Below are positions 1 through 64,000 of a stretch of DNA of 64,000 nucleotides, in pieces. Each line of letters starts with the position of its first letter. The first letter of the stretch is position 1. The translations under genes were made by a program, and so were the position numbers. The DNA comes from Bacilli bacterium (GTDB lineage: Bacteria; Bacillota_I; Bacilli_A; ML615J-28; CAG-313). The stretch is taken from NCBI GenBank assembly GCA_017463365.1, contig JAFTPH010000038.1, positions 1 to 64,000 of the forward strand, written 5' to 3'. The notes under the pieces are model-generated. The model made no database searches, was not told the DNA's origin, and saw nothing but the letters and a program-made list of their open reading frames with translations.

Positions 1-67
1 TTAAATTATTGTTTTATCTATGTTAATTATTTATTGTACATGTTCCCACCCCTTATTATAACTTGTT

Positions 68-96
68 TTGTGATTTGTTTTATATCACGCTATAAT
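68..96 (+). promoter_or_regulatory. Candidate plus-strand promoter with no ORF downstream
   Basis: TTGTGA at 68-73 and TATAAT at 91-96 are separated by exactly 17 bases. It points to the right into about 75 bases of extremely AT-rich DNA and then into the hairpin at 173-212, which has T-rich sequence on both strands. A transcript of about 110 bases with no open frame is possible. AT-rich DNA produces such matches by chance, so this is tentative. The rest of 1-218 shows nothing else I recognise. Confidence 0.3.
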
Positions 97-166
97 TTTA
101 ACAATATTTTATTTTATTATCAACTAAAAGTATAATTTTTTTATTTAAAAATAACATTTAATAAAA

Positions 167-213
167 TTAAAAAAAGATGAAGTTTTGAAACATTAGCTTC
201 TTCTTCATCTTTT
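167..213 (-). terminator. Rho-independent terminator after psuG
   Basis: A 10-bp perfect stem (173-182 with 203-212) around a 20-base loop is followed on the minus strand by a run of T residues. It lies just past the psuG stop codon. The plus strand also has a short T tract after the stem, so it may work in both directions. Confidence 0.75.
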
Positions 214-218
214 ATTAT

Positions 219-1124
219 CTATTTATTATATTCAGCTGCAATCTTACTTGCTAATGCGCAGTTATTTAAAACTAGTTGGATATTTGATTTTAAACTTTCT
301 CCACCAGTAATATCTTTGATTTTCGCCAGTAAGAATGGTGTTACTTTTTTACCAGTTATATTTAATGCTTCTGCTTCAGCTAATGCTTCACTTATTGCTT
401 TATTCATAACATTTTCATCTAATGAATATTCAGCTGGTACTGGGTTAGTAACAAGAACTCCACCGTTTAAATTCATTTCCCATTTATACTTTAAGATATC
501 AGCAATTTCTTTTGGTGTATCAACTCTAAAGTTTACATCATATTCACTAGTTCTTGTATAGAAAGCTGGTAATTTATCAGTACCATATCCTAAAACTAAA
601 ACCCCTTTAGTTTCTAGATATTCTAGTGTTTTTTCTAAATCAAGGATTGCTTTAGCACCAGCACAAACAACACATACATTTGTTTGAGCAAGTTCTTCTA
701 AGTCATTAGAGATATCCATTGTAACTTCGGCTTTTTTGTGAACTCCACCGATTCCTCCGGTTGCAAAAACCTTTATTCCCGCAATAGATGCTAAAATCAT
801 TGTTGCACTTACAGTTGTTGCTCCATCTAAAGATTTAGCCATAACATATGGTAAATCACGACGAGACACTTTAACTACTTCTAAACCACGACGTCCAATA
901 TAATCAATTTCTTCATGACTTAATCCAATTACGGCTTCCCCTTGGATTAAAGCAATGGTTGCTGGAACAGCACCATTTTTTAGCACTGTTTCTTCGCATT
1001 TAAGCGCTGTTTCAACATTTTCAGGGTAAGGCATCCCATGAGAAATAATTGTTGATTCTAAAGCGACAATTGGTTGATTATTTTTTAAAGCTTCTTCTAC
1101 ATGTTTTCCAAGTCTAATTCGCAT
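219..1124 (-). CDS. psuG: Pseudouridine-5'-phosphate glycosidase
   Basis: Splits pseudouridine 5'-phosphate to uracil and ribose 5-phosphate (the reversible PsuG / IndA-like family), a cytoplasmic step of pseudouridine breakdown. The 301-residue protein matches the usual family length and shows ALESTIISHGMPYPEN near residue 21, the KVSRRDLP segment, SATMILASIAGIKVFATGGIGG and the C-terminal NPVPAEYSL motif. I chose ATG at 1124: it follows the amidase stop codon by one base (TAGCATG), so translation is probably coupled. The frame stays open 72 bases further into the upstream gene, but that extension has no family character. The partner kinase PsuK is not in the window, although an RluA-type pseudouridine synthase lies at 10 kb. 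Confidence 0.93.
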   Translation of the reverse strand: MRIRLGKHVEEALKNNQPIVALESTIISHGMPYPENVETALKCEETVLKNGAVPATIALIQGEAVIGLSHEEIDYIGRRGLEVVKVSRRDLPYVMAKSLDGATTVSATMILASIAGIKVFATGGIGGVHKKAEVTMDISNDLEELAQTNVCVVCAGAKAILDLEKTLEYLETKGVLVLGYGTDKLPAFYTRTSEYDVNFRVDTPKEIADILKYKWEMNLNGGVLVTNPVPAEYSLDENVMNKAISEALAEAEALNITGKKVTPFLLAKIKDITGGESLKSNIQLVLNNCALASKIAAEYNK

Positions 1125-1125
1125 G

Positions 1126-2955
1126 CTATTTCTTTTCTCCTGATGGATATAATGTAAATGTTGAAGATTGTTCGAAAACATATGTACCTTTAACAACTTT
1201 TAATGTAACGGTAACATCAGTTGCTTTAGAAACTGGTTTAGCATACATTAATCCATTGGCTACTGATTCAAATAACTCTGGATTAGACACAGTCCATGTA
1301 ACCTCTGCATCTGCTAAATATTTCATTGCTACATATTCTTTCGCAACCATTTGTAAGAATTCATTATAACGATCAGTTCTAAGCATATAACTTGGACATT
1401 CTTTACCTGATGTATCATGGTGACGAACTACGTTATCGAATGTTAAATTATATTTATGCATTAAGTAAGCAATAAGTTTTGCGTCTTGATGCATTGCACC
1501 ATCATAGTTACCATCTTGGTTAATACACATTTCGATACCAATTGAGTTAGAGTTACGATATGGTAACCATTTACCATAATCTCCACCTGCGTGCCAACAA
1601 TATACTTCATCATCAAATGATTGATAGATACCTTCATGGTCTACTTGATAGTTCCAAGAAGCTGGTGAATATGGACGATTTCCATATGCTCTATCATATT
1701 GGATTTTAGCAAGTAATTCCGCATTATTTCCTTCTCCTGGCATACCAGATTCATGAACTACAATCCATAGAATATTTTCTTCATTAGGGATAACATATCC
1801 TTCATAGAAGTGTTCATAAACGGCTTTAAGGTTAGAGTTATTAGGATCAGTTGAAATTGCTGGATGAGTTGCACTTGTCCAGTGTTCAACAAGTCCTGGT
1901 TTTGTTACATCAATAAAGTAATCTTGTTTTAAGAATGGTGATTTACCATCAATTAAGTTAAGTACCGCACCATCGTATGTCGCATATTGTTCTTTTAAGA
2001 ATAATTCACCTGTTCCATATTGATCATAAACAATATTTTTATGAGCAATAATCTTAGTAGGCATAATTGTTGATAACCATAAGTTTAAGAATTCTTCTTC
2101 ACTTGCTCCACCAAAATCATCAATTGTGAAAGCATTTTGTAATGATGCATCTCCACTAATTACGTGATATGTAAAAGTGCAACTTACTTTATCAACTGGT
2201 CTAATTAATACACCTTCTGGACTAATTGTTCCTGGCACACTGCTACTCCAAGAAATAGTTGCACCTAGTGTTGGGTGAGTTGAAGGAAGTTGAGTAATTA
2301 ATCCTTCTTGGAATAAAGCTGTTTGTTCTTCTGCCCAAGACATTACTTTTTTAACAAGTTGAGCATCAGTGTATTTAGCAAGAGTAATATCTTTTGTAAA
2401 TACTTTTCTTTCGTTTCCTTTAATAATTGTAACCTCAAATGTTACCACTTGGTCTTCATTTGTTTGGTTTACAACCCCTTCACTAGTAATGATTTCTTCA
2501 TTAAGTGATTTATACATAACACTAAATTCACCATAATTACTAGTTACAAGTTTTAAATCTTTAACTGTAGATGATTTTAGTTTAGGTCCATAGTATTCCC
2601 ATGCGATATCAAATAAACCTTCAGTATCAGCTTTTACTAATACTTCAAATTCTTTACTATGTTTTTCACCTTCAACTTCAATTGTTGCCCTCATAGTTAC
2701 AGTTTTATCTTCTGTTTGAATATAACTATATCCTTCAGGAGCTAATACATCAGGATCACTACTTTCCCAAGTAATTGGCGTAGCTGACTCACCTACTGTT
2801 TCTGGTAATACAAAACTTGGTGAGAATTCAGCATCAACTGTAATAGCGTTTAATAATTCTTCCGCTAAATTTTTCTTTGTTGAAGGATTTCCTCCACATC
2901 CAGTAATTGTTAAAATTAATAATAGTAAAAAAATTAAAAAGCTAGTTTTTCTCAT
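1126..2955 (-). CDS. Lipoprotein N-acetylmuramoyl-L-alanine amidase (Amidase_2) with Ig-like domains
   Basis: A predicted surface lipoprotein that cuts the bond between MurNAc and the peptide stem. Residues 1-20 are a signal peptide ending in the lipobox TITGC (Cys20). Residues about 30-110 and 200-280 are beta-rich repeats with the ITWESSDPDVL / ISWSSSVPGTI pattern typical of atypical bacterial Ig-like domains. The amidase domain spans about 390-530: His401 (VVHES), Glu475 (IGIEM), His512 (RHHD) and Cys520 (KECP) fit the zinc ligands and catalytic glutamate of Amidase_2. A third Ig-like segment closes the 609-residue protein. The start has the strong site AAGGAGAT, and a consensus promoter lies directly upstream. 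It probably trims muropeptides or another cell's wall and could feed the amino-sugar operons further along. Substrate is inferred from family only. Confidence 0.88.
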   Translation of the reverse strand: MRKTSFLIFLLLLILTITGCGGNPSTKKNLAEELLNAITVDAEFSPSFVLPETVGESATPITWESSDPDVLAPEGYSYIQTEDKTVTMRATIEVEGEKHSKEFEVLVKADTEGLFDIAWEYYGPKLKSSTVKDLKLVTSNYGEFSVMYKSLNEEIITSEGVVNQTNEDQVVTFEVTIIKGNERKVFTKDITLAKYTDAQLVKKVMSWAEEQTALFQEGLITQLPSTHPTLGATISWSSSVPGTISPEGVLIRPVDKVSCTFTYHVISGDASLQNAFTIDDFGGASEEEFLNLWLSTIMPTKIIAHKNIVYDQYGTGELFLKEQYATYDGAVLNLIDGKSPFLKQDYFIDVTKPGLVEHWTSATHPAISTDPNNSNLKAVYEHFYEGYVIPNEENILWIVVHESGMPGEGNNAELLAKIQYDRAYGNRPYSPASWNYQVDHEGIYQSFDDEVYCWHAGGDYGKWLPYRNSNSIGIEMCINQDGNYDGAMHQDAKLIAYLMHKYNLTFDNVVRHHDTSGKECPSYMLRTDRYNEFLQMVAKEYVAMKYLADAEVTWTVSNPELFESVANGLMYAKPVSKATDVTVTLKVVKGTYVFEQSSTFTLYPSGEKK

Positions 2956-2968
2956 ATTTTAAATCTCC

Positions 2969-2983
2969 TTGAAAACGCTTGTA
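2969..2983 (+). promoter_or_regulatory. cre-like operator in the amidase leader
   Basis: The sequence TTGAAAACGCTTGTA matches the catabolite-responsive element pattern WTGNAANCGNWNNCW at all but one fixed position. It abuts the -10 box and covers the transcription start, where a bound CcpA/LacI-type repressor would block elongation. Similar boxes lie at 21078, 32679, 37878 and 62602. Confidence 0.45.
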
Positions 2984-3011
2984 TTATACCACATTTTTAT
3001 CTTTTTTTCAA
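2983..3011 (-). promoter_or_regulatory. Promoter of the amidase-psuG operon
   Basis: On the minus strand TTGAAA (3006-3011), a 17-base spacer and TATAAT (2983-2988) with an extended TGG directly before the -10 give a near-ideal sigma-A promoter. It sits between the pheT terminator and the amidase start codon. Confidence 0.8.
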
Positions 3012-3037
3012 TTATAATACTATGGATAAATTTTGGA

Positions 3038-3067
3038 AAAAAGAAAAAGGGAATTAATTCCCTTTTT
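3038..3067 (-). terminator. Terminator after pheT
   Basis: The palindrome AAAAAGGGAATTAATTCCC continues into a T-rich tract on the minus strand. The stem begins at the pheT stop codon and ends the pheST transcript. Confidence 0.8.
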
Positions 3068-5466
3068 TAACTACGAAGTTTAGCTTGATATCTGAATTCA
3101 GCCATTTTAATAATTTTATTTACTTTACCAGTAATAATTTCATCAGTTAAAACTTCATCAGATTCTAATGTTATACGGAAGGCAACACTCTTTAAGTCAT
3201 CACCTAGTTTTTCTCCTGTATATATATCAAATACTGTAACGTTTTTAATCATTGTTTTGTCTGTTCTATAAATCGCTTCAATGATTTCTCCAACATTTTG
3301 ATCTTTATTCATAACTAAAGCTAAGTCACGTTCAACAGCTGGAAGACGAGATATTTGTTTAAACATTTCTTCTGGAAGAGCAATGCCAAATAATTTTTCA
3401 ACATTTATTTCACATACATATGTTTCATCTAAATCTTCTTTATTTGCATAAGCTGGGTGAATTTCTCCAACAAAACCAACTAGCTCATCATTTACATAGA
3501 TACCAGCACTACGTTTTGGATGTAATTCTTTACATGGATTTTCTAAAACTTTATATGTTTCTTTAATACCTAAGCGGTTAAATAATGTTTCAATAATTCC
3601 TTTGATTGTGTAGAAATCAACAACTTCTTTTTTATTCATATGGTCATAGCTTGAGAAAACATTTGTCATAGCAAGACCTAAAATCATTTCAGCTTGAGGA
3701 TTATTATCTTCATCAAAGTAATAACGATTACTTAATTCAAAAATATGAATATCATTGTTTTTACGTGTTTTATTGTATTTAACAACTTCAAGTAAACTAG
3801 GAATTAGTCCAAGTCTAACGTTTGAACGTTCTTCACTAATTGGATTTAGTAATTTAACTTCATTATAAGTATTTGGATATAAGTTGTTGAATTTTTCATT
3901 AAATTTAGAACTTACAAGGGTATATGTTAATACTTCACGAAGTCCAAGTTCAGATAAAGTTGTACCAATCACACGACGCATTTTTTGAGAAGGTGTTAAA
4001 GCCCCTGATAAATCCATTTTTGGTAATGTTTCATTTAATTTATCGTATCCATGAAGTCTCGCAATTTCTTCAATAACATCTTGTTTAATTGTAATATCAA
4101 GTCTGCGGTTAGGAACTTCAATATTTATTTCATCTTTATTTCCAGATGCATAGAAACCTAATTTTTTACAAATTTCAATAATTTCTTCAGTTTTAATATT
4201 TACCCCTAAATACTTTTCTACTTCATTTTCTGTTAAAGAGATTTTCTTACTAGGAACTGATACAATACCTTCATGAACAGAACCTTTTAATACTTTACCA
4301 CCAGCATATTTTTCTAATAAGTAACATGCATAGTTGGCTGCTAAAATAGTTTGATTTAAATCTACTCCACGTTCATATCGAACACTTGATTCACTTCTTA
4401 AACCTAAACGAGCTGAAGTTTTACGAACTGATAATGGTTTAAATACAGCTGATTCTAATACAATATTTTTTGTTGTATCTGATACTCCTGAATTAGCACA
4501 TCCCATCACTCCCGCGATACAAGTAACTTTTTCACCATCAGTGATAACAATATCATTTTCGGTTAATGTTCTTTCTTGTTCATCAAGGGTAATTGCTTTT
4601 TCACCAGGTTTAGCACATCTTACAACAATTTTATCTCCTAAAACATCTTGGTCAAAAGCATGTAATGGTTGACCAAATAATACTAAGATATAGTTAGTGA
4701 TGTCGACAACATTGTTAATTGGACGAATACCTGAGGCAATAAGTCTTGCTTTAATGAAGTTAGGTGATTCTTTAATTTCTACATCTTTAATGACTTTTGC
4801 GTAGTATGATAAACAATCTTCTGTTTCAAGTTTAACACTTACTTCTTCACTTGCAGCTTTATCTAATTCATTTGCTTCTTCGTATTCATAGATTCTCTCT
4901 CTTGAATACATGGCTGAAACGTCATTTGCTACACCATTCATTGATAATAAGTCCATACGATTAGGTGTTAAACCAAGTTCGATAGCTTCATCATTTAATT
5001 CTAAATATTCTAAGGCTGAGGCACCAAGTGGTGCATCATCATCTAAAACATAAATACCATTTGCATATTTTTCAGGAACATATTTTGATTCAAGTCCAAG
5101 TTCAGCTAAAGAACAAATCATACCGTTTGATTCAACTCCTCTAACCTTTGCTTGTTTAATTGTTCCACCAGGTAAAACAGCACCAGGTAAAGCAAGCATA
5201 ATTTTTTGCCCTTTGTCAACATTTGGTGCTCCACAAACAATTTGTAAAATTTCACTTCCTGTATTTACTTTACATACATGTAAGTGGTCAGAATCTGGAT
5301 GATCTTCAATAGATTCTACATAAGCAACGATAATGTTTGAAGCATCAGTTACTTTTTCTGTACCTTCAACTTCGATTGAATAAAGAGATAAATCACGAAC
5401 TAGTTCATCAAAACTAATGCCTTCTAAATCTACTAATTGTTTTAACCATTTATAAGAGACTTTCAT
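3067..5466 (-). CDS. pheT: Phenylalanyl-tRNA synthetase beta subunit
   Basis: Beta subunit of the heterotetrameric PheRS that charges tRNA-Phe. At 799 residues it has the normal full-length bacterial layout: N-terminal tRNA-binding (EMAP/OB) domain around 40-150 (HPDSDHLHVCKVNTG, VRGVESNGMICS), B3/B4 editing region around 210-400 (LFGQPLHAFDQD, SVRYERGVDL), B5 around 405-470, catalytic-like core around 485-680 and the C-terminal anticodon-binding fold (SRLPAVERDLALVMN). The ATG at 5466 has the site GGGGAG and begins two bases after the pheS stop, so the two are translated together. Expression should follow the T-box upstream of pheS. Confidence 0.98.
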   Translation of the reverse strand: MKVSYKWLKQLVDLEGISFDELVRDLSLYSIEVEGTEKVTDASNIIVAYVESIEDHPDSDHLHVCKVNTGSEILQIVCGAPNVDKGQKIMLALPGAVLPGGTIKQAKVRGVESNGMICSLAELGLESKYVPEKYANGIYVLDDDAPLGASALEYLELNDEAIELGLTPNRMDLLSMNGVANDVSAMYSRERIYEYEEANELDKAASEEVSVKLETEDCLSYYAKVIKDVEIKESPNFIKARLIASGIRPINNVVDITNYILVLFGQPLHAFDQDVLGDKIVVRCAKPGEKAITLDEQERTLTENDIVITDGEKVTCIAGVMGCANSGVSDTTKNIVLESAVFKPLSVRKTSARLGLRSESSVRYERGVDLNQTILAANYACYLLEKYAGGKVLKGSVHEGIVSVPSKKISLTENEVEKYLGVNIKTEEIIEICKKLGFYASGNKDEINIEVPNRRLDITIKQDVIEEIARLHGYDKLNETLPKMDLSGALTPSQKMRRVIGTTLSELGLREVLTYTLVSSKFNEKFNNLYPNTYNEVKLLNPISEERSNVRLGLIPSLLEVVKYNKTRKNNDIHIFELSNRYYFDEDNNPQAEMILGLAMTNVFSSYDHMNKKEVVDFYTIKGIIETLFNRLGIKETYKVLENPCKELHPKRSAGIYVNDELVGFVGEIHPAYANKEDLDETYVCEINVEKLFGIALPEEMFKQISRLPAVERDLALVMNKDQNVGEIIEAIYRTDKTMIKNVTVFDIYTGEKLGDDLKSVAFRITLESDEVLTDEIITGKVNKIIKMAEFRYQAKLRS

Positions 5467-5468
5467 AA

Positions 5469-6503
5469 TTATTCTCCCCTTTCAAATTGTTTTAAGAAAC
5501 GTACATCATTAGTATATAAGTGACGAATATCATCAATACCATGACGTAACATTGTAACACGTTCAATACCAATACCAAACGCAAATCCACGCATCACTTC
5601 TGGATCATATCCTGCCGCTTTTAAAACGTTAGGATGAACCATACCAGCTCCTAGGATTTCAATCCAACCAGTTTTTTTACACATTGGACAACCCTTTCCT
5701 CCACATTTAAAACAAGATACGTCCACTTCAACACTTGGTTCAGTAAATGGGAAATATGATGGTTTAAATCTAATTTTACGATCTTCCCCAAACATCTTTT
5801 TAATAAATAAACTTAAAGTTCCTTTTAAATCAGACATTGTGATGTCTTTATCAACAACTAACCCTTCAAATTGCATAAATTGATGTGAGTGTGTCGCATC
5901 ATCATCATCACGGCGGTATACTTTACCAGGGCATAAAATTTTAATTGGTTGACCCTTTGCTTTAAGCATTGTTCTTGCTTGAACAGGTGAAGTTTGCGTA
6001 CGCATTAATAAATTTTCCGTGATATAGAATGAATCTTGCATATCACGAGCAGGATGTCCTTTTGGAACGTTTAACATTTCAAAGTTATATAAGTCAAGTT
6101 CTACTTCTGGACCTTCAGCAATATCATAACCCATTCCAATAAAGATATCTTCTACTTCTCTAATTGTTTTTGTCATTACATGAAGGGAACCTCTTGAGAA
6201 CTTTTTACCAGGTAAAGTTACATCAATCTTTTCACTTTCAAGTTTCGCATTAACCGCTTGTTCTTCTAAATAAGCTCTTTTTGCGTTAACTGTTTGTTCA
6301 ATTAAATTTTTAAATTCATTAGCTTTTTGACCAAATGATTTTCTTTCTTCTGGTGATAAAGATCCCATTTGTTTCATTATTTCATTTAATGGACTCTTTT
6401 TTCCTAAATATTCACTACGACATTCATTTAGTTCAAGTTGAGTTTTAGCCGCATTAATTTTTTCAACTGCGACACTTTTCATTTCTTCTAATTTCTTTAA
6501 CAT
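5469..6503 (-). CDS. pheS: Phenylalanyl-tRNA synthetase alpha subunit
   Basis: Catalytic alpha subunit of PheRS, 344 residues, which is the normal length. It has the N-terminal coiled coil (about 1-90), class II motif 1 around 110-140 ([20 protein letters not shown]), the motif 2 region ([22 protein letters not shown]), [18 protein letters not shown] and motif 3 ([18 protein letters not shown]). A four-cysteine cluster ([12 protein letters not shown]) lies in the active-site half, as in many bacterial PheS. The start has AGGAGG seven bases upstream. First gene of the pheST operon, under T-box control. Confidence 0.98.
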
Positions 6504-6524
6504 GATTTCCTCCTAAAATAAAAA

Positions 6525-6565
6525 GCCCTTAACTAAAATTGTCTTAAGACAATTTGTTAAGGACG
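6525..6565 (-). terminator. T-box regulatory terminator of pheST
   Basis: On the minus strand a long stem (CCTTAAC...GTTAAGG with an inner AATTGTC/GACAATT stem) is followed by GCTTTTTATTTT. It lies between the T-box sequence and the pheS start and is the hairpin that would form when tRNA-Phe is charged. Confidence 0.8.
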
Positions 6566-6775
6566 AAAGCTTTTTTTCGTGGTACCACCTTAGTTCAAAA
6601 ATTAAACACTCTTAATTTTCCTCATTATGCTTGTTAACACAGTTTCCCTGCGAGTGTTGTTAGCACCAGCTCCTAAGGCGAACTTTCAAAAACGTTTATT
6701 AGATGTTTTCCACCAATAACATCCTCTCTATCAATAAAGCTGTTTTTTACTCTTCCTTGATCATCGCATTTATAT
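6525..6775 (-). promoter_or_regulatory. T-box riboswitch leader of pheST
   Basis: The minus strand carries the T-box core AAGGTGGTACCACG at 6578-6591, downstream of about 170 bases of structured leader, and then the regulatory terminator. A TTC triplet at 6680-6682 in the proximal part of Stem I fits a phenylalanine specifier, though I could not fold the stem to prove it. Uncharged tRNA-Phe would pair with the specifier and the T-box and favour antitermination, raising pheST expression. Confidence 0.92.
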
Positions 6776-6783
6776 ACGTATAT

Positions 6784-6812
6784 ATTATACCAAAAAGTTC
6801 TTATTTTGTCTT
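6784..6812 (-). promoter_or_regulatory. Probable promoter of the pheST T-box transcript
   Basis: TATAAT on the minus strand at 6784-6789 starts the T-box leader. A -35 candidate AAGACA lies 17 bases further upstream at 6807-6812 and is only a partial match. Confidence 0.6.
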
Positions 6813-6826
6813 CTTTTTTACAAATG

Positions 6827-6852
6827 AAAAACACAAAGCTTTTTGAAAAAGC
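6827..6852 (-). terminator. Weak candidate terminator downstream of the Abi gene
   Basis: The palindrome GCTTTTTCAAAAAGC (6838-6852) is followed on the minus strand by TTTGTGTTTTT. It is the only terminator-like element between the Abi stop codon at 7011 and the pheST promoter. The stem is AT-rich and short. The rest of 6853-7010 holds nothing I recognise. Confidence 0.35.
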
Positions 6853-7010
6853 AACAGCTCTTTAAAGTTTTTTAGGTTTTCTTTTTGTGGTACTAACTTC
6901 TCACCATTTCTTAATTAATATTAAAATAAAGTAAATACTTTTCATTTTTTAGTCCACATCTATATTATGCACAGAATATAATCAATAATTAAAAGTGGTT
7001 TTAAAAGTTT

Positions 7011-7862
7011 TTATAACAATAACTCTCGCCAATTAGTTGGAAACCCCATTCTATTTAAATCAATATCTTCACTATACTCTTCTATTAATGCTTCTAGTTC
7101 TATAACGAAATTTTTCCAATCAGTTTTCCAACATAATAATTCCTTCATAACTAGCAAATAACTAAATAAAGTCTTTGTAAATTTAAACGAATAATTTTTG
7201 GGAGTTTTAGGGATTGAAATCATATGGGTGTTATAAATTCTTGCATAATGCGCACAACAATTTCTTAAATGAGTCAAACAATATAACCATGATGATAATT
7301 TATCATGTTTAACATTTAAAGATTTTGATATTTCTTTTTGAAGTTGTGTATCTAGTTGATAATACATTTTTGATATAAAACCAAAATCAAAAAATTCAAT
7401 TATCACCCATAACGGGAAATGCCCTTGATATTTCTCACAGTGATGAATTATAATTGGATTGCTCTTATTCCTTTCTAAACATTTAGATATTTTTTCTTGT
7501 AATGCACCTTCATCAAACATAGCATTATAATTATTTCCATTTAAATAACCTAAAGGCCCATATTTCTTTGAATGAAAATATGCAATTTTTGTTTTAATCA
7601 TTACCTCTATATATTCAATAATGTAACTTATCATATTTCTAAGTTTTCTATCAAATAAATAGTTTCTATAAACTTTATTAAATGTTGTTCCCTCTATATA
7701 TTTATCTTCTGATTCCTTAAAAGGCAAAAAATAAGAGGCTAAACGATAGTAATTAACATCTCTTAAAACAGTATGCACTTCATTTTCGTCTTCTATTAAA
7801 CAACCACGACTTCTTAATAATATAATTTGTTCATCAATACTTAAGTGTTCCTTAACATTCAT
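7011..7862 (-). CDS. Abi_2 family (AbiD/AbiF-type) abortive-infection protein with HEPN motif
   Basis: A 283-residue Abi_2 protein, a family linked to phage defence and toxin-antitoxin activity. Visible marks are DVNYYRLASYFLPF (about 36-49), FPLWVIIEFFDFGFISKMY (149-167) and the HEPN RNase signature LRNCCAHYARIYN, in which Arg200 and His205 form the R-4x-H motif. I start it at ATG 7862, preceded by AGGATG. The frame is open to about 8006, but that stretch contains a promoter and a terminator hairpin, so the extension is not coding. A promoter, a roughly 50-base structured RNA and its terminator lie directly upstream, the arrangement of RNA-antitoxin/Abi systems. Likely an RNA-cleaving toxin held in check by the upstream RNA. 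The activity is inferred from family. Confidence 0.88.
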   Translation of the reverse strand: MNVKEHLSIDEQIILLRSRGCLIEDENEVHTVLRDVNYYRLASYFLPFKESEDKYIEGTTFNKVYRNYLFDRKLRNMISYIIEYIEVMIKTKIAYFHSKKYGPLGYLNGNNYNAMFDEGALQEKISKCLERNKSNPIIIHHCEKYQGHFPLWVIIEFFDFGFISKMYYQLDTQLQKEISKSLNVKHDKLSSWLYCLTHLRNCCAHYARIYNTHMISIPKTPKNYSFKFTKTLFSYLLVMKELLCWKTDWKNFVIELEALIEEYSEDIDLNRMGFPTNWRELLL

Positions 7863-7876
7863 ATTTATCATCCTAT

Positions 7877-7929
7877 AAAAAAAACATCTCCCCTGGGCCA
7901 CATTTAAAAGAGGTGCGGGGAGTTTTATC
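7877..7929 (-). ncRNA. Short terminator-ended RNA upstream of the Abi gene (abiF-type ncRNA candidate)
   Basis: Downstream of an extended -10 promoter, the minus strand reads CTCCCC, a short inner CAC/GTG pairing, GGGGAG, then ATGTTTTTTTT. The GC-rich stem pairs 7888-7893 with 7917-7922 and the T run is at 7877-7884. This stands out sharply from the AT-rich surroundings. An RNA of about 50 bases ending 15 bases before the Abi start fits the layout of Abi_2-associated ncRNAs (the abiF motif) and of type III RNA antitoxins. I cannot confirm a match to the published motif from sequence reading alone. It could instead be a simple attenuator. Confidence 0.6.
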
Positions 7930-7935
7930 AATATC

Positions 7936-7941
7936 ATTATA
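7936..7941 (-). promoter_or_regulatory. Extended -10 promoter for the Abi-upstream RNA
   Basis: TGATATAAT on the minus strand is an extended -10 element (TATAAT at 7936-7941). No good -35 is visible at the expected spacing. Transcription would start near 7929, just before the GC-rich hairpin. Confidence 0.6.
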
Positions 7942-7974
7942 TCACAAAATTTACTTATGTTGCCTATAACAGTT

Positions 7975-7989
7975 ATGAAAGCGTTTTCC
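7975..7989 (+). promoter_or_regulatory. cre-like box upstream of the Abi promoter
   Basis: ATGAAAGCGTTTTCC matches the cre pattern WTGNAANCGNWNNCW at every fixed position but the last. It lies about 35 bases upstream of the -10 box. Its relevance to the Abi unit is unproven. Confidence 0.35.
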
Positions 7990-8006
7990 ATTGTGTTGCA
8001 TTTCAA

Positions 8007-8358
8007 ATGGGTTTCTTAATTTAATGTCATACTAAATAAAGATACTTTTAGTGGTCTAAACTTTTACGTACGATACACGTATCGCAACCTTAAAGAATTA
8101 ATAAAACCCATAAACATATTGATTTTACGAGGTTTAAATTATTTAAACGTTAAATATTTAAAAATTACATTTCAGCTTTATTTCCAATAGCAATAATAAT
8201 CTCAAGATTATAATATTTTATACTGCATATTTTCAATTATTGGCAGTTGTTCGGAAATTCCGAACAGTTAAATTTTCATCTAATTATTGTTCTTCTCTTG
8301 TGAAAGCCAAACAGAATCACCACAAAATTTAACTTCTAATTTTGTATTGCTATTAAGA
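8007..8358. other. Non-coding stretch with two orphan palindromes
   Basis: No credible gene on either strand. It contains the perfect inverted repeat CGATAC-AC-GTATCG at 8071-8084 and a longer one, TGTTCGGAA-A-TTCCGAACA, at 8248-8266. Neither is followed by a T run, so operators or protein-binding sites are more likely than terminators. The segment could be a decayed gene; I could not recognise remnants. Confidence 0.5.
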
Positions 8359-8385
8359 AAACACAAAGCTAAAAGCTTTGTGTTT
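8359..8385 (-). terminator. Hairpin downstream of the TetR gene
   Basis: A 12-bp perfect stem AAACACAAAGCT / AGCTTTGTGTTT around a three-base loop ends on the minus strand in TTTTC. The T tract is short but placement after the stop codon at 8420 supports a terminator. Confidence 0.6.
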
Positions 8386-8419
8386 CCCCACTTTATAATA
8401 CATCTATTAAATCCCTTAA

Positions 8420-9088
8420 TTATTTTTCTTCGCTTATTCGTTTTTCAATATAAGCTGGCATTTTACTAACTGTATTCTTCGCCAAACCTTTTAAATCAAA
8501 TAAATAAACAAACTCTTTAATTTCTTTTATTTCTTTATCATTATAATCATACATTTTTAAGAAGTTCTCAATAAACTTGTCCACTTTTACTTTCATAGTA
8601 AAAAACATATCACATTTTCTAGCTAAATAACTTCTCACAATTCCCGCAGAAGATAGTTCTAAACAATAAAAATCTATTGTATCATAATTTGGTAATTTCT
8701 CTTTAAATACTTTTTCTAACTTTTTCGTTAAAGTTATATGAATAATATTACTACTTCTTTCCATTGAATATGCGACATTATACATTTCTCGTAATTCTTC
8801 ATTACATTCAGCCATATATAATTGTAATACTTTCTCTGTAATATATTTTTTTACAGGATCACTTGTTTTACTGTCTATTTCTTCTTCAATAACTTTAGCT
8901 TGTTTATCTAAGATATAAGTTACAATTTCACATACAAGGTTTTCTTTATATCCTAAAGCGTGCATTATTGATCCATAATTAATACCACTTTCTTTTTCAA
9001 TTTTTCTAATTGAACTTTTTTCATATCCTAATGAAAAAAATAGTTTGGTTGCGGTTATAAGTATTTTCTTCTTTAAACCCTTATCCAT
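8420..9088 (-). CDS. TetR/AcrR-family transcriptional regulator
   Basis: A 222-residue regulator with an N-terminal TetR helix-turn-helix at about 8-55 (ILITATKLFFSLGYEKSSIRKI, then SGINYGSIMHALGYKENLV) and a helical ligand-binding domain after it. The ATG at 9088 has the strong site GGAGG seven bases upstream. Its promoter overlaps an imperfect palindrome (9102-9135), so it probably represses itself. No efflux pump or enzyme gene adjoins it, so its other target and its ligand are unknown. Confidence 0.88.
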   Translation of the reverse strand: MDKGLKKKILITATKLFFSLGYEKSSIRKIEKESGINYGSIMHALGYKENLVCEIVTYILDKQAKVIEEEIDSKTSDPVKKYITEKVLQLYMAECNEELREMYNVAYSMERSSNIIHITLTKKLEKVFKEKLPNYDTIDFYCLELSSAGIVRSYLARKCDMFFTMKVKVDKFIENFLKMYDYNDKEIKEIKEFVYLFDLKGLAKNTVSKMPAYIEKRISEEK

Positions 9089-9101
9089 TTTATACCTCCG
9101 G

Positions 9102-9135
9102 TATCGAATGATATATTTAAAAATATATCACGATA
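9102..9135. promoter_or_regulatory. Operator palindrome of the TetR gene
   Basis: Half-sites TATCG-(AA)-TGATATATTT and AAATATATCA-CGATA face each other around AA. The two arms match over 15 positions apart from a two-base insertion in the left arm. It lies between the -10 box and the ribosome binding site, the usual place for autorepression. Confidence 0.65.
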
Positions 9136-9137
9136 TG

Positions 9138-9166
9138 ATTATATTATATTTGATACTGTATGTCAA
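9138..9166 (-). promoter_or_regulatory. Consensus promoter of the TetR gene
   Basis: TTGACA (9161-9166), a 17-base spacer and TATAAT (9138-9143) on the minus strand match the sigma-A consensus exactly. A second overlapping TATAAT lies five bases upstream of the first. The operator follows at once. Confidence 0.85.
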
Positions 9167-9171
9167 CTAAA

Positions 9172-9202
9172 ATAATAAAAACCCTTAAAAATTTTAAGGG
9201 CT
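9172..9202 (-). terminator. Terminator after the CotD-like gene
   Basis: Stem CCCTTAAAA / TTTTAAGGG (9182-9190 with 9192-9200), then TTTTTATTATTTT on the minus strand. The stem starts within two bases of the stop codon at 9202. Confidence 0.8.
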
Positions 9203-9486
9203 TATCTTTGATTATTACATGGATCTTCATTAATATGAACTTCACTACATGTATATTTAGGGATGAAACAATTTTCTGTAATATAGTGATGAACAACTTT
9301 AGTATGATAGTTGTGAATATATGGTTGTCTTGTAATATGGTATTGATCAATTACTTCTTCACTACATGTTACAATTGGGTTACATTCTTTATATGTTGTA
9401 GGGTAATTATTGTTTTTTTTGCAGCCGCATCCACTATTTTGATTTTGTTGTGTTTGGTTTTGATCATTATTTAAGAAGTTAAACAT
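9202..9486 (-). CDS. Small Cys/His-rich protein resembling spore coat protein CotD
   Basis: A 94-residue protein with an Asn/Gln-rich N-terminus, a GCGCKK cluster at about 19-24, and a His/Tyr/Cys-rich second half ([43 protein letters not shown]). Spaced His and Cys residues of this type are typical of CotD-family coat proteins, but at this length the resemblance is weak. The start has the near-perfect site AAAGGAGG, and a dedicated terminator marks it as a real gene. No other sporulation gene is in the window. Alternatives are a metal-binding or surface protein. Confidence 0.5.
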
Positions 9487-9580
9487 TATTGCACCTCCTT
9501 TGTACTATATTATATAAATTTAACTCTTTATTGGTATGTGTTAAAGCCAAAAATTTTCACTTTTCGACTCATCTATTATT

Positions 9581-9586
9581 TATAAT
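9581..9586 (+). promoter_or_regulatory. -10 element of the clpP promoter
   Basis: TATAAT lies 23 bases upstream of the clpP start. I see no good -35 at normal spacing and no convincing CtsR heptad repeat. Confidence 0.5.
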
Positions 9587-9608
9587 ATTAGGTATAGGAG
9601 GTATAAGT

Positions 9609-10211
9609 ATGTATTTAACACCCATTGTTATTGAACAAACCCCAAGAGGAGAGCGTAGTTTCGATATATATTCGCGTCTTTTAGAAGATCGGATTATTTT
9701 AGTTTTTGGAGAAATTAACACTTCTTTATCCGCATCAGTTATTGCCCAAATGTTGTATTTAGAAAGTGTTGATAAAGAAAAAGACATTTATTTGTATATC
9801 AATTCCCCCGGTGGAGAGGTTACCGCAGGGTTTGCGGTATACGACGTTATGAATTATATTAAACCTAAAGTTGTAACCATTGGTATGGGTCTATGTGCTA
9901 GTATGGGAGCATTTTTATTATCTAGTGGAGCCAAAGGATCAAGGTTTGCTTTAGAAAATTCCAAAATCATGATTCATCAACCACTTGGATCATCTAATGG
10001 TCAGGCAACAGATATGATGATTGTAGCTGAAGAAATTATTAAAACTAAACAAAAACTAAATGAAATTTTAGCTTTTAATACTAGTCAACCACTTAAAAAA
10101 ATAGCTAAAGATGTTGAGCGTGATTATTATCTAACTGCTCGCGATGCTTTAGCTTATGGTTTAATTGATAAAATTTTAACTAATAATTTAAATACCAATC
10201 AGGATAACTAG
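9609..10211 (+). CDS. clpP: ATP-dependent Clp protease proteolytic subunit
   Basis: Serine peptidase that forms the Clp proteolytic barrel and degrades proteins fed to it by Clp ATPases. The 200-residue protein has the family length and its triad: Ser98 (GLCASMGAF), His123 (IMIHQPLG) and Asp172 (ERDYYLTA), plus the substrate groove [14 protein letters not shown] 9609 follows TAGGAGG; the frame is open 120 bases upstream, but that part lacks a ribosome site and does not look like ClpP. Its last 32 bases overlap the end of the convergent rluA-like gene. Confidence 0.97.
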
Positions 10212-11028
10212 TAATAGTTATCTTTTTATTTGTAATTGGATGAATAAACTCAAAATAATAACTATGTAATTTTAAATCAACACCTGTATCTTTACCATAT
10301 AATTTATCACCAATAATTGGATATAAGAAACTACTAAAATGAAGTCTTAATTGATGCGTTTTACCTGTTACTAAAGTTGCTTCTATCAAAGTCGTAAAAT
10401 CTTTTGATTTTAGCACTTTATAAATTGTTTTGCTGTTAGTCATATCATCTGTAATAATTCGTTTAATCGCGCTATTTGGGTCTTTTTTAATACCTGAAGA
10501 GATAACTCCATCTTTTTCTACAATACCATCAACAATTAATAAATACTTTTTTAAAAGACGCGCATCTTTCATCAGAGTTGTTGTATATGTATCTTTACTT
10601 AAAACAATAATACCGCTAGTAGCATAATCTAAACGATTTACAAAGTGAATGCCTGAGGCAATTCCTTTTTTCTTGTAATAGGCCATTACAAAGTTCGCAA
10701 GTGATGAATCAAAATGTTTTTTAGTTGGTATACATGCAAGATTACTAACTTTATCAATAATTAATAAATAACTGTCTTCATATAAAATTTTAAAATCTTG
10801 ATTAATTGGCGTAATATTATCATTTTCTAAATCAATAGGAATAATTACCTCTAATATATCTTCATTTTTAAGCAAATAATAATTATATACTGCTTGATCA
10901 TTAACAAAATAGCGAATTGATTGTTTATTTATAAATGTTAATAATGCAGAAGGTAATTTATCACTTAAATATTCTTTGATCATTACTTGTTGATTATCCT
11001 CTAATTTAATATTATATCTTTTTATCAT
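10180..11028 (-). CDS. RluA-family RNA pseudouridine synthase
   Basis: Isomerises specific uridines in rRNA or tRNA. The 282-residue protein has an S4-like N-terminal part (about 12-65) and the RluA catalytic domain (about 80-280) with [20 protein letters not shown], where Asp134 is the expected catalytic aspartate, and [10 protein letters not shown] near 222. The start at 11028 has GGAGG. The target uridines cannot be told from the sequence. The 3' end overlaps clpP by 32 bases in convergent orientation. Confidence 0.9.
10203..10228 (+). terminator. clpP terminator lying inside the convergent gene's coding sequence
   Basis: GATAACTA-GTAA-TAGTTATC followed by TTTTTA on the plus strand, beginning eight bases before the clpP stop codon ends. 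The same bases encode the C-terminus of the minus-strand pseudouridine synthase. Confidence 0.65.
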
Positions 11029-11103
11029 TATATTACCTCCAATATATATTTTAACATATTATCCGAAAATATTATTTTTTATAAATAATTTTTCGCATTT
11101 TAT

Positions 11104-11131
11104 TTGCTTTTTTTTGTTAATAGTGTATAAT
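11104..11131 (+). promoter_or_regulatory. Promoter of the CYTH gene
   Basis: TTGCTT (11104-11109), a 16-base spacer and TATAAT (11126-11131), followed after 20 bases by the ribosome binding site. Confidence 0.6.
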
Positions 11132-11160
11132 ACTACTAGTATAAAGAATAGGTGATTATT

Positions 11161-11724
11161 ATGGCAAATGATTTAGTTACGTTTAAAACTTTATTATCAA
11201 AAGGGGAATATTCTAGACTAGCAAAATTATACTCTGACAAACCATCTAACTTACAAACAAATTATTATTTTGATACTAGTCGTTTTACTCTTAAAGCAGC
11301 TGAAGTTGTTTTACGTGTTAGAAAACGTGATGAATATGAACTTACTTTAAGACGTAAAAAAGGTTACAATAAAATTGAAATTACTAATATCATTACTGAA
11401 GAAGAATTTAATGAATTTGTCCAAACAGGTAAAATTCCTTCTTTAGAAATTGAATCAGAAATTGGCGAATTAATTAAAGGTCAAACTCTTGTAAATTATA
11501 TGAGTTTATCAACACTAAGAATTTTCTTCCCATATGAAATTGGAAATGTTGCGATTGACAAATGTGAATATTTAGGTGTTACTGATTATGAACTCGAATA
11601 TTCTTCACCAACATATGATTTAGGTAAAAAGAATTTTGTTGAACTTGTTAAATCCTTAGGTATTATTTACAAAAAGAGTGAAGCAAAAATTAAACGCGCA
11701 TACAATCAATTAAAAAATATGTAG
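11161..11724 (+). CDS. CYTH-domain protein (YjbK-like)
   Basis: A 187-residue protein of the CYTH / triphosphate tunnel metalloenzyme fold. It shows FKTLLSKGEYSRL, NYYFDTSRFTL, VVLRVRKRDEYELTLRRKK and VAIDKCEYLGVTDYELEY, the order seen in YjbK-like proteins. The acidic residues of the N-terminal ExExK signature appear to be missing: the aligned stretch reads LVTFK. Catalysis is therefore uncertain, although the basic tunnel residues remain. ATG 11161 has AGGTG at good spacing. In Firmicutes such proteins often accompany (p)ppGpp or NAD kinase genes, but here it stands alone with its own promoter and terminator. Confidence 0.82.
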   Translation: MANDLVTFKTLLSKGEYSRLAKLYSDKPSNLQTNYYFDTSRFTLKAAEVVLRVRKRDEYELTLRRKKGYNKIEITNIITEEEFNEFVQTGKIPSLEIESEIGELIKGQTLVNYMSLSTLRIFFPYEIGNVAIDKCEYLGVTDYELEYSSPTYDLGKKNFVELVKSLGIIYKKSEAKIKRAYNQLKNM

Positions 11725-11747
11725 TAGAATTTCTACTACATTTTTTA
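11720..11747 (+). terminator. Terminator of the CYTH gene
   Basis: TGTAGTAG / CTACTACA stem followed by TTTTTT. The stem includes the TAG stop codon at 11722. Confidence 0.85.
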
Positions 11748-11750
11748 TAT

Positions 11751-11783
11751 TAAAAAGTGGTCTAGAAGAAATCTTCTAGACCT
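11751..11783 (-). terminator. Terminator of spx
   Basis: Stem GGTCTAGAAGA / TCTTCTAGACC (11759-11782) followed on the minus strand by ACTTTTT. It lies seven bases past the spx stop. Confidence 0.85.
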
Positions 11784-11789
11784 TTATTT

Positions 11790-12197
11790 TTAATTACTTG
11801 TGTCTCCATCCTTATCAAAACTACTGAAACATTCTCGGTTTCTTAATTCCTTTGGTAGAAAAATCGTGATGTCTTCATTATTGTAACCAACTTGTAATTC
11901 ATTTTCGTTTATAATGATAGGGCGTTTTAAAACGCTAGGATTTTCTATAATAAAATCTACTAATTCTTGAATTGTCATAGTATCTGGTTCTAAATGTTTT
12001 TCTTTAAAAACCTTAGAACGGGTAGAAATAATATCGTCAAAACCATTTTCGCTATTGGCTAACATTTTAAATATATCCTCTTTACTTAGCTTAATGCTAA
12101 AGATATTCTTTTCAGAATAAGGAATTTTGTACTGGTCAAACCATTTTTTAGCCTTTCGGCAAGAAGCACAGCTTGGCGTTGTATAAATCTGAATCAT
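11790..12197 (-). CDS. spx: Spx/ArsC-family regulatory protein
   Basis: A 135-residue thioredoxin-fold regulator. In Bacillus, Spx binds the RNA polymerase alpha C-terminal domain under thiol stress and is degraded by ClpXP; clpP lies 2 kb away. The redox motif is CASC near residue 10, followed by RKAKKWFDQY. KRPIIINENELQVGYN matches the conserved RPI segment, and the C-terminus keeps the FLPKEL element. I chose ATG 12197 with GGAGGTG seven bases upstream; the frame runs seven codons further without a ribosome site. The alternative, an arsenate reductase-like paralogue, is less likely given the tail. Confidence 0.88.
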   Translation of the reverse strand: MIQIYTTPSCASCRKAKKWFDQYKIPYSEKNIFSIKLSKEDIFKMLANSENGFDDIISTRSKVFKEKHLEPDTMTIQELVDFIIENPSVLKRPIIINENELQVGYNNEDITIFLPKELRNRECFSSFDKDGDTSN

Positions 12198-12253
12198 ATT
12201 TATCACCTCCAAGTACATCTACTGATATAAACACAAATTTAATATTTCACTTT

Positions 12254-12282
12254 ATTTTAACACATATTTTTGTATTTTTCAA
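12254..12282 (-). promoter_or_regulatory. spx promoter
   Basis: TTGAAA (12277-12282), a 17-base spacer and TAAAAT (12254-12259) preceded by TGT, giving an extended -10 on the minus strand. Confidence 0.7.
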
Positions 12283-12312
12283 TACTAAATTCGAAAAATT
12301 ATTATTTTTTTA

Positions 12313-12699
12313 CTATTTATAATACAGCATTAACATTAACAATGACATTAACAAGAAGAATATTCCACTGATAAGGAATGATGAAAATCCTGTTTTTTTC
12401 TCAGATTTAGCAACAACATAATCGTAGTATGTTTCATATTTTCTTTCGTTCTTACGTCTGAACCAATTTATGAACATTGTGGTACCATACACAATCATGT
12501 CGAATGCTCCTTCATTGGAACATATAATTAACAGACCGATTCCGGTAATTACTACTCCTACGATGAAGAAGGCATCACATAAAACATGGAATACTTCTTG
12601 TTCGGTACTTTTATCAAATATACCTCTCATCATTGAGATAAAAAGTGTACATAATAATCCAATACCTATTGTAATTAAAATTTCTTTTACCTTTTTCAT
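12313..12699 (-). CDS. Small membrane protein at the end of the opp operon (DUF3899-like)
   Basis: A 128-residue protein with two hydrophobic helices near the N-terminus (ILITIGIGLLCTLFISMM; VLCDAFFIVGVVITGIGLLII), a central cytoplasmic segment rich in Arg/Lys (FRRKNERKYETYYDYV) and a C-terminal helix (LISGIFFLLMSLLMLMLYY). It resembles DUF3899 proteins, which are uncharacterised. ATG 12699 begins one base after the oppF stop, so it is co-translated. A longer TTG start overlapping oppF is possible but less likely. It may assist the oligopeptide importer, but nothing in the sequence proves that. Confidence 0.65.
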   Translation of the reverse strand: MKKVKEILITIGIGLLCTLFISMMRGIFDKSTEQEVFHVLCDAFFIVGVVITGIGLLIICSNEGAFDMIVYGTTMFINWFRRKNERKYETYYDYVVAKSEKKTGFSSFLISGIFFLLMSLLMLMLYYK

Positions 12700-12700
12700 T

Positions 12701-13780
12701 TTATTTAGTTTCTTCGCATTCTTTTTGGTATCTTTCAAATTCTTCAGTATTACATAATACGAAGTGTCCAGGATATACTTCCCTCATTGTTGGAGCTTCA
12801 CTAGAGTAATCATGATCTAACATTGGATTATAAGTTACTCTCTTACGGTTCTTTTCTGTAATTGGATCTGGAACCGGAATAGCTGATAATAATGATCTAG
12901 TATATGGATGGAATGGGTGTTTAAATAATTCATCACTTGTAGCAAGTTCTACAATCTTACCAAAATACATAACCGCAATACGATCTGAGAAGTATTTAAC
13001 AACGGCTAAGTCATGGGCAATGAATAAAATAGTTAATCCCATTTTTTCACTTAATTCATGTAATAAGTTGATAACTTGTGCTTGAATTGATACGTCTAAC
13101 GCTGAAATAGGTTCATCGGCAATAATTAATTCAGGATTCATAATGATTGCACGAGCGATACCGATACGTTGACGTTGTCCTCCTGAGAATTCATGAGGAT
13201 AACGAGAAGCATGTTCTTGAACAAGTCCTACTGTATCTAAGATTTTGTACACTTGTTGATCAATGTAATCTTTATCTTTGATACCACGAATAATTAATCC
13301 TTCTGCGATAATATCACGAACTGTCATACGTGGGTCAAGAGAGGCAATTGGATCTTGGAAGATCATTTGGATTTCATTAATTAAGTTATTACCTTTATTA
13401 GTACGTCTCCATTTTTTATGGTCAGCTTTGGCCATTTCAATTTCAACTTTATTTGCTTCATAAATTTCAACAAATTGTTCTTCAGTAATTAAACCTTCTT
13501 TTAAATCCTTTTTAGCTTTGGCAATAGCATCTTTATAACTACGAGTACCAGCACAAATTCTTTCACCCTTGTAATATACAGATCCACCTGTGATATCATA
13601 AAGTCTAATAATTGAACGTCCTGTTGTAGTTTTTCCACAACCAGATTCACCAACTAAACCAAAAACTTCACCTTTGTAAACTTCAAAGCTTACTTTATCA
13701 ACGGCTCTGTTTTCATATTTACCTGATTTAAAATATTGTTGAAGATTTTCGACTTTTAATAATACTTCTTTATTTTCCAT
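12701..13780 (-). CDS. oppF: Oligopeptide ABC transporter ATP-binding protein OppF, with a 55-residue insertion
   Basis: One of two ATPases driving oligopeptide import. Walker A is GESGCGKT (residues about 44-51 from ATG 13780), the Q-loop is IFQDP, the signature is EFSGGQRQRIGIARA, Walker B is LIIADEP and the H-loop is FIAHDLAV. The C-terminal HPFHPYTRSLLSAIPVPDP region is the oligopeptide-transporter tail. A charged helical insertion (SYKDAIAKAKKDLKEGLITE and onward, about 55 residues) sits between Walker A and the Q-loop; most OppF lack it. ATG 13780 lies one base after the oppD stop. Final protein 359 residues. Confidence 0.95.
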   Translation of the reverse strand: MENKEVLLKVENLQQYFKSGKYENRAVDKVSFEVYKGEVFGLVGESGCGKTTTGRSIIRLYDITGGSVYYKGERICAGTRSYKDAIAKAKKDLKEGLITEEQFVEIYEANKVEIEMAKADHKKWRRTNKGNNLINEIQMIFQDPIASLDPRMTVRDIIAEGLIIRGIKDKDYIDQQVYKILDTVGLVQEHASRYPHEFSGGQRQRIGIARAIIMNPELIIADEPISALDVSIQAQVINLLHELSEKMGLTILFIAHDLAVVKYFSDRIAVMYFGKIVELATSDELFKHPFHPYTRSLLSAIPVPDPITEKNRKRVTYNPMLDHDYSSEAPTMREVYPGHFVLCNTEEFERYQKECEETK

Positions 13781-13781
13781 A

Positions 13782-15929
13782 TTATTCACGTCCTTTCTTC
13801 ATACGATTAATACGTTCTTGAATAATTTTTGGCATTTCAACTTTTGGTGCATTAGGGTGTAATAACCAAGTTGCAGCAAAGTGAGTGTCAGTAATTTCAA
13901 ACATCGGTGGTTCAAGTTCGAAGTCAATATCTAAGGCATATTTATTTCTCGCAGCAAATGCATCTCCTTTTGGAGGATAGATCATGTTTGGTGGAGTACC
14001 AGGAATTGATTCTAATCTTTCTGATGTTTCTAAGTCAGGCATACTACTTAATAACGCCCAAGTGTATGGATGAGCAGGTTCGTAGAATACATCTTCTGAT
14101 GTTCCGTATTCAACAATCTTACCAGCATACATTACACCGATTCTATCAGCCATATTAGCAACTACCCCTAAGTTATGAGTAATGAAGATAACTGATAAAT
14201 TACGATCTTTCTTAATTTGATTAATTAATTCAAGGATTTGAGCTTGAATAGTAACGTCTAAGGCAGTAGTAGGTTCGTCACAGATTAAGATATCAGGGTT
14301 AGCTGATAACGCAATCGCAATAACAATTCTTTGTCTCATACCACCTGAGAATTCAAATGGATATTGATTGAAACGAATTTTTGGTTCTGGGATACCTACT
14401 TCTTCCATTAATTTAATTGCTTTTGCTTTAGCAATTTGTTTTGTCATTTTAACAACAAGTTTTGATGCTTGTTCTTTTAAGTAATCAATTACATCAATTA
14501 CTTTTTCATTGATACTGAATACAGATTCTGTTTCAATATCTTTTAAATAACTATCTTTTAAGTGTTTTAACACTTTGCAGATGTTTTCTAATTTTAAATC
14601 TAAATCAACTACGATTTGTGGTTTTAATACCCAATCAGGAGATTTTCCACTATCAATTAATTTTTGATATTTAGCTTGGTTCTTTAAATAGATTTTTTCT
14701 TCAATAGGGTTTCTCTTAACACCATTGAAGTATTCACGAATTGAACCTTCAATTGCTGAATGGAATACATATTCAGTACTGTTTTTCTTAATAATTAAGC
14801 GGTCAATTGCAGAATCTACTTTTTGAACTAATGGCTTAACGATTTCTTTTGATTTTTTCTCATTAATTTCACCATTTTCAAAATAAGCTAAAACTTCATC
14901 AATTAAAGGCAATGTTTCTTTCTTAATTCTCATTGATTCTTCATGTGAATACTTAACACCTTTTTCAGCCATTTTAATAAAATCTAACATAAAGTTTTCA
15001 TCTAAGTAATCACGAGTCATCTTATTCATTTCAGAAACATTAATAGAATCTAGATTTACTTCTGGATTTTTAAGTTTGTAATAACCTAATGTAAAGAAGT
15101 TAGGTTTTTCTTGTTTTAATGCTTCTTCAGCAAGTTTATCAACAGAAGAAACTAATTCAATAATTTCAGCACTATTTTCTAAATATTTAACACTTGTTAA
15201 TTCAGTTAATTTTGTGATATAGTTTTGCACATCAACTGAATCAGCAATTACATAAGGATGAATAGATTCAGTTAAAAGTTTTAAAATAGATTTTAATTCA
15301 TTAACTAAATCAACTTTAACATTCTTTTTAAGTAATAATACTAAGTTTTCAGCATCTACTTCAAGTTGTGTTGCTTGTCCATATGCATCATTAAATAATT
15401 CTTCGATTTTTGTACTTTCAATACAGAAACTATCAAATTCTTTTATATTAGCTTCAACTGTCGCTGCATTATTTTCTCCATATTGAGTATCATAAGCATT
15501 AATTTTTTCACCTAATAATTTTAATAAACCATTAAAGGCGTTTTTCGCATTTTTCTTACCTGTTTTTGCTTTTAAGATCATTGCTTCAGTTAATTGTTGT
15601 CCAACTCTCATGATTGGATTTAAACTTGACATTGGATCTTGGAAGATCATTGCGATTTTATCACCACGAATTTTGTGGTAATCTTCTTCTGAGATTTTTA
15701 ATAAATCTTGTCCATCATATAGGATTTCTCCGCCTTCAACAATTGAGTTCCCAGCTAAGATACCCATGATAGCTTTACTTGTAACTGATTTCCCTGAACC
15801 AGACTCACCAACGATAGCTAATGTTTCACCTTTGTATAAGTCAAATGAAATATTACGTACGGCTTTAACAATACCACCTTGAGTACGGAATGATATTTGT
15901 AGATTTTTAACTTCTAATTTTTTATCCAT
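13782..15929 (-). CDS. oppD: Oligopeptide ABC transporter ATP-binding protein OppD with a ~370-residue insertion
   Basis: The second ATPase of the importer, 715 residues, about twice the usual 330-360. The core is intact: Walker A GESGSGKS (41-48), Q-loop IFQDPMSSLNP (Gln97), signature FEFSGGMRQR (about 525-533), Walker B LICDEP (548-553), H-loop ITHN (His585) and the ITDTHFAATWLLHPNAPKVE tail. Between about 120 and 495, in the helical subdomain before the signature, lies a long, mostly helical, Lys/Glu-rich insertion with no family I recognise. The flanking motifs keep frame, so it is not a sequencing artefact. It may contact OppF, the permeases or a regulatory partner. Confidence 0.93.
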   Translation of the reverse strand: MDKKLEVKNLQISFRTQGGIVKAVRNISFDLYKGETLAIVGESGSGKSVTSKAIMGILAGNSIVEGGEILYDGQDLLKISEEDYHKIRGDKIAMIFQDPMSSLNPIMRVGQQLTEAMILKAKTGKKNAKNAFNGLLKLLGEKINAYDTQYGENNAATVEANIKEFDSFCIESTKIEELFNDAYGQATQLEVDAENLVLLLKKNVKVDLVNELKSILKLLTESIHPYVIADSVDVQNYITKLTELTSVKYLENSAEIIELVSSVDKLAEEALKQEKPNFFTLGYYKLKNPEVNLDSINVSEMNKMTRDYLDENFMLDFIKMAEKGVKYSHEESMRIKKETLPLIDEVLAYFENGEINEKKSKEIVKPLVQKVDSAIDRLIIKKNSTEYVFHSAIEGSIREYFNGVKRNPIEEKIYLKNQAKYQKLIDSGKSPDWVLKPQIVVDLDLKLENICKVLKHLKDSYLKDIETESVFSINEKVIDVIDYLKEQASKLVVKMTKQIAKAKAIKLMEEVGIPEPKIRFNQYPFEFSGGMRQRIVIAIALSANPDILICDEPTTALDVTIQAQILELINQIKKDRNLSVIFITHNLGVVANMADRIGVMYAGKIVEYGTSEDVFYEPAHPYTWALLSSMPDLETSERLESIPGTPPNMIYPPKGDAFAARNKYALDIDFELEPPMFEITDTHFAATWLLHPNAPKVEMPKIIQERINRMKKGRE

Positions 15930-15932
15930 AAA

Positions 15933-17483
15933 TTATTCCTCCGCTCCTCTTAATGATGGGTTAAATGCATCACGTAATCCGTTACCGAATAAGTTGAAAC
16001 TTAACATTAATAAACTAATGAATACGGCTGGGAATACAATGATGTGTGGGAAAGTATATAGTGCTGCTTGTCCATTAGAAAGTAATGTACCAACACTTGT
16101 TACACCACCAGTTTCTAAACTAATAATTCCTAGGTAACTTAAACTTGTTTCAGAGAAAATTACACTTGGGATTACAAGTACTGAACCAGTAATTAATGTA
16201 CCAATCGCATTAGGGAAAATATGTTTAAACATAATTCTTCTATCTCTTGCACCTAATGTTCTAGCAACAAGAACGTACTCTTGATTCTTGAATCGGTAGA
16301 ATTGCATTCTTGTACGGCTTGCCATACCTATCCATCCCGTTAAGAAGAATGAAATAAATAAGACAATAACGTGGTTTACATCTAAGTGATATTTTAATAA
16401 TGTGATGACAATCATATTTGGAACTGCTGATAAAATATCAGATACACGTTCCATGAATAAGTCAATCTTACCACCATAATATCCTTCGATAGCCCCATAA
16501 ATTGCCCCAACAATTAAGTTAACACTCGCAACAATAATTGCTAGAATGAATGAGAATCTTGCACCACTTGATAATTGTACGAAAATATCGCATCCTTTAG
16601 CATCGGCACCAAACATGAATGAAGGATATTCAATACCATCTTTTAATACTTCAGTGTGATAATACTTGTAATATTCATCATATTTAACACGTACTTCCCA
16701 TTGAGTACCATTTTGTTTTGGAATACCGTAATCGTATTTAGGAGTATCTCCTTCTTTACGAATACTGTTATACATATCATTTCCAGTATATTCTTTATAT
16801 ATTGGAATTAAATTACCATTTTCATCATATTCAATAACTAAACTATTTGATTTACCAGTTTTAAACCAGATATTAGCATTACTTTGTTCAGCAATTGCTG
16901 ATGTTCTTAAAGTAGGGTCAGTAATTGGATAAATTACTTGAATTCCTGTTTCATTTTGATATCTTTGAATATCTAAATATTCTTCAGGACTCATTGCTTC
17001 TAAAAGAACAATCCCAACCTTAGAGTATGTGTCAATTCCAAATGTGTATTTTGTAACTTTTTTATTTTTTTCATACTCTTCAGTTTCAGAAATATCACCT
17101 ACAACAACTTTATCTCCAGTTTCTTGTTCAATAGCAAGATACTTATCTAATGTAACTTTACTTACACGACTTTGAGTTCCTACTCCATCCCAGATGCCTA
17201 AACCAAGTTTAGCGAATAATTCACTTTTTGGCAATACGTTAGCATAGTATGCATCACCTTGGTTAACTTTATATGGTGTTAGCCAAGGTCCTACAATCGC
17301 AAATAACACTAAGAAACCAATGATAAATGCGGCTAAAATAGAACCTTTATTTCTTGTAAAACGATATAAAGCATCTTTAAAATATCCAACAGGTTTTGTT
17401 TCTAATTTCTTATCATGGAGTGTATCACCCATGGCGCGGAATTTGAATTTTTCACTTGAAATTTGATAATCTTGTGCTTTCAT
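15933..17483 (-). CDS. oppC: Oligopeptide ABC transporter permease OppC with a large extracellular loop
   Basis: Membrane subunit of the importer. At 516 residues it is about 200 longer than usual. An amphipathic N-terminus and TM1 (KGSILAAFIIGFLVLFAIVG, about 48-67) are followed by a roughly 220-residue soluble, Tyr-rich segment (about 70-290) that would face outside. The standard permease core follows (SGARFSFILAIIVASVNLIVG, EAA loop EYVLVARTLGARDRRIMFKHI, FNLFGNGLRDAFNP). The external loop could clamp the very large OppA. The start codon overlaps the oppB stop (TAATG). Confidence 0.93.
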   Translation of the reverse strand: MKAQDYQISSEKFKFRAMGDTLHDKKLETKPVGYFKDALYRFTRNKGSILAAFIIGFLVLFAIVGPWLTPYKVNQGDAYYANVLPKSELFAKLGLGIWDGVGTQSRVSKVTLDKYLAIEQETGDKVVVGDISETEEYEKNKKVTKYTFGIDTYSKVGIVLLEAMSPEEYLDIQRYQNETGIQVIYPITDPTLRTSAIAEQSNANIWFKTGKSNSLVIEYDENGNLIPIYKEYTGNDMYNSIRKEGDTPKYDYGIPKQNGTQWEVRVKYDEYYKYYHTEVLKDGIEYPSFMFGADAKGCDIFVQLSSGARFSFILAIIVASVNLIVGAIYGAIEGYYGGKIDLFMERVSDILSAVPNMIVITLLKYHLDVNHVIVLFISFFLTGWIGMASRTRMQFYRFKNQEYVLVARTLGARDRRIMFKHIFPNAIGTLITGSVLVIPSVIFSETSLSYLGIISLETGGVTSVGTLLSNGQAALYTFPHIIVFPAVFISLLMLSFNLFGNGLRDAFNPSLRGAEE

Positions 17484-18460
17484 TATCTCGCCCCCATTCT
17501 GATACGTGGATCGATAATACCATATGATAAGTCAACTACAAGACCTGCAGCTAAACCTACTAAAATATAGAATGATGATAACATCATAAATAAGTCATAG
17601 TCCATTGTATTGATAGATTCTAAGTATAATCCCCCAACCCCTGGAATACCAAAGATTTTTTCGATAACAAGTGAACCTGATAAAACCCCAACGAATTCCC
17701 CAATGATTGATGGGAAAATTGGAACCATGGCATTTCTTAATGCATGTCTTACAGTCGCTTGTGATTTTGTTAAACCTTTTGTTCTAGCAAGTAACATAAA
17801 TTCACTTGTTAAAACTTCTGTTAATTCGGCACGTGTACCACGTGCATATCCTGCAATTGATCCAAATGACATTGCAAGAACCGCTGGAATCATTGATACG
17901 AACATTCTCCAGCTCAAATATGTTCCTCCCGCTGCACTGAGCGACAGAATCGTTTTATAAGGAAAAATTGGAACTTTAAAGCAGAATAAGTATAAAACTA
18001 AGGATGCATATACAAAGCTTGGTACGGAAATAAATACCATAACTGTTGTACTGATAACATGGTCTTGCCATTTATTCTTCTTTAAAGCAGCAAAGATACC
18101 TAACGCAATTCCGATTGGAACTGAGAATAATGAGGAGTAAATATTAATTAAAATAGTTGGTGGTAATTTTGTTACGAAAACATCCCATACTGGTTTATTA
18201 TAGTTTTCTGGGCTATTATAACAAATACCAAAGTCCCCATTTAAAACTATACGTTTAAGATATAAGAATAATTGTTTAGGAATTGGATCATAATATCCTC
18301 TTTCCTTAAATTGGTTAATAACAATATCCATATCTTTACCAAGTTGAGGTGTTGGTTCAAATGGTAACATTTTTATTAATACGAAAGACATAACAAAAAT
18401 GATTGAAAATGTCATTAACATTAAACCAATTCTCTTAAATATATATTTCAACATATACAT
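17483..18460 (-). CDS. oppB: Oligopeptide ABC transporter permease OppB
   Basis: Membrane subunit pairing with OppC. The 325-residue protein has normal length: TM1 IGLMLMTFSIIFVMSFVLIKML, the periplasm-equivalent loop with NGDFGICYNSPENY, five further helices and the EAA loop SEFMLLARTKGLTKSQATVRHALRNA. The ribosome site AAGGAG lies before ATG 18460. It follows oppA after a 103-base gap with a hairpin that probably lowers expression of the downstream genes relative to oppA. Confidence 0.96.
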   Translation of the reverse strand: MYMLKYIFKRIGLMLMTFSIIFVMSFVLIKMLPFEPTPQLGKDMDIVINQFKERGYYDPIPKQLFLYLKRIVLNGDFGICYNSPENYNKPVWDVFVTKLPPTILINIYSSLFSVPIGIALGIFAALKKNKWQDHVISTTVMVFISVPSFVYASLVLYLFCFKVPIFPYKTILSLSAAGGTYLSWRMFVSMIPAVLAMSFGSIAGYARGTRAELTEVLTSEFMLLARTKGLTKSQATVRHALRNAMVPIFPSIIGEFVGVLSGSLVIEKIFGIPGVGGLYLESINTMDYDLFMMLSSFYILVGLAAGLVVDLSYGIIDPRIRMGAR

Positions 18461-18515
18461 CGATAAACACTCTCCTTTCTAATAAGTTGTTTATTGGTCT
18501 ATTTTCATAAAGATA

Positions 18516-18541
18516 GTGGGATAGATGTATACCTATCCCAC
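18516..18541 (-). terminator. Intercistronic hairpin between oppA and oppB
   Basis: A 9-bp perfect stem GTGGGATAG / CTATCCCAC around eight bases, with no T run after it. The likely role is a 3'-end stabiliser or partial terminator that keeps oppA mRNA in excess. Confidence 0.6.
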
Positions 18542-18563
18542 AAAATCTCTTTATAATACAATA

Positions 18564-20990
18564 TTATTTATAGTTGAATTCTCCGCCAACTTTTGCAATT
18601 TCAGCTTCCCATTCAGCATCACTATAGTTGTAAGTCATATATCTGATACCACCATATGATAAGAATGTATTGTATTCATAAGTAATGTAATCAACTTTAT
18701 AAGAAATTAAGCTTGCACCAAATTCATTATATAGAGGAACAGTATAGTAAACTTTTAATACTTCTTTTTCTAAAGCAGCGATTAATTGTAATCTTTGGCT
18801 TTCTTCTAATGTGTTAGAGCTGAAGTCATATTTAGCTCCAGATGCACCATTTAAGCAGTCATACCATTCTAATAATGACATAGTATCAGTGATGTCTCCA
18901 CCATCTTCGGCAACACCTTTCATAGTGAATTCTAATTGTTGAGATGAAGTATCCCAAGCCATAGAATACATATAGTCAGGTGATAAGTAAGCTAATAAGA
19001 AGTAACCTGGATCCCAAGCGGCACCAGTCCATCCACCCATACATACATCGTAGTTACCAGCACGGAAATCATTTGCCCATGCAGTAGAGAAGTCTTTTAA
19101 TTCAACCTCTAATCTACCTTCAAGTGGTGTACCTTTAACTAATTCAACCCATGATTCTTTGATGAAGTTATATCTTCTTTCAACAGTTGCGTTGATAGCA
19201 CCTGAACCCATTGTTAATACAACTTTGTCAGTTTCTTTGATATCACCAGCTGCTAATGCTTCATTATAAGCTTTAGTAACTAATTCTTTAGCTGCAGGTA
19301 AATCATAACCTGTAATAGCATTTACTGCTTCATCTAAGCTTGCATATTTAGAAGGATCTACGTTATAGATTTCACATAATACTTTCTTAGCTTCATCTGT
19401 ATTTCTATAAACTCCACCATTTTCAACATCATAGTAGTGCATTGAATTGAATAATCCAAATCCTTTTAATGAAGAAGTAGTAGTTTTGTTAGCAAATTCA
19501 GCTCTGTTGATAGCTAATGATAAAGCTTTACGGAAATCAACATAACTCAAGATTGATTTGTTAACACCTTCAGATTCGCGAGCTTTTAATCCTTCTTTAC
19601 TTGATTGTAATTGTAATGAACCAACGAAATCACTTGGAGTGAAATATGCTTGTGCAGAACCTTTATATTCATCAGCAACAGTAACGTCAATACCGATACC
19701 ATCGATTTCACCAGCTAAGAATTTAACCCATGCAGAGTTCCATTCTTTGATAGTTTCACAAACAATTCTATCAGTTTGATATTGACCTTTATATTCTTCC
19801 ATGTTGAATCCATACCAGTTTTCGTTTTTAACTAAAACATATTCTTTACCAGATTCAAAACTTTCTAATTTATATGGTCCCCAGCTCATTGTAGTTTCTT
19901 TACTACTGTTATAAGTAGAAGTCCATAAAGTATTTCCATCAGTAGGTTCAACTTTGTTAGCTTCATAAGTAGCTTTGTGAACTAATGGTAATGAAGACAT
20001 GTTATAAGCAGCTTGGTATGATAAAGAACCATCTTCTTTTAATAATGGTAATGCTTTTTCTAATACGATAACTAATTCAGTATCGCTTTCAGCATAGATA
20101 CCAACTTCTGAGAAATCCATTTCAGGATATGTATATTCAGTAACTGTGAAGTATCCAATTTCAGCATCAGCCCAAATCCAATAAGCACCTAACATACCGT
20201 TTGCACCGAATAAACCAGCAAGTTTATCAGATAGTTCTTTAGTCATTGGAGTACGAGCGTCACCAGCGTAAGCAACTAATTCATCATAGATATTAGTATC
20301 ACCAACTTGGAAGTATGCTTTGTAATCAGCTAATTGAGTCATGTCAGCAGTACCGAAGATTGATGCAAATGCAGAAACGTTAGTAGCATCAAAATATAAT
20401 CCTTCTAAACTTGTAATGTTGTCACCATAAACATCAACAGCAGCGAATAATCCAGATTCACCTTGTTTAGCGAATTCTTTAGCACCTTTAATAATTGTTC
20501 CACCAACATAGAATGAGTCAGCACGATAGTTTTTGAATGCTGGATCTAATTGTTGTTCCATAGTATAAACGAAGTCTTCAGCTTTGATAGGATCTCCGTT
20601 TTCCCATTTTAAATCATCACGTAAAGTAATTCTGTATGCATATCCTTTACCATCAGCAGGAACTCCCCACTTAGCATCTACTGTAGAAGTAATATCTTCT
20701 AATTTAGTAGCAGCAGAATATTGCATTTCGAATTCACCAGGTACGATTTCTCCGTTTGCATCAAATTTGAAGTCATAAGTGAAGAATGCACTTCCGATAT
20801 AACTCATAATTTGTGTATCATTTGCGTCTTGATATGTTAATTCGTTCCAGTTAGATGGAGATAAAGAAGTATAAGTATTATATGTATAAACTTTTTCAAC
20901 TTCTGGTGTTTCTTCACCACATGAAACAAGTGTAACAGCAACTAAAATTGCCACAAGACATAAAAATAATTTTTTAGTCATCTTTTTCAT
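18564..20990 (-). CDS. oppA: Oligopeptide-binding lipoprotein OppA (SBP family 5)
   Basis: The substrate-binding protein of the importer, anchored by a lipid. A signal peptide of 23 residues ends in the lipobox LVSC (Cys24 from ATG 20990). SBP_bac_5 marks include AYRITLRDDLKWENGDPIKAEDFVYTMEQ, SMSWGPYKLESFESGKEYVL (approximate) and FRKALSLAINRAEFA. With 808 residues it is about 250 longer than typical OppA, extended mainly between 150 and 300. I chose ATG 20990, spaced nine bases from AAAGGGTG; a GTG four codons upstream overlaps the ribosome site. First gene of the opp operon, under a strong promoter. Confidence 0.94.
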   Translation of the reverse strand: MKKMTKKLFLCLVAILVAVTLVSCGEETPEVEKVYTYNTYTSLSPSNWNELTYQDANDTQIMSYIGSAFFTYDFKFDANGEIVPGEFEMQYSAATKLEDITSTVDAKWGVPADGKGYAYRITLRDDLKWENGDPIKAEDFVYTMEQQLDPAFKNYRADSFYVGGTIIKGAKEFAKQGESGLFAAVDVYGDNITSLEGLYFDATNVSAFASIFGTADMTQLADYKAYFQVGDTNIYDELVAYAGDARTPMTKELSDKLAGLFGANGMLGAYWIWADAEIGYFTVTEYTYPEMDFSEVGIYAESDTELVIVLEKALPLLKEDGSLSYQAAYNMSSLPLVHKATYEANKVEPTDGNTLWTSTYNSSKETTMSWGPYKLESFESGKEYVLVKNENWYGFNMEEYKGQYQTDRIVCETIKEWNSAWVKFLAGEIDGIGIDVTVADEYKGSAQAYFTPSDFVGSLQLQSSKEGLKARESEGVNKSILSYVDFRKALSLAINRAEFANKTTTSSLKGFGLFNSMHYYDVENGGVYRNTDEAKKVLCEIYNVDPSKYASLDEAVNAITGYDLPAAKELVTKAYNEALAAGDIKETDKVVLTMGSGAINATVERRYNFIKESWVELVKGTPLEGRLEVELKDFSTAWANDFRAGNYDVCMGGWTGAAWDPGYFLLAYLSPDYMYSMAWDTSSQQLEFTMKGVAEDGGDITDTMSLLEWYDCLNGASGAKYDFSSNTLEESQRLQLIAALEKEVLKVYYTVPLYNEFGASLISYKVDYITYEYNTFLSYGGIRYMTYNYSDAEWEAEIAKVGGEFNYK

Positions 20991-21026
20991 AAAATTTTTC
21001 ACCCTTTCGATAATTTTTATACGAAC

Positions 21027-21055
21027 ATTATATCACATTGTTTCAAATAAAACAA
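21027..21055 (-). promoter_or_regulatory. opp operon promoter
   Basis: TTGTTT (21050-21055), a 17-base spacer and TATAAT (21027-21032) with an extended TGA before the -10, on the minus strand. Confidence 0.75.
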
Positions 21056-21077
21056 GTCTTTTTTTGAAAAAAACCAA

Positions 21078-21090
21078 TGAAAGCGTTTCA
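21078..21090. promoter_or_regulatory. Palindromic operator upstream of the opp promoter
   Basis: TGAAA-GCG-TTTCA is a perfect 5-bp inverted repeat around GCG, close to the cre core, and lies about 25 bases upstream of the opp -35 box. It shares its left half with the boxes at 7975 and 32731. Confidence 0.4.
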
Positions 21091-21212
21091 CATGTGTTTT
21101 TTTTCTGAACTTTTTCTGCATAATTTTCACTATTTTTTGTTAAATTATTGTCTTATTGCCTTAATTTTTTAATATTTTCATCAAAATTTCACTTTTTAAA
21201 AAATTTATTAAC

Positions 21213-21241
21213 TTGACTAAAAATATATTTTATGTTATACT
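21213..21241 (+). promoter_or_regulatory. trpS promoter
   Basis: TTGACT (21213-21218), a 17-base spacer and TATACT (21236-21241), upstream of the T-box leader. The 91-212 base region between the opp and trpS promoters (21091-21212) is AT-rich with nothing else recognisable. Confidence 0.8.
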
Positions 21242-21279
21242 ATTTTTTGAAAACATTTGATTTGAAATAGTAGTATATA

Positions 21280-21472
21280 TGACGATGTTTAGTGAGTAAT
21301 GATAGTGAAAAATTACCTTCTTATTATATATGAATGGGTTCAATGATGTGGAAAGAGGAAATGCTTTCTCGTATACTGGCGTTAACAGTCAATGAGAGTT
21401 AGAAATAACTAAATTAAGGTGGCACCACGAAAATTATTTCGTCCTTTTATATAAGGGGGATTTTTTTATTTT
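21280..21472 (+). promoter_or_regulatory. T-box riboswitch leader of trpS
   Basis: The T-box core AAGGTGGCACCACG lies at 21416-21429. A TGG triplet at 21349-21351, in GATGTGGAAAG at the 3' side of the presumed Stem I, fits a tryptophan specifier. CGTCCTTTTATATAAGG followed by a run of seven T at about 21461-21467 is the terminator. The leader opens with GACGATG...AGTGA, typical of Stem I. Uncharged tRNA-Trp should raise trpS expression. Confidence 0.93.
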
Positions 21473-21486
21473 ATGGAGGTATTTAT

Positions 21487-22488
21487 ATGAAAACAATTGT
21501 TTCTGGTATTCAACCATCTGGAACACTTACATTAGGAAACTACTTAGGAGCTATTAAAAACTTTGTTACTATGCAAAATGAAGCATCTGATGATGATAAT
21601 ATCTTTATTTTTATTGCGGACTTACACGCTTTAACAGTTCCCCAAGACCCTGCAGCATTAAGAAAAAACGTTAGAAGTCTTGCTGCTCTATATTTAGCAT
21701 GTGGACTTGATCCAAATAAATCAACTTTATTTATTCAATCAGAAGTTACAGAACATGCTGAAATTGGATACTTACTTCAAACTATTACTTATATTGGAGA
21801 GCTCGAAAGGATGACTCAATATAAAGATAAGATGCAAAAACAAGTTGCCGGAGTATCAAGCGCTCTTCTTACTTATCCTGTACTTATGGCTGGCGATATC
21901 TTATTATATAATGCAGACTATGTTCCTGTTGGAGAAGACCAACGTCAACACTTAGAATTAACTAGAAATTTAGCAGAACGTTTCAATTCTCGTTTTAGCG
22001 ATACTTTTACTGTACCAAAACCTTTAATTGCTAAAGTTGGAGCCAAAATTATGTCGCTTCAAGATCCAACTAAGAAAATGTCTAAATCTGATGCTTTAGA
22101 AAAAGCTTCTATCTTTATTTTAGACCAAGAAAATGTTATCCGTAAAAAAATCGCAAGTGCAGTAACTGATTCTGATGGAAGTATTAAATTTGATCCCGTT
22201 AATAAACCTGGTATTTCAAATCTATTATCTATCTATTCTTGTGCAAGCAACACTTCTATTGAAGAACTTGTGGAAAAATATAAAGATTCTGGATATGGTG
22301 AATTTAAAAAGGATGTAGCTGATGCAGTTGTAAACTTATTGAAACCAATTCAAGAAAAATACAATTATTACTTAAATAGTAAAGAACTTGATGAAATCTT
22401 AGATAATGGTCGCGATAAAGCAAGTTATTTTGCTAGAAAAACTTTATCAAAGATGAAACGTAAAATGGGTATTATTAGAAAAAAATAA
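21487..22488 (+). CDS. trpS: Tryptophanyl-tRNA synthetase
   Basis: Class I synthetase that charges tRNA-Trp. The 333 residues include the HIGH-type motif TLTLGNYLG (13-21), the GEDQRQHLELTR helix (149-160) and the KMSKS loop (197-201). ATG 21487 lies seven bases after GGAGG. It stands alone between a T-box leader and a strong hairpin. The organism reads UGG, not UGA, as tryptophan in this window. Confidence 0.98.
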   Translation: MKTIVSGIQPSGTLTLGNYLGAIKNFVTMQNEASDDDNIFIFIADLHALTVPQDPAALRKNVRSLAALYLACGLDPNKSTLFIQSEVTEHAEIGYLLQTITYIGELERMTQYKDKMQKQVAGVSSALLTYPVLMAGDILLYNADYVPVGEDQRQHLELTRNLAERFNSRFSDTFTVPKPLIAKVGAKIMSLQDPTKKMSKSDALEKASIFILDQENVIRKKIASAVTDSDGSIKFDPVNKPGISNLLSIYSCASNTSIEELVEKYKDSGYGEFKKDVADAVVNLLKPIQEKYNYYLNSKELDEILDNGRDKASYFARKTLSKMKRKMGIIRKK

Positions 22489-22496
22489 TATATAAT

Positions 22497-22535
22497 AAAG
22501 AAGGGATGCATATAAGCATCCCTTCTTTATATTTG
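22497..22535 (+). terminator. Terminator between trpS and the convergent hip-like pair
   Basis: AAAGAAGGGATGC / GCATCCCTTCTTT is a 13-bp perfect stem with a six-base loop. On the plus strand it is followed by ATATTTG, and the minus strand carries its own AT tract, so it can end both trpS and the minus-strand operon. Confidence 0.8.
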
Positions 22536-23324
22536 TTCTAACTCATTTTTTAAGAATAATTGACCTTTTAATGTTTTTTTAATTGGTACTATTTTCTTTC
22601 TTTTAACTAAATCATTTATATTTTGTCTACTACAATTCATTATTTTAGTAGCTTCAGTTGTATTTACAACTCTTTCACAAATATATTTTTTTATATTTTC
22701 AAATACCACGCCAGTATCAATTGATGCTTTATACAAATCCAAACTATCTAAAAAAATATTATTTAAAAATTCTAAACCATATCCTCCTAAAGATACCTCA
22801 TATTCAGAAATTAGATTTTGCTTATTAACTATGTTTGCCATTAATTCATTTATCTTAATTAATTTCTTGTGGTCTATCTTTCTAATTTCACCATTTTTGA
22901 AAAATAACAAAAACTCCGATCCGATATTTAAACAATCACTTATTCTTTTATCAAATCGCTTTTTGATTTCTAATGGCAACGCCTCTTCTTTAATTTCTTC
23001 AACCATACAGTCGTCTTGGCTACATCTGCCTTTCCCCAATAACAATAACTTGTATTCATCATATGATTTTAAGTTATTATCTTTTATTATTGAAGATATA
23101 TTCTGTCTATCTTTAGGGACTATTCTTTCACACACCCATTTTTTACTCCAGTATCCGTCAATTGTTCTTTTTCCTAAATCATAAAAATGTTTGAATATAA
23201 TTGGCATTCCAAAAGTATCACTATTTTCTGTTAATTCTATATAGAAAGTATTATTTTGTTCATAATAAAATAAATACCCCAATATTTTATGATAATATTC
23301 ATTCTTTATTACACAAACTTTCAT
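22527..23324 (-). CDS. Putative antitoxin: HipS-like N-domain, DUF2442-like middle and HTH DNA-binding C-terminus
   Basis: A 265-residue partner of the upstream HipA-like kinase, overlapping it by 26 bases. Residues 1-105 resemble the HipA N-terminal subdomain (GYLFYYEQNNTFYIEL, WVCERIVPKDRQNISSII, YKLLLLGKGRCSQDD). About 135-205 resembles DUF2442 (FLLFFKNGEIRKIDHKKLI ... LDSLDLY). About 218-262 is an excisionase/MerR-type helix-turn-helix (NTTEATKIMNCSRQNINDLV, then GQLFLKNELE). In HipBST systems the small HipS copies the HipA N-subdomain and neutralises the kinase, while HipB binds DNA; here both roles may be in one chain. Domain calls are by eye. A standalone regulator is the alternative. 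Confidence 0.55.
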   Translation of the reverse strand: MKVCVIKNEYYHKILGYLFYYEQNNTFYIELTENSDTFGMPIIFKHFYDLGKRTIDGYWSKKWVCERIVPKDRQNISSIIKDNNLKSYDEYKLLLLGKGRCSQDDCMVEEIKEEALPLEIKKRFDKRISDCLNIGSEFLLFFKNGEIRKIDHKKLIKINELMANIVNKQNLISEYEVSLGGYGLEFLNNIFLDSLDLYKASIDTGVVFENIKKYICERVVNTTEATKIMNCSRQNINDLVKRKKIVPIKKTLKGQLFLKNELEQI

Positions 23325-24111
23325 AATAACACCATCTTTTCCAAATCATTTCCCAAGTTTTTTCAATTCTTTTTTTGGATATTATTCCTTCTAATTTATA
23401 AAAAAGTTTTTCTTTATCTTCAACTTTGAGGGAATTTAGTTTTGGCATTTTTTTTACTAATTTTAAATTATCTAACAGAGATCTAGAACCTATAAATGAA
23501 TTTGTCTTTTTATCTTCCATTACATCAAAATTATCTAAATCTTGTTCTTCAGTTTTACATAATAAACTTAGCCCATGATCAAATATTGGCGCAATTCGAT
23601 ATTTATTTGCCCTTTCATCGTATAAAACTTCAATATTTGCTCCATGTCTGTCTCTATTCAATATTATGTAATCAACTATTATCATATTATATATATAATC
23701 TGTAAAACCATATCTCTCACAAAATTCTAAAATGCCCTCATTTTTAAACTTTTTTAATTCATAAAATGTATCAAACGAATTTTTTACTTCCCCTTTTTCT
23801 TTAAAATCAAGCGATGCACATACATATGTATTTATCATTTTATCATCCAAATATATTTTTGAATTTATTAAATAGTATTTTAAATGTTCAACTCCTAATA
23901 TATCTAGCAATCTATCTATTATTATTTCATTAATACATTCATGACCAAAATTATTATCTATATTATTATAGTCAGATAATTTAAAATATATTTTTTTATT
24001 TTGATATTTAATATAAGATTTTAAAAATGATCCAGCCGTTCCACTTGATTCTCTGATTTTACTCCAATTTAAAAATGTTAAATCTTTTATATCTTTTACA
24101 ACTCTATCCAT
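23299..24111 (-). CDS. HipA-like serine/threonine kinase toxin candidate (HipT-like)
   Basis: A 270-residue kinase lacking the HipA N-terminal subdomain, as in HipT. The Gly/Ser-rich loop is SSGTAGSFLK (22-31), followed by a probable ATP lysine at 44 (IYFKLSD). The catalytic loop is NRDRHGAN (152-159, Asp154 and Asn159), and the metal-binding DHG is at 178-180 in APIFDHGLSLL. HipA/HipT toxins phosphorylate translation factors such as glutamyl- or tryptophanyl-tRNA synthetase; trpS lies 1.6 kb away, probably by chance. ATG 24111 has GAGGTGGAG. It is the only gene in the window that ends in TGA, consistent with recent acquisition. First gene of a two-gene operon with a palindromic promoter. Confidence 0.8.
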   Translation of the reverse strand: MDRVVKDIKDLTFLNWSKIRESSGTAGSFLKSYIKYQNKKIYFKLSDYNNIDNNFGHECINEIIIDRLLDILGVEHLKYYLINSKIYLDDKMINTYVCASLDFKEKGEVKNSFDTFYELKKFKNEGILEFCERYGFTDYIYNMIIVDYIILNRDRHGANIEVLYDERANKYRIAPIFDHGLSLLCKTEEQDLDNFDVMEDKKTNSFIGSRSLLDNLKLVKKMPKLNSLKVEDKEKLFYKLEGIISKKRIEKTWEMIWKRWCYYESLCNKE

Positions 24112-24130
24112 ACTCCACCTCTACCCTAAT

Positions 24131-24161
24131 ATAATATCATTTTACTTGACATATGTCAAGT
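24131..24161 (-). promoter_or_regulatory. Promoter with 18-bp perfect operator for the hip-like operon
   Basis: TTGACA (24154-24159), a 17-base spacer and TATTAT (24131-24136) with an extended TGA. The -35 box lies inside the perfect palindrome ACTTGACAT-ATGTCAAGT (24144-24161). Binding there would block RNA polymerase, which fits autorepression by the HTH domain of the second gene. Confidence 0.8.
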
Positions 24162-24174
24162 ATTTTTTATTTTT

Positions 24175-24207
24175 TACAAAAAAATACCATGGATTACTCC
24201 ATGGTAT
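24175..24207 (-). terminator. Terminator of the MurNAc salvage operon
   Basis: Stem ATACCATGG / CCATGGTAT (24184-24192 with 24199-24207) followed by TTTTTTT on the minus strand. Confidence 0.85.
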
Positions 24208-24210
24208 ATG

Positions 24211-24951
24211 TTATTTTTCTAAAAATTCTAATATATGACTATTTACAAAAGCACGTCTATCCATTCTTTGGTAGCAATGTTCTGATTCAGGTACCATATA
24301 GAATTCACAATTCGGATAAAGGTTTGCATATTTTCTTCCGTATTCAATAGGAACAGACATATCTTTTTCTCCATGAATAATGATTACTGGTACATTTAAA
24401 TTAGTATTTTGATATAAATCTAAATCATCAAAACTATCAACAAAGGCCTTACTCATTAAGTAACCACCCATATCAATGTTATTTTCATCATACCAGATAA
24501 CATTTGGATTATTACGATATCTACCTACAACTGTTTGCATCATACTAGCAGCTGGTGAAAGTAAAACCAATTTTTCTAAATCAGCCTCAAATTCTTTAGC
24601 AACCATACTAGCGGCTGCTCCACCCATTGAGAAACCTAAAATAATTACTTTTTCATTAATTTTTAAATTTAATGCATATTTAACCATCGCTCTAGCATCA
24701 CTCAATACAGTTTCAAATGTCATTTCATTAAAACGTCCATCACTAATACCATTACCACGGTAATCGAATCTTACACTTGAATAACCATGTTCTGCAAGTC
24801 TAAAAGATAATTCTTTGAACATATATCCATTTTCATTTAAATGTCCTGTAAAACCATGAAGCATGACAACTATTCCTTTAGAGTTTTCCACTTCATTAAA
24901 AATACCTCTTAAAGTATATCCTTCATTTATTGTTTCTGCAAATTTAATCAT
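24211..24951 (-). CDS. Alpha/beta hydrolase (esterase) at the end of the MurNAc operon
   Basis: A 246-residue cytoplasmic serine hydrolase. The oxyanion segment is VVMLHGFTGH (about 29-38), the nucleophile elbow GFSMGG (about 105-110), the acid Asp in HGEKDMSVP and the His in ESEHCYQ. It resembles the cinnamoyl/feruloyl-esterase-like branch of the family. It overlaps murQ by eight bases, so it belongs to the amino-sugar operon. A role in removing O-acetyl groups from imported MurNAc before O6 phosphorylation is plausible but only inferred; no signal peptide is present. Confidence 0.85.
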   Translation of the reverse strand: MIKFAETINEGYTLRGIFNEVENSKGIVVMLHGFTGHLNENGYMFKELSFRLAEHGYSSVRFDYRGNGISDGRFNEMTFETVLSDARAMVKYALNLKINEKVIILGFSMGGAAASMVAKEFEADLEKLVLLSPAASMMQTVVGRYRNNPNVIWYDENNIDMGGYLMSKAFVDSFDDLDLYQNTNLNVPVIIIHGEKDMSVPIEYGRKYANLYPNCEFYMVPESEHCYQRMDRRAFVNSHILEFLEK

Positions 24952-25858
24952 TAATTCCCACCTCTTGTAATGCTTTACGAATATTTCCTTTATGTTTATT
25001 TAAAATTAAATCAACTTCTGCAACCTCATCAATACCTGCTAAAATTCCAAGCATGGCCTTTTTAACTGAACCATATTTGTCAAAGGCAATTTTGGCATTT
25101 AAATCATCTAAACCAGTAACCTCTTTTATTATACTAATTGAGCGAGCAACAAGTTTTTCATTAGTTGCTTGAACATCAATCATTAAGTTTTGGTATACTT
25201 TTCCCATTTTAACCATTGATGCTGTTGAAATCATATTACAAATCATTTTTTGAGCAGTGCCTGATTTCATTCTAGTTGATCCAGTAATTGGTTCAGCACC
25301 TGTTACAGCTTCAATTGGACAATCTACCATACTTGATATAATAGTATTTGCACTTGTTGAAATACTTGCAGTTTTCGCACCAACTTGTTTTGCATATTCA
25401 ATACCACCAATAACATAAGGCGTTCTTCCACTAGCAGCAATACCAATAACAATATCATTTTCTGTTAAATTAATACGTTTTAAATCTTCAATGGCCATTT
25501 CTTTAGAATCTTCAGCTCCTTCAACAGCTTGGACCATCGCACCCATTCCACCAGCCATTAAACATTGAACCATTTCTGGTGATACCCCATATGTTGGTTT
25601 ACATTCAACAGCGTCAATTAAACCAATTCTTCCACTAGTTCCGGCTCCCATATATATTAGGCGCCCATCATTCATAAACACTTCATATACCATATCAACA
25701 CATTTAGCAATTTGATCAAGAGCTTTTTCTACCGCTAACGCTACTGTCTTGTCTTCATTATTTAATTTAACAAGAATTTCTTTAGTTGATACTCTATCAA
25801 TATCTAGTGTATTTTGGTTTCTACCTTCTGTTGTTATTTTTTTTATATTTACATTCAT
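24944..25858 (-). CDS. murQ: N-acetylmuramic acid 6-phosphate etherase
   Basis: Removes D-lactate from MurNAc-6-phosphate to give GlcNAc-6-phosphate, the committed step of muramic acid salvage. The SIS domain contains MGAGTSGRIGLIDAVECKP (70-88), with Glu85 matching the catalytic acid, and GAEDS with Glu116. GSTRMKSGTAQK near 195 is the second family signature. The 304 residues are the normal length. It starts one base after the anmK stop. Product would go to NagA (not in the window) and NagB (38 kb). Confidence 0.97.
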   Translation of the reverse strand: MNVNIKKITTEGRNQNTLDIDRVSTKEILVKLNNEDKTVALAVEKALDQIAKCVDMVYEVFMNDGRLIYMGAGTSGRIGLIDAVECKPTYGVSPEMVQCLMAGGMGAMVQAVEGAEDSKEMAIEDLKRINLTENDIVIGIAASGRTPYVIGGIEYAKQVGAKTASISTSANTIISSMVDCPIEAVTGAEPITGSTRMKSGTAQKMICNMISTASMVKMGKVYQNLMIDVQATNEKLVARSISIIKEVTGLDDLNAKIAFDKYGSVKKAMLGILAGIDEVAEVDLILNKHKGNIRKALQEVGIND

Positions 25859-25859
25859 T

Positions 25860-27038
25860 TTAATTCTCCTGAGGCAAGACCATACTACCTAAACTTACAG
25901 CTTTTTTAGCTCCTGTAACTTTAATAACATTACTTGCTTTGTTCATTATTCTTAAGTAACCTAAGACTACAAAACCTACAGCTTCTTTCGCATCCGCATT
26001 AATTCCTAAATCAAAGCCGGTAATAACTTTGTAGTTTTTCGTTTTATATTTTTTTAATAAATCTAAGATATATGGATTATTCGCACCCCCACCTGATACG
26101 ACAAGTTCTCCATCATTAAAGTCTTCAACAAAAGTTTCAACTTGATTGATAATTGACTTGGCTGTAAATGCGGTAAGGGTTGAGACGATATCTTCATCCT
26201 TTAAATTATATTCTTTTGCTTTTTCAATTACTTTATTTAAAAACTCTTTACTATATTTTTCTCTACCTGTACTTTTTGGCGGTTGCATCTTGAAATATTC
26301 ATCATCCATTAACTCATCTAAAATTTCATCACAAACTTTACCACTTCTTCCAATTAAGCCAGATGCATCATATGGTTTACTAAATAACTTCATGCAAGAT
26401 GCATCAATAAGCATATTACCTGGTCCAGTGTCAAAAGCAAATACTTCATCGATTTTCGCATTTTTTGGCATATAAGTAATATTACCAATCCCTCCGATAT
26501 TTAGAAGTACTCTAGATATATCTTTATTTCTAAAAATCATAAATTCACTCATGGGAATAAGTGGAGCTCCACTTCCGCCATAAGCCATATCTAGGGTTCT
26601 AAAATCATAAATTACAAGTTTATTAAAGGCTGCACTAATTGTTGAAGCGTCCCCTAACTGTAAAGTAGATGAAGCATGCCCCCCTAAATTATTTGAATTA
26701 TGCCAAACAGTTTGTCCGTGATTAGCAATAAAATCTAACTTTTCTAAATCAAAACAAGCTTTCTCTAATACTTTTTTAACAGCTTCAACATAAGCATTTG
26801 ATAACTCTACATTTAAACTACAGATTTCTTGAATATTGGAAGAATCTGGACTAGAGTTTTTTAAGACTTTTTGTTTTAAAGATTCTGGATAACTAATTGA
26901 TTCAAACTCAACCATTTCGAAGGTTGGGTTTTTCTTATTGTTAATTTTAACTAAGGCGGCATCAACACCATCAAGGGATGTTCCACTCATTAATCCAACC
27001 GCATATAACACTTTTTTCTTTTGTAATTTCTTAAGCAT
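25860..27038 (-). CDS. anmK: Anhydro-N-acetylmuramic acid kinase
   Basis: Hydrolyses the 1,6-anhydro ring and phosphorylates anhydro-MurNAc to MurNAc-6-phosphate, the substrate of MurQ. It begins with the ASKHA motif GLMSGTSLDGVDAALVKI (15-32) and contains ANHGQTVWH, YDFRTLDMAYGGSGAPLIP and LLNIGGIGN, all diagnostic for AnmK. The 392 residues are the usual length. It implies that lytic transglycosylase products, the source of anhydro-MurNAc, are scavenged. The start lies immediately after the kinase gene upstream with no gap. Confidence 0.97.
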   Translation of the reverse strand: MLKKLQKKKVLYAVGLMSGTSLDGVDAALVKINNKKNPTFEMVEFESISYPESLKQKVLKNSSPDSSNIQEICSLNVELSNAYVEAVKKVLEKACFDLEKLDFIANHGQTVWHNSNNLGGHASSTLQLGDASTISAAFNKLVIYDFRTLDMAYGGSGAPLIPMSEFMIFRNKDISRVLLNIGGIGNITYMPKNAKIDEVFAFDTGPGNMLIDASCMKLFSKPYDASGLIGRSGKVCDEILDELMDDEYFKMQPPKSTGREKYSKEFLNKVIEKAKEYNLKDEDIVSTLTAFTAKSIINQVETFVEDFNDGELVVSGGGANNPYILDLLKKYKTKNYKVITGFDLGINADAKEAVGFVVLGYLRIMNKASNVIKVTGAKKAVSLGSMVLPQEN

Positions 27039-27995
27039 TTATCCCTCCATCAAAACCTTAGTTTTTGATAAATAGTAAGCTCCAATTATTGGATCTTGTT
27101 CATCAATTAATAAATTAAATGATAAATTCTTCTCTTTTAACATTTTATCAACATTTTCTGGAATTATCTTATTATTCTTAAATAATCCCCCTTTAAAGCC
27201 CAAAATTGAGCCATTTTCGATGTTTTGCTTATTAACTAGTCTAATTATTCCATCTACAATTAAAGATGCTTCATTTTTCATAATGGTTAAAGCTTCTTCA
27301 TCGCCATTTAAAGCAGCGGTTGAAATAATAGATGCGAAAGAGGCAATTTCTCCTTTTGTTCTTAAATAAAAGATTGATTTAAGTTTAAATGGATCATTTA
27401 TTTCAAAAGCTGATAAAAGTTTCTTATCTAGTTCAAGTAAAGCCATACTATGTTCAAAACGCATTATTAGTCTTTGACATGCATGGTGAACAAGTGAATA
27501 GGCACTACCATATTCACCAATAATATGCCCCCATCCGCCAATTAACTGTGTTTTACTATTTTTCATCCCACAGATTGCACTACCAGTTCCACCAAGAACT
27601 AAAATGCCTTCTTTTTCCTTATGATTAATAATATCACTATAACTTTGACAAGTAACCGCGTATAACGCGATAATGGCATCATTCACAATATATACGGGAC
27701 AATTAAACTTTTCTTTAAATTTTCTTTCAAGTGGCACAACATCAGGATGAACTCCCAAGCCACTTATTCCCATTGTAATATTTTTAAACTCATAAAGTTC
27801 ATCAAATTTCTTAAATATTTCTTTTAAAGCTTTATCAATTGATAAGAACTCTAAATCTTTAGTAATGGCAGGACTACCAACTCCAATTAAAGATGTATTT
27901 AGAATAACACCATCTAAATCATAAATATTAATTCTTGTTTTTGTTCCTCCCGCATCAATACATACCAAAACTGGTATTTTATTATTACTCTTCAT
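27039..27995 (-). CDS. BadF/BadG-type N-acetylhexosamine kinase (MurK/NagK-like)
   Basis: A 318-residue ASKHA kinase. The N-terminal phosphate loop is VCIDAGGTKTRINIYD, followed by GISGLGVHPDV, VNDAIIALYAV, GTGSAICG and GGWGHIIGEYGSAY, as in N-acetylglucosamine kinase and clostridial MurK. It probably phosphorylates GlcNAc and/or MurNAc at O6 in the cytoplasm. ATG 27995 overlaps the mupG end by 11 bases; a TTG five codons upstream is the alternative. With an ABC importer instead of a PTS, this enzyme would be the entry point for unphosphorylated sugars. Confidence 0.88.
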   Translation of the reverse strand: MKSNNKIPVLVCIDAGGTKTRINIYDLDGVILNTSLIGVGSPAITKDLEFLSIDKALKEIFKKFDELYEFKNITMGISGLGVHPDVVPLERKFKEKFNCPVYIVNDAIIALYAVTCQSYSDIINHKEKEGILVLGGTGSAICGMKNSKTQLIGGWGHIIGEYGSAYSLVHHACQRLIMRFEHSMALLELDKKLLSAFEINDPFKLKSIFYLRTKGEIASFASIISTAALNGDEEALTIMKNEASLIVDGIIRLVNKQNIENGSILGFKGGLFKNNKIIPENVDKMLKEKNLSFNLLIDEQDPIIGAYYLSKTKVLMEG

Positions 27996-29040
27996 CCTTT
28001 TTCCCTTCAATCATAAAACTAAATTTTGTACCTGGTTTTAAAAGATTTAATAAATCATAGCCATATTCTGGAACATATCCAATAACATTGGCTTCTTCAC
28101 ACTCAACATCTCTCATCCAGATACCAACTTCACCCATATATCTTAAGTTTAATTTGTTATCAACTGTAACTTGATATTTTTTAATTTTACCATTATTTTT
28201 AGGTTCAATATCAACTTTACTTCTTGTACTTGATCTAATTAAATATGGACTTTGATCTGGTCTTGAGTGATGTGGGCCATTTAAAATTTTTAAAACATTT
28301 AGTGGCACATCTTCAGTTAGAACAAGTGGTATTTGAATACAATCTGCTGTACAACTAATCATTTCTAAGATTTCTTCTTCTGTTGAATATGCATCACCAA
28401 TACCAATTTCATCAATACCAGTCATTATTAATTCTTGCGTACTAATATAAGTTGGTTTGTAACGATGAGCTTCAATACTTGGAACTCCTTTATATAAAGG
28501 AGGACGCTTATTAATTAAGGAAGGAATAAACGCCATTGTGGTAAAACCTAATTCATGGAATACCATATTTTTTTGAATTAACTCATAAATATCTAAACCA
28601 GTAAATGGTTTGGGATAAAAATTATAACTCATTCTTGTTTTTTTAGGATTTAAGCCTTTTTCTAACAATTTAACAAGTTTTTCAATCGAAATTGTTGAAG
28701 CATTAAGTTCAATATTACAATCTAATGTATTAGACAACTCAACAATATCATCATCATTAAATCCCCAGTCAAGTCTTAACGCATAAGTACATTTAGGAAT
28801 AACAAAGTTTTCCATCATTGGTTTAGAGACATCAATAATTAGCTGCATACCATTTTTTTCAATAACACTTGCTAATTTATCAATTTCTTCTTGAATGTTG
28901 CCAGCCTCCGGAATATGAGCGGAAGTAAACACTAATTTTATTCCCAGGTTTGCACACTCATTTAAGTATTCAAAGTTTTTTTCAATTGGGTAATCTTTTA
29001 ACCCTTCATATACGGAAACAGCAAATTTTGTTTTTTTCAT
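27985..29040 (-). CDS. mupG: 6-phospho-N-acetylmuramidase MupG (DUF871 family)
   Basis: A 351-residue DUF871 protein: a TIM barrel (about 1-240) opening with FAVSVYEGLKDYPIEKNFEY and a C-terminal beta domain (about 255-350). The Staphylococcus aureus member MupG cleaves MurNAc-6-phosphate from MurNAc-6P-GlcNAc in the cytoplasm. Family marks here are LVFTSAHIPEAG, LRLDWGFNDDDIVEL, MSYNFYPKPFTGL and GPHHSRPDQSPYLIRSSTRSK (read in parts). In staphylococci the substrate arrives phosphorylated through a PTS; no PTS gene is visible here, so the disaccharide may be phosphorylated by the adjacent kinase. Confidence 0.92.
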   Translation of the reverse strand: MKKTKFAVSVYEGLKDYPIEKNFEYLNECANLGIKLVFTSAHIPEAGNIQEEIDKLASVIEKNGMQLIIDVSKPMMENFVIPKCTYALRLDWGFNDDDIVELSNTLDCNIELNASTISIEKLVKLLEKGLNPKKTRMSYNFYPKPFTGLDIYELIQKNMVFHELGFTTMAFIPSLINKRPPLYKGVPSIEAHRYKPTYISTQELIMTGIDEIGIGDAYSTEEEILEMISCTADCIQIPLVLTEDVPLNVLKILNGPHHSRPDQSPYLIRSSTRSKVDIEPKNNGKIKKYQVTVDNKLNLRYMGEVGIWMRDVECEEANVIGYVPEYGYDLLNLLKPGTKFSFMIEGKKDEE

Positions 29041-29047
29041 AAAACCT

Positions 29048-30193
29048 CTAGTAAATTAAATATTCTTTTCTAATATTCTTAAATTCAGCTTCATCTTTAT
29101 CAAGAAGAGCCCATTCTTCTTCAAGGGTATAAGTCATATCACGAATATAATCACATCCTGTTTCAAATTCAAACATACATGGACGTCCTTCTACGTATGG
29201 CGCATTAATCTTGAAGTGTTCAGGGTAATTTTCTCTAATAACTTTAAGAATTGCCCAACTTGTTTTAATAGAATGACAAGCATTGCGGTCAGTTATATGT
29301 AAATATACTCCACCACATAATTCTCCTGCGTATTTTGAGAAAGTAGGCGTAAAGTATTGTGGTCTAAAATATACTCCTGGTAAATTTAATTCATTTAATT
29401 GGCGAGATAAAACCTCACTCTTCATCCATGGAGCACCAAATAATTCAAATGGAGTTGTTGTTCCGCGTCCTTCAGCGACATTTGTTCCTTCTAATACACA
29501 AGTAATATTATAAGCATAAGCCGTATTAATTGTTGGGAAGTTTGGAGAAGGAATAACCCAAGGAAGTGAAGTATCTTCAAAACTCATTGAACGTTCATAA
29601 TTAAGCATTGGTATAACTTCTAAATCACAACCAATTTTATATTCTTTATTAAATAATAAAGCTAGTTCTCCAATTGTTAAACCATGACGTTGTGGCATTG
29701 GATAATATCCAACAAATGAGCGATATTTTAAATCTAAAATATTTCCCTCAACTTTTTCACAATTAACTGGATTTGGTCGATCAAATACCACAAATTTTTT
29801 TCCATATTCTTTACAAGCTTGCATACAATAAGCCATTGTATAGATAAATGTGTAATAACGAGAACCAACATCTTGAATATCAATTGTCATCACATCTACC
29901 GCATCCATCATTTCTTTAGTTGGTCTGCGAGTTTTTCCATATAAACTATATACAGTAATTCCTGTTTCATCATCAATATATGTTTCTAAATGTTGCCCTG
30001 CTTGAATAGATGCACGAACACCATGTTCAGGTGAGAATAAACCCACTAAATTAGTTTGTTCACGTAAGATATCAATACTGCTTTTAAAGTTCCCATCGAT
30101 ACCTGTTGGATTAGTAATTAACCCAATTCGTTTATTTTCAAATATATTTTTAAATTCACTTACTCTTTCAATACCTAAAATAGTTCTACTCAT
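29048..30193 (-). CDS. namZ: Exo-beta-N-acetylmuramidase NamZ (DUF1343), cytoplasmic form
   Basis: A 381-residue DUF1343 protein. Bacillus NamZ removes MurNAc from the non-reducing end of peptidoglycan fragments such as MurNAc-GlcNAc. Motifs: GLITNPTGID (24-33), GLFSPEHGVRA (51-61, carrying the likely catalytic glutamate), DIQDVGSRYYTFIYTM, FDRPNPVN, PSPNFPT and EGTNVAEGRGTTTPFE. Bacillus NamZ is secreted, but this one starts directly with MSRTILGIERV and has no signal peptide, so it should act inside the cell on imported fragments. It starts inside the DUF624 gene (eight-base overlap) and lies seven bases upstream of mupG. Confidence 0.93.
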   Translation of the reverse strand: MSRTILGIERVSEFKNIFENKRIGLITNPTGIDGNFKSSIDILREQTNLVGLFSPEHGVRASIQAGQHLETYIDDETGITVYSLYGKTRRPTKEMMDAVDVMTIDIQDVGSRYYTFIYTMAYCMQACKEYGKKFVVFDRPNPVNCEKVEGNILDLKYRSFVGYYPMPQRHGLTIGELALLFNKEYKIGCDLEVIPMLNYERSMSFEDTSLPWVIPSPNFPTINTAYAYNITCVLEGTNVAEGRGTTTPFELFGAPWMKSEVLSRQLNELNLPGVYFRPQYFTPTFSKYAGELCGGVYLHITDRNACHSIKTSWAILKVIRENYPEHFKINAPYVEGRPCMFEFETGCDYIRDMTYTLEEEWALLDKDEAEFKNIRKEYLIY

Positions 30194-30851
30194 TTTCTTC
30201 TTCCTCCTCGTCTACTTGACGCATAATTTTTTCAAAATCAATTTTATTTAAACGGTAATATAATGGTTCGCAAACCTTTATTACTAAAAATGCCGGTCCA
30301 CTTAACCCTACTAAAAACCAAATTGGGGCCGCAACAATTCCCACAATTGAAATAACAAATAACACTAAAGCAATTAAAGTAATTCCAATATATCTAAAAG
30401 CAATAAACATTGAAGTTTTTAATAACTCTTTAGTTCTTAAAGTTTTAAAAGTCACTATTAGTAGTGGAATATGTAAAACCATGATAACTATGATAACAAT
30501 AAAAATAAACATAATCCAAAAACCAATATTTGATAATAACTCTCCCGGAGCAATCTTACCATAGTAATACCACATACTAATTCCGGCAATTACTAAGATT
30601 ATCCCAATCACAAGTTCCATGATAAAACTTTTTTCCGAGTATTTCATAAAATTACTGAAATACATTCTTATTGGTTTATTAGGTCCTTCTGTAATAGAAT
30701 CTTTTATTGTTGCGTACATCGCAGTAATGGCCGGTAAAATTGTTATAATTGGAATTAATAATAAAATTGTCATAATATTGACAAATACTAACATAAACAA
30801 CCATTCAAAAAAACGATGGGCTTTACTATTATATTTTCTTTCAATATCCAA
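30186..30851 (-). CDS. DUF624/YesL-family membrane protein
   Basis: A 221-residue protein with four to five membrane helices (LFMLVFVNIMTILLLIPIIT, FIMELVIGIILVIAGISMWY, IGFWIMFIFIVIIVIMVL, YIGITLIALVLFVISIVGIV) and the conserved ITAMYATIKD segment after helix 1. YesL-type proteins accompany carbohydrate ABC transporters across Firmicutes; their function is unknown. I chose TTG 30851 because AAGGAG lies eight bases upstream; a GTG three codons earlier overlaps that site. It follows the SBP gene across a strong terminator. A second copy is at 46324. Confidence 0.82.
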   Translation of the reverse strand: MDIERKYNSKAHRFFEWLFMLVFVNIMTILLLIPIITILPAITAMYATIKDSITEGPNKPIRMYFSNFMKYSEKSFIMELVIGIILVIAGISMWYYYGKIAPGELLSNIGFWIMFIFIVIIVIMVLHIPLLIVTFKTLRTKELLKTSMFIAFRYIGITLIALVLFVISIVGIVAAPIWFLVGLSGPAFLVIKVCEPLYYRLNKIDFEKIMRQVDEEEEENE

Positions 30852-30916
30852 GAAAATCACTCCTTTTTATCATATATATTTTACCATATTTTAGATTTAA
30901 AATAAAGTTATAGCAT

Positions 30917-30961
30917 AAAAAAAAAGAGATTGAATAGAACATATGTTCTATATCAATCTCT
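30917..30961 (-). terminator. Terminator between the SBP gene and the rest of the MurNAc operon
   Basis: A long stem (AGAGATTGA with TCAATCTCT, inner TAGAACATATGTTCTA) followed by nine T residues on the minus strand. Some read-through is expected, giving more SBP than enzyme mRNA. Only a weak promoter (TAAAAT preceded by TGG at about 30880) is visible beyond it. Confidence 0.85.
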
Positions 30962-30973
30962 AAATTTCATAAA

Positions 30974-32614
30974 TTATCCTGCTAATAAAGCATCTAATTC
31001 TTTTTGATAAATATCTTGTAATGAACTTAATACTACAGATGGAGTCTTATCTCCTTTAGAGTTAACAATTAAGCTTGATGATTGAGGATAAATACCATAT
31101 TCACCATAGTGAGATCCATCACCTAAACTCATTGAAACTACACCGATCATTTCGAAATAAGTTAATCCTTCAGTAGTTTGAACATCCATGATTGCAGCTA
31201 CAGATTCTGCAGAGTCAATTCTAGCTTCTAAGTAAGCTTGATATTTTTCATCTGGAGATAATGCTGTTGATTTAGATTCAGGTTTTAAACCATTTGTTAA
31301 ATCATCAAAGATGTTGAATAAGATAGCAGAACTTAATCCGTTTTCTCCGTTTTCAACGCTACGAATAGCATACATACCTTCATATCCAATAGGAATTTGA
31401 TATGTATCTAAGTTAACATCGTCATCGTTTCTTGGATAAGGAACAGCTGAAATTGAGAAGTCTAAAGTAGCTGGCCAACGTTCAGCATTTCCATAGAACC
31501 ACATACCACCAGTTTGGAATAATACTAATCCATCTTTGAAGTTAGTAGTTGAAACTGTTGATCCGTTTGGTTCCCAATATAAGTTTTCAATTTCTTGTAA
31601 ATCAGAGAATACATCAATTACAGTTTGGCTTGTTAATAATACACGACCATTTTTAATGAATGCTCCACCACGTGCTGCAACTAAACCTTTAGCAACATCG
31701 AAGTAGTCTCCACCAAATGCCCATTTTTCACCTTTTTCTTTTTCAGCATCAAATAAAGCTTGAGCTTGAGCTAATAAATCTTTAAATGCGCTCCATGTCC
31801 ATTCATTATTGTTCCATAATGTAGCTGGATCTGGTAAGTTATATTGGTCAATTAAGTCTTGATTATAGTGTAACCAGTGGTCAGGACGAGCTTCACCACT
31901 TGCATAAGCATAAACTTTACTATTGTATTGTCCCATTAAATTATAGTTATTAGATTGTTCATAGTTATAATCTGTGAAAATACCAGTTTCACGTTTAGTA
32001 TTATATAATTCAGCGATAGCACTATTTCTAGCAAGAGTTGGAACCCAGCTAGAGTCAATTAAGAAGATATCACCAACATCAGTACCATTTAAAACACCTG
32101 TGAAGATCCATTTAACACGTTCAGGTCCCCAAGGAGCTTCAGCTGGATAATCTTTATAAACGATATCGATATTATATTCAGATTCAATTTTAGCGATTAA
32201 TTGACGTTTTTCAGTTTTTCTTTCTCCACTATAGTTTGCATCGTTAGGGTCATATTCACTTACTGGTAAAACCATAATTTCGATTTCCATACCTTTTCCG
32301 TCCCAATCGTCTTTGTTATATTCCCAGTTCCAAGTTTCTGGGTCTAAGCAAAGTTCATTTTCACGGTCTAATGCGCAGTTAACGTCAGTAGGATTTATAC
32401 CTGAGTCTCCTCCTTGATAATTTGGATCTTTAGCATCACAAACAGTACATTTTCCATCTTTAAATGTATGTCCATCTTTACATTTATCAGTTACTTGTGT
32501 ACCACTACCACCGTCAGGATTATCTGGAGTTTCTTCTCCACCACCACATGCTGTTAACGCAAAAATTCCAAATAACATTACAACTGCTAATAAGAAATAT
32601 TTTTTAAGTTTCAT
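30974..32614 (-). CDS. Extracellular sugar-binding lipoprotein (SBP family 1)
   Basis: A 546-residue substrate-binding protein. Signal peptide and lipobox LTAC (Cys23) anchor it outside. A flexible linker rich in Gly/Asp follows, carrying CKDGHTFKDGKCTVC (about 44-58), a four-residue Cys/His pattern that may bind zinc or stiffen the stalk. The SBP domain (about 105-540) shows KWIFTGVLNGTDVGDIFLID, ARPDHWLHYNQDLIDQYNLP and GLVLFQTGGMWFYG. It heads the MurNAc operon, so muropeptide sugars are a reasonable guess for the ligand. No permease or ATPase follows; the permeases at 47-49 kb or 55-57 kb may serve it. Confidence 0.9.
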   Translation of the reverse strand: MKLKKYFLLAVVMLFGIFALTACGGGEETPDNPDGGSGTQVTDKCKDGHTFKDGKCTVCDAKDPNYQGGDSGINPTDVNCALDRENELCLDPETWNWEYNKDDWDGKGMEIEIMVLPVSEYDPNDANYSGERKTEKRQLIAKIESEYNIDIVYKDYPAEAPWGPERVKWIFTGVLNGTDVGDIFLIDSSWVPTLARNSAIAELYNTKRETGIFTDYNYEQSNNYNLMGQYNSKVYAYASGEARPDHWLHYNQDLIDQYNLPDPATLWNNNEWTWSAFKDLLAQAQALFDAEKEKGEKWAFGGDYFDVAKGLVAARGGAFIKNGRVLLTSQTVIDVFSDLQEIENLYWEPNGSTVSTTNFKDGLVLFQTGGMWFYGNAERWPATLDFSISAVPYPRNDDDVNLDTYQIPIGYEGMYAIRSVENGENGLSSAILFNIFDDLTNGLKPESKSTALSPDEKYQAYLEARIDSAESVAAIMDVQTTEGLTYFEMIGVVSMSLGDGSHYGEYGIYPQSSSLIVNSKGDKTPSVVLSSLQDIYQKELDALLAG

Positions 32615-32678
32615 GTTTTCCTCCTTAAAATTTATATCAGTATAATAAATACCTTTTCTTTGGCCCTATTATAATGAA

Positions 32679-32693
32679 AGAAAACGCATTCAT
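32679..32693 (-). promoter_or_regulatory. cre-like operator downstream of the SBP promoter
   Basis: ATGAATGCGTTTTCT on the minus strand matches WTGNAANCGNWNNCW at all but one fixed base. It lies roughly 8-22 bases past the expected transcription start, a roadblock position. Confidence 0.5.
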
Positions 32694-32707
32694 ATTACTT
32701 CACTATT

Positions 32708-32713
32708 ATTATA
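32708..32713 (-). promoter_or_regulatory. Extended -10 promoter of the MurNAc salvage operon
   Basis: TGCTATAAT on the minus strand. The -35 region (about 32731-32736) is weak and is overlapped by a second cre-like half-palindrome, AAGAAAGCGTTTTAACA at 32731-32747. The promoter is thus flanked by two related boxes. Confidence 0.7.
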
Positions 32714-32756
32714 GCATAATCTTGTAAAAAAAGAAAGCGTTTTAACAACTTTTTAT

Positions 32757-33743
32757 TTACTTATTTTGGCAAATTATTTCTTTTTGTGTATAAGTATAAG
32801 ATTTCCATATTTCAAAACCATAATTACGATAAATATGCATAAGGTTTGTCCAATCAATAATGATATCAGCCACACCTTTATCAATTAATTCATTAATTAT
32901 ACTTTTCAATATGTTATTCGCAATATTTCTTCTTCGGTAATTTATATCTACCCCAAGCGGCCCAATTCCCCCGATTTTTTCGAAACGACCATGAAAATTC
33001 AAACTATAACTAGTAAGAATAGTTGGAGTATTATAATCACAAAATTTGCAAAAACCAACAACATTTTCTAATTCATCAATACAGATCATATATTCATAAC
33101 CTGTTCCACCCTTTTCCACATAATCAAGGAATTCAATATGCCATCTACCAGGCCAATTGTTTTTAATAAGGACATCTATTTTTGATAAATCATTAATGTT
33201 AGCTCTTCTAATTTGATAATTTTTTCCATCTTTAAATGGTTTAAGCATTTCTTTTTTAGTATCAACCGTTACATGTTTTACTAAATCGTTAGTATCATAT
33301 CCTAAAGTATAACCTCTTTTACTAAACCAATCACGATAATACTTAAGATCTGTCGGAAGTCCAGGAAAAAAGTTAAAGTAATCACGACCTAGATTAATAA
33401 CTTCTTTGTTTTGTTTTTCAAAAATTTCCTCAACTAAATTAAGTAGTTTACTACCGATTCCTTGATTTCTAAATCCAGGCATTACATAGATTAAACTAAT
33501 CCAACCACTCTTTTCATATGTGGGCAAATCATAATCTTTTTCCCATATTTTTCCAATTATAAAACCAACTGGTTGATTATTAATTAAACATACAAACGAT
33601 GAATCTAATACTTTGTCACCATATGAAAAAACATTTTTTTCAAACAATTTTTTAGTTATGGGGAATATAAAACCTAGTTCTTTATTCCACATTTCGTATA
33701 ACAAATTATACTCTTTAAAATCTCTTAATTTAACAATATTCAT
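32757..33743 (-). CDS. Tandem GNAT-family N-acetyltransferase
   Basis: A 328-residue protein made of two GNAT domains. The first (about 1-155) carries the acetyl-CoA motif YVMPGFRNQGIGSKLLNLVE; the second (about 175-328) carries GPLGVDINYRRRNIANNILKSI. Its neighbours are amino-sugar genes, and GNAT genes also occur in the Bacillus MurNAc cluster, so re-acetylation of an amino sugar is possible. The acceptor is unknown. The start has GGAG, and a separate promoter lies upstream. Confidence 0.85.
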   Translation of the reverse strand: MNIVKLRDFKEYNLLYEMWNKELGFIFPITKKLFEKNVFSYGDKVLDSSFVCLINNQPVGFIIGKIWEKDYDLPTYEKSGWISLIYVMPGFRNQGIGSKLLNLVEEIFEKQNKEVINLGRDYFNFFPGLPTDLKYYRDWFSKRGYTLGYDTNDLVKHVTVDTKKEMLKPFKDGKNYQIRRANINDLSKIDVLIKNNWPGRWHIEFLDYVEKGGTGYEYMICIDELENVVGFCKFCDYNTPTILTSYSLNFHGRFEKIGGIGPLGVDINYRRRNIANNILKSIINELIDKGVADIIIDWTNLMHIYRNYGFEIWKSYTYTQKEIICQNK

Positions 33744-33765
33744 ATCTATATACTCCTATATTAAT

Positions 33766-33794
33766 ATTTTACTATTAATATATTTTTTTTACAA
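33766..33794 (-). promoter_or_regulatory. Promoter of the tandem GNAT gene
   Basis: TTGTAA (33789-33794), a 17-base spacer and TAAAAT (33766-33771) on the minus strand, just past the terminator of the surface-protein gene. Confidence 0.6.
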
Positions 33795-33802
33795 TAATAT
33801 AG

Positions 33803-33839
33803 AAAATAAAAATATGAGGAAGATTAAATCTTCCTCATA
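33803..33839 (-). terminator. Terminator of the 1322-residue surface protein gene
   Basis: Stem TATGAGGAAGATT / AATCTTCCTCATA (33813-33839) followed by TTTTTATTTT on the minus strand. Confidence 0.85.
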
Positions 33840-33880
33840 CCTTTTATATAGTTATAAGATATTTAATAATTATCTAATTA

Positions 33881-36800
33881 TTATTTTTTCTTTAAAACTA
33901 CTAATACAACAGCACCAACGCTTGCTAATGCAGCAACACCAGCTAATACTGTAGCAACAACTACTAATGTATTATCAGCTGCAGCATCTGTAGCACCTTG
34001 AACACCGTCTTTGATTTGATCTTGACCAGCGATAACTTCGTCTTTAGATCCGTCAACTTTATCGCTTACAGCTTCTTCACTATCTTTAACAGCAGTATTA
34101 ACGTCTTCGATAGCATCTAAAACTTCATCAAGAACAACTTCTTGTTCATTAACAGTTACTGTGTATTCAACTTCTCTTGAGTTACCACTCTTATCCATTG
34201 CAGAAACTTTTACAGTGTATTCACCTGGTTTGTAGCAGTTAACTGTATCTTGTTCAGCAGCGAATGCGAAGTAGTCAGCTTCGAATAAGTTACCTTCAAC
34301 GTTATCATATGCGAAGTAGATACCATCTAAGTAATGGAAGTCTTCACCATAGTTGATAGTAACATCACGAGCTTGTAATACTGGAGCAACAGTGTCAACA
34401 AATTTAACAACTGCAGTTTCAGTAACAGCTTTTCTTCCGTTTCTGTTATAAACAGTCATTTCAACTGGGAATTCACCACTAACTACACCACTTGCTAATG
34501 CAGCGTCTAATTCAGGGCAAACGAAGTTGATTTGAGAAGAGATGTCATTACCTTTAATTCCGCAAGATTCACTATAAACTCTATCATATGCAGTAGCGAT
34601 AGTTCTTACATTGAATGTAGAAGGATCAGTAACATATAATTGAGCAGCGTTAACTTCAATAATTGGAGTTACGTCATAAACGTCTTCAACAGCAACAAAT
34701 TCTAAATCAATTGTAGAAGATAATCCTAAGATAGGGCTCTTAACGTTTACAGTTACATAAGTAACATCGTTAATAACTGTGCTTACAGGTAATACATAAT
34801 CTTCATATTTAGTTGGAACTGGGTATCCAGCAGCTTCTTCTGGAGTTACAGGACCATAACTTGCATGAGTCTTACCTTGACAGTAATTTTTGAACATTAC
34901 TGAGTAAGTTCCCCAAGGAGATGCCCATAAATCGTTACCTTTTCTAATTCTTGTAAAGTAGTTAATAGCACTTTCCCATTTAACAGCAACATCTTTATCA
35001 GTTAAGAATGGTTGGAATGTAGATGCACCAGCTAAACCAGTATAGTAACCAGCATAGTCTTTTGCAGTAGCAGATGAGTGCATGAATAATTGAACATTAG
35101 CACATTGTGCAGTAGTAACAGTTCCTTTTTCAATTAAGAAGTTATAGAAATCAGTAAAGAATGCAGTTAAGAATTCATCTTTATTCTTATATGGAGATTT
35201 AAATACTTCTAATTTACCATCAACAGTTACGTTATATTCTAATGCGATTTCATCAGCATATTCATTTGCTTTCCATTCTTCAAATACTTTTTCAGCTCTT
35301 TCTTTAGCAACTGCAGTGATATTAGCTTCAACTTCATTTACAGTTTTTTCATATTCAGCATAGTATCCAGTAGCAGCTTTAGATTCATCTTCTTTAGTAT
35401 TTTTGTCATCAACAATAGTAGGGTTACCTAATTCAGCAACTGCAGCATCATATTTAGCTTGAGCTTCTTCAACAGCTTTGCAAGCTTTAGCGTAGTCAGC
35501 ATCACCAGCTAAGTATTTAGCGATATAAGCAACTCTATCAGCTTCAGCTTCTTCTAATGCTAAGTATAATCCAGTAGCAGCTTCTTTATCAGTTTTTGCA
35601 GCACCTAATTCAGCTTTTGCATCAACAACAGCTTTCTCAGCAGCTAACATTTGTTCTTTTAATGAAACTGTATTTTCTAAGCATTCTTCAACATAGTCAT
35701 GCATTGCGATGTTAGCGATATTTAAGTCAACTAATAAGTCGATGAATTCGTTAACAACTGCAGCATATTCAGGAGCGAATGTATCATTAGAATCAACTTT
35801 AAATGCAGCAACTAATGCAGCGCGTGCAGTTTCTTCATCAGCAGTTCCAATTGCAGCGATGAATGCAGCTTTAGCAGCTTGTAATTCAGCATTTGCAAAA
35901 GTGATCTTCCAATCTTCAAATACTTTATCTTGTTCAGCTTTAACAGCAACATCAGCAATAGTAATACCTTCATTACCTAAACCTAATGCAACATATGAAG
36001 TTAAGATAGCTAATTGTGCATCATGAGCAGCTTTAGCATCACTTAATGAAGTATTATAACCTTGATATTGTAATGTATCTCTATGAGAAATAGTTGATGC
36101 TTCATAAGCAGTTTTAGCAATTTCATATGCTTTTTCTAATTTAGCGATTTCTGCTTTCTTATCTTCGATTGCAGCTTCAGCTAATTCGATAGTCTTTAAT
36201 AATTGTTTATATTCGTTAACAATAGTATCTTTTTCAGATGCTAAGATAGCTTGTTCAGCAGCATCTTCTAAAGCAACTTTGTTAGCTTTAGCGTTATCTA
36301 ATGCAGTTTTTGCATCAGCAACAGCTTGTTTTAATCCAGCTTCTTTTGCAGCTTGTTCATCTAACCATGATTGGTAAGTTTCATAAGCAACTTCTTCTCT
36401 TAATAAAGCTTTTTCAGCTTCAACAAATGCAGCTTTTTTAGCAGCAAAATCATCTTCAGTCATAACTGAACTTGTGAATGAGAATGGGTCATTTTCATCA
36501 GTGAAGCAGTAAGAAACACCAGTTAAATCAATTAATTTATCGAAATCGATTTGAGTTCCTGCAACAACTTCAATTGTATTAGTTCCTTCAATTAATGATA
36601 ATCCCATACCATCTAATACTGTATCAGTATATTCGATATCGCTTGCAGCATAGTTATGGCATTTTACAGTTTGAGCATATCCTTCTTCACGACCATATAA
36701 ATAAGCTTGTGCTTGAACTTCTTTATATAAAGGTAATAAAGTAGATGTTCTTTCTAAGTAACCGAATTTGTATAATAAACCACCAGCAGGGATAACAGTA

Positions 36801-37849
36801 GCGTTGAATGGAGCACGAACACCATCTGCATCTGATTCATCAGCTGCAAGTTCTGCACCAGACATTCCACCACCATAGTTGAATGCTGAACCTAAGATAG
36901 CAACTGCAACTTTAGTTTCTTCATTATAGAAGTCCCAGTTATCAGCTTTCCATCCTTCACCTAAATAGTTATTATTTAAGTTAGCAGGTTTTTCTTCCAT
37001 GTGCATCCATACGAAACGATAAGTTACGTAGTTAGGATCTTCACCAGGAACTTGAACTTTTTCATATTCACCAGTAGGTTCTCCGTTTTCATCTAAAATT
37101 GGTTTGTCTAAATCATCTTCTTCACCGTCAACTAAAACTCTTGCACAGTTAGAAGCATCAGCGTTAGCAACAACACCAACTCCATTTTCATCCCAACAGA
37201 ATTCTTGACCTAATCCATAAGCAGCTTCAACAGCATTTTTACTTGTGTCTGGTAACATAACACCAGCTACAGCTTTACCAGCACCATCAAAGATGATGTA
37301 TGGGTTAGCAGCGTTAGCTTTGTTAATATCAACCATTGACCAGTCTGCTTCTTGGTCATTAAATAAATAGAAACTTAATGATGGGTCACCAGGAGCAGTT
37401 CTTACATATGAACCACCTTTGTAGAATGATCCTTTATCATAAGTTCCAGTAGTAGTGTAGATATATCCACCAATACCGATTTGTCCACCTTTAGATGCAC
37501 CTTGAGGGTAAATACCATAGTATTGACCTGTAGCACCTTCAGCGTTATATTGAGGGATTACTACTTTAACACCATTCCAAGCATATTGACGTACACTTCC
37601 ACCCCAGTTTTTATCTTCATATTCAGTACCTTTAGCACCTTCATAATCGAAATGATCTGGGAAAGTAGTTGTAATACTATTCATGATATACATAGGAATT
37701 TCAACAACATTTCCTTCATCGTCAGTTAGTAAATATGGGTTTTCGAACCATTTACCTTCAGCTGGTTCAGCAGCTTTAACAGTAGTACCAAAACCGAACA
37801 TTACTAGAGCGATTGCAAATAAGCTTATAAAAGCAAATACTCTTTTCAT
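33881..37849 (-). CDS. Giant secreted, membrane-anchored surface protein with coiled-coil stalk and Ig-like domain
   Basis: A 1322-residue protein of unknown function. Residues 1-26 are a Sec signal peptide (cleavage near VKA-A). About 27-425 is a soluble, aromatic-rich domain (WFENPYLLTDDEG, GQIGIGGYIYTTTG). About 425-850 is a long Ala/Glu/Lys coiled coil with heptads (AKTALDNAKANKVALEDAAE). A mixed segment (about 850-1010) and beta domains follow, one of them DUF5011-like (TVAPVLQARDVTINYGEDF, GEYTVKVSAMDKSGN). A second short coil precedes the C-terminal helix TLVVVATVLAGVAALASVGA and LKKK, which anchors it. ATG 37849 follows GGAGG; the open frame further upstream covers the promoter. Placement between two amino-sugar operons suggests glycan or wall binding. 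Confidence 0.85.
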   Translation of the reverse strand: MKRVFAFISLFAIALVMFGFGTTVKAAEPAEGKWFENPYLLTDDEGNVVEIPMYIMNSITTTFPDHFDYEGAKGTEYEDKNWGGSVRQYAWNGVKVVIPQYNAEGATGQYYGIYPQGASKGGQIGIGGYIYTTTGTYDKGSFYKGGSYVRTAPGDPSLSFYLFNDQEADWSMVDINKANAANPYIIFDGAGKAVAGVMLPDTSKNAVEAAYGLGQEFCWDENGVGVVANADASNCARVLVDGEEDDLDKPILDENGEPTGEYEKVQVPGEDPNYVTYRFVWMHMEEKPANLNNNYLGEGWKADNWDFYNEETKVAVAILGSAFNYGGGMSGAELAADESDADGVRAPFNATVIPAGGLLYKFGYLERTSTLLPLYKEVQAQAYLYGREEGYAQTVKCHNYAASDIEYTDTVLDGMGLSLIEGTNTIEVVAGTQIDFDKLIDLTGVSYCFTDENDPFSFTSSVMTEDDFAAKKAAFVEAEKALLREEVAYETYQSWLDEQAAKEAGLKQAVADAKTALDNAKANKVALEDAAEQAILASEKDTIVNEYKQLLKTIELAEAAIEDKKAEIAKLEKAYEIAKTAYEASTISHRDTLQYQGYNTSLSDAKAAHDAQLAILTSYVALGLGNEGITIADVAVKAEQDKVFEDWKITFANAELQAAKAAFIAAIGTADEETARAALVAAFKVDSNDTFAPEYAAVVNEFIDLLVDLNIANIAMHDYVEECLENTVSLKEQMLAAEKAVVDAKAELGAAKTDKEAATGLYLALEEAEADRVAYIAKYLAGDADYAKACKAVEEAQAKYDAAVAELGNPTIVDDKNTKEDESKAATGYYAEYEKTVNEVEANITAVAKERAEKVFEEWKANEYADEIALEYNVTVDGKLEVFKSPYKNKDEFLTAFFTDFYNFLIEKGTVTTAQCANVQLFMHSSATAKDYAGYYTGLAGASTFQPFLTDKDVAVKWESAINYFTRIRKGNDLWASPWGTYSVMFKNYCQGKTHASYGPVTPEEAAGYPVPTKYEDYVLPVSTVINDVTYVTVNVKSPILGLSSTIDLEFVAVEDVYDVTPIIEVNAAQLYVTDPSTFNVRTIATAYDRVYSESCGIKGNDISSQINFVCPELDAALASGVVSGEFPVEMTVYNRNGRKAVTETAVVKFVDTVAPVLQARDVTINYGEDFHYLDGIYFAYDNVEGNLFEADYFAFAAEQDTVNCYKPGEYTVKVSAMDKSGNSREVEYTVTVNEQEVVLDEVLDAIEDVNTAVKDSEEAVSDKVDGSKDEVIAGQDQIKDGVQGATDAAADNTLVVVATVLAGVAALASVGAVVLVVLKKK

Positions 37850-37877
37850 TTTCTTTTTTCCTCCTAATAGAATGTAT

Positions 37878-37892
37878 TTGAAAGTGTTTGCG
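37878..37892 (+). promoter_or_regulatory. cre-like box in the leader of the surface-protein gene
   Basis: TTGAAAGTGTTTGCG matches the cre pattern with two departures and lies just downstream of the -10 box. A second AACGTTTTGA core sits in the promoter spacer (about 37908-37918). Confidence 0.35.
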
Positions 37893-37897
37893 GTTAT

Positions 37898-37926
37898 ATT
37901 ATAGCACAAACGTTTTGATTTGGCAA
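37898..37926 (-). promoter_or_regulatory. Promoter of the surface-protein gene
   Basis: TTGCCA (37921-37926), a 17-base spacer and TATAAT (37898-37903) with an extended TGC, on the minus strand. The remaining 37927-38062 shows no clear terminator for nagB. Confidence 0.85.
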
Positions 37927-38062
37927 GCATTTTATTATAAATTAACTAAGAATATTTTCGTTTTTTCTAAGTTTACTCAAATTCATACTGATTTTTTTAA
38001 CAAAAATGCCGCTTTTTCAAACAATATAACACACAATTATTTCCACTTATTACCAAATTTAA

Positions 38063-38803
38063 TTAATTTTGTTCAGCATATTTAGAATATGCATCTTCAT
38101 CTACAACAATAGTAACATCTTCATGTCTATAAAGAACACTTGCAGGGAAATCTGTTGTAACTTCACCACTTAATAATTTTACAACAGTATCAGCTTTTCC
38201 TTTACCACTAATTAACATTAAAATTGATTTAGCTTGCATAATGTTTTTAATACCCATCGTTACCGCATGAGTAGGAACTTCATCAATACTATTGAAGAAA
38301 CGTTTATTATCTTCTCTAGTTCTTTCGGCAAGTGTAACTACAAATGTTTCTTGTTCAAATGATGTACCTGGTTCATTAAATCCAATATGACCATTTCCAC
38401 CAATACCAAGTAATTGAATATCAATTGATGCCTTTTTTAATGCTTCATTGTATGCATTACATTGAGCTTGAATTTCACTTTCAGTTCCTCTTGCACTTGG
38501 AATGTGAACATTTTCTTCTTTAATATCAACGTGATTGAATAAATTATCATGCATAAAGCAATAGTAGCTTTGTGGATGATCAATGCTAATACCACAATAT
38601 TCATCTAAATTGTAAGTTTTAACATCTTTGAAGCTCACTTCTTTATTATTGTATGCTTCAATAATTTTTTGGTACGTACCAATTGGGCTACTTCCTGTTG
38701 CAAGCCCTAAAGTAGAACGAGGATTTTTCTTAACTTGTTCAATTAAGATATCTGCTGCTACTTTACTCATTTCATCATAGTTTTTTGTAACGATTACTTT
38801 CAT
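38063..38803 (-). CDS. nagB: Glucosamine-6-phosphate deaminase
   Basis: Converts glucosamine-6-phosphate to fructose-6-phosphate and ammonia, feeding amino sugars into glycolysis. The 246-residue protein has LGLATGSSPIGTYQKII (33-49), TYNLDEYCGI (catalytic aspartate region), GIGGNGHIGFNEPGTSF and a typical length. AAGGAGG lies within the end of nagZ, one base away. Last gene of the 15-gene operon. The deacetylase NagA that should precede it in the pathway is absent from the window. Confidence 0.97.
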   Translation of the reverse strand: MKVIVTKNYDEMSKVAADILIEQVKKNPRSTLGLATGSSPIGTYQKIIEAYNNKEVSFKDVKTYNLDEYCGISIDHPQSYYCFMHDNLFNHVDIKEENVHIPSARGTESEIQAQCNAYNEALKKASIDIQLLGIGGNGHIGFNEPGTSFEQETFVVTLAERTREDNKRFFNSIDEVPTHAVTMGIKNIMQAKSILMLISGKGKADTVVKLLSGEVTTDFPASVLYRHEDVTIVVDEDAYSKYAEQN

Positions 38804-38804
38804 T

Positions 38805-40370
38805 TTATACCTCCTTAATTGTCACTGGAATTTTTCCTTTAGCTTCTGCACTACCAGTTAGCACTTTTGATAGTGATTTAAAAGCTAGTGGTGTAGCTTC
38901 ATAACTACATACATATGTTGAAATATTTTCTAATACGCCATAATCATATGGTGTTCTAATCGCAACTACAATTAATTTATTTTTATCTAATGAATTTATT
39001 AAATTTGCTTGTTCTGGATTAAAGCACGCATTATAGCTACAATATACTATTTTATCATATTCTGTTTGTTTTTTCAACAATAATTCTTTTTCTTCTTCAC
39101 TTGGTGATAATGGCATATATATTTTATCACAAGCAAAAGGCATAAATTCCGCTAGTGACATAAGTCCCATTTCATCATTTTCAACTAAAGTTACTACTTG
39201 TATTTGAGGGAAAACAATTAGTGTTTTCTCTTCTTTTTTAATAGGTAATAATTTCTTGTTATCTTCTATTAAGGTAATACTATCTAAACTTACCGCTTCA
39301 CTAAATGCAACCGCTTCTTCATTGCATAATTCTTTTTCAATATCTTCGAATGAATCAGCCATTGGTCTAATGAATTGTTCTTTATATTTTAAAATTCTTT
39401 CTACTGCTTCATCAATTTTTGTAAGAGGAATTCTCCCTTCTTTAGCAAGTCTTACAGCAGTATCATAAAAATCTTTTTGAAGATTAATATCGCGAGCTCC
39501 ACATAGAAGCAAAATATCATCTCCAGAATTAAAGCCATTTTCAACAATTTCTTCAATTGTAAAATTATTGAAAACCGCCTTCATTGTTAATGAATCAGTT
39601 ACAACTAATCCATCATATCCAATTTCATCTCTTAATAACCCTTGAACTACTTTTTTTGATAAAGTAGATGGATACTTATCATCATATTTTGTAAATAATA
39701 CATGACTTACCATTATACCTGGCAAATTAAGTTCTTTAGCTTTAATAAATGGTTTTAATTCCATTTCATATAAACGTTTTTCATCAAAATCAACAACCGG
39801 TAAACCAACGTGAGAGTCAACCGCTGTATCTCCATGTCCAGGGAAATGTTTAATTGAAGACATCATTAAGGCATCACTATAACCATTAACTGCTTCAACT
39901 ACATATTCTGATACAATATCAGGGTTTTCTGAATAAGATCTTACATTAATAACTGGGTTTTTAGGGTTATTATTAATATCACCTACTGGTGCAAAATTAA
40001 AGTTAAACCCCAACATTTGAAGTTCTCGACCCATATTGTATGCAAGTTTATATGCATTTTTAGGATTACCTGTTGCACTTATTGGCATTGCTCCAGGTGA
40101 TTGAGTAACTCCTTCAGTAACACGCGCTACCATTCCTCCTTCTTGGTCTAAACTCACAAATGGAGGGATTTTAGCATTCTTATAAATTTCTTTATTAAGG
40201 TTGAAGATTTGTGCAGGACTTGCACAATTATCTTTAAAATAAATTACAAGTCCCACTTTCATATCTTCAATTTGCATTTTTAATTCTGAATTATAATCTG
40301 TACCTTTAAAAGCAAAACCAATCATTTGACCAATTTTTTCTTCTAAAGTCATTTTTTTAATATCAAACAT
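38805..40370 (-). CDS. nagZ: GH3 beta-N-acetylglucosaminidase, NagZ/YbbD-like, cytoplasmic
   Basis: A 521-residue glycoside hydrolase family 3 enzyme that releases beta-linked GlcNAc. The catalytic barrel (1-330) has FVSLDQEGGMVARV (71-84), the NagZ signature KHFPGHGDTAVDSH (174-187, with the His-Asp pair acting as acid/base) and nucleophile Asp259 (VVTDSLTM). A C-terminal alpha/beta domain (about 345-521) gives the two-domain form of Bacillus YbbD/NagZ. No signal peptide, so it would act on imported oligosaccharides. It follows the phosphodiester-glycosidase genes by six bases. Confidence 0.94.
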   Translation of the reverse strand: MFDIKKMTLEEKIGQMIGFAFKGTDYNSELKMQIEDMKVGLVIYFKDNCASPAQIFNLNKEIYKNAKIPPFVSLDQEGGMVARVTEGVTQSPGAMPISATGNPKNAYKLAYNMGRELQMLGFNFNFAPVGDINNNPKNPVINVRSYSENPDIVSEYVVEAVNGYSDALMMSSIKHFPGHGDTAVDSHVGLPVVDFDEKRLYEMELKPFIKAKELNLPGIMVSHVLFTKYDDKYPSTLSKKVVQGLLRDEIGYDGLVVTDSLTMKAVFNNFTIEEIVENGFNSGDDILLLCGARDINLQKDFYDTAVRLAKEGRIPLTKIDEAVERILKYKEQFIRPMADSFEDIEKELCNEEAVAFSEAVSLDSITLIEDNKKLLPIKKEEKTLIVFPQIQVVTLVENDEMGLMSLAEFMPFACDKIYMPLSPSEEEKELLLKKQTEYDKIVYCSYNACFNPEQANLINSLDKNKLIVVAIRTPYDYGVLENISTYVCSYEATPLAFKSLSKVLTGSAEAKGKIPVTIKEV

Positions 40371-40376
40371 ATATTA

Positions 40377-42359
40377 TTATCTCTTCTTTTTTAAAACAAT
40401 TAATCCTAAAGAAGCCATTGTAATTAAACCAGTAACTACTAAAGCTAAATCTTTCTTACATCCAGAATCATTTGTTCCTGGATCAGTTGGGTTATCTGAA
40501 GTTCCTGGATCAACTGGTGTATTTTCAGCTTTTGGAATAGATCCAGCCGCATAAACTAATTTTGCAAGTTCTACAACTTTTCCATTAGTAAGCTCTGCCA
40601 TTAATACAAATTCATTTTCAACAGTTGTATCAGCAACGTTTACTGAAACTTTTCCTGATAATCCTTCAACTAATGTTTCAACATCACCATTCTTAACATA
40701 CATCTTGCTGACAACCGCATTATCATCTTTGACACGATATTTGAATGTAACTACACCTTCTTCTAATTTTGATTCTTCAAAATCTTTTAATTCAGGGAAG
40801 GCATAATCTTCAGTTTTTAATGTATATGTATGGCTTGTTCCTTTATCAATTGTTCCATCTTTATTTAAAATTTCATATGAATAACTTACACTATATTCCA
40901 TATTTGGAATTAAACCAGTAACTGTTACTTCATTACCTGTCATTTCATATTCTTTACCATCTACATTTAAAGTAACATTTTGTAATGTTCCATCAACAAC
41001 TTCGCCAGTTTTCTTTAGAGTAATAGAATTTCCAACTGGTTCTTGAACTTGTAATTTAGGGTCTTTCATAACAAGTAATACCGCATTACCTGTACTTCTT
41101 AATACACCCCAAGGTTGACCTGTTTGACGTGCATCAGATGGGTCATTAATTAAAGTCATTTCTCCGTTAATTCTTGCCATTAATGTTGATGATCCACCAC
41201 CATCAAGGTTATATCCTTCAACACATCCAGCAAGTCTTAATAATTCACCACATTGGAATAATGATGCACCTTCTAGGTTATCTCCCACACTTCCACGTCC
41301 ATCAATAACCATTAAAACGATACTTCCATCTTCTTTAAATCCAACTAAAGTACGTGGATGAGTTGTATTAATAAATAATGCATTGTCGTTATTAGCTGAT
41401 GTTGTATTTGCATATTGTGGTTGTCCGTCTTTTAATACTTGATAGATAAATCCAACCGCATTTTCAATGCCAGCAAGTTCACCTGCTAAGTTATATTCAA
41501 CTTTAACATTTGCACCTGCAGTTAAAACTTCTGATTTAGCTGCAACATAGAATTTACCAGCTTCAACACTTGATAAACTTGTAACATCTGCTTTACCAGT
41601 AATAGTTCCTTTTAAGAAGTACCCACCACTATAATCACGATATTTTGTGTATGTCCCTTCATATACAACATATCCAGATAAATTAACATTTTCACCTAAT
41701 TTTTTAGTATAAACGTTTACTCCGGATTCACTTGGAGTTTTATTTGTTCCAGCAACTGTTAATGTTTCAACAGTTTTTCCATTTTGTAGCACTTCTAAAG
41801 ACATGTTTGATTCTCTTTGTTGACCAAATACAGCAACGTGATCTTTATTAGTTTCTCCAAATCCTAATACACCACGGTAACTTCCACCTGGTGCTTTAGC
41901 ACGTAATACGTCACCTTCTTGAACATGGAAGTTTGTAGGTTCTCCAGTTCCTCCAGCAGAGTTATCAAAGAAGTCTCCATTTACCGCACCAACAACGATA
42001 TATCCTGGGTGAGTAGTTTCATAATCTTGAATTGTACGATCTAAGTTTGTGGCTTTCCAGTTTTCAGCTCCCCCAACACTCCATACAACTGGTTTTACAG
42101 CACTTTCTTCACCTACCGTTAACCATTGAACAGTATGGTTATTCCATAATGGAGTACCTTCCATAGCTCCATTATATACCGTTGAAATTTGTTGTTTTGT
42201 AAGTTCTACTTGTCCTTCTAATTTCCAATTTTGCGCTTCGTTTATTTCTTTAGCATATCTTGATAAATCTTTTGGAGTATATGCAGAAACATTTAGAAGT
42301 GGCAATATAAAAGCAAATAACAGTAATAATATTATTTTTTTAGTTTGTATTTTTTTCAT
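40377..42359 (-). CDS. Surface phosphodiester glycosidase (NAGPA domain), copy 1
   Basis: A 660-residue secreted protein: signal peptide to about residue 25 (LLNVSA-Y), a NAGPA/phosphodiester-glycosidase domain with GYIVVGAVNGDFFD, NTTHPRTLVGFKEDGSIVLMV and GYNLDGGGSSTLMARINGE, two beta-rich C-terminal domains and a tail GCKK-hydrophobic helix-KKKR. The human relative uncovers mannose-6-phosphate by removing GlcNAc from a phosphodiester; bacterial members are little studied. A plausible job is trimming GlcNAc-1-phosphate links in surface polymers. Start ATG 42359 has GGAGG. It shares an almost identical catalytic segment with copy 2. Confidence 0.87.
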   Translation of the reverse strand: MKKIQTKKIILLLLFAFILPLLNVSAYTPKDLSRYAKEINEAQNWKLEGQVELTKQQISTVYNGAMEGTPLWNNHTVQWLTVGEESAVKPVVWSVGGAENWKATNLDRTIQDYETTHPGYIVVGAVNGDFFDNSAGGTGEPTNFHVQEGDVLRAKAPGGSYRGVLGFGETNKDHVAVFGQQRESNMSLEVLQNGKTVETLTVAGTNKTPSESGVNVYTKKLGENVNLSGYVVYEGTYTKYRDYSGGYFLKGTITGKADVTSLSSVEAGKFYVAAKSEVLTAGANVKVEYNLAGELAGIENAVGFIYQVLKDGQPQYANTTSANNDNALFINTTHPRTLVGFKEDGSIVLMVIDGRGSVGDNLEGASLFQCGELLRLAGCVEGYNLDGGGSSTLMARINGEMTLINDPSDARQTGQPWGVLRSTGNAVLLVMKDPKLQVQEPVGNSITLKKTGEVVDGTLQNVTLNVDGKEYEMTGNEVTVTGLIPNMEYSVSYSYEILNKDGTIDKGTSHTYTLKTEDYAFPELKDFEESKLEEGVVTFKYRVKDDNAVVSKMYVKNGDVETLVEGLSGKVSVNVADTTVENEFVLMAELTNGKVVELAKLVYAAGSIPKAENTPVDPGTSDNPTDPGTNDSGCKKDLALVVTGLITMASLGLIVLKKKR

Positions 42360-42384
42360 GCGATTTTTTCCTCCCATTTAGGAA

Positions 42385-44340
42385 CTATTTTTTCTTTCTA
42401 AATAATGCAAGCAAACTTGCTAGTGATATTAGACTAACCACAAGTAACGCAGCTTCTTTTTTACATCCTGATGTACTATCATCAGTAGGATTTTCAACTT
42501 TTCCTTCTTCATCACTTGGAGTTTTATCTAAAGCTGGAATTGTGTTGGCTTCATATTTAATTACTCCAAGTTCAACGACATCACCATTTGAAAGTTCTGC
42601 CATTAATTTAAATTCATTTTCAATTTCAGTATCTATTTCTTCAATTTTAATTCTACCAGATAATCCTTCTAATGCAATTTCTTTTGAACCATGTTTAATA
42701 AATACACGTTTTACATCTTCTTCTTCAGCATCAACTTTATATTTTAAAGTTACTGTTCCTTTATCTAATTTATGCTCTACAAATTCTTTTAATTCAGGGA
42801 AGGCATAATCTTCAGTAGTTCGATAGAATGTCTCACTTATACCATGATCAACACTACCATCATCATTAACAATATCATATTCATAAGTAATTTCATATTC
42901 AGTAGCTTTATCTAAACCAGTAATTGTTAATTCATCACCAGTTAAATCGTAAGTTTTATTATCGATATTAACTTTAATATTTTCTAATCTACCATCTACA
43001 ACTTCACCAGTTCTCTTAACTGTAATAGTATTACCTACCGCTTCTTCAACTTCAATCTTAGGGTCTTTCATAACTAAAAGAATCGCATTACCAATACCTC
43101 TTAATGTTCCCCAAGGTTGCCCTGTTTGACGTGCATCAGATGGGTCATTAATTAATGTTAATTCGCCATTAATTCTTGCCATCATAGTTGATGATCCACC
43201 ACCATCAAGGTTATATCCTTCAACACATCCAGCAAGTCTTAATAATTCACCACATTGGAATAATGTTGCACCTTCTAGATTTTCAGATACCGAACCACGT
43301 CCATCGATAACCATTAATACAACACTACCATCGGCTTTAAATCCAACTAATGTACGTGGATTTAATGTTGTGAAATATCCATCCATAACTTTTGGACTAA
43401 TATTTTGGAACATTGGAAGAGAGTTATTCAAACATGGATAGCAATATCCAACAACATTTTCCGCTCCCACAACACTTCCTGTTAAGTTATATTCAACTTT
43501 AACTTCTTCATCTACATTTAATGTAACTGATTTAGTTGCGATATAGAATGTTCCACTTGGAACATTTGATAAACTTGTAATATTTTCAACTCCCAAAACT
43601 TTACCTTTCGCGAAGTATCCACCACGATAATCACGATATAAAGTTGTTGAAACTTTATAAACTGTATAACCAGTTAAATCAACTGTTTTACTTAAATGTT
43701 TAGTATATACATAAACTCCATCAGCACCAGGTGCTACATTAGTAGCTGACACTTCAGCAAGTTCAGTTGTTGCTTCATCGGTAATCTTTTTTAAGTACAT
43801 TGATGCGCTTTTTGATGGTAGACCAACTAAATGACTCTTACTACTTACAAAACCAATAACACCCCAGTTTGGATCACCATCCCAAGCTGCTCTCAAAACA
43901 TCTCCTTCTTGAACGTGATAATTTAATGGTTCTTGAGTAGTATTAATATAGAAGAAATCTCCATTTACTGCCCCAATTACAATATAACCCGGATGAGTTT
44001 CTTCATAATTCTTAGCTGTTTTTAATACATTTGATGCTTTCCATTCCTCAACACTACCATCACTCCAAACTACCGTTTGAACAGCTGTGTTTTCTTTTGG
44101 AACACTTAGCCATTGAACTGTATGATTATTCCATACTGCATCTTTTGTCACACCATTATAAATAGTGGTAATTTGTTGTTTAGTAAGTTCAACGCTACCA
44201 TTTAAAACCCATTCTTGTTTTTCGGTTAATTCTTTCGCATATTGAGATAATTGTCTACCTTCATATGCTTTTATTGTTAGGAAAGGAATAATTCCTACAA
44301 TCATCAAAATAAATACGAATTTTTTAAATCCACTTAACAT
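42385..44340 (-). CDS. Surface phosphodiester glycosidase (NAGPA domain), copy 2
   Basis: A 651-residue paralogue with the same order: signal peptide (ending near IKA-Y), NAGPA domain (GYIVIGAVNGDFFY, NPRTLVGFKADGSVVLMVIDG, YNLDGGGSSTMMARINGE), beta domains, and the C-terminal GCKKEAALLVVSLISLASLL then RKKK. It is mosaic: its catalytic core is nearly the same as copy 1, whereas its middle segment (SGTFYIATKSVTLNVDEEVK) is nearly the same as copy 3. Start ATG 44340 has AAGGAG. Lies 25 bases upstream of copy 1. Confidence 0.87.
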   Translation of the reverse strand: MLSGFKKFVFILMIVGIIPFLTIKAYEGRQLSQYAKELTEKQEWVLNGSVELTKQQITTIYNGVTKDAVWNNHTVQWLSVPKENTAVQTVVWSDGSVEEWKASNVLKTAKNYEETHPGYIVIGAVNGDFFYINTTQEPLNYHVQEGDVLRAAWDGDPNWGVIGFVSSKSHLVGLPSKSASMYLKKITDEATTELAEVSATNVAPGADGVYVYTKHLSKTVDLTGYTVYKVSTTLYRDYRGGYFAKGKVLGVENITSLSNVPSGTFYIATKSVTLNVDEEVKVEYNLTGSVVGAENVVGYCYPCLNNSLPMFQNISPKVMDGYFTTLNPRTLVGFKADGSVVLMVIDGRGSVSENLEGATLFQCGELLRLAGCVEGYNLDGGGSSTMMARINGELTLINDPSDARQTGQPWGTLRGIGNAILLVMKDPKIEVEEAVGNTITVKRTGEVVDGRLENIKVNIDNKTYDLTGDELTITGLDKATEYEITYEYDIVNDDGSVDHGISETFYRTTEDYAFPELKEFVEHKLDKGTVTLKYKVDAEEEDVKRVFIKHGSKEIALEGLSGRIKIEEIDTEIENEFKLMAELSNGDVVELGVIKYEANTIPALDKTPSDEEGKVENPTDDSTSGCKKEAALLVVSLISLASLLALFRKKK

Positions 44341-44356
44341 ATTTATTCTCCTTATA

Positions 44357-46303
44357 TTATTTTCTCTTTTTTGCTAAAACCAATAACCCTGTAAGTCCAA
44401 TTAAGCTAATTACTATGTGACTTACTTCTTTTTTACAACCTGTTTTGTTTTCTTCAGGGTTAATATCAACAACTGAATCATCAACTTCCTCATTATCAAG
44501 TGATGGAATAGTTGATGCTTCATATGTAATACTTCCCATTTCAAATTCTAATCCATTATTTAATTCAACTACTAGAGTAAAAATATTTTTCACTAAAGTA
44601 TCAATATTTTCTATTTTAACTTTTCCTGATGTTCTTTCAAGTTCAATTTTATTGCTGCCATATTTTATATATATTTTCGCCAAATCTTCTTTGTCAACAT
44701 CAACTTTATATTTTAAAGTAACTTCAGCAATATCCACTGATGCTTCCACAAATTCTTCTAAAACTGGCATTACATAATCTTCTGTTGTTCGATAGTATTT
44801 TTCTGTAATTCCATGAACAATACTTCCATCAGGATTTTTAATATCATATTCAATTGTAAATCCGTATTCCGAATTTTTATCTAAACCAGTAATTTCAAGT
44901 TTATCACTTGTCATATCATATGTTTTATTATCAAAAATTACTTTAATATTTTCCATTGTTCCATCAACAACTGGTGCTTTTTGTTCAATTGTAATTGAAT
45001 TACCAATAGCTGCTGGAATATTAAAATTAGGGTTTCTCATTACTAATAATATTGCGTTACCAACTTTTCTAGTACTTCCATCGGTTGGATTATTAACTAA
45101 CGTTAGGCGGCCATTTATTCTTGCAGCAAGAGTTGCTGAACCACCACCATCAAGATTGAACCCATCAACACATCCCATTATTTTTAATAATTCTCCCGTT
45201 TGGAAAAGAGTTGTTCCTTCTTTATTATTAGCAGGACCTCCTGATCCATCAACGGTCATTAATACAATGCTGCCATCTTCTTTAAAACCAATAGCGGCTC
45301 TTGTATAAGTTTTAGTTAAGTATCCCCCTAAAACACTTGTTGGTAAGTTTTGACCTAAAGTATTACCATCTTTTAAACATTGATATATATATCCAATAAC
45401 ATTTTTAGCACCTGCTGTGCCACCCGTTAAGTTATATTCTACTTTTATTTCTTCATCTACATTTAAAGTTACTGATTTAGTTGCAATATAGAATGTTCCA
45501 CTTGGAACACTGCTTAAATTAGTAACATTTTCAACACCAGCAACTTTACCTTTTACAAAATAACCATCATTATATTTACGATATAAAGAGGTAATCCCTT
45601 TATATACTGTATAACCAGTTAAATCAATTGTTCCACTTAATTCTTTTGTAAACACAAATACTCCATCGCCTGTTGGTTGAGTATTAGTACTTGTAACTGC
45701 TGATAAATCGACTGTCTCATTATCAGTAATCTTTTTTAAATACATTGAGTCACTTTTAGTTGGATTACCTGTTACATATTCACCATTATCTTTAAATCCT
45801 AGTAATCCAAAATTTAAATCATCTGTATAATATGATGCTCTTAAAACATCACCTTCTTGAACATGGTAATTACATGGTTCATATGTCTTACCATTTAATT
45901 CTGTTTCTTTATTATAATAGAAATCTCCATTAATGGCAGCCACCACAATATAACCTGGGTTTTGTTTTTCGTAGTCAGCAGCCATTTCTAAAACTGTTTT
46001 AGGAGCCCAATTTTCTAATGAACCAGTACTCCATACTACTGGGAAAATATCGGTATTTTCACTTGGTGTAGTTACCCATTGAACTGTGTGATTATTCCAA
46101 GCGGTTTTATCCGAGATTACCCCGTTAAATACAGTTGATATTTGTTGTTCTCTTACCTCAACGCCTCCTTCAACAATTTGCTTTTCAGCTTCGTTTATTT
46201 CCTTCGCATATTGAGATAAATATTTCGGGGTATAAGCTGAAACACTGAGGATTGGGAAGAGGAAGAAAACAATAAGCAAAAATACTATTTTTTTTACTTT
46301 CAC
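44357..46303 (-). CDS. Surface phosphodiester glycosidase (NAGPA domain), copy 3, divergent active site
   Basis: A 648-residue paralogue beginning with GTG behind AGAGGAG. Signal peptide to about residue 23 (LSVSA-Y), NAGPA domain with VAAINGDFYY (121-130) and FNLDGGGSATLAARINGR (382-399), beta domains, and tail GCKKEVSHIVISLIGLTGLL then KKRK from residue 622. Compared with copies 1 and 2 it reads VDGSG instead of IDGRG, GGGSA instead of GGGSS, and lacks about ten residues (the ARQTGQPWG loop). It may differ in substrate or activity. First of the three in transcription order. Confidence 0.85.
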   Translation of the reverse strand: MKVKKIVFLLIVFFLFPILSVSAYTPKYLSQYAKEINEAEKQIVEGGVEVREQQISTVFNGVISDKTAWNNHTVQWVTTPSENTDIFPVVWSTGSLENWAPKTVLEMAADYEKQNPGYIVVAAINGDFYYNKETELNGKTYEPCNYHVQEGDVLRASYYTDDLNFGLLGFKDNGEYVTGNPTKSDSMYLKKITDNETVDLSAVTSTNTQPTGDGVFVFTKELSGTIDLTGYTVYKGITSLYRKYNDGYFVKGKVAGVENVTNLSSVPSGTFYIATKSVTLNVDEEIKVEYNLTGGTAGAKNVIGYIYQCLKDGNTLGQNLPTSVLGGYLTKTYTRAAIGFKEDGSIVLMTVDGSGGPANNKEGTTLFQTGELLKIMGCVDGFNLDGGGSATLAARINGRLTLVNNPTDGSTRKVGNAILLVMRNPNFNIPAAIGNSITIEQKAPVVDGTMENIKVIFDNKTYDMTSDKLEITGLDKNSEYGFTIEYDIKNPDGSIVHGITEKYYRTTEDYVMPVLEEFVEASVDIAEVTLKYKVDVDKEDLAKIYIKYGSNKIELERTSGKVKIENIDTLVKNIFTLVVELNNGLEFEMGSITYEASTIPSLDNEEVDDSVVDINPEENKTGCKKEVSHIVISLIGLTGLLVLAKKRK

Positions 46304-46323
46304 GCTATTCTCCTCTTATATTT

Positions 46324-47001
46324 TTACTCTTCTTCTAACGCATGTTTATCAGATAATAAACTATAACGTTTATATGTCATTTTTGTTATAAGATATACTG
46401 GTAAGCTTATTCCAATAACACCAGCTACAATTGGATATACCAGTGCTGTAATTAGGAAAGCTCCCACAATGACAATTGTTAAAAAACTTAAAACAATATC
46501 TTTAAATCCCATTACCGCTGATAATTTTAAATATTGAATTATACTTAAACCTTCAAAGTTTACAATTACAAGAGGTAATTGAATAAGAACAAATACTGCG
46601 ACAATTATTACCGATATTGTTAAGTAATAACCAATTATATTAGCAACACTTTCGTTATAGTTTGAAGCAAATACCGTTAAACTGTTAACTAGTAGAAAAG
46701 CTGAAGCTAAAATAATTACAGTTAAAATAATTGATTTTACATAATATTTTCCAAAATTCACAAAGAATGGTTTAAAAATACTTGGATTTTTACCATCCTC
46801 ATAATCTTTAATCACTTTAAACATACTTACAATTGAGGGGAAGAATGTAAGACCTGTAATAATTAAAGGCCACCATTGATCACTAAACACAATAAGTAAA
46901 GAAAAGGAAATGATAAGAACAAGAACGTTCAGTATCACTAATCTGGCAACATAATCTAAGATTCGATAGATACCAGATTTCATAAAACTGTCTTTTCTCA
47001 T
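46324..47001 (-). CDS. DUF624/YesL-family membrane protein, second copy
   Basis: A 225-residue protein with about five helices (LVILNVLVLIISFSLLIVF, SIILTVIILASAFLLVNSL, YYLTISVIIVAVFVLIQLPL, DIVLSFLTIVIVGAFLITAL). It shares the YesL pattern (PSIVSMFKVIKDYEDG after helix 2) with the copy at 30186. It follows a pair of sugar permeases by 24 bases. Function unknown; the association with carbohydrate importers is well known. Confidence 0.8.
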   Translation of the reverse strand: MRKDSFMKSGIYRILDYVARLVILNVLVLIISFSLLIVFSDQWWPLIITGLTFFPSIVSMFKVIKDYEDGKNPSIFKPFFVNFGKYYVKSIILTVIILASAFLLVNSLTVFASNYNESVANIIGYYLTISVIIVAVFVLIQLPLVIVNFEGLSIIQYLKLSAVMGFKDIVLSFLTIVIVGAFLITALVYPIVAGVIGISLPVYLITKMTYKRYSLLSDKHALEEE

Positions 47002-47025
47002 TTTATCACTTCCTTATTTAATGTT

Positions 47026-48096
47026 TTATCCAACAATACCAGTTCTTTCAATACCTTCAACGAATAATTTTTGAACAAACATATAAGCGATCAATAATGG
47101 TAACATCATTAAGAATGCTTCAGTATTTGCAATTAATGATGTAAACATACTACTACCACGAACGTCGGCACTTACTAAGTATTTAAGATCAGATCTTAAT
47201 AGTAAGTTTCCAAGCCATTCGGCAGTGTTGATAATTTGCATTGTTAATAGTGGGAATTCAGATGAGCTTACTGCAAACATTGATGTGTAGTAAACGTCAT
47301 TCCATTGCCAAACGAATGCGAATAATGCAACTGTAGTAATAACCCCTCGAGCATTCGGAAGCATTACACTCCAGAATGTTCTTAAAATACCTGCTCCGTC
47401 AATTTGAGCTGATTCTTCTAGTTCTACCGGAACTCCACGGAAGAATTGGCGGAATAAGAAGATAAATAGTGAGGCTCTAATACCTTGACCAGTAGCGGCC
47501 ATGATATAGAAGATATAATCTTTTCCAGGGCCTCTAAGAGCAATGGCTTCGCCATTGTTAAATAAACTAATTAATCCGAAGATATCAAAGTTACTGAAAT
47601 ATAACGCACGAGATGCGGCAGTAACTTGTGGAGGAATGATTAATGTTAACATTACCATCCAGAATAAGATATTGCTACCCTTGAATTTTAATCTCGCAAA
47701 TGCATATCCTGCTAAAGCAGTAGATGCAAGTTGGAAGACTGTTGTAATTAATGATACACGGAAAGTATTAAGTAATGACTTCCAATATTGTGTTAACTGA
47801 ATCGCAATTGTAAAGTTTACTAGTGACCAGTGTTCAGGAATCCACACAATTAATGGATTATTAATATCATTAGGGTGACGGAAAGCTAACATTAATTGTT
47901 GGAAAATTGGAAATAAGATTACAAATGATAACCCAATAAACACAATTGTTCTAAGTAATGATGAAGCTTTTCCAGCAATCTTACGACCACGTACGGCTTT
48001 CTTAACAGGATTTCTTAAATCCGCCATAATCGCATCGTAGCGTTCTTTTCTTAATGCTTTCTTTTGTTCTTTAGTTAACGTATTATTTCTTGTCAT
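47026..48096 (-). CDS. Carbohydrate ABC transporter permease (MalG-type), pair A
   Basis: A 356-residue inner-membrane permease with six helices and the EAA loop VPVELEESAQIDGAGILRTFWSVMLPNA. A basic N-terminal stretch of about 40 residues precedes TM1. It overlaps the partner permease by 14 bases, a sign of tight translational coupling. Substrate presumed to be an amino-sugar oligosaccharide from context. The ATPase is not in the window. Confidence 0.92.
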   Translation of the reverse strand: MTRNNTLTKEQKKALRKERYDAIMADLRNPVKKAVRGRKIAGKASSLLRTIVFIGLSFVILFPIFQQLMLAFRHPNDINNPLIVWIPEHWSLVNFTIAIQLTQYWKSLLNTFRVSLITTVFQLASTALAGYAFARLKFKGSNILFWMVMLTLIIPPQVTAASRALYFSNFDIFGLISLFNNGEAIALRGPGKDYIFYIMAATGQGIRASLFIFLFRQFFRGVPVELEESAQIDGAGILRTFWSVMLPNARGVITTVALFAFVWQWNDVYYTSMFAVSSSEFPLLTMQIINTAEWLGNLLLRSDLKYLVSADVRGSSMFTSLIANTEAFLMMLPLLIAYMFVQKLFVEGIERTGIVG

Positions 48097-49192
48097 CTTG
48101 ATAGAACACCACCTTATTTAAGATTCCAACCGCAACAGCAAGGATAATCACTGAAACAATTACGTATAACCATGACATTGCCGCATGGTAACCAATTTCA
48201 TTTTGAACGAATTGGTAATCAATAATAGTATTGATTTCAGATCTTAAGAATGAGTCAACGATTGTATAAACTACAACTGTAACGATTTGTGGAGATACCA
48301 TTGGTAATGTAATCTTCCAGAATGATTCATACGCTGTAGCCCCTTCAATCTTAGCTGCTTCATATAAGTGACCAGGCACTGATTGGATAGCTGCTAAGAA
48401 TACTAAAATTTGTACCCCTGAATAAGTGATTGTACGATAAATTGCACCTGTAATATCACTTAAGAAAGTTACTAGCCATACCGGAACCCCAATTGATTCC
48501 ATAAATAATGTTAAGTCGAATAATTTTGCAAGTTCTCCACTTCCAGTACCAGCATTTGTTAATACTTGGTCAATAGCTTCAGTTGCTTCTAAAGCTGTAT
48601 CTAAGGCTTCTGAGTTAAATACAACTGGTAAGAAGAATACCGCTCTAACGAATCCACGTCCTTTATATTCACCATTTAACATAACCGCAATTAATAAACT
48701 GAAAATTGTGATTACGACAGTATCAATAACTGTTGTTTGAACTGTATTCCAAAGTTCAATGATGAATGTTCCGTGACCTTGTAATGCAAATTTATAATTG
48801 TGGAATAAATCTTTAATTGCAACTTCTTCTCCTTTAGGTCCTTCTAAATATTGTCCAAATAAAATTTGTGTTTTACCATCAAAGATTGTAACTTCACTAA
48901 ATGAATAAATGAACGACATTATAATTGGATATGCAAAGAATAAGAAGAAACCAAGTAATACCGGTGTTAAGAATAAGATTGAAGCAAAAACTTTTTGATT
49001 GTCATAACGCATACGGTCATATGTTCTTTTCTTAATCCATGTAATAGGATAGAAAACATATCGTAAACCAACACTAATATAACGAACAATTTTTTCTATG
49101 AATGCCCAGAATTTTGTAAGTAAAAACCAATTTTTTAATTGAGTTAATTTACCACCGAGGGCACTAAACCATGAACTAATTTTTTCTTTCAT
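48083..49192 (-). CDS. Carbohydrate ABC transporter permease (MalF-type), pair A
   Basis: A 369-residue permease: a long N-terminal cytoplasmic part (about 65 residues), TM1 near 66-90 (ILFLTPVLLGFFLFFAYPII), an external loop, then the transporter core with the EAA loop VPGHLYEAAKIEGATAYESFWKITLPM. ATG 49192 lies seven bases from GGAGGG, which overlaps the end of the DUF5696 gene. Pairs with the MalG-type gene downstream. Confidence 0.92.
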   Translation of the reverse strand: MKEKISSWFSALGGKLTQLKNWFLLTKFWAFIEKIVRYISVGLRYVFYPITWIKKRTYDRMRYDNQKVFASILFLTPVLLGFFLFFAYPIIMSFIYSFSEVTIFDGKTQILFGQYLEGPKGEEVAIKDLFHNYKFALQGHGTFIIELWNTVQTTVIDTVVITIFSLLIAVMLNGEYKGRGFVRAVFFLPVVFNSEALDTALEATEAIDQVLTNAGTGSGELAKLFDLTLFMESIGVPVWLVTFLSDITGAIYRTITYSGVQILVFLAAIQSVPGHLYEAAKIEGATAYESFWKITLPMVSPQIVTVVVYTIVDSFLRSEINTIIDYQFVQNEIGYHAAMSWLYVIVSVIILAVAVGILNKVVFYQDDKK

Positions 49193-49194
49193 TT

Positions 49195-52100
49195 TTATTC
49201 CCTCCATCCTGAATTATTCTTGTTATAAATATAGTTCTTAGCTGGAATAATATTTCCATCTACTTCTACTGCTGCATCAGAGTAGTTAAGAATAATTTCA
49301 ATATTTGTTGCCCCATTTGTATAAGTTACTTTATAAGTGTTATTAGCAACTCTTTCATGTGACATTAATTGACATTCATGAATTCCGATTTCATCAACCA
49401 CGTCAACAATTTCAAATACATCTTCAGTCCATTTACTATATTGTGTATAGTAATAATACTTGTAATCTGTTTGAATTAACTTAGATGAATCTTCATATGA
49501 GAATGTGAAGGCTGCATTTGATCCTGTTTCAAGGATATGCATAATATGCCACTTGCTACCCTTTTCATCATTAGCGTTAATCACTTCACCAGAATAGTCA
49601 AATAATCCACTAACTACTAATTGATAGAATGGAATAGAGTAATCAAGTACTTCATATTGAGTTGAAGCATAAGGAACTTCTAAAGCATTATTTGTATATT
49701 TGAATGCGAAATCATATGGATTGTATAATGTAATACTATTAATTCCATTTTCTTTTGCGTATTCTAATGCTTTAACTGTTTCTTGTAAAGCAGTTTCTTT
49801 AAATACTTCGTTACGACGTTTATAGTCACTAGCTAAAGCAGAACCTAAATTCTTAATTGATAAGCTAGCTAATCCCATATCGTCAACATAATTTTGAACT
49901 AAGTTTTCCATGAATACACCATAGAAACGTGGAGATAATGTATATACTGCGTTTTGGTTTTTATCATATACACCTGATGATAAATCATAAGGGTATTTTT
50001 CAATATATTCACCAGCTACGTCTCTTGATGTGTAACGGCTTTGTCCGAATGATTCTTGATATTTATTTAATTCACTGAAGTTTACATCCATGTATAAATT
50101 AATATCATTATTTTCAGAATAATTAACAAGTGAATCAAGATCAGCTTTGTTTCCAAGTTCACTACTATATTTCATGTTTTGGAATGAATAATCAACTAAT
50201 CCTTTTTTACGCCAACCTAGATAGTAAGCATTAATATGATTAGCACCATGAGCTTTTAAGTCACTTAAAATTTCTTCAGCTTGTTCGAATGTTGTCATAG
50301 CATCATAATCTGTATAACCAACACCTAAGAAATTGTTACGGAAATCATATGCTCCGATTAATGATACATTTAATACTGTATCTTCTGTTGTATCTTTTTC
50401 TTCTAAACCATATCGATCGATAATAAGTTCACGATATTTTTTAGCAATTGAAGAATAATCTAATTCATCTTGATCTAAGAAGTTGTAATTAACTGTTATA
50501 TCATTATGAATTCTATCTTCTGTCCATTTAGTATAAGTAGTTGCGTAATATCCAACCCCAATAGTTGTCTTTTGACTTTCACGATAGAAAGCGCTAAAGA
50601 AAACTTTATTGTGTGAATCAGTGATTTTACTTACGTTAGCACTAATTCTTAATTGGCTTGTTCCAGAGATAGCATCTACTAATACACCTGATTGAATTCC
50701 ATCATTACCAGGAATATATGTATTTACCATTGCGTACATCGGTAACATAATATCTTCTGTTTCTGTTGTTTCAATTTCTGACATTTTTGATAAATCTGTT
50801 GTGTAAACTGTTTTAGAATATTGAACATATGTTGTTTTACCATTATTGAAGTTCATAACTGCACCACTTCCATCTGGGATTACTACGTAACCTTCTTTGT
50901 TGTAGTGAGCAGATGTTAGATAAGGTAAAATTTCAACTGTTGTAAGTGGGAACTCTTCAAGTTCTGAAATCGATTCATCAAGAATTGTTGCTGAGAATCC
51001 ATTTTCATTTAATGAATATTCAATAGCAATTCCAAATTCCCCTTTATTAGATACTGTTTCAACACCGAATTCGCTGTTATCAGCAAGTAAATCTTCTTCA
51101 GTATATAAACATTTTTGATAGTAGTAAGAATATAAGTTCTTACGAACGATTAATCTTAAACCTTCATAACTACCTTGTAATATATAGTGATCATAACCAA
51201 ATGTGTTCCATTCGTATTCTTCAGATTCTAAAATATAATATTGAGTAGTCCATAATGTAATTTCTTTACCAGAAAGTACGTGTGTATAAGGAATTGTTCC
51301 TCCAGCTTTCTTATAAAGATCGCCAGTTGTTGTATCATAATAATAGAAATTATTGATACCTTCTTCCGCTAAAGGTGCACCTTCACCAAAGTAACCATAT
51401 GCATATACTGGTAAGTTATCAGGTAAATTGTTGTAAGAAACATTTGATTCTAAATATTTAAGCCATGTTAAATTATCAGTATTGATAGCTTCCCAAACTT
51501 CTTTAACTTGACCTGCACGGTTTGTTTCTGTACCTTTAACGTACATTACTTGTTCTTCACTATCGATATAGTAGTTACCAACATTTCCAAAATCATCACT
51601 TGGAGCACCAGTACCTACATACCACATTGTGTTATCATCAGCTTGTTCAGCATCACTACTTGTAGCACCTGATAAATTAGCAACAACTTCCCAAGCACCA
51701 TCAGTAGTATATTGTTTGTTACGAACTAAGAATTCAGGTAAATTTTCATCAACACTTAAATCTAATCCTGAGATATCTTTAATTTTTGTTGCGTTAATTT
51801 TTTGTGGAATATATGTATAGTCAATACCACGTTGTTTGAAATAGTAATAAACTTGAACTGAAGTTACTTTACCATTTTCATCTTTAATTTCCTTAATTTG
51901 GAAATTAGGAGTTAATGCTTCTTCACCTGTACGGTCTGTATCAGAAATAGCATATGTATAGCTATCCCATAGAGTTGTTCCTCCAAGTGAACTAGCATAA
52001 TAAACGTTAACTAATGATTTTTGTTGATTTAATACTGTTTTGTTAGGACTGAATTCTTCAGTTTCTTGTGGATTTGAATACCAAACATTACCAGTTTGTT

Positions 52101-52629
52101 TTTCCACAACTTTGAATGTAGTCCATTTTTTACTGAAATAGAACTCATATTTACCATTTTCCATTAATGGTTCAGTTCCAAAACCTAAAGATTCTTCAAT
52201 ATATATTTTAATATATTCAGCTTCAGTAGGAATTTCTTTATAAGTAATTTTTCTGCTTGCGGCTTTAGATAAAGTTTCTAAATCAGCGATTTCCGCTTCA
52301 CTTCCACCATTTGCTTTTAAGTTTGTAATTTCTTTTTTAATTTCTGCAATTACATTTTGTAATTGAGTAGTATAGTTGCATTTTTCAACCTTTTCAGCGA
52401 ACGAATCATTTGCATCGTAAGGGATTTTTAACGCTTCTTCTTTAGCTTTAGCTTCATATTCAGCGTAAGTTGTAAATCCATCTAATGTGAAATCTCTTGT
52501 ATCATATTCAGCAGTGATACCTTCATATCCACCTAGGAAATATGAAGCAAGTACGATTCCAGCAATTAATACGATTGCAATGAACACAGTTCTTTTTAAG
52601 GTTAAAAATTTAGGCCATTTTCTTTTCAC
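49195..52629 (-). CDS. DUF5696-type membrane-anchored protein with a glycosidase-like barrel
   Basis: A 1144-residue protein starting with GTG behind AAGGAGG. TM helix at 14-33 (VFIAIVLIAGIVLASYFLGG) leaves the rest outside. Residues about 45-135 are helical, about 150-560 a beta-rich domain with many Tyr/Trp (KWTTFKVVEKQTGNVWYSNP), and about 730-1050 looks like a TIM-barrel glycosidase-related segment (LKAHGANHINAYYLGWRKKG, NDINLYMDVNFSELNKY, NGINSITLYNPYDFAFKYTN). It fits DUF5696, found beside sugar importers in Paenibacillus and Lachnospiraceae. No catalytic pair can be assigned with confidence. Likely an external glycan-processing or docking subunit of the neighbouring permeases. Confidence 0.7.
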   Translation of the reverse strand: MKRKWPKFLTLKRTVFIAIVLIAGIVLASYFLGGYEGITAEYDTRDFTLDGFTTYAEYEAKAKEEALKIPYDANDSFAEKVEKCNYTTQLQNVIAEIKKEITNLKANGGSEAEIADLETLSKAASRKITYKEIPTEAEYIKIYIEESLGFGTEPLMENGKYEFYFSKKWTTFKVVEKQTGNVWYSNPQETEEFSPNKTVLNQQKSLVNVYYASSLGGTTLWDSYTYAISDTDRTGEEALTPNFQIKEIKDENGKVTSVQVYYYFKQRGIDYTYIPQKINATKIKDISGLDLSVDENLPEFLVRNKQYTTDGAWEVVANLSGATSSDAEQADDNTMWYVGTGAPSDDFGNVGNYYIDSEEQVMYVKGTETNRAGQVKEVWEAINTDNLTWLKYLESNVSYNNLPDNLPVYAYGYFGEGAPLAEEGINNFYYYDTTTGDLYKKAGGTIPYTHVLSGKEITLWTTQYYILESEEYEWNTFGYDHYILQGSYEGLRLIVRKNLYSYYYQKCLYTEEDLLADNSEFGVETVSNKGEFGIAIEYSLNENGFSATILDESISELEEFPLTTVEILPYLTSAHYNKEGYVVIPDGSGAVMNFNNGKTTYVQYSKTVYTTDLSKMSEIETTETEDIMLPMYAMVNTYIPGNDGIQSGVLVDAISGTSQLRISANVSKITDSHNKVFFSAFYRESQKTTIGVGYYATTYTKWTEDRIHNDITVNYNFLDQDELDYSSIAKKYRELIIDRYGLEEKDTTEDTVLNVSLIGAYDFRNNFLGVGYTDYDAMTTFEQAEEILSDLKAHGANHINAYYLGWRKKGLVDYSFQNMKYSSELGNKADLDSLVNYSENNDINLYMDVNFSELNKYQESFGQSRYTSRDVAGEYIEKYPYDLSSGVYDKNQNAVYTLSPRFYGVFMENLVQNYVDDMGLASLSIKNLGSALASDYKRRNEVFKETALQETVKALEYAKENGINSITLYNPYDFAFKYTNNALEVPYASTQYEVLDYSIPFYQLVVSGLFDYSGEVINANDEKGSKWHIMHILETGSNAAFTFSYEDSSKLIQTDYKYYYYTQYSKWTEDVFEIVDVVDEIGIHECQLMSHERVANNTYKVTYTNGATNIEIILNYSDAAVEVDGNIIPAKNYIYNKNNSGWRE

Positions 52630-52641
52630 AAGTACACCTCC

Positions 52642-53286
52642 TTAGAAGAACCGTGTCACAATTTCTTTGTACAATGAGTACACGAAACCATAAATTTGTT
52701 GTGACAAGTCGAAAATTAATAATGCTACGAATGCGATAACGCATGTTGCAAGAGCAGTTAAAATAATTGTTGCAAAAGTTTTAATAATACCATATTCATG
52801 TAAGCAGATAAGACCCATAAAGATCATATATGCCATTAATGCATAACCGATAATATAAACTAATGTTACAAGCATTGCTTCATCTTCAGTAACAAAGTTA
52901 CTAGCAATTACCCCAATAATACCACAAACGATAACTGGGAAGTATGAGTAGCAACCCATCATGAAGATTTCTCCCATTTTTCCTTTACCATTCATTAGAG
53001 TAGTGATACTCCAGTTGGCAACTGAAAGAATGATTACTGGGCACATTGTATAAATGACTGTTGTTAAACTGTTAAATTTAGTAGGATCATTAGTATTTAG
53101 TACTGGTCCAGTGTAAACATATTGAATCATTGATACGACTGATGCAATAATAAGCATCATAATCGCAACTGACATTTTTGCTTTTTTGTCTTCCTTAAAT
53201 TCTGTATAAGCTTGAACTGGGTGAGACATAATACGAAGAGGGAATTTAACATAATCGGCAAGAATTTGTTTAAAGAATTTTTTCAT
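52642..53286 (-). CDS. YIP1-family membrane protein
   Basis: A 214-residue polytopic protein. After an N-terminal amphipathic section (PLRIMSHPVQAYTEFKEDKK) come five helices (MSVAIMMLIIASVVSMIQYV, IYTMCPVIILSVANWSITTL, GCYSYFPVIVCGIIGVIASN, TLVYIIGYALMAYMIFMGLI, ATIILTALATCVIAFVALLI). HPVQAYTEFK and the GCYSYFP motif suit the bacterial Yip1 family. In this operon it sits between the NHL protein and DUF5696. Role unknown; perhaps an organiser of the transporter assembly. Confidence 0.75.
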   Translation of the reverse strand: MKKFFKQILADYVKFPLRIMSHPVQAYTEFKEDKKAKMSVAIMMLIIASVVSMIQYVYTGPVLNTNDPTKFNSLTTVIYTMCPVIILSVANWSITTLMNGKGKMGEIFMMGCYSYFPVIVCGIIGVIASNFVTEDEAMLVTLVYIIGYALMAYMIFMGLICLHEYGIIKTFATIILTALATCVIAFVALLIFDLSQQIYGFVYSLYKEIVTRFF

Positions 53287-53288
53287 AC

Positions 53289-55148
53289 CTAGTCATCCTC
53301 CCTTACTAAACCTTGTTTTTTCTTATTTTGATGTTTTACAAACATCAATCCACATAATCCTACAGCTGTAATAACAAGTCCCGTCATGATAAGCGCGAAA
53401 TTTTCTTTTAAGATATTATCACGATATTGTTGATATGCTTTAGAATAGTATGCAGCATTATGTCCTAATTCGAAATAATACATTGCTTCTTCAAATTGTT
53501 CTAAACGAAGTAAGCTCTTACCAATTCCAACATATCCAAGCTCATAGTTAGAGTTCATCTTAACTACTTCTCTCCAGTACTTTTCAGCACCGATGATATC
53601 ATTTTCTAAATATAATTTTGTTGCTTGGTTTACTAAACTACCAAATGTTGATGTACTATAAGAAATAATACTCTTAGATGTTCTATCAACGATTAATACT
53701 AATTCTTGTTTTTCAGTATTTTCCTTAGCTTCGATTGTTAAATAACTAATCGCAACTGGTTCATTAATACTGTTAGATAATTCACCTTTTTCACCAGAGA
53801 TGTATAGTAAGTTACCTTCAGTATCATATGTGAAAATTCTTCCACGTTTTGCATCTGTAACAGAATAGAATCCATCAGGGTTAACGGCGATTGCTGTTAA
53901 AGTTGATGCCCCAATTGTTACTTCTTTATTTGTATGAGCTGATAAGAATACCGCATCTCCATTAGGGGCAACGTATCCATTTCTTCTTAATACGTCTTTA
54001 CCAGATGTATTAATTGCTTTGATCATATTTGATCCAGCTACGTTTTCTGAATCCGGATAAGATGTTGCATATAAGAATCCATCTTCATCCATTGTGATAT
54101 TAATGAATTCTGGTGGTAAAGTTAATGCTTGTTGTTCTTTTTGAATTTCAGACATAATCTTATACCAGAATTGTTTTAATGGGTTAGCTGTAACAACGTT
54201 CTTACCTAAGAAACGGTTAAACTTACCATTTGCTGAACTATATTCAAATTTAACTTCTTTAGTTTCTTCATCAAGTTCTAAAGTATTTTCATAAGTAGCT
54301 TTACTAAATTCAATAATACCTTCATATGTGTTTTTAGCTACACAGTAAACACGTTTTGTTTTATCAACCGCAATCTTAGTAGGTTTAAATAAACGTTTAG
54401 TTGATGTTGATAAATCTGTTTCAGTATCCCATTGATAGAATACTTCATCAGTTGGAGTTAAGTATACTTCTGTAACAACATAATCTGAAGTCATCTTTAA
54501 AATTCTTGAGTTATCAGTATCTGCAATATAGATGGAATAACTGTCACCTTCTTCAACAACCGCAAGACCTTGCGCATTATTTAAGAAGACACTAGCACCA
54601 CTATATTCATCAGTTCCTTCTAAAACTGACTCTTTAATAATTGGCATATATGGAGCTTTCTTAGAAAGATCACTTCCTTCAAAATCTGAAGATGTAATTG
54701 CTGATAATTCTTTATTAAAATTATAATAAGCTCTTAATGTGTCATAAACATGTTTTGTAATTTCAAATTCTGTAACTGGTTGTTCAATACATTTCATTTC
54801 TTCATTTAAAATTACAATTGAACTAACACCTTTTGTTTTTAAAATCGTTTTGTTAATTTCAATTTGTACTTCAGATGAAGTATCATTTTCTGAGTCTAAG
54901 ATGAAGATTTCGTTATTATAAATAACCATATCTTCTAAAGTATTGAATGTTAATGTTTTTGAATCATCATTAATATCTAAGATATCTTTACCGTAATAAG
55001 TATCTTTGTAAGTTAGCCCTTCAGCAGAAGGTAGAGCGTTTTTCCAGAAATCGTAGTTGTAACTTGCACCATTACTGATAAACATAGTAGCAGTTAGCAT
55101 TACTGAAAAACTTAAAACTAATATTAAAGCTTTTACATATTTCTTCAT
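53289..55148 (-). CDS. Membrane-anchored NHL-propeller protein with TPR-like repeats
   Basis: A 619-residue protein with an N-terminal signal or anchor helix (ALILVLSFSVMLTATMFISN), an extracellular beta-propeller with NHL-type blades (about 60-510: YSIYIADTDNSRILKM, FLYATSYPDSENVAG, GFYSVTDAKRGRIFTYDTEG), a short TPR-like helical pair (about 510-575: DIIGAEKYWREVVKMNSNYE, LEQFEEAMYYFELGH) and a C-terminal membrane helix (FALIMTGLVITAVGLCGLMF) with a basic tail. ATG 55148 lies eight bases from GGAGG. Propeller plus TPR suggests a scaffold or ligand sensor for the surrounding permeases. Confidence 0.75.
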   Translation of the reverse strand: MKKYVKALILVLSFSVMLTATMFISNGASYNYDFWKNALPSAEGLTYKDTYYGKDILDINDDSKTLTFNTLEDMVIYNNEIFILDSENDTSSEVQIEINKTILKTKGVSSIVILNEEMKCIEQPVTEFEITKHVYDTLRAYYNFNKELSAITSSDFEGSDLSKKAPYMPIIKESVLEGTDEYSGASVFLNNAQGLAVVEEGDSYSIYIADTDNSRILKMTSDYVVTEVYLTPTDEVFYQWDTETDLSTSTKRLFKPTKIAVDKTKRVYCVAKNTYEGIIEFSKATYENTLELDEETKEVKFEYSSANGKFNRFLGKNVVTANPLKQFWYKIMSEIQKEQQALTLPPEFINITMDEDGFLYATSYPDSENVAGSNMIKAINTSGKDVLRRNGYVAPNGDAVFLSAHTNKEVTIGASTLTAIAVNPDGFYSVTDAKRGRIFTYDTEGNLLYISGEKGELSNSINEPVAISYLTIEAKENTEKQELVLIVDRTSKSIISYSTSTFGSLVNQATKLYLENDIIGAEKYWREVVKMNSNYELGYVGIGKSLLRLEQFEEAMYYFELGHNAAYYSKAYQQYRDNILKENFALIMTGLVITAVGLCGLMFVKHQNKKKQGLVREDD

Positions 55149-55160
55149 ATTCGCCACCTC

Positions 55161-56183
55161 CTATTTCATACCTGAGTGAGCCATTGTTTCGATGATTTGG
55201 CTTTGTGATAATACGAAAACCGATACCGGAACAATCATCATAATCAACATTACGGCTGCTGATGTACCTGTTCTTGCTACCCCTGTATTTACGATTTGGT
55301 GTAAAGAGTAACTTAATGGTTTTAATTGCTCACTATAAATATATGTACCACCATCGTTATTCCATAATTGTTGGAATAATAAGATGATTAATGTTAACCA
55401 AGCTGGTTTAACAAGTGGCATAACGATTTTCCAATAAATTTGGAATTCGCTTGCGCCATCTAGTTTTGCTGATTCAATGAAGTCATTTGGAATATCTTGC
55501 ATGAACTGTTTCATTAAGTATAAACCTAGTGAATAAGCAAATGCAGGAACGATGATTGCCCATTGAGTATCTACAAGTCCGATTAAACTGAAGATAATAT
55601 ATCTTGGAGTATCTGTAACTTGTGCAGCAAACATTAATGAATAAACTACCATACCGAAGATAATTTTACTTCCAGGGAATTTGTGTTTTGCAAGTGGATA
55701 AGCAGCCATTGAAGCAATAACTACATGTCCAATTGTTCCCATTAAAGTAATGAAGATTGTATTGAAGAAGTATCTTGAGAATGGTACCCAAGAGTCACTC
55801 ATTACAATACTTAAATCGATAAAGTTATCAAATGTAGGGTTCATTACGAATAATTTTGGAGGATAAATGAATAACTCATTTAATGGTTTAAACGCTGCGA
55901 AGATTGTATATAGTAGCGGATAAGCACTAAATGCTCCAAATAAACATAACATTAAGAATAAGGCAATGTCTCCACCAACGCTTCTTGACATTCTCTTTTT
56001 CTTTTTAATACGACGACGTTTTTCCATTTGGTAGAAGAATAACTCTAATTTACCCATTTTAGATTCATCACGAATACCAAACTTCTTTAACTTCTTCTCT
56101 TGTCTTTTACGGCGCTTAATCTCAGCTTTACTTTCGCCAACACCTTTTACTGCGTCGTTATCAATATTCATCTTACGAGCCAT
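55161..56183 (-). CDS. Carbohydrate ABC transporter permease (MalG-type), pair B
   Basis: A 340-residue permease with six helices and the EAA loop IPNDFIESAKLDGASEFQIYWKIVMP. The N-terminus has about 70 extra, strongly basic residues (KAEIKRRKRQEKKLKKFG, RRRIKKKKRMSRS) before TM1, unusual for the family. Two bases from its partner. The ATPase is missing locally. Confidence 0.92.
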   Translation of the reverse strand: MARKMNIDNDAVKGVGESKAEIKRRKRQEKKLKKFGIRDESKMGKLELFFYQMEKRRRIKKKKRMSRSVGGDIALFLMLCLFGAFSAYPLLYTIFAAFKPLNELFIYPPKLFVMNPTFDNFIDLSIVMSDSWVPFSRYFFNTIFITLMGTIGHVVIASMAAYPLAKHKFPGSKIIFGMVVYSLMFAAQVTDTPRYIIFSLIGLVDTQWAIIVPAFAYSLGLYLMKQFMQDIPNDFIESAKLDGASEFQIYWKIVMPLVKPAWLTLIILLFQQLWNNDGGTYIYSEQLKPLSYSLHQIVNTGVARTGTSAAVMLIMMIVPVSVFVLSQSQIIETMAHSGMK

Positions 56184-56185
56184 GA

Positions 56186-57547
56186 CTAATTGCCTACCCT
56201 TCTTAAAATTTTCTTAATTAATCCGTTTGCTAAAATCATTACTAAGAATAAGATTGTAGCGATTGCAGAAGCATAACCCATTTCCATACGTAAGCTACCA
56301 TAGTCCATCAAGTGGGTAATGATTGTATGCCCGGCATACTCAATTGATGGGAATCCCGCAATTTGGATTGATACAGCTGCGACTGATAAACTTGATGTAA
56401 TTTGCATTACCGCCCCGAACATTAATTGTGATTTCATTTGTGGTAAAGTAATAAACCATAGTTCTTGCCAACGGCTCTTAATACCGTCAATCGCACCAGC
56501 TTCATATAATTCTTTATTAACTGATTGTAACCCGGCGATGAAGGCTAGGAACGAAACCCCTAAACTCATCCATAATTGTACAATCATAACAATCCAGATA
56601 ATGTAATCGGCATTTTGTAACCATAAGACAGGTTCTTGAATAATACCAAGTTGCATTAGGATTGAGTTAGCATAACCATAAATATCACTACTGAAAATTA
56701 ATTTCCATACTAAGTATACGTTACCTGAAATAGATGGAGCGTAGAATATTAAGGTCATAAATGCTCTTAATTTTGGTTTTAATTCATTGATTAACCATGC
56801 GAAGATAAATGCCATTAAGTAACTTAATGGACCAGTTACTACCGCAAGTAATAATGTATTTCTGATCGCAATAATAAATACTTTATCATCTACGAAAAGT
56901 CTCATGTAGTTTTCCCAACCTACAAATGAAGGAAACTCTAAAAGGTTGAAGTATGTAAATGATAATACAAGTGACATTACAACCGGTAATACTGTAAAGA
57001 TAAAGAATAAGATTGTGTAAGGAGCAACTAAATAGTAGTATTGACGTTTGATGTACATTTCTCTACGTAAGCGTCCACCACGTTTACTCCAACGTTCAAG
57101 TTTGTATCCTAAAGATGCACGTTCTTTTTCAATTCTTAATTTTTGAACTAATCTTTCATGATCTTTTGAATAAGCAAAGTATGCATCTTCTGCTTCTTGA
57201 TTTGTTTTATCAGCGTAGTATGCTTTCTTTAATTCGTCATATTTAACTTGACTTTCAGCAACACGTTTCTTTAATTCAACAATATTTTCTTTAACTTGAG
57301 CATCGAAAGCTTCATCTTCTGCTTTCCATTCGGCTTTTTTGTTTTTAATAGCTTCACGAAGTTCAGCTTTACGATTCAATTTTTCTGCTCTTTCAAGAGC
57401 AGCTTTTTCACGTCTTTCAGCTCTTGTTGCAGGTGCGCCATTAGCTCTATCAAGCTTTTTATTTTTCATGACATATCTTACAATTCCAAAAGCAATTAAC
57501 GCGAATATTACTGAGAATACTATATATAAAATTACGTTAAATTCCAT
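56186..57547 (-). CDS. Carbohydrate ABC transporter permease (MalF-type) with N-terminal helix and coiled coil, pair B
   Basis: A 453-residue permease, about 150 longer than usual. Residues 5-27 form an extra membrane helix, then about 38-165 is a highly charged coiled coil (ERAEKLNRKAELREAIKNKK, VKENIVELKKRVAESQVKYD). The ordinary permease begins near 172 (YLVAPYTILFFIFTVLPVVM) and carries the EAA loop VNKELYEAGAIDGIKSRWQELWFITLPQ. The extension would lie in the cytoplasm, where it could bind the shared ATPase or the basic tail of the partner permease. Confidence 0.9.
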   Translation of the reverse strand: MEFNVILYIVFSVIFALIAFGIVRYVMKNKKLDRANGAPATRAERREKAALERAEKLNRKAELREAIKNKKAEWKAEDEAFDAQVKENIVELKKRVAESQVKYDELKKAYYADKTNQEAEDAYFAYSKDHERLVQKLRIEKERASLGYKLERWSKRGGRLRREMYIKRQYYYLVAPYTILFFIFTVLPVVMSLVLSFTYFNLLEFPSFVGWENYMRLFVDDKVFIIAIRNTLLLAVVTGPLSYLMAFIFAWLINELKPKLRAFMTLIFYAPSISGNVYLVWKLIFSSDIYGYANSILMQLGIIQEPVLWLQNADYIIWIVMIVQLWMSLGVSFLAFIAGLQSVNKELYEAGAIDGIKSRWQELWFITLPQMKSQLMFGAVMQITSSLSVAAVSIQIAGFPSIEYAGHTIITHLMDYGSLRMEMGYASAIATILFLVMILANGLIKKILRRVGN

Positions 57548-57550
57548 ATT

Positions 57551-60500
57551 CTACTCCTCTTCATCAGATGCAAGCGGTAAGCCGAATTCTCCACGCTTAC
57601 GATCGATTTCGTTGTTAATGTTGTTTGCATATTCATACAATGTTTCTTTTGCGTTAACTAAGTTATTGATTACTTCACGGAAGGCATTTTCAACTTCACG
57701 ACCTGTAATATAACTTCCGGCAATATTTGGCATATGGTGAACACCATATACGTTTTTATAAACTTTTCCATCACTGTTAGCGGCTGTAAATGCGGCAACT
57801 TCATTTCCGTTAACAACAACAGATGAGTCTGTTTCTTCAGAGAATCCCCATTGTTTTAATAATTGATTTAAGTCATCTTTAGGCCATGCAAGTCCTTTTA
57901 ATGCGTCAATGTTTGCTGTTGCTTGACGAGCTGCAGATCCTAAGATACCTTCCATTTCTTGACCGAATAATGTTTGTGTTTCTGTGCTAGTCCACCATTT
58001 TAAGAATTCCCAAGATGCGTCACGAATGCTTTCGTCTGCTTCAGCTGGTCCTCTTAAGATTACCGCTCCAGTACCACTTACCACTGATGTATGGTCGATA
58101 TATACTTCACCATTATCATCTACACGGTAGCTACCTGGAATTGGATAGTATGACCAAGTACCACGAAGTTCAGGGGCAAATACTGATAATGTATTATATG
58201 TTTCATAATAAGCAATACCAATTGGCATTTCTCCTGAACGGAAACGGTTAATGAATGATGCATATGATGGGAATGAATATAATGTGTAGAATTCAGTCCA
58301 TGTTTCAAATGCTTCCATTCCAACATTGTTTAATAAACCTGTTTCTTTATTGTCATTGATGTATAATTCTCCACCCATTTGGTAAAGTAATGATACAAAG
58401 ATTGGGTTAAGTGCAGTAGCTCCAGAATCATTTACTGGTAAATAGAATTGTAATTGTTCTGCTTGTAAATTAGCAACTAAGTCAATTACTTCATCCCAAG
58501 TATTAGGAACTTTATCTGCCCAACCATATTTTTCCATGATGTCATCGCGGACGAACATCATTAAGAATAATTCTTTTTCTGGTAAAGCGTAAACTTCAAC
58601 ATTTCTTCCTTCAGCTCCACCCCAGTCAAATGTGAATAAGGCGTTACCACTATTAGAGAATTGTTTTGCTACTTCTTCATAGTCTTCAAATTGACTAATA
58701 TCGTATACCGCATTACGTAAACCATAGTTAACTGGTAATGAGCTATCAACGTTAATCGCAACGTCTGGTCCAATTCCAGCAAGTGTAGATTTTAATAATA
58801 CGTCTGTACCAGTAATCTTTAAGTCAATTTGAACTCCAGTTTTAGGTGTGAAGTTTTCATCGGCTAAACGTCTAATTACGTTAGCTTGGTCACGTCCTAA
58901 AGTCATCCAAACTTCGATTGTTTCAGTTACTTCTGCATCTGTATCCATTGCTCCAATTGTTGAGTAATCGATAAAGAATGAATAGAAGAAATTAACGATT
59001 CCATCCCATAATCCTTTAAAGAATCCTTCGTTAGCTTTTGGTAATTCATAATCAGGTGTGTGAACCATGATATAGTCAACCATAAGTGGCGCTTCACGTA
59101 AGTCAGCAAGGATTGTACCAAGTGATGAAATGTTGTTACTAAATGTTCCAAGTCTTGATGGAAGGCTTCGAGCCTCATCTTCTAAGAAGTCTTCAAGTTG
59201 TACTACGAATGTATCAATAACCCCTGTTTTATCTGATTGTGTTCCAGATATATCAGAGATAGATTTTGAAACTGTTTCAAGTCTTGTTTTGGCAGTTTCT
59301 AAACGTTTCATTAAGTTAAGTTCAGTACGATTAGCAAGTTCATAGTCACGTCCAGCATCCGGAGATGTTGTAGTGAACTTGATAATTTCTAAGTATAAGT
59401 CATTTAAGTAGGCAACAATGTCTTCAATTTCTTCAACTAAGGCTGCATAATCTCCAAGTGTTACTTCCATTGTGATTGTGTGAGTACCTTTTGTTAAGTA
59501 GAATTCAAATTTTTCTTGTTCATTACCTAGTGTTAATAATTGCCAATCTGATGAATAAGAGAAAATAGTTTGTTTTAATTCATCGAATGCAACCTCACCA
59601 TCGATATAAACAATACGGTTAGAGTACATACCTCTTACTGTAGATTGCTTAGCTCTTAAAGAGATGTTATAGTAACCATCTGCAGGAACTTCTACTTCCC
59701 ATGTAATCCAGTCTCCTAAAACTCTCCAGCTATCTCCACCGATAGAGTTTAATCTAGTTGCTGAATATTCATATGGATATGTCATTGAGCTTGTACGGTC
59801 TGTTTGAGGATATAATGTTGGAGATGATTTAGAAATTGCAGCTTCTGCTTCAACTCTTGATGAATATGTTCCAGCTTCTACGTTTTTACCCTCATTTGAA
59901 GCTTTATATTCTTCATAACTCATACCTTCTTGAATACTTTCAACAGTAAGTTTGTCAATAAGTATATTTTCTTTAACCGCATCAAGTTCGATTGTGTTCA
60001 TTCCTTTTTCAAAATAGAACATATAAGGTTCAGTTGTATAACCCATATCATCTTTGAAATAAGCAGTTCTTAATTCAGGATTTTCTTGTTGTTTAGGTTT
60101 AACATCATTACCTTTAGTATCAACTTCTGGTTTAATAGTTGTTAAATAGTTATTAGTATCACTAGTGTCAAGTTCAATAATATCTAATCCGTTACCCCAA
60201 ACACGTGAGAATACGAATGTTGTAGTTTTATCAAACATTTCTTCTCCGTTAATAGATAATCTTCTTTCAATTGCTGAAGAAGTACCTTTGATTGGATAAT
60301 AAGTAAGTTTTAAATTATAGAAACCTGCCTCAGGAACATTAATTTCCCAAGTTACACTACCTTTATCAGGAGTATAAAGTAACTTATCATTAACATCATC
60401 TGTATCCTTGATATTTAAAGATTCGTCATCTTTATCGTAAACAACAAGTGTTCCTTCTTCTGTTAATTCACTTAAGCTTTTACTGTAATCAACACCAGCA

Positions 60501-60721
60501 ACGCTTACACTTACTCCTTTTGGAGTACCAGCATTACTATGTTCTTTTTTCATTTTTTCCAAATACGAATTATAATCATTCGAATTGGCAGTAGTTGTCG
60601 TTTCTTGTGGATTGTATGTATAAGTGATCGGTTTAGAACCAGTATTGTTAAAAATAACAATTACCGCTACAACAAGCACTAATACAACAAGTGTGACAAG
60701 AACAAATCGCTTTTTCTTCAT
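57551..60721 (-). CDS. Membrane-anchored sugar-binding protein fused to two CBM-like domains
   Basis: A 1056-residue extracellular protein held by an N-terminal helix (FVLVTLVVLVLVVAVIVIF, 6-24); no lipobox cysteine is present. Two jelly-roll domains resembling CBM35/CBM6 cover about 85-265 (WEINVPEAGFYNLKLTYYPI) and 285-430 (WEVEVPADGYYNISLRAKQS). A helical spacer (about 430-560) leads to an SBP family 1 domain (about 600-1030: EVWMTLGRDQANVIRRLADE, GIGPDVAINVDSSLPVNYGL, PNTWDEVIDLVANLQ). Second gene of the operon, directly before the permeases. The fused CBMs suggest binding of a polymeric glycan before handing fragments to the importer. Confidence 0.88.
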   Translation of the reverse strand: MKKKRFVLVTLVVLVLVVAVIVIFNNTGSKPITYTYNPQETTTTANSNDYNSYLEKMKKEHSNAGTPKGVSVSVAGVDYSKSLSELTEEGTLVVYDKDDESLNIKDTDDVNDKLLYTPDKGSVTWEINVPEAGFYNLKLTYYPIKGTSSAIERRLSINGEEMFDKTTTFVFSRVWGNGLDIIELDTSDTNNYLTTIKPEVDTKGNDVKPKQQENPELRTAYFKDDMGYTTEPYMFYFEKGMNTIELDAVKENILIDKLTVESIQEGMSYEEYKASNEGKNVEAGTYSSRVEAEAAISKSSPTLYPQTDRTSSMTYPYEYSATRLNSIGGDSWRVLGDWITWEVEVPADGYYNISLRAKQSTVRGMYSNRIVYIDGEVAFDELKQTIFSYSSDWQLLTLGNEQEKFEFYLTKGTHTITMEVTLGDYAALVEEIEDIVAYLNDLYLEIIKFTTTSPDAGRDYELANRTELNLMKRLETAKTRLETVSKSISDISGTQSDKTGVIDTFVVQLEDFLEDEARSLPSRLGTFSNNISSLGTILADLREAPLMVDYIMVHTPDYELPKANEGFFKGLWDGIVNFFYSFFIDYSTIGAMDTDAEVTETIEVWMTLGRDQANVIRRLADENFTPKTGVQIDLKITGTDVLLKSTLAGIGPDVAINVDSSLPVNYGLRNAVYDISQFEDYEEVAKQFSNSGNALFTFDWGGAEGRNVEVYALPEKELFLMMFVRDDIMEKYGWADKVPNTWDEVIDLVANLQAEQLQFYLPVNDSGATALNPIFVSLLYQMGGELYINDNKETGLLNNVGMEAFETWTEFYTLYSFPSYASFINRFRSGEMPIGIAYYETYNTLSVFAPELRGTWSYYPIPGSYRVDDNGEVYIDHTSVVSGTGAVILRGPAEADESIRDASWEFLKWWTSTETQTLFGQEMEGILGSAARQATANIDALKGLAWPKDDLNQLLKQWGFSEETDSSVVVNGNEVAAFTAANSDGKVYKNVYGVHHMPNIAGSYITGREVENAFREVINNLVNAKETLYEYANNINNEIDRKRGEFGLPLASDEEE

Positions 60722-60722
60722 T

Positions 60723-62546
60723 TTAGTTGCCTCTTTCTTTCAATTTTTTTAAGATTTCAATTAATTGGTGAAGGCGTAAAGCACTAAACTTATAACCTTC
60801 CATTTTATTTCTCGCTTCCCACAGCGTTTTGTGAACATCTAGATAATTAGTTAAACTGAAAATGCAATTATCTAATGATTCAAGGTATCCATGACCATCA
60901 AAATATGCCTTAAGCATCATATTGACGTCTAAAAGAGTAGTTAATAACTCAATACTTCCAAGAATTTCATTTGTCACTAAAGAATCATCTTTAACAACCC
61001 TTTTCTTTAAAGCATCAAATTCTAACGTTAACGCATAAGCTTCTTCGTTTGATAAAAGATTATACGTCATTTTATTTAAAAAGAAACCTAGTTTATCAGA
61101 TTCATTTTTAGCACCTTCACTATGAAGTATTACACTAAATAGCTTGCTGCCATATGATCTGTAAGCTCCTTCTAAGCGTGTGTAGGTCGATAAATCTAGT
61201 ATTAGGGTAGCATTAATAACACCTACTAGTTCTTCTAATACTACTTTTATCAAATACTCTGGACTATTATCAACATTCCAACTACACATAGCTCCATAGA
61301 TAATTCCCGGATAGCTATATGGTAAATATTGTAAATGTCCTAAATCTCCCCAATCTGTTAGTAACATTCCTTCCCCTCCATACGCCCTTGTATAAAAACA
61401 AGCATTGCGGATGGTTGTCACCATTTCTAAATACCTTGAGGTAATTACTCCCCAAGTCGAAGTTGCTGGCGCTGTCGTAAATTTAACATCTAATTCTTTC
61501 AGCAATTTCGAATTTTTGTGATACGGATAATCTACATTGTATCCCCAATCAACAAAAATAACATCTTTTGGTAGTCGCTTAATTGACTCAGGATGTTTGA
61601 GTAAAACGTCTCCCCAAATTAAGGGTGTTTTACCATGTTTTTTAACATGTTCGTAAAGAGTTAAGAAATAATCAACAAAGACTTCACCTTCACCCTTTTC
61701 TAAAACAATGTCTTTACTTTTGCCATGACCTAGTTCAAATGGTTCATCAAAATTCATATTGAAGAATTTTGATTTTGTATGTGGTAAGAAATCATCGTAT
61801 AAACTTTTTACAAACTCAATACTTTTTGGATTACTAGGATCCAAGGTCGAAGGAGTTCTTTTACTTCCCCACATTTCAAATAAACCATCAACTTCTGAAA
61901 GTTCTTTAAATTTATCTTGTAATAACCAATCTTGCATATGACCAAAACCATTTTCATTTGGCACTAAATCAATAAAGTGATCATTTGCGTAATCCTCAAG
62001 AAGAGCATATTGTTCAAATGTTAAATAGTTTTTATCAATTAAAACTTCTGGATAAATTGTTGACTCTAAACTAAAACCTTCAACATATAGTTCTAAGTGA
62101 TTGTACTTTAAACTAGATAGTAAATCAATAACTTCTTTAATTGTCTCGATTTTAGGAACTTTTGACCTTGAGATATCCATCATAAATCCTCTAATCTTTA
62201 AATCAGGATAATCATATATCTCACAACATCTTATTTTAGATTCTTTTAAAGCCAACCATTTCAGGCTCATAACAGCATAAAAAGCTCCCGTATCGGTCGA
62301 TGAACTAATCACAATTTCTTGTTCATTAACCACAATTTGGTAAGCTTCTTCCTTCAAACAATCTATTTTTTTTATTTTTAGAGTTATTTGTTTTTCTGAA
62401 GACGGCCATTTGCTTGTTAGTTCACTAATTCGCTCTTGCAATCTGGTACTTGTATCAAAGTCATTTTGGATAATTTTTACATCACGCGTGATTTCTAAAA
62501 ACCCTGGCAAGACTTTATACTGTTTAAGTATTGGAACCGCTTGCAT
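60723..62546 (-). CDS. GH20-like beta-N-acetylhexosaminidase, cytoplasmic
   Basis: A 607-residue protein with the GH20 layout: an N-terminal alpha/beta domain (about 1-110) and a barrel (about 115-430) starting at LKIRGFMMDISRSKVPKIET. NMNFDEPFELGHGKS near 265 holds the Asp-Glu pair expected in GH20, and WGDVLLKHPES and TAPATSTWG belong to the active-site wall. A helical C-terminus follows. No signal peptide. It should remove GlcNAc or GalNAc from imported oligosaccharides. First gene of the 15-gene operon, with AAGGAG upstream. The family assignment is secure to the clan but the substrate is open. Confidence 0.85.
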   Translation of the reverse strand: MQAVPILKQYKVLPGFLEITRDVKIIQNDFDTSTRLQERISELTSKWPSSEKQITLKIKKIDCLKEEAYQIVVNEQEIVISSSTDTGAFYAVMSLKWLALKESKIRCCEIYDYPDLKIRGFMMDISRSKVPKIETIKEVIDLLSSLKYNHLELYVEGFSLESTIYPEVLIDKNYLTFEQYALLEDYANDHFIDLVPNENGFGHMQDWLLQDKFKELSEVDGLFEMWGSKRTPSTLDPSNPKSIEFVKSLYDDFLPHTKSKFFNMNFDEPFELGHGKSKDIVLEKGEGEVFVDYFLTLYEHVKKHGKTPLIWGDVLLKHPESIKRLPKDVIFVDWGYNVDYPYHKNSKLLKELDVKFTTAPATSTWGVITSRYLEMVTTIRNACFYTRAYGGEGMLLTDWGDLGHLQYLPYSYPGIIYGAMCSWNVDNSPEYLIKVVLEELVGVINATLILDLSTYTRLEGAYRSYGSKLFSVILHSEGAKNESDKLGFFLNKMTYNLLSNEEAYALTLEFDALKKRVVKDDSLVTNEILGSIELLTTLLDVNMMLKAYFDGHGYLESLDNCIFSLTNYLDVHKTLWEARNKMEGYKFSALRLHQLIEILKKLKERGN

Positions 62547-62591
62547 TTGTTACCATCTCCTTATGAAAAAATAATACTCTAGTCTTTACTT

Positions 62592-62620
62592 ATTATACCA
62601 AAGAAAACGTTTTTCTGCAA
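62592..62620 (-). promoter_or_regulatory. Promoter of the 15-gene glycan operon, with operator-like box
   Basis: TATAAT (62592-62597) with an extended TGG; TTGCAG lies 17 bases upstream (62615-62620). Between them AGAAAACGTTTTTCT (62602-62616) forms a near-palindrome around CG, similar to the cre-like boxes elsewhere. No other promoter this good is visible before 38063. Confidence 0.7.
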
Positions 62621-62680
62621 GTAATATATCAATTTTTGTGCAAAATGAAAATAGCATTTTTTTGTTTTCATAAAATTCAG

Positions 62681-62717
62681 AAAAAAATAAGGTGTTAATC
62701 ACAATAATTAACACCTT
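62681..62717 (-). terminator. Terminator of the GHL10 gene
   Basis: Stem AAGGTGTTAAT / ATTAACACCTT (62689-62699 with 62707-62717) followed by ATTTTTTT on the minus strand. It separates the GHL10 gene from the 15-gene operon. Confidence 0.85.
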
Positions 62718-62729
62718 TGTTTTTAGCTA

Positions 62730-63986
62730 TTATTTTACCCAACGAGCCTTTAATTTAGCAAGTCCAGCATCTTTAACTTCATTTTTACCAGGCACTAAAT
62801 CATGGTAAGTAAAGAAGATTGTTCCAGCAATATTATCATGTAAACAATTGAAACATAATTGATTATCAATTTCATCTGGGTTTGCCCAAACTTCATTTGA
62901 ACCCATTTGATAAATTGCTTGCCCAATATATAATGTTGTATTAGTCTTAGCGGCCATTTTAGCCCACCATGCGGCTAAATCATGATAGTTAACATCTTTT
63001 CTTTCGAATGGGAAATAAAGTTGTGGAACTACATAATCGATCCAACCTTTTTCCATCCAGTAGTAAACATCACTGTAAAGACTTGAATAGCATTCACATA
63101 CTCCAGTCGCATGGAATGACCCCTCACTCCATCCATTAGGATCTAAGGCACTATTAGTACGATAGATTCCAAATGGGCTAATTCCAAACATAACTTTCTT
63201 TCCAGTTTTGTCAAACGATTTTTTCAACCCTTCATGAACACTTTTAATCATCTTATTTACATTGTCGCGACGCCAATCATCAAATGTTCCAACAAAACCA
63301 TTTTTTACCGCTTCATTAAAATCATCTTCTTCTAATTCAGAAGGTACTTTCGCATATGGATAGAAGTAATCATCAATGTGAACACCTGTTACATCATAGT
63401 TATCAACAACTTCCATAATTGTATCAGTTACAAACTGAATAACTTTTTTGCTAGCTGGTTTTAAGATAACTTTATTTGTTCCATCTAAAATTGTACAATC
63501 AGGATTTAAACGAGCAAAGTTATTTTCTGATAAAGTATTTAAATACTCTTCTTTTGTCATTTCAAGTTTATCTAAAGCTTCAGTTGAAACACGATATGGA
63601 TTCATCCAAGCATGAACTTGAATATTGTATTTTTTAGCTTCATCAATTACAAATTGTAATACATCAAAACCTGGGTCACGTCCTTCAACCCCAGTAATAT
63701 ATTTACTCCAAGGGTTTAATTTAGAAGGGTAGTATGCATCATTTGTTGGACGCACTTGGAAGATGATTAAGTTCATATTGTATGAAGCAATATTTTTAAT
63801 CATATCTACTAAATATTGTTTATAACTTTCAACATCAACCATTTTAGGAGTATCAATATTAACAACGTTTGATACCCATACCCCACGAACATCACTATCA
63901 CGATAAGTGTATTCAGGTAGTTCAACTACTTCTTGATTACCATAATAATAAACGTATTCTTCACTTGCATATTTTTTTAGTTTCAT
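62730..63986 (-). CDS. GHL10-family glycosyl hydrolase (DUF187, DigH/YngK-like)
   Basis: A 418-residue TIM-barrel protein of the glycosyl hydrolase-like 10 family. Marks: DVRGVWVSNVVNID (32-45), MNLIIFQVRPTNDAYYPSKL, IQVHAWMNPYRVS, VTGVHIDDYFYPY, FGISPFGIYRTN and WIDYVVPQLYFPFERKDV. The Escherichia coli relative DigH cleaves denuded peptidoglycan strands, which fits the theme of the region. DigH is a lipoprotein, while this protein has no signal peptide. ATG 63986 has AAGGAAAG; its promoter lies beyond the window, and it could belong to an operon continuing to the right. Confidence 0.88.
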   Translation of the reverse strand: MKLKKYASEEYVYYYGNQEVVELPEYTYRDSDVRGVWVSNVVNIDTPKMVDVESYKQYLVDMIKNIASYNMNLIIFQVRPTNDAYYPSKLNPWSKYITGVEGRDPGFDVLQFVIDEAKKYNIQVHAWMNPYRVSTEALDKLEMTKEEYLNTLSENNFARLNPDCTILDGTNKVILKPASKKVIQFVTDTIMEVVDNYDVTGVHIDDYFYPYAKVPSELEEDDFNEAVKNGFVGTFDDWRRDNVNKMIKSVHEGLKKSFDKTGKKVMFGISPFGIYRTNSALDPNGWSEGSFHATGVCECYSSLYSDVYYWMEKGWIDYVVPQLYFPFERKDVNYHDLAAWWAKMAAKTNTTLYIGQAIYQMGSNEVWANPDEIDNQLCFNCLHDNIAGTIFFTYHDLVPGKNEVKDAGLAKLKARWVK

Positions 63987-64000
63987 ATTATCTTTCCTTC

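Follow-up and report, generated by a model that had tools for sequence, protein, structure and literature searches.

A conserved importer operon and its neighbouring MurNAc genes as a probable locus for feeding on peptidoglycan sugar chains in a Bacilli bacterium

The window, by which we mean the whole stretch of DNA analysed here, comprises 64,000 nucleotides of contig JAFTPH010000038.1 from a Bacilli bacterium, an uncultured relative of the mycoplasmas (assembly GCA_017463365.1). Positions 38063-62546 of its minus strand carry 15 open reading frames, all in one direction by the open reading frame list, whose coordinates place successive genes 1-24 bases apart or overlapping by 13-14 bases; an earlier, sequence-only reading of 15 genes on one strand, with gaps of at most 25 bases or overlaps, is thereby confirmed. 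Most of these genes are preceded by a Shine-Dalgarno-like sequence. A predicted promoter of the form TTGCAG-17-TATAAT serves the operon (62592-62620, minus strand), and the same layout is found before the orthologous operons of two relatives, G005 and G010, while the preceding gene, which encodes a GHL10 protein (62730-63986), is closed by a terminator-like hairpin (62689-62717, minus strand) and forms a separate unit. That this is the only clear promoter, as had been claimed from the letters, agrees with our finding that internal promoter-like sites are no commoner than in shuffled sequence (86 against 99 +/- 10, and 68 against 68.5 +/- 10.5). It is this gene anatomy (spacing, promoter and terminator) that leads us to speak of an operon, and it would predict one transcript for all 15 genes. 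Pfam likewise agrees with the families first named (GH20, a CBM-fused solute-binding protein, permease pairs, NHL/YIP1/DUF5696, DUF624, three NAGPA, NagZ and NagB), the CBM35 match being weak.

Eight of these genes, all on the minus strand, constitute an importer cassette with the order SBP-perm-perm-NHL-YIP1-DUF5696-perm-perm. Its first member, SBP1 (57551-60721; PF13416), is a large solute-binding protein anchored by an N-terminal transmembrane segment and with a CBM35-like N-terminal region (weak PF16990); it is followed by permeases F1 (56186-57547) and G1 (55161-56183), both matching PF00528. The next protein (53289-55157; PF01436) is modelled as a membrane-anchored, six-bladed NHL beta-propeller with TPR-like helices (pLDDT 87); its best fold matches are NHL propellers (E 7e-11) and it is hydrophobic at both ends. 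A YIP1 membrane protein (52642-53286; PF04893) and the DUF5696 protein precede the second permease pair, comprising F2 (48083-49207), which is 22% identical to F1 and lies marginally below the PF00528 cut-off (26.1 against 26.4), and G2 (47026-48096; PF00528). After the cassette comes a DUF624 (MusI-like) membrane protein (46324-47001, minus strand), recognised by a Pfam/profile match. The combination of a binding protein with two permeases is that of a carbohydrate ABC importer of the CUT1-like kind. We dropped the view that no binding protein serves the second permease pair, since a 546-aa protein encoded at 30974-32614 (minus strand) is a solute-binding lipoprotein with a lipobox, here called SBP2. 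It has no Pfam match itself, and SBP_bac_1 is matched by 11 of its 22 aligned homologues; in several Acholeplasmatales (L079, L080, L094 and L108) its gene stands directly before that of SBP1, and we infer that SBP2 may be the partner of F2 and G2. The contig of L079 is filed as Candidatus Falkowbacteria, carries a Mollicutes-type operon and is likely misbinned. There is no MalK-type ATPase within the operon; MalK OB-domain matches occur elsewhere in the genome, and the ATPase of the importer is presumably a MalK-type protein encoded there.

The DUF5696 protein (49195-52629, minus strand; PF18952, 475 bits) has an N-terminal membrane anchor and a GH129/GH101-like fold, with the barrel and sandwich characteristic of GH129. 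Its model (pLDDT 83) has a GH129 structure as best fold match in Foldseek (5opq, E 6.6e-23, TMt 0.66), and a profile search agrees (E 3.9e-10). In related clans the nucleophile follows barrel strand 4. Although the fold is shared with the GH129 glycosidases (5opq, 5wzn), the residue taken to lie at the end of this strand, position 927, is asparagine in the window protein and aspartate in only 30 of 52 homologues, which makes a non-catalytic, glycan-binding role plausible. DUF5696 is unmentioned in any paper of the literature that we searched.

The operon begins with a GH20 beta-hexosaminidase (60723-62546; PF00728, PF02838) and ends with a NagZ-type GH3 beta-N-acetylglucosaminidase (38805-40370; PF00933, with the motif KHFPGHGDT) and the glucosamine-6-phosphate deaminase NagB (38063-38803; TIGR00502, 291 bits, above cut-off), all on the minus strand. 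The GH3 protein scores under the strict NagZ equivalog cut-off (181 against 207 bits), and its solved relatives are 6k5j (E 6.5e-100) and YbbD/NagZ 3bmx (E 9e-67). A NagA is present elsewhere in the genome. Between the DUF624 and nagZ genes lie three genes for surface NAGPA phosphodiester glycosidases (copy 1, 40377-42377; copy 2, 42385-44340; copy 3, 44357-46303; all minus strand and PF09992), each protein having a signal and a C-terminal anchor, which in copy 3 is a transmembrane segment. The RT-G, DGR and NLDGGGS motifs align with those of the solved NAGPA 6pku, as seen in copy 2, and the copies look like tandem duplicates because they are 46-55% identical to one another (55% for copies 1 and 2). 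Their C-termini have a cysteine motif (GCKK, GGGGC or KKCSKK) before the transmembrane segment and basic tail, rather than LPXTG; it is seen at 42385-46303 and 40377-42377 and in the NAGPA proteins of loci L031-L038, and may be a signal for sorting or lipidation of a kind not yet recognised. The teichoic-acid linkage unit, GlcNAc-1-phosphate on O6 of MurNAc, resembles the substrate of mammalian NAGPA, and cleavage of such phosphodiester-linked groups could be the contribution of these enzymes to the operon; that the product would suit MupG and MurQ is a circumstantial point. Literature searches that paired NAGPA with teichoic acid yielded no information about function.

Other genes of the window also point to the cell wall. 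The upstream GHL10 protein (62730-63986, minus strand; PF02638, 214 bits) belongs with Cwp19 in a lytic transglycosylase family. Lytic transglycosylases make anhydro-MurNAc ends, which are handled by AnmK. The best solved relative is Cwp19 itself (5oq2, E 1.3e-75 over 388 residues), and the homology covers the catalytic domain. Whereas Cwp19 of C. difficile, for which lytic transglycosylase activity is proven (PMC6016235), has a signal peptide and surface repeats, the window protein has neither, and the absence of an N-terminal hydrophobic segment from 62730-63986 sets it apart from secretion of the Cwp19 type. The gene directly upstream of 63986 (L151:3989-5029) is a second GHL10-like one, cut off by the end of the contig. 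At 1126-2955 of the window there is a secreted N-acetylmuramoyl-L-alanine amidase with Ig-like domains, and in L108 a homologue stops a short way upstream of the importer run.

Just downstream of the operon, and outside the interval originally described, positions 24211-33743 hold a MurNAc pathway, again on the minus strand and as a separate transcription unit. Between the two lies the gene for a 1349-aa secreted surface protein with a C-terminal anchor and a long helical region (33881-37930, minus strand), which in most same-family genomes separates nagB from the GlmA-like gene. The cluster proper comprises a GlmA-like double-GNAT acetyltransferase (32757-33743; PF00583; 5kf1, E 3.6e-34), SBP2, a second DUF624 protein (30186-30860; PF04854), the exo-beta-N-acetylmuramidase NamZ (29048-30193; PF07075, 291 bits), the 6-phospho-N-acetylmuramidase MupG (27985-29040; PF19200, PF05913), a MurK-like BadF-type kinase (27039-28010; PF01869) whose best match is the MurNAc/GlcNAc kinase 8zo3 (E 2.9e-16), the anhydro-N-acetylmuramic acid kinase AnmK (25860-27038; PF03702, 338 bits; NF007148 above cut-off), the N-acetylmuramic acid 6-phosphate etherase MurQ (24944-25858; TIGR00274, 365 bits against a cut-off of 302) and an alpha/beta hydrolase (24211-24951) that is syntenic with murQ in relatives. 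MurNAc salvage of the MurQ type is thus represented by MurQ itself, by NamZ together with NagZ, and by kinases that would produce MurNAc-6P (AnmK and the MurK-like protein). No hydrophobic N-terminus was found in GH20, NagZ, NagB, NamZ, MupG, AnmK, MurK or MurQ, and nearly all relatives of NamZ and NagZ have none either; GH20, NagZ and NamZ are accordingly predicted to be cytoplasmic, and oligosaccharides, not monosaccharides, should therefore be imported. Two small genes follow the salvage cluster at 22527-24111, one of them weakly PI3K/HipA-like, and are absent there in the relatives that we read. In G004, murQ is followed by ETF alpha/beta and FAD-linked oxidase genes (L150:7236-10652), with similar-sized genes in several relatives; the products of these genes may oxidise the D-lactate that MurQ sets free.

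A motif search places a putative LacI/CcpA-type operator, AGAAAAACGTTTTCTTT, within the spacer of the operon promoter (62600-62616, minus strand), where it is conserved in G010 and G005, and a similar operator-promoter arrangement precedes the operon in both. Two copies of the motif RCGYTTTCTTT occupy the SBP2 promoter (32677-32687 and 32730-32740, minus strand, spanning 32677-32740). This motif, defined post hoc from these same sites, occurs three times in 64 kb against 0.22 expected, and only in the operon promoter (once) and the SBP2 promoter (twice), which suggests that a putative LacI/CcpA-type protein co-regulates the operon and the SBP2 gene. A genome-wide search with two mismatches allowed was uninformative (40 matches against 61 in the reversed control). 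No MurR/RpiR regulator was found among the genes at 22527-63986.

Comparative genomics shows that the synteny extends to relatives. In a genome scan, all 51 loci that span 18 kb or more, drawn from across the Bacillota, keep the core order with at least seven of the eight core genes. Among relatives, 20 loci preserve SBP-F1-G1-NHL-YIP1-DUF5696-F2-G2, although a few have no separate YIP1 reading frame. Loci of the same family that are long enough also carry DUF624, NAGPA, NagZ and NagB, and NagZ and NagB accompany the cassette in many loci of the sister family. The importer operon adjoins the MurNAc cluster, with gene order unchanged, in G001, G002, G003, G007 and G008, and in L080, L082, L094, L107 and L108 (the wall-less Haploplasma modicum) the importer is followed by DUF624-NamZ-NagZ-MurK-MurQ, consecutively on one strand. 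Some relatives have a natural NagZ-MupG fusion. Peptidoglycan-salvage genes stand beside the core in 19 of 26 Mollicutes-side loci against none of 25 in Paenibacillus and Clostridia (Fisher p 1.7e-8, a value that overstates independence because the tallied loci are related by descent). The core neighbours in Paenibacillus and Clostridia include GH30, GH26, GH95, GH123, GH38 and GH32, and because the cassette adjoins other glycosidases there, we regard it as a general importer of glycans, combined with different enzymes in different places, that has here been recruited for wall sugars.

Reading substrate, enzyme activities and transport from gene content, synteny, family membership and the absence of export signals from the digestive enzymes, we think it probable that the operon and the cluster at 24211-33743 are one locus with which the cell feeds on the sugar chains of peptidoglycan. 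Amidases and lytic transglycosylases would release glycan pieces outside the cell, and NAGPA enzymes at the surface may remove from these pieces any groups held by phosphodiester links, for example teichoic-acid linkages. The two binding proteins would pass oligosaccharides to the two permease pairs, presumably driven by the MalK-type ATPase encoded elsewhere, and would be aided in this by the NHL propeller on its membrane anchor and by DUF5696 with its GH129-like fold. In the cytoplasm the GlmA-like enzyme would re-acetylate the chains, NagZ, GH20 and NamZ would strip GlcNAc and MurNAc from their ends, and AnmK and the MurK-like kinase would phosphorylate the products; MupG would split MurNAc-6P-GlcNAc, MurQ would remove lactate, and NagA and NagB would lead to fructose-6-phosphate. 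The sequence-only reading had proposed an operon that captures, imports and digests an amino-sugar glycan, a proposal that conserved gene order and families support; it counted peptidoglycan among the candidates and left the polymer unnamed, and the MurNAc-specific enzymes of 24211-33743, syntenic in relatives, are what allow it to be named.

This assignment rests on the neighbours, because the importer core serves other glycans elsewhere, and GH3, GH20 and NagB alone would fit chitin. The operon might then be a locus for chitin, or for GlcNAc from host N-glycans or mucin, with its nearness to MurNAc genes incidental; all three enzymes do act in chitooligosaccharide and host-glycan pathways. 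We consider this very improbable and reject chitin or host glycan as prime substrate, given synteny with NamZ-MupG-AnmK-MurQ across the family and the single gene run with NamZ-NagZ-MurK-MurQ in the wall-less Acholeplasmatales. Three NAGPA copies in one operon, and a second core locus in G004 that joins NAGPA with glycerophosphodiesterase, NanE and GH84, could instead mean that the locus mainly serves a secondary polymer with phosphodiester links (teichoic acid or capsule), peptidoglycan being a by-product. This too we judge improbable: NAGPA is missing from the operon in most of sister family f2, while the core, NagZ and NagB remain there. The earlier suggestion of a GlcNAc polymer with phosphodiester links holds for the amino-sugar glycan, and its phosphodiester link stays a guess; most same-order versions of the operon lack NAGPA, which makes the phosphodiester step an extra and not part of the core logic.

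The locus might also merely recycle turnover products of the organism's own wall, without feeding on other bacteria. The genome from which the window comes has two PBP transpeptidase matches and a full-length MurA, so that the organism probably makes peptidoglycan; we rejected the notion that it is itself wall-less, and it may recycle its own wall in addition. As a full explanation, however, own-wall recycling seems unlikely. Of 42 same-order genomes, 19 lack PBPs and MurA, and 13 of these carry the importer (DUF5696), NamZ and MurQ; in a hand tally of good genomes (completeness of 90% or more, contamination of 5% or less), the three are kept in seven of the nine that lack PBPs and MurA (G016, G017, G021, G022, G024, G025 and G026). 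A PBP search in H. modicum likewise gave no match. Same-order genomes that keep salvage genes without PBPs and MurA must draw the sugar from other bacteria, which suggests that relatives seemingly devoid of a wall live on the walls that others build. Anaeroplasma bactoclasticum has been described as lysing bacteria. When 13C-labelled dead E. coli cells were added to slurry, Acholeplasma was the first and main early assimilator (PMC4628116), and the peptidoglycan-feeding locus is a candidate genetic basis for this. A bolder version, possible but held tentatively, is that wall-less bacteria eat the walls of others through a dedicated peptidoglycan-oligomer importer (two permease pairs with NHL/YIP1/DUF5696), that DUF5696 is a glycosidase-derived binding or guiding part, and that NAGPA of the window's family cuts teichoic acids at GlcNAc-1-phosphate, leaving MurNAc-6-phosphate usable by MupG and MurQ.

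Parts of this pathway have close counterparts. The B. subtilis cluster murQ-murR-murP-amiE-nagZ-namZ also brings NamZ, NagZ and MurQ together, and Clostridium acetobutylicum has a NagZ/MurK/GlmA set whose BadF-type MurNAc/GlcNAc kinase and double-GNAT acetyltransferase recur in the window; we know of no such importer described with that set, and the peptidoglycan uptake routes known to us are MFS, PTS and peptide-type ABC systems. In B. subtilis, NagZ and NamZ are extracellular (PMC13204101) and monosaccharides enter, whereas in the window both lack export signals and oligosaccharides should enter first. The S. aureus mupG-murQ-murP-murR operon, in which MupG and MurQ turn MurNAc-6P-GlcNAc into GlcNAc and GlcNAc-6P (PMC6262408), shares these two enzymes with the window locus but uses the PTS MurP for uptake and phosphorylation, in place of a dual ABC-type importer and the cytoplasmic kinases AnmK and MurK-like. 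YejBEF-YepA of Agrobacterium also imports peptidoglycan fragments by an ABC system (PMC9790009), but takes muropeptides in a Gram-negative, where the window has sugar-type permease pairs with NHL/YIP1/DUF5696. The MurNAc pathway is thus already known; what is new is the importer, its coupling to that pathway, digestion in the cytoplasm and retention by apparently wall-less bacteria. This gives the widespread and previously unassigned importer module with DUF5696 a first testable role, suggests an ABC-type sugar importer for peptidoglycan, and offers a candidate reason why wall-less bacteria keep enzymes for a polymer that they themselves do not produce; the salvage reading is testable in a named strain, Haploplasma modicum ATCC 29102.

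Variants of the locus occur beyond those already described. The second core locus of G004 (contig 47; L148 and L149) also carries two GHL10, two DUF4127 and an SBP gene, and looks like a teichoic-acid or ManNAc version. Haloplasma-type loci (L085, L098 and L099) have NAGPA, core and GHL10 together, L085 also with DUF624, GH20C and DUF4127. Within the window, an Abi_2 family gene at 7011-8006 encodes a possible phage-defence protein.
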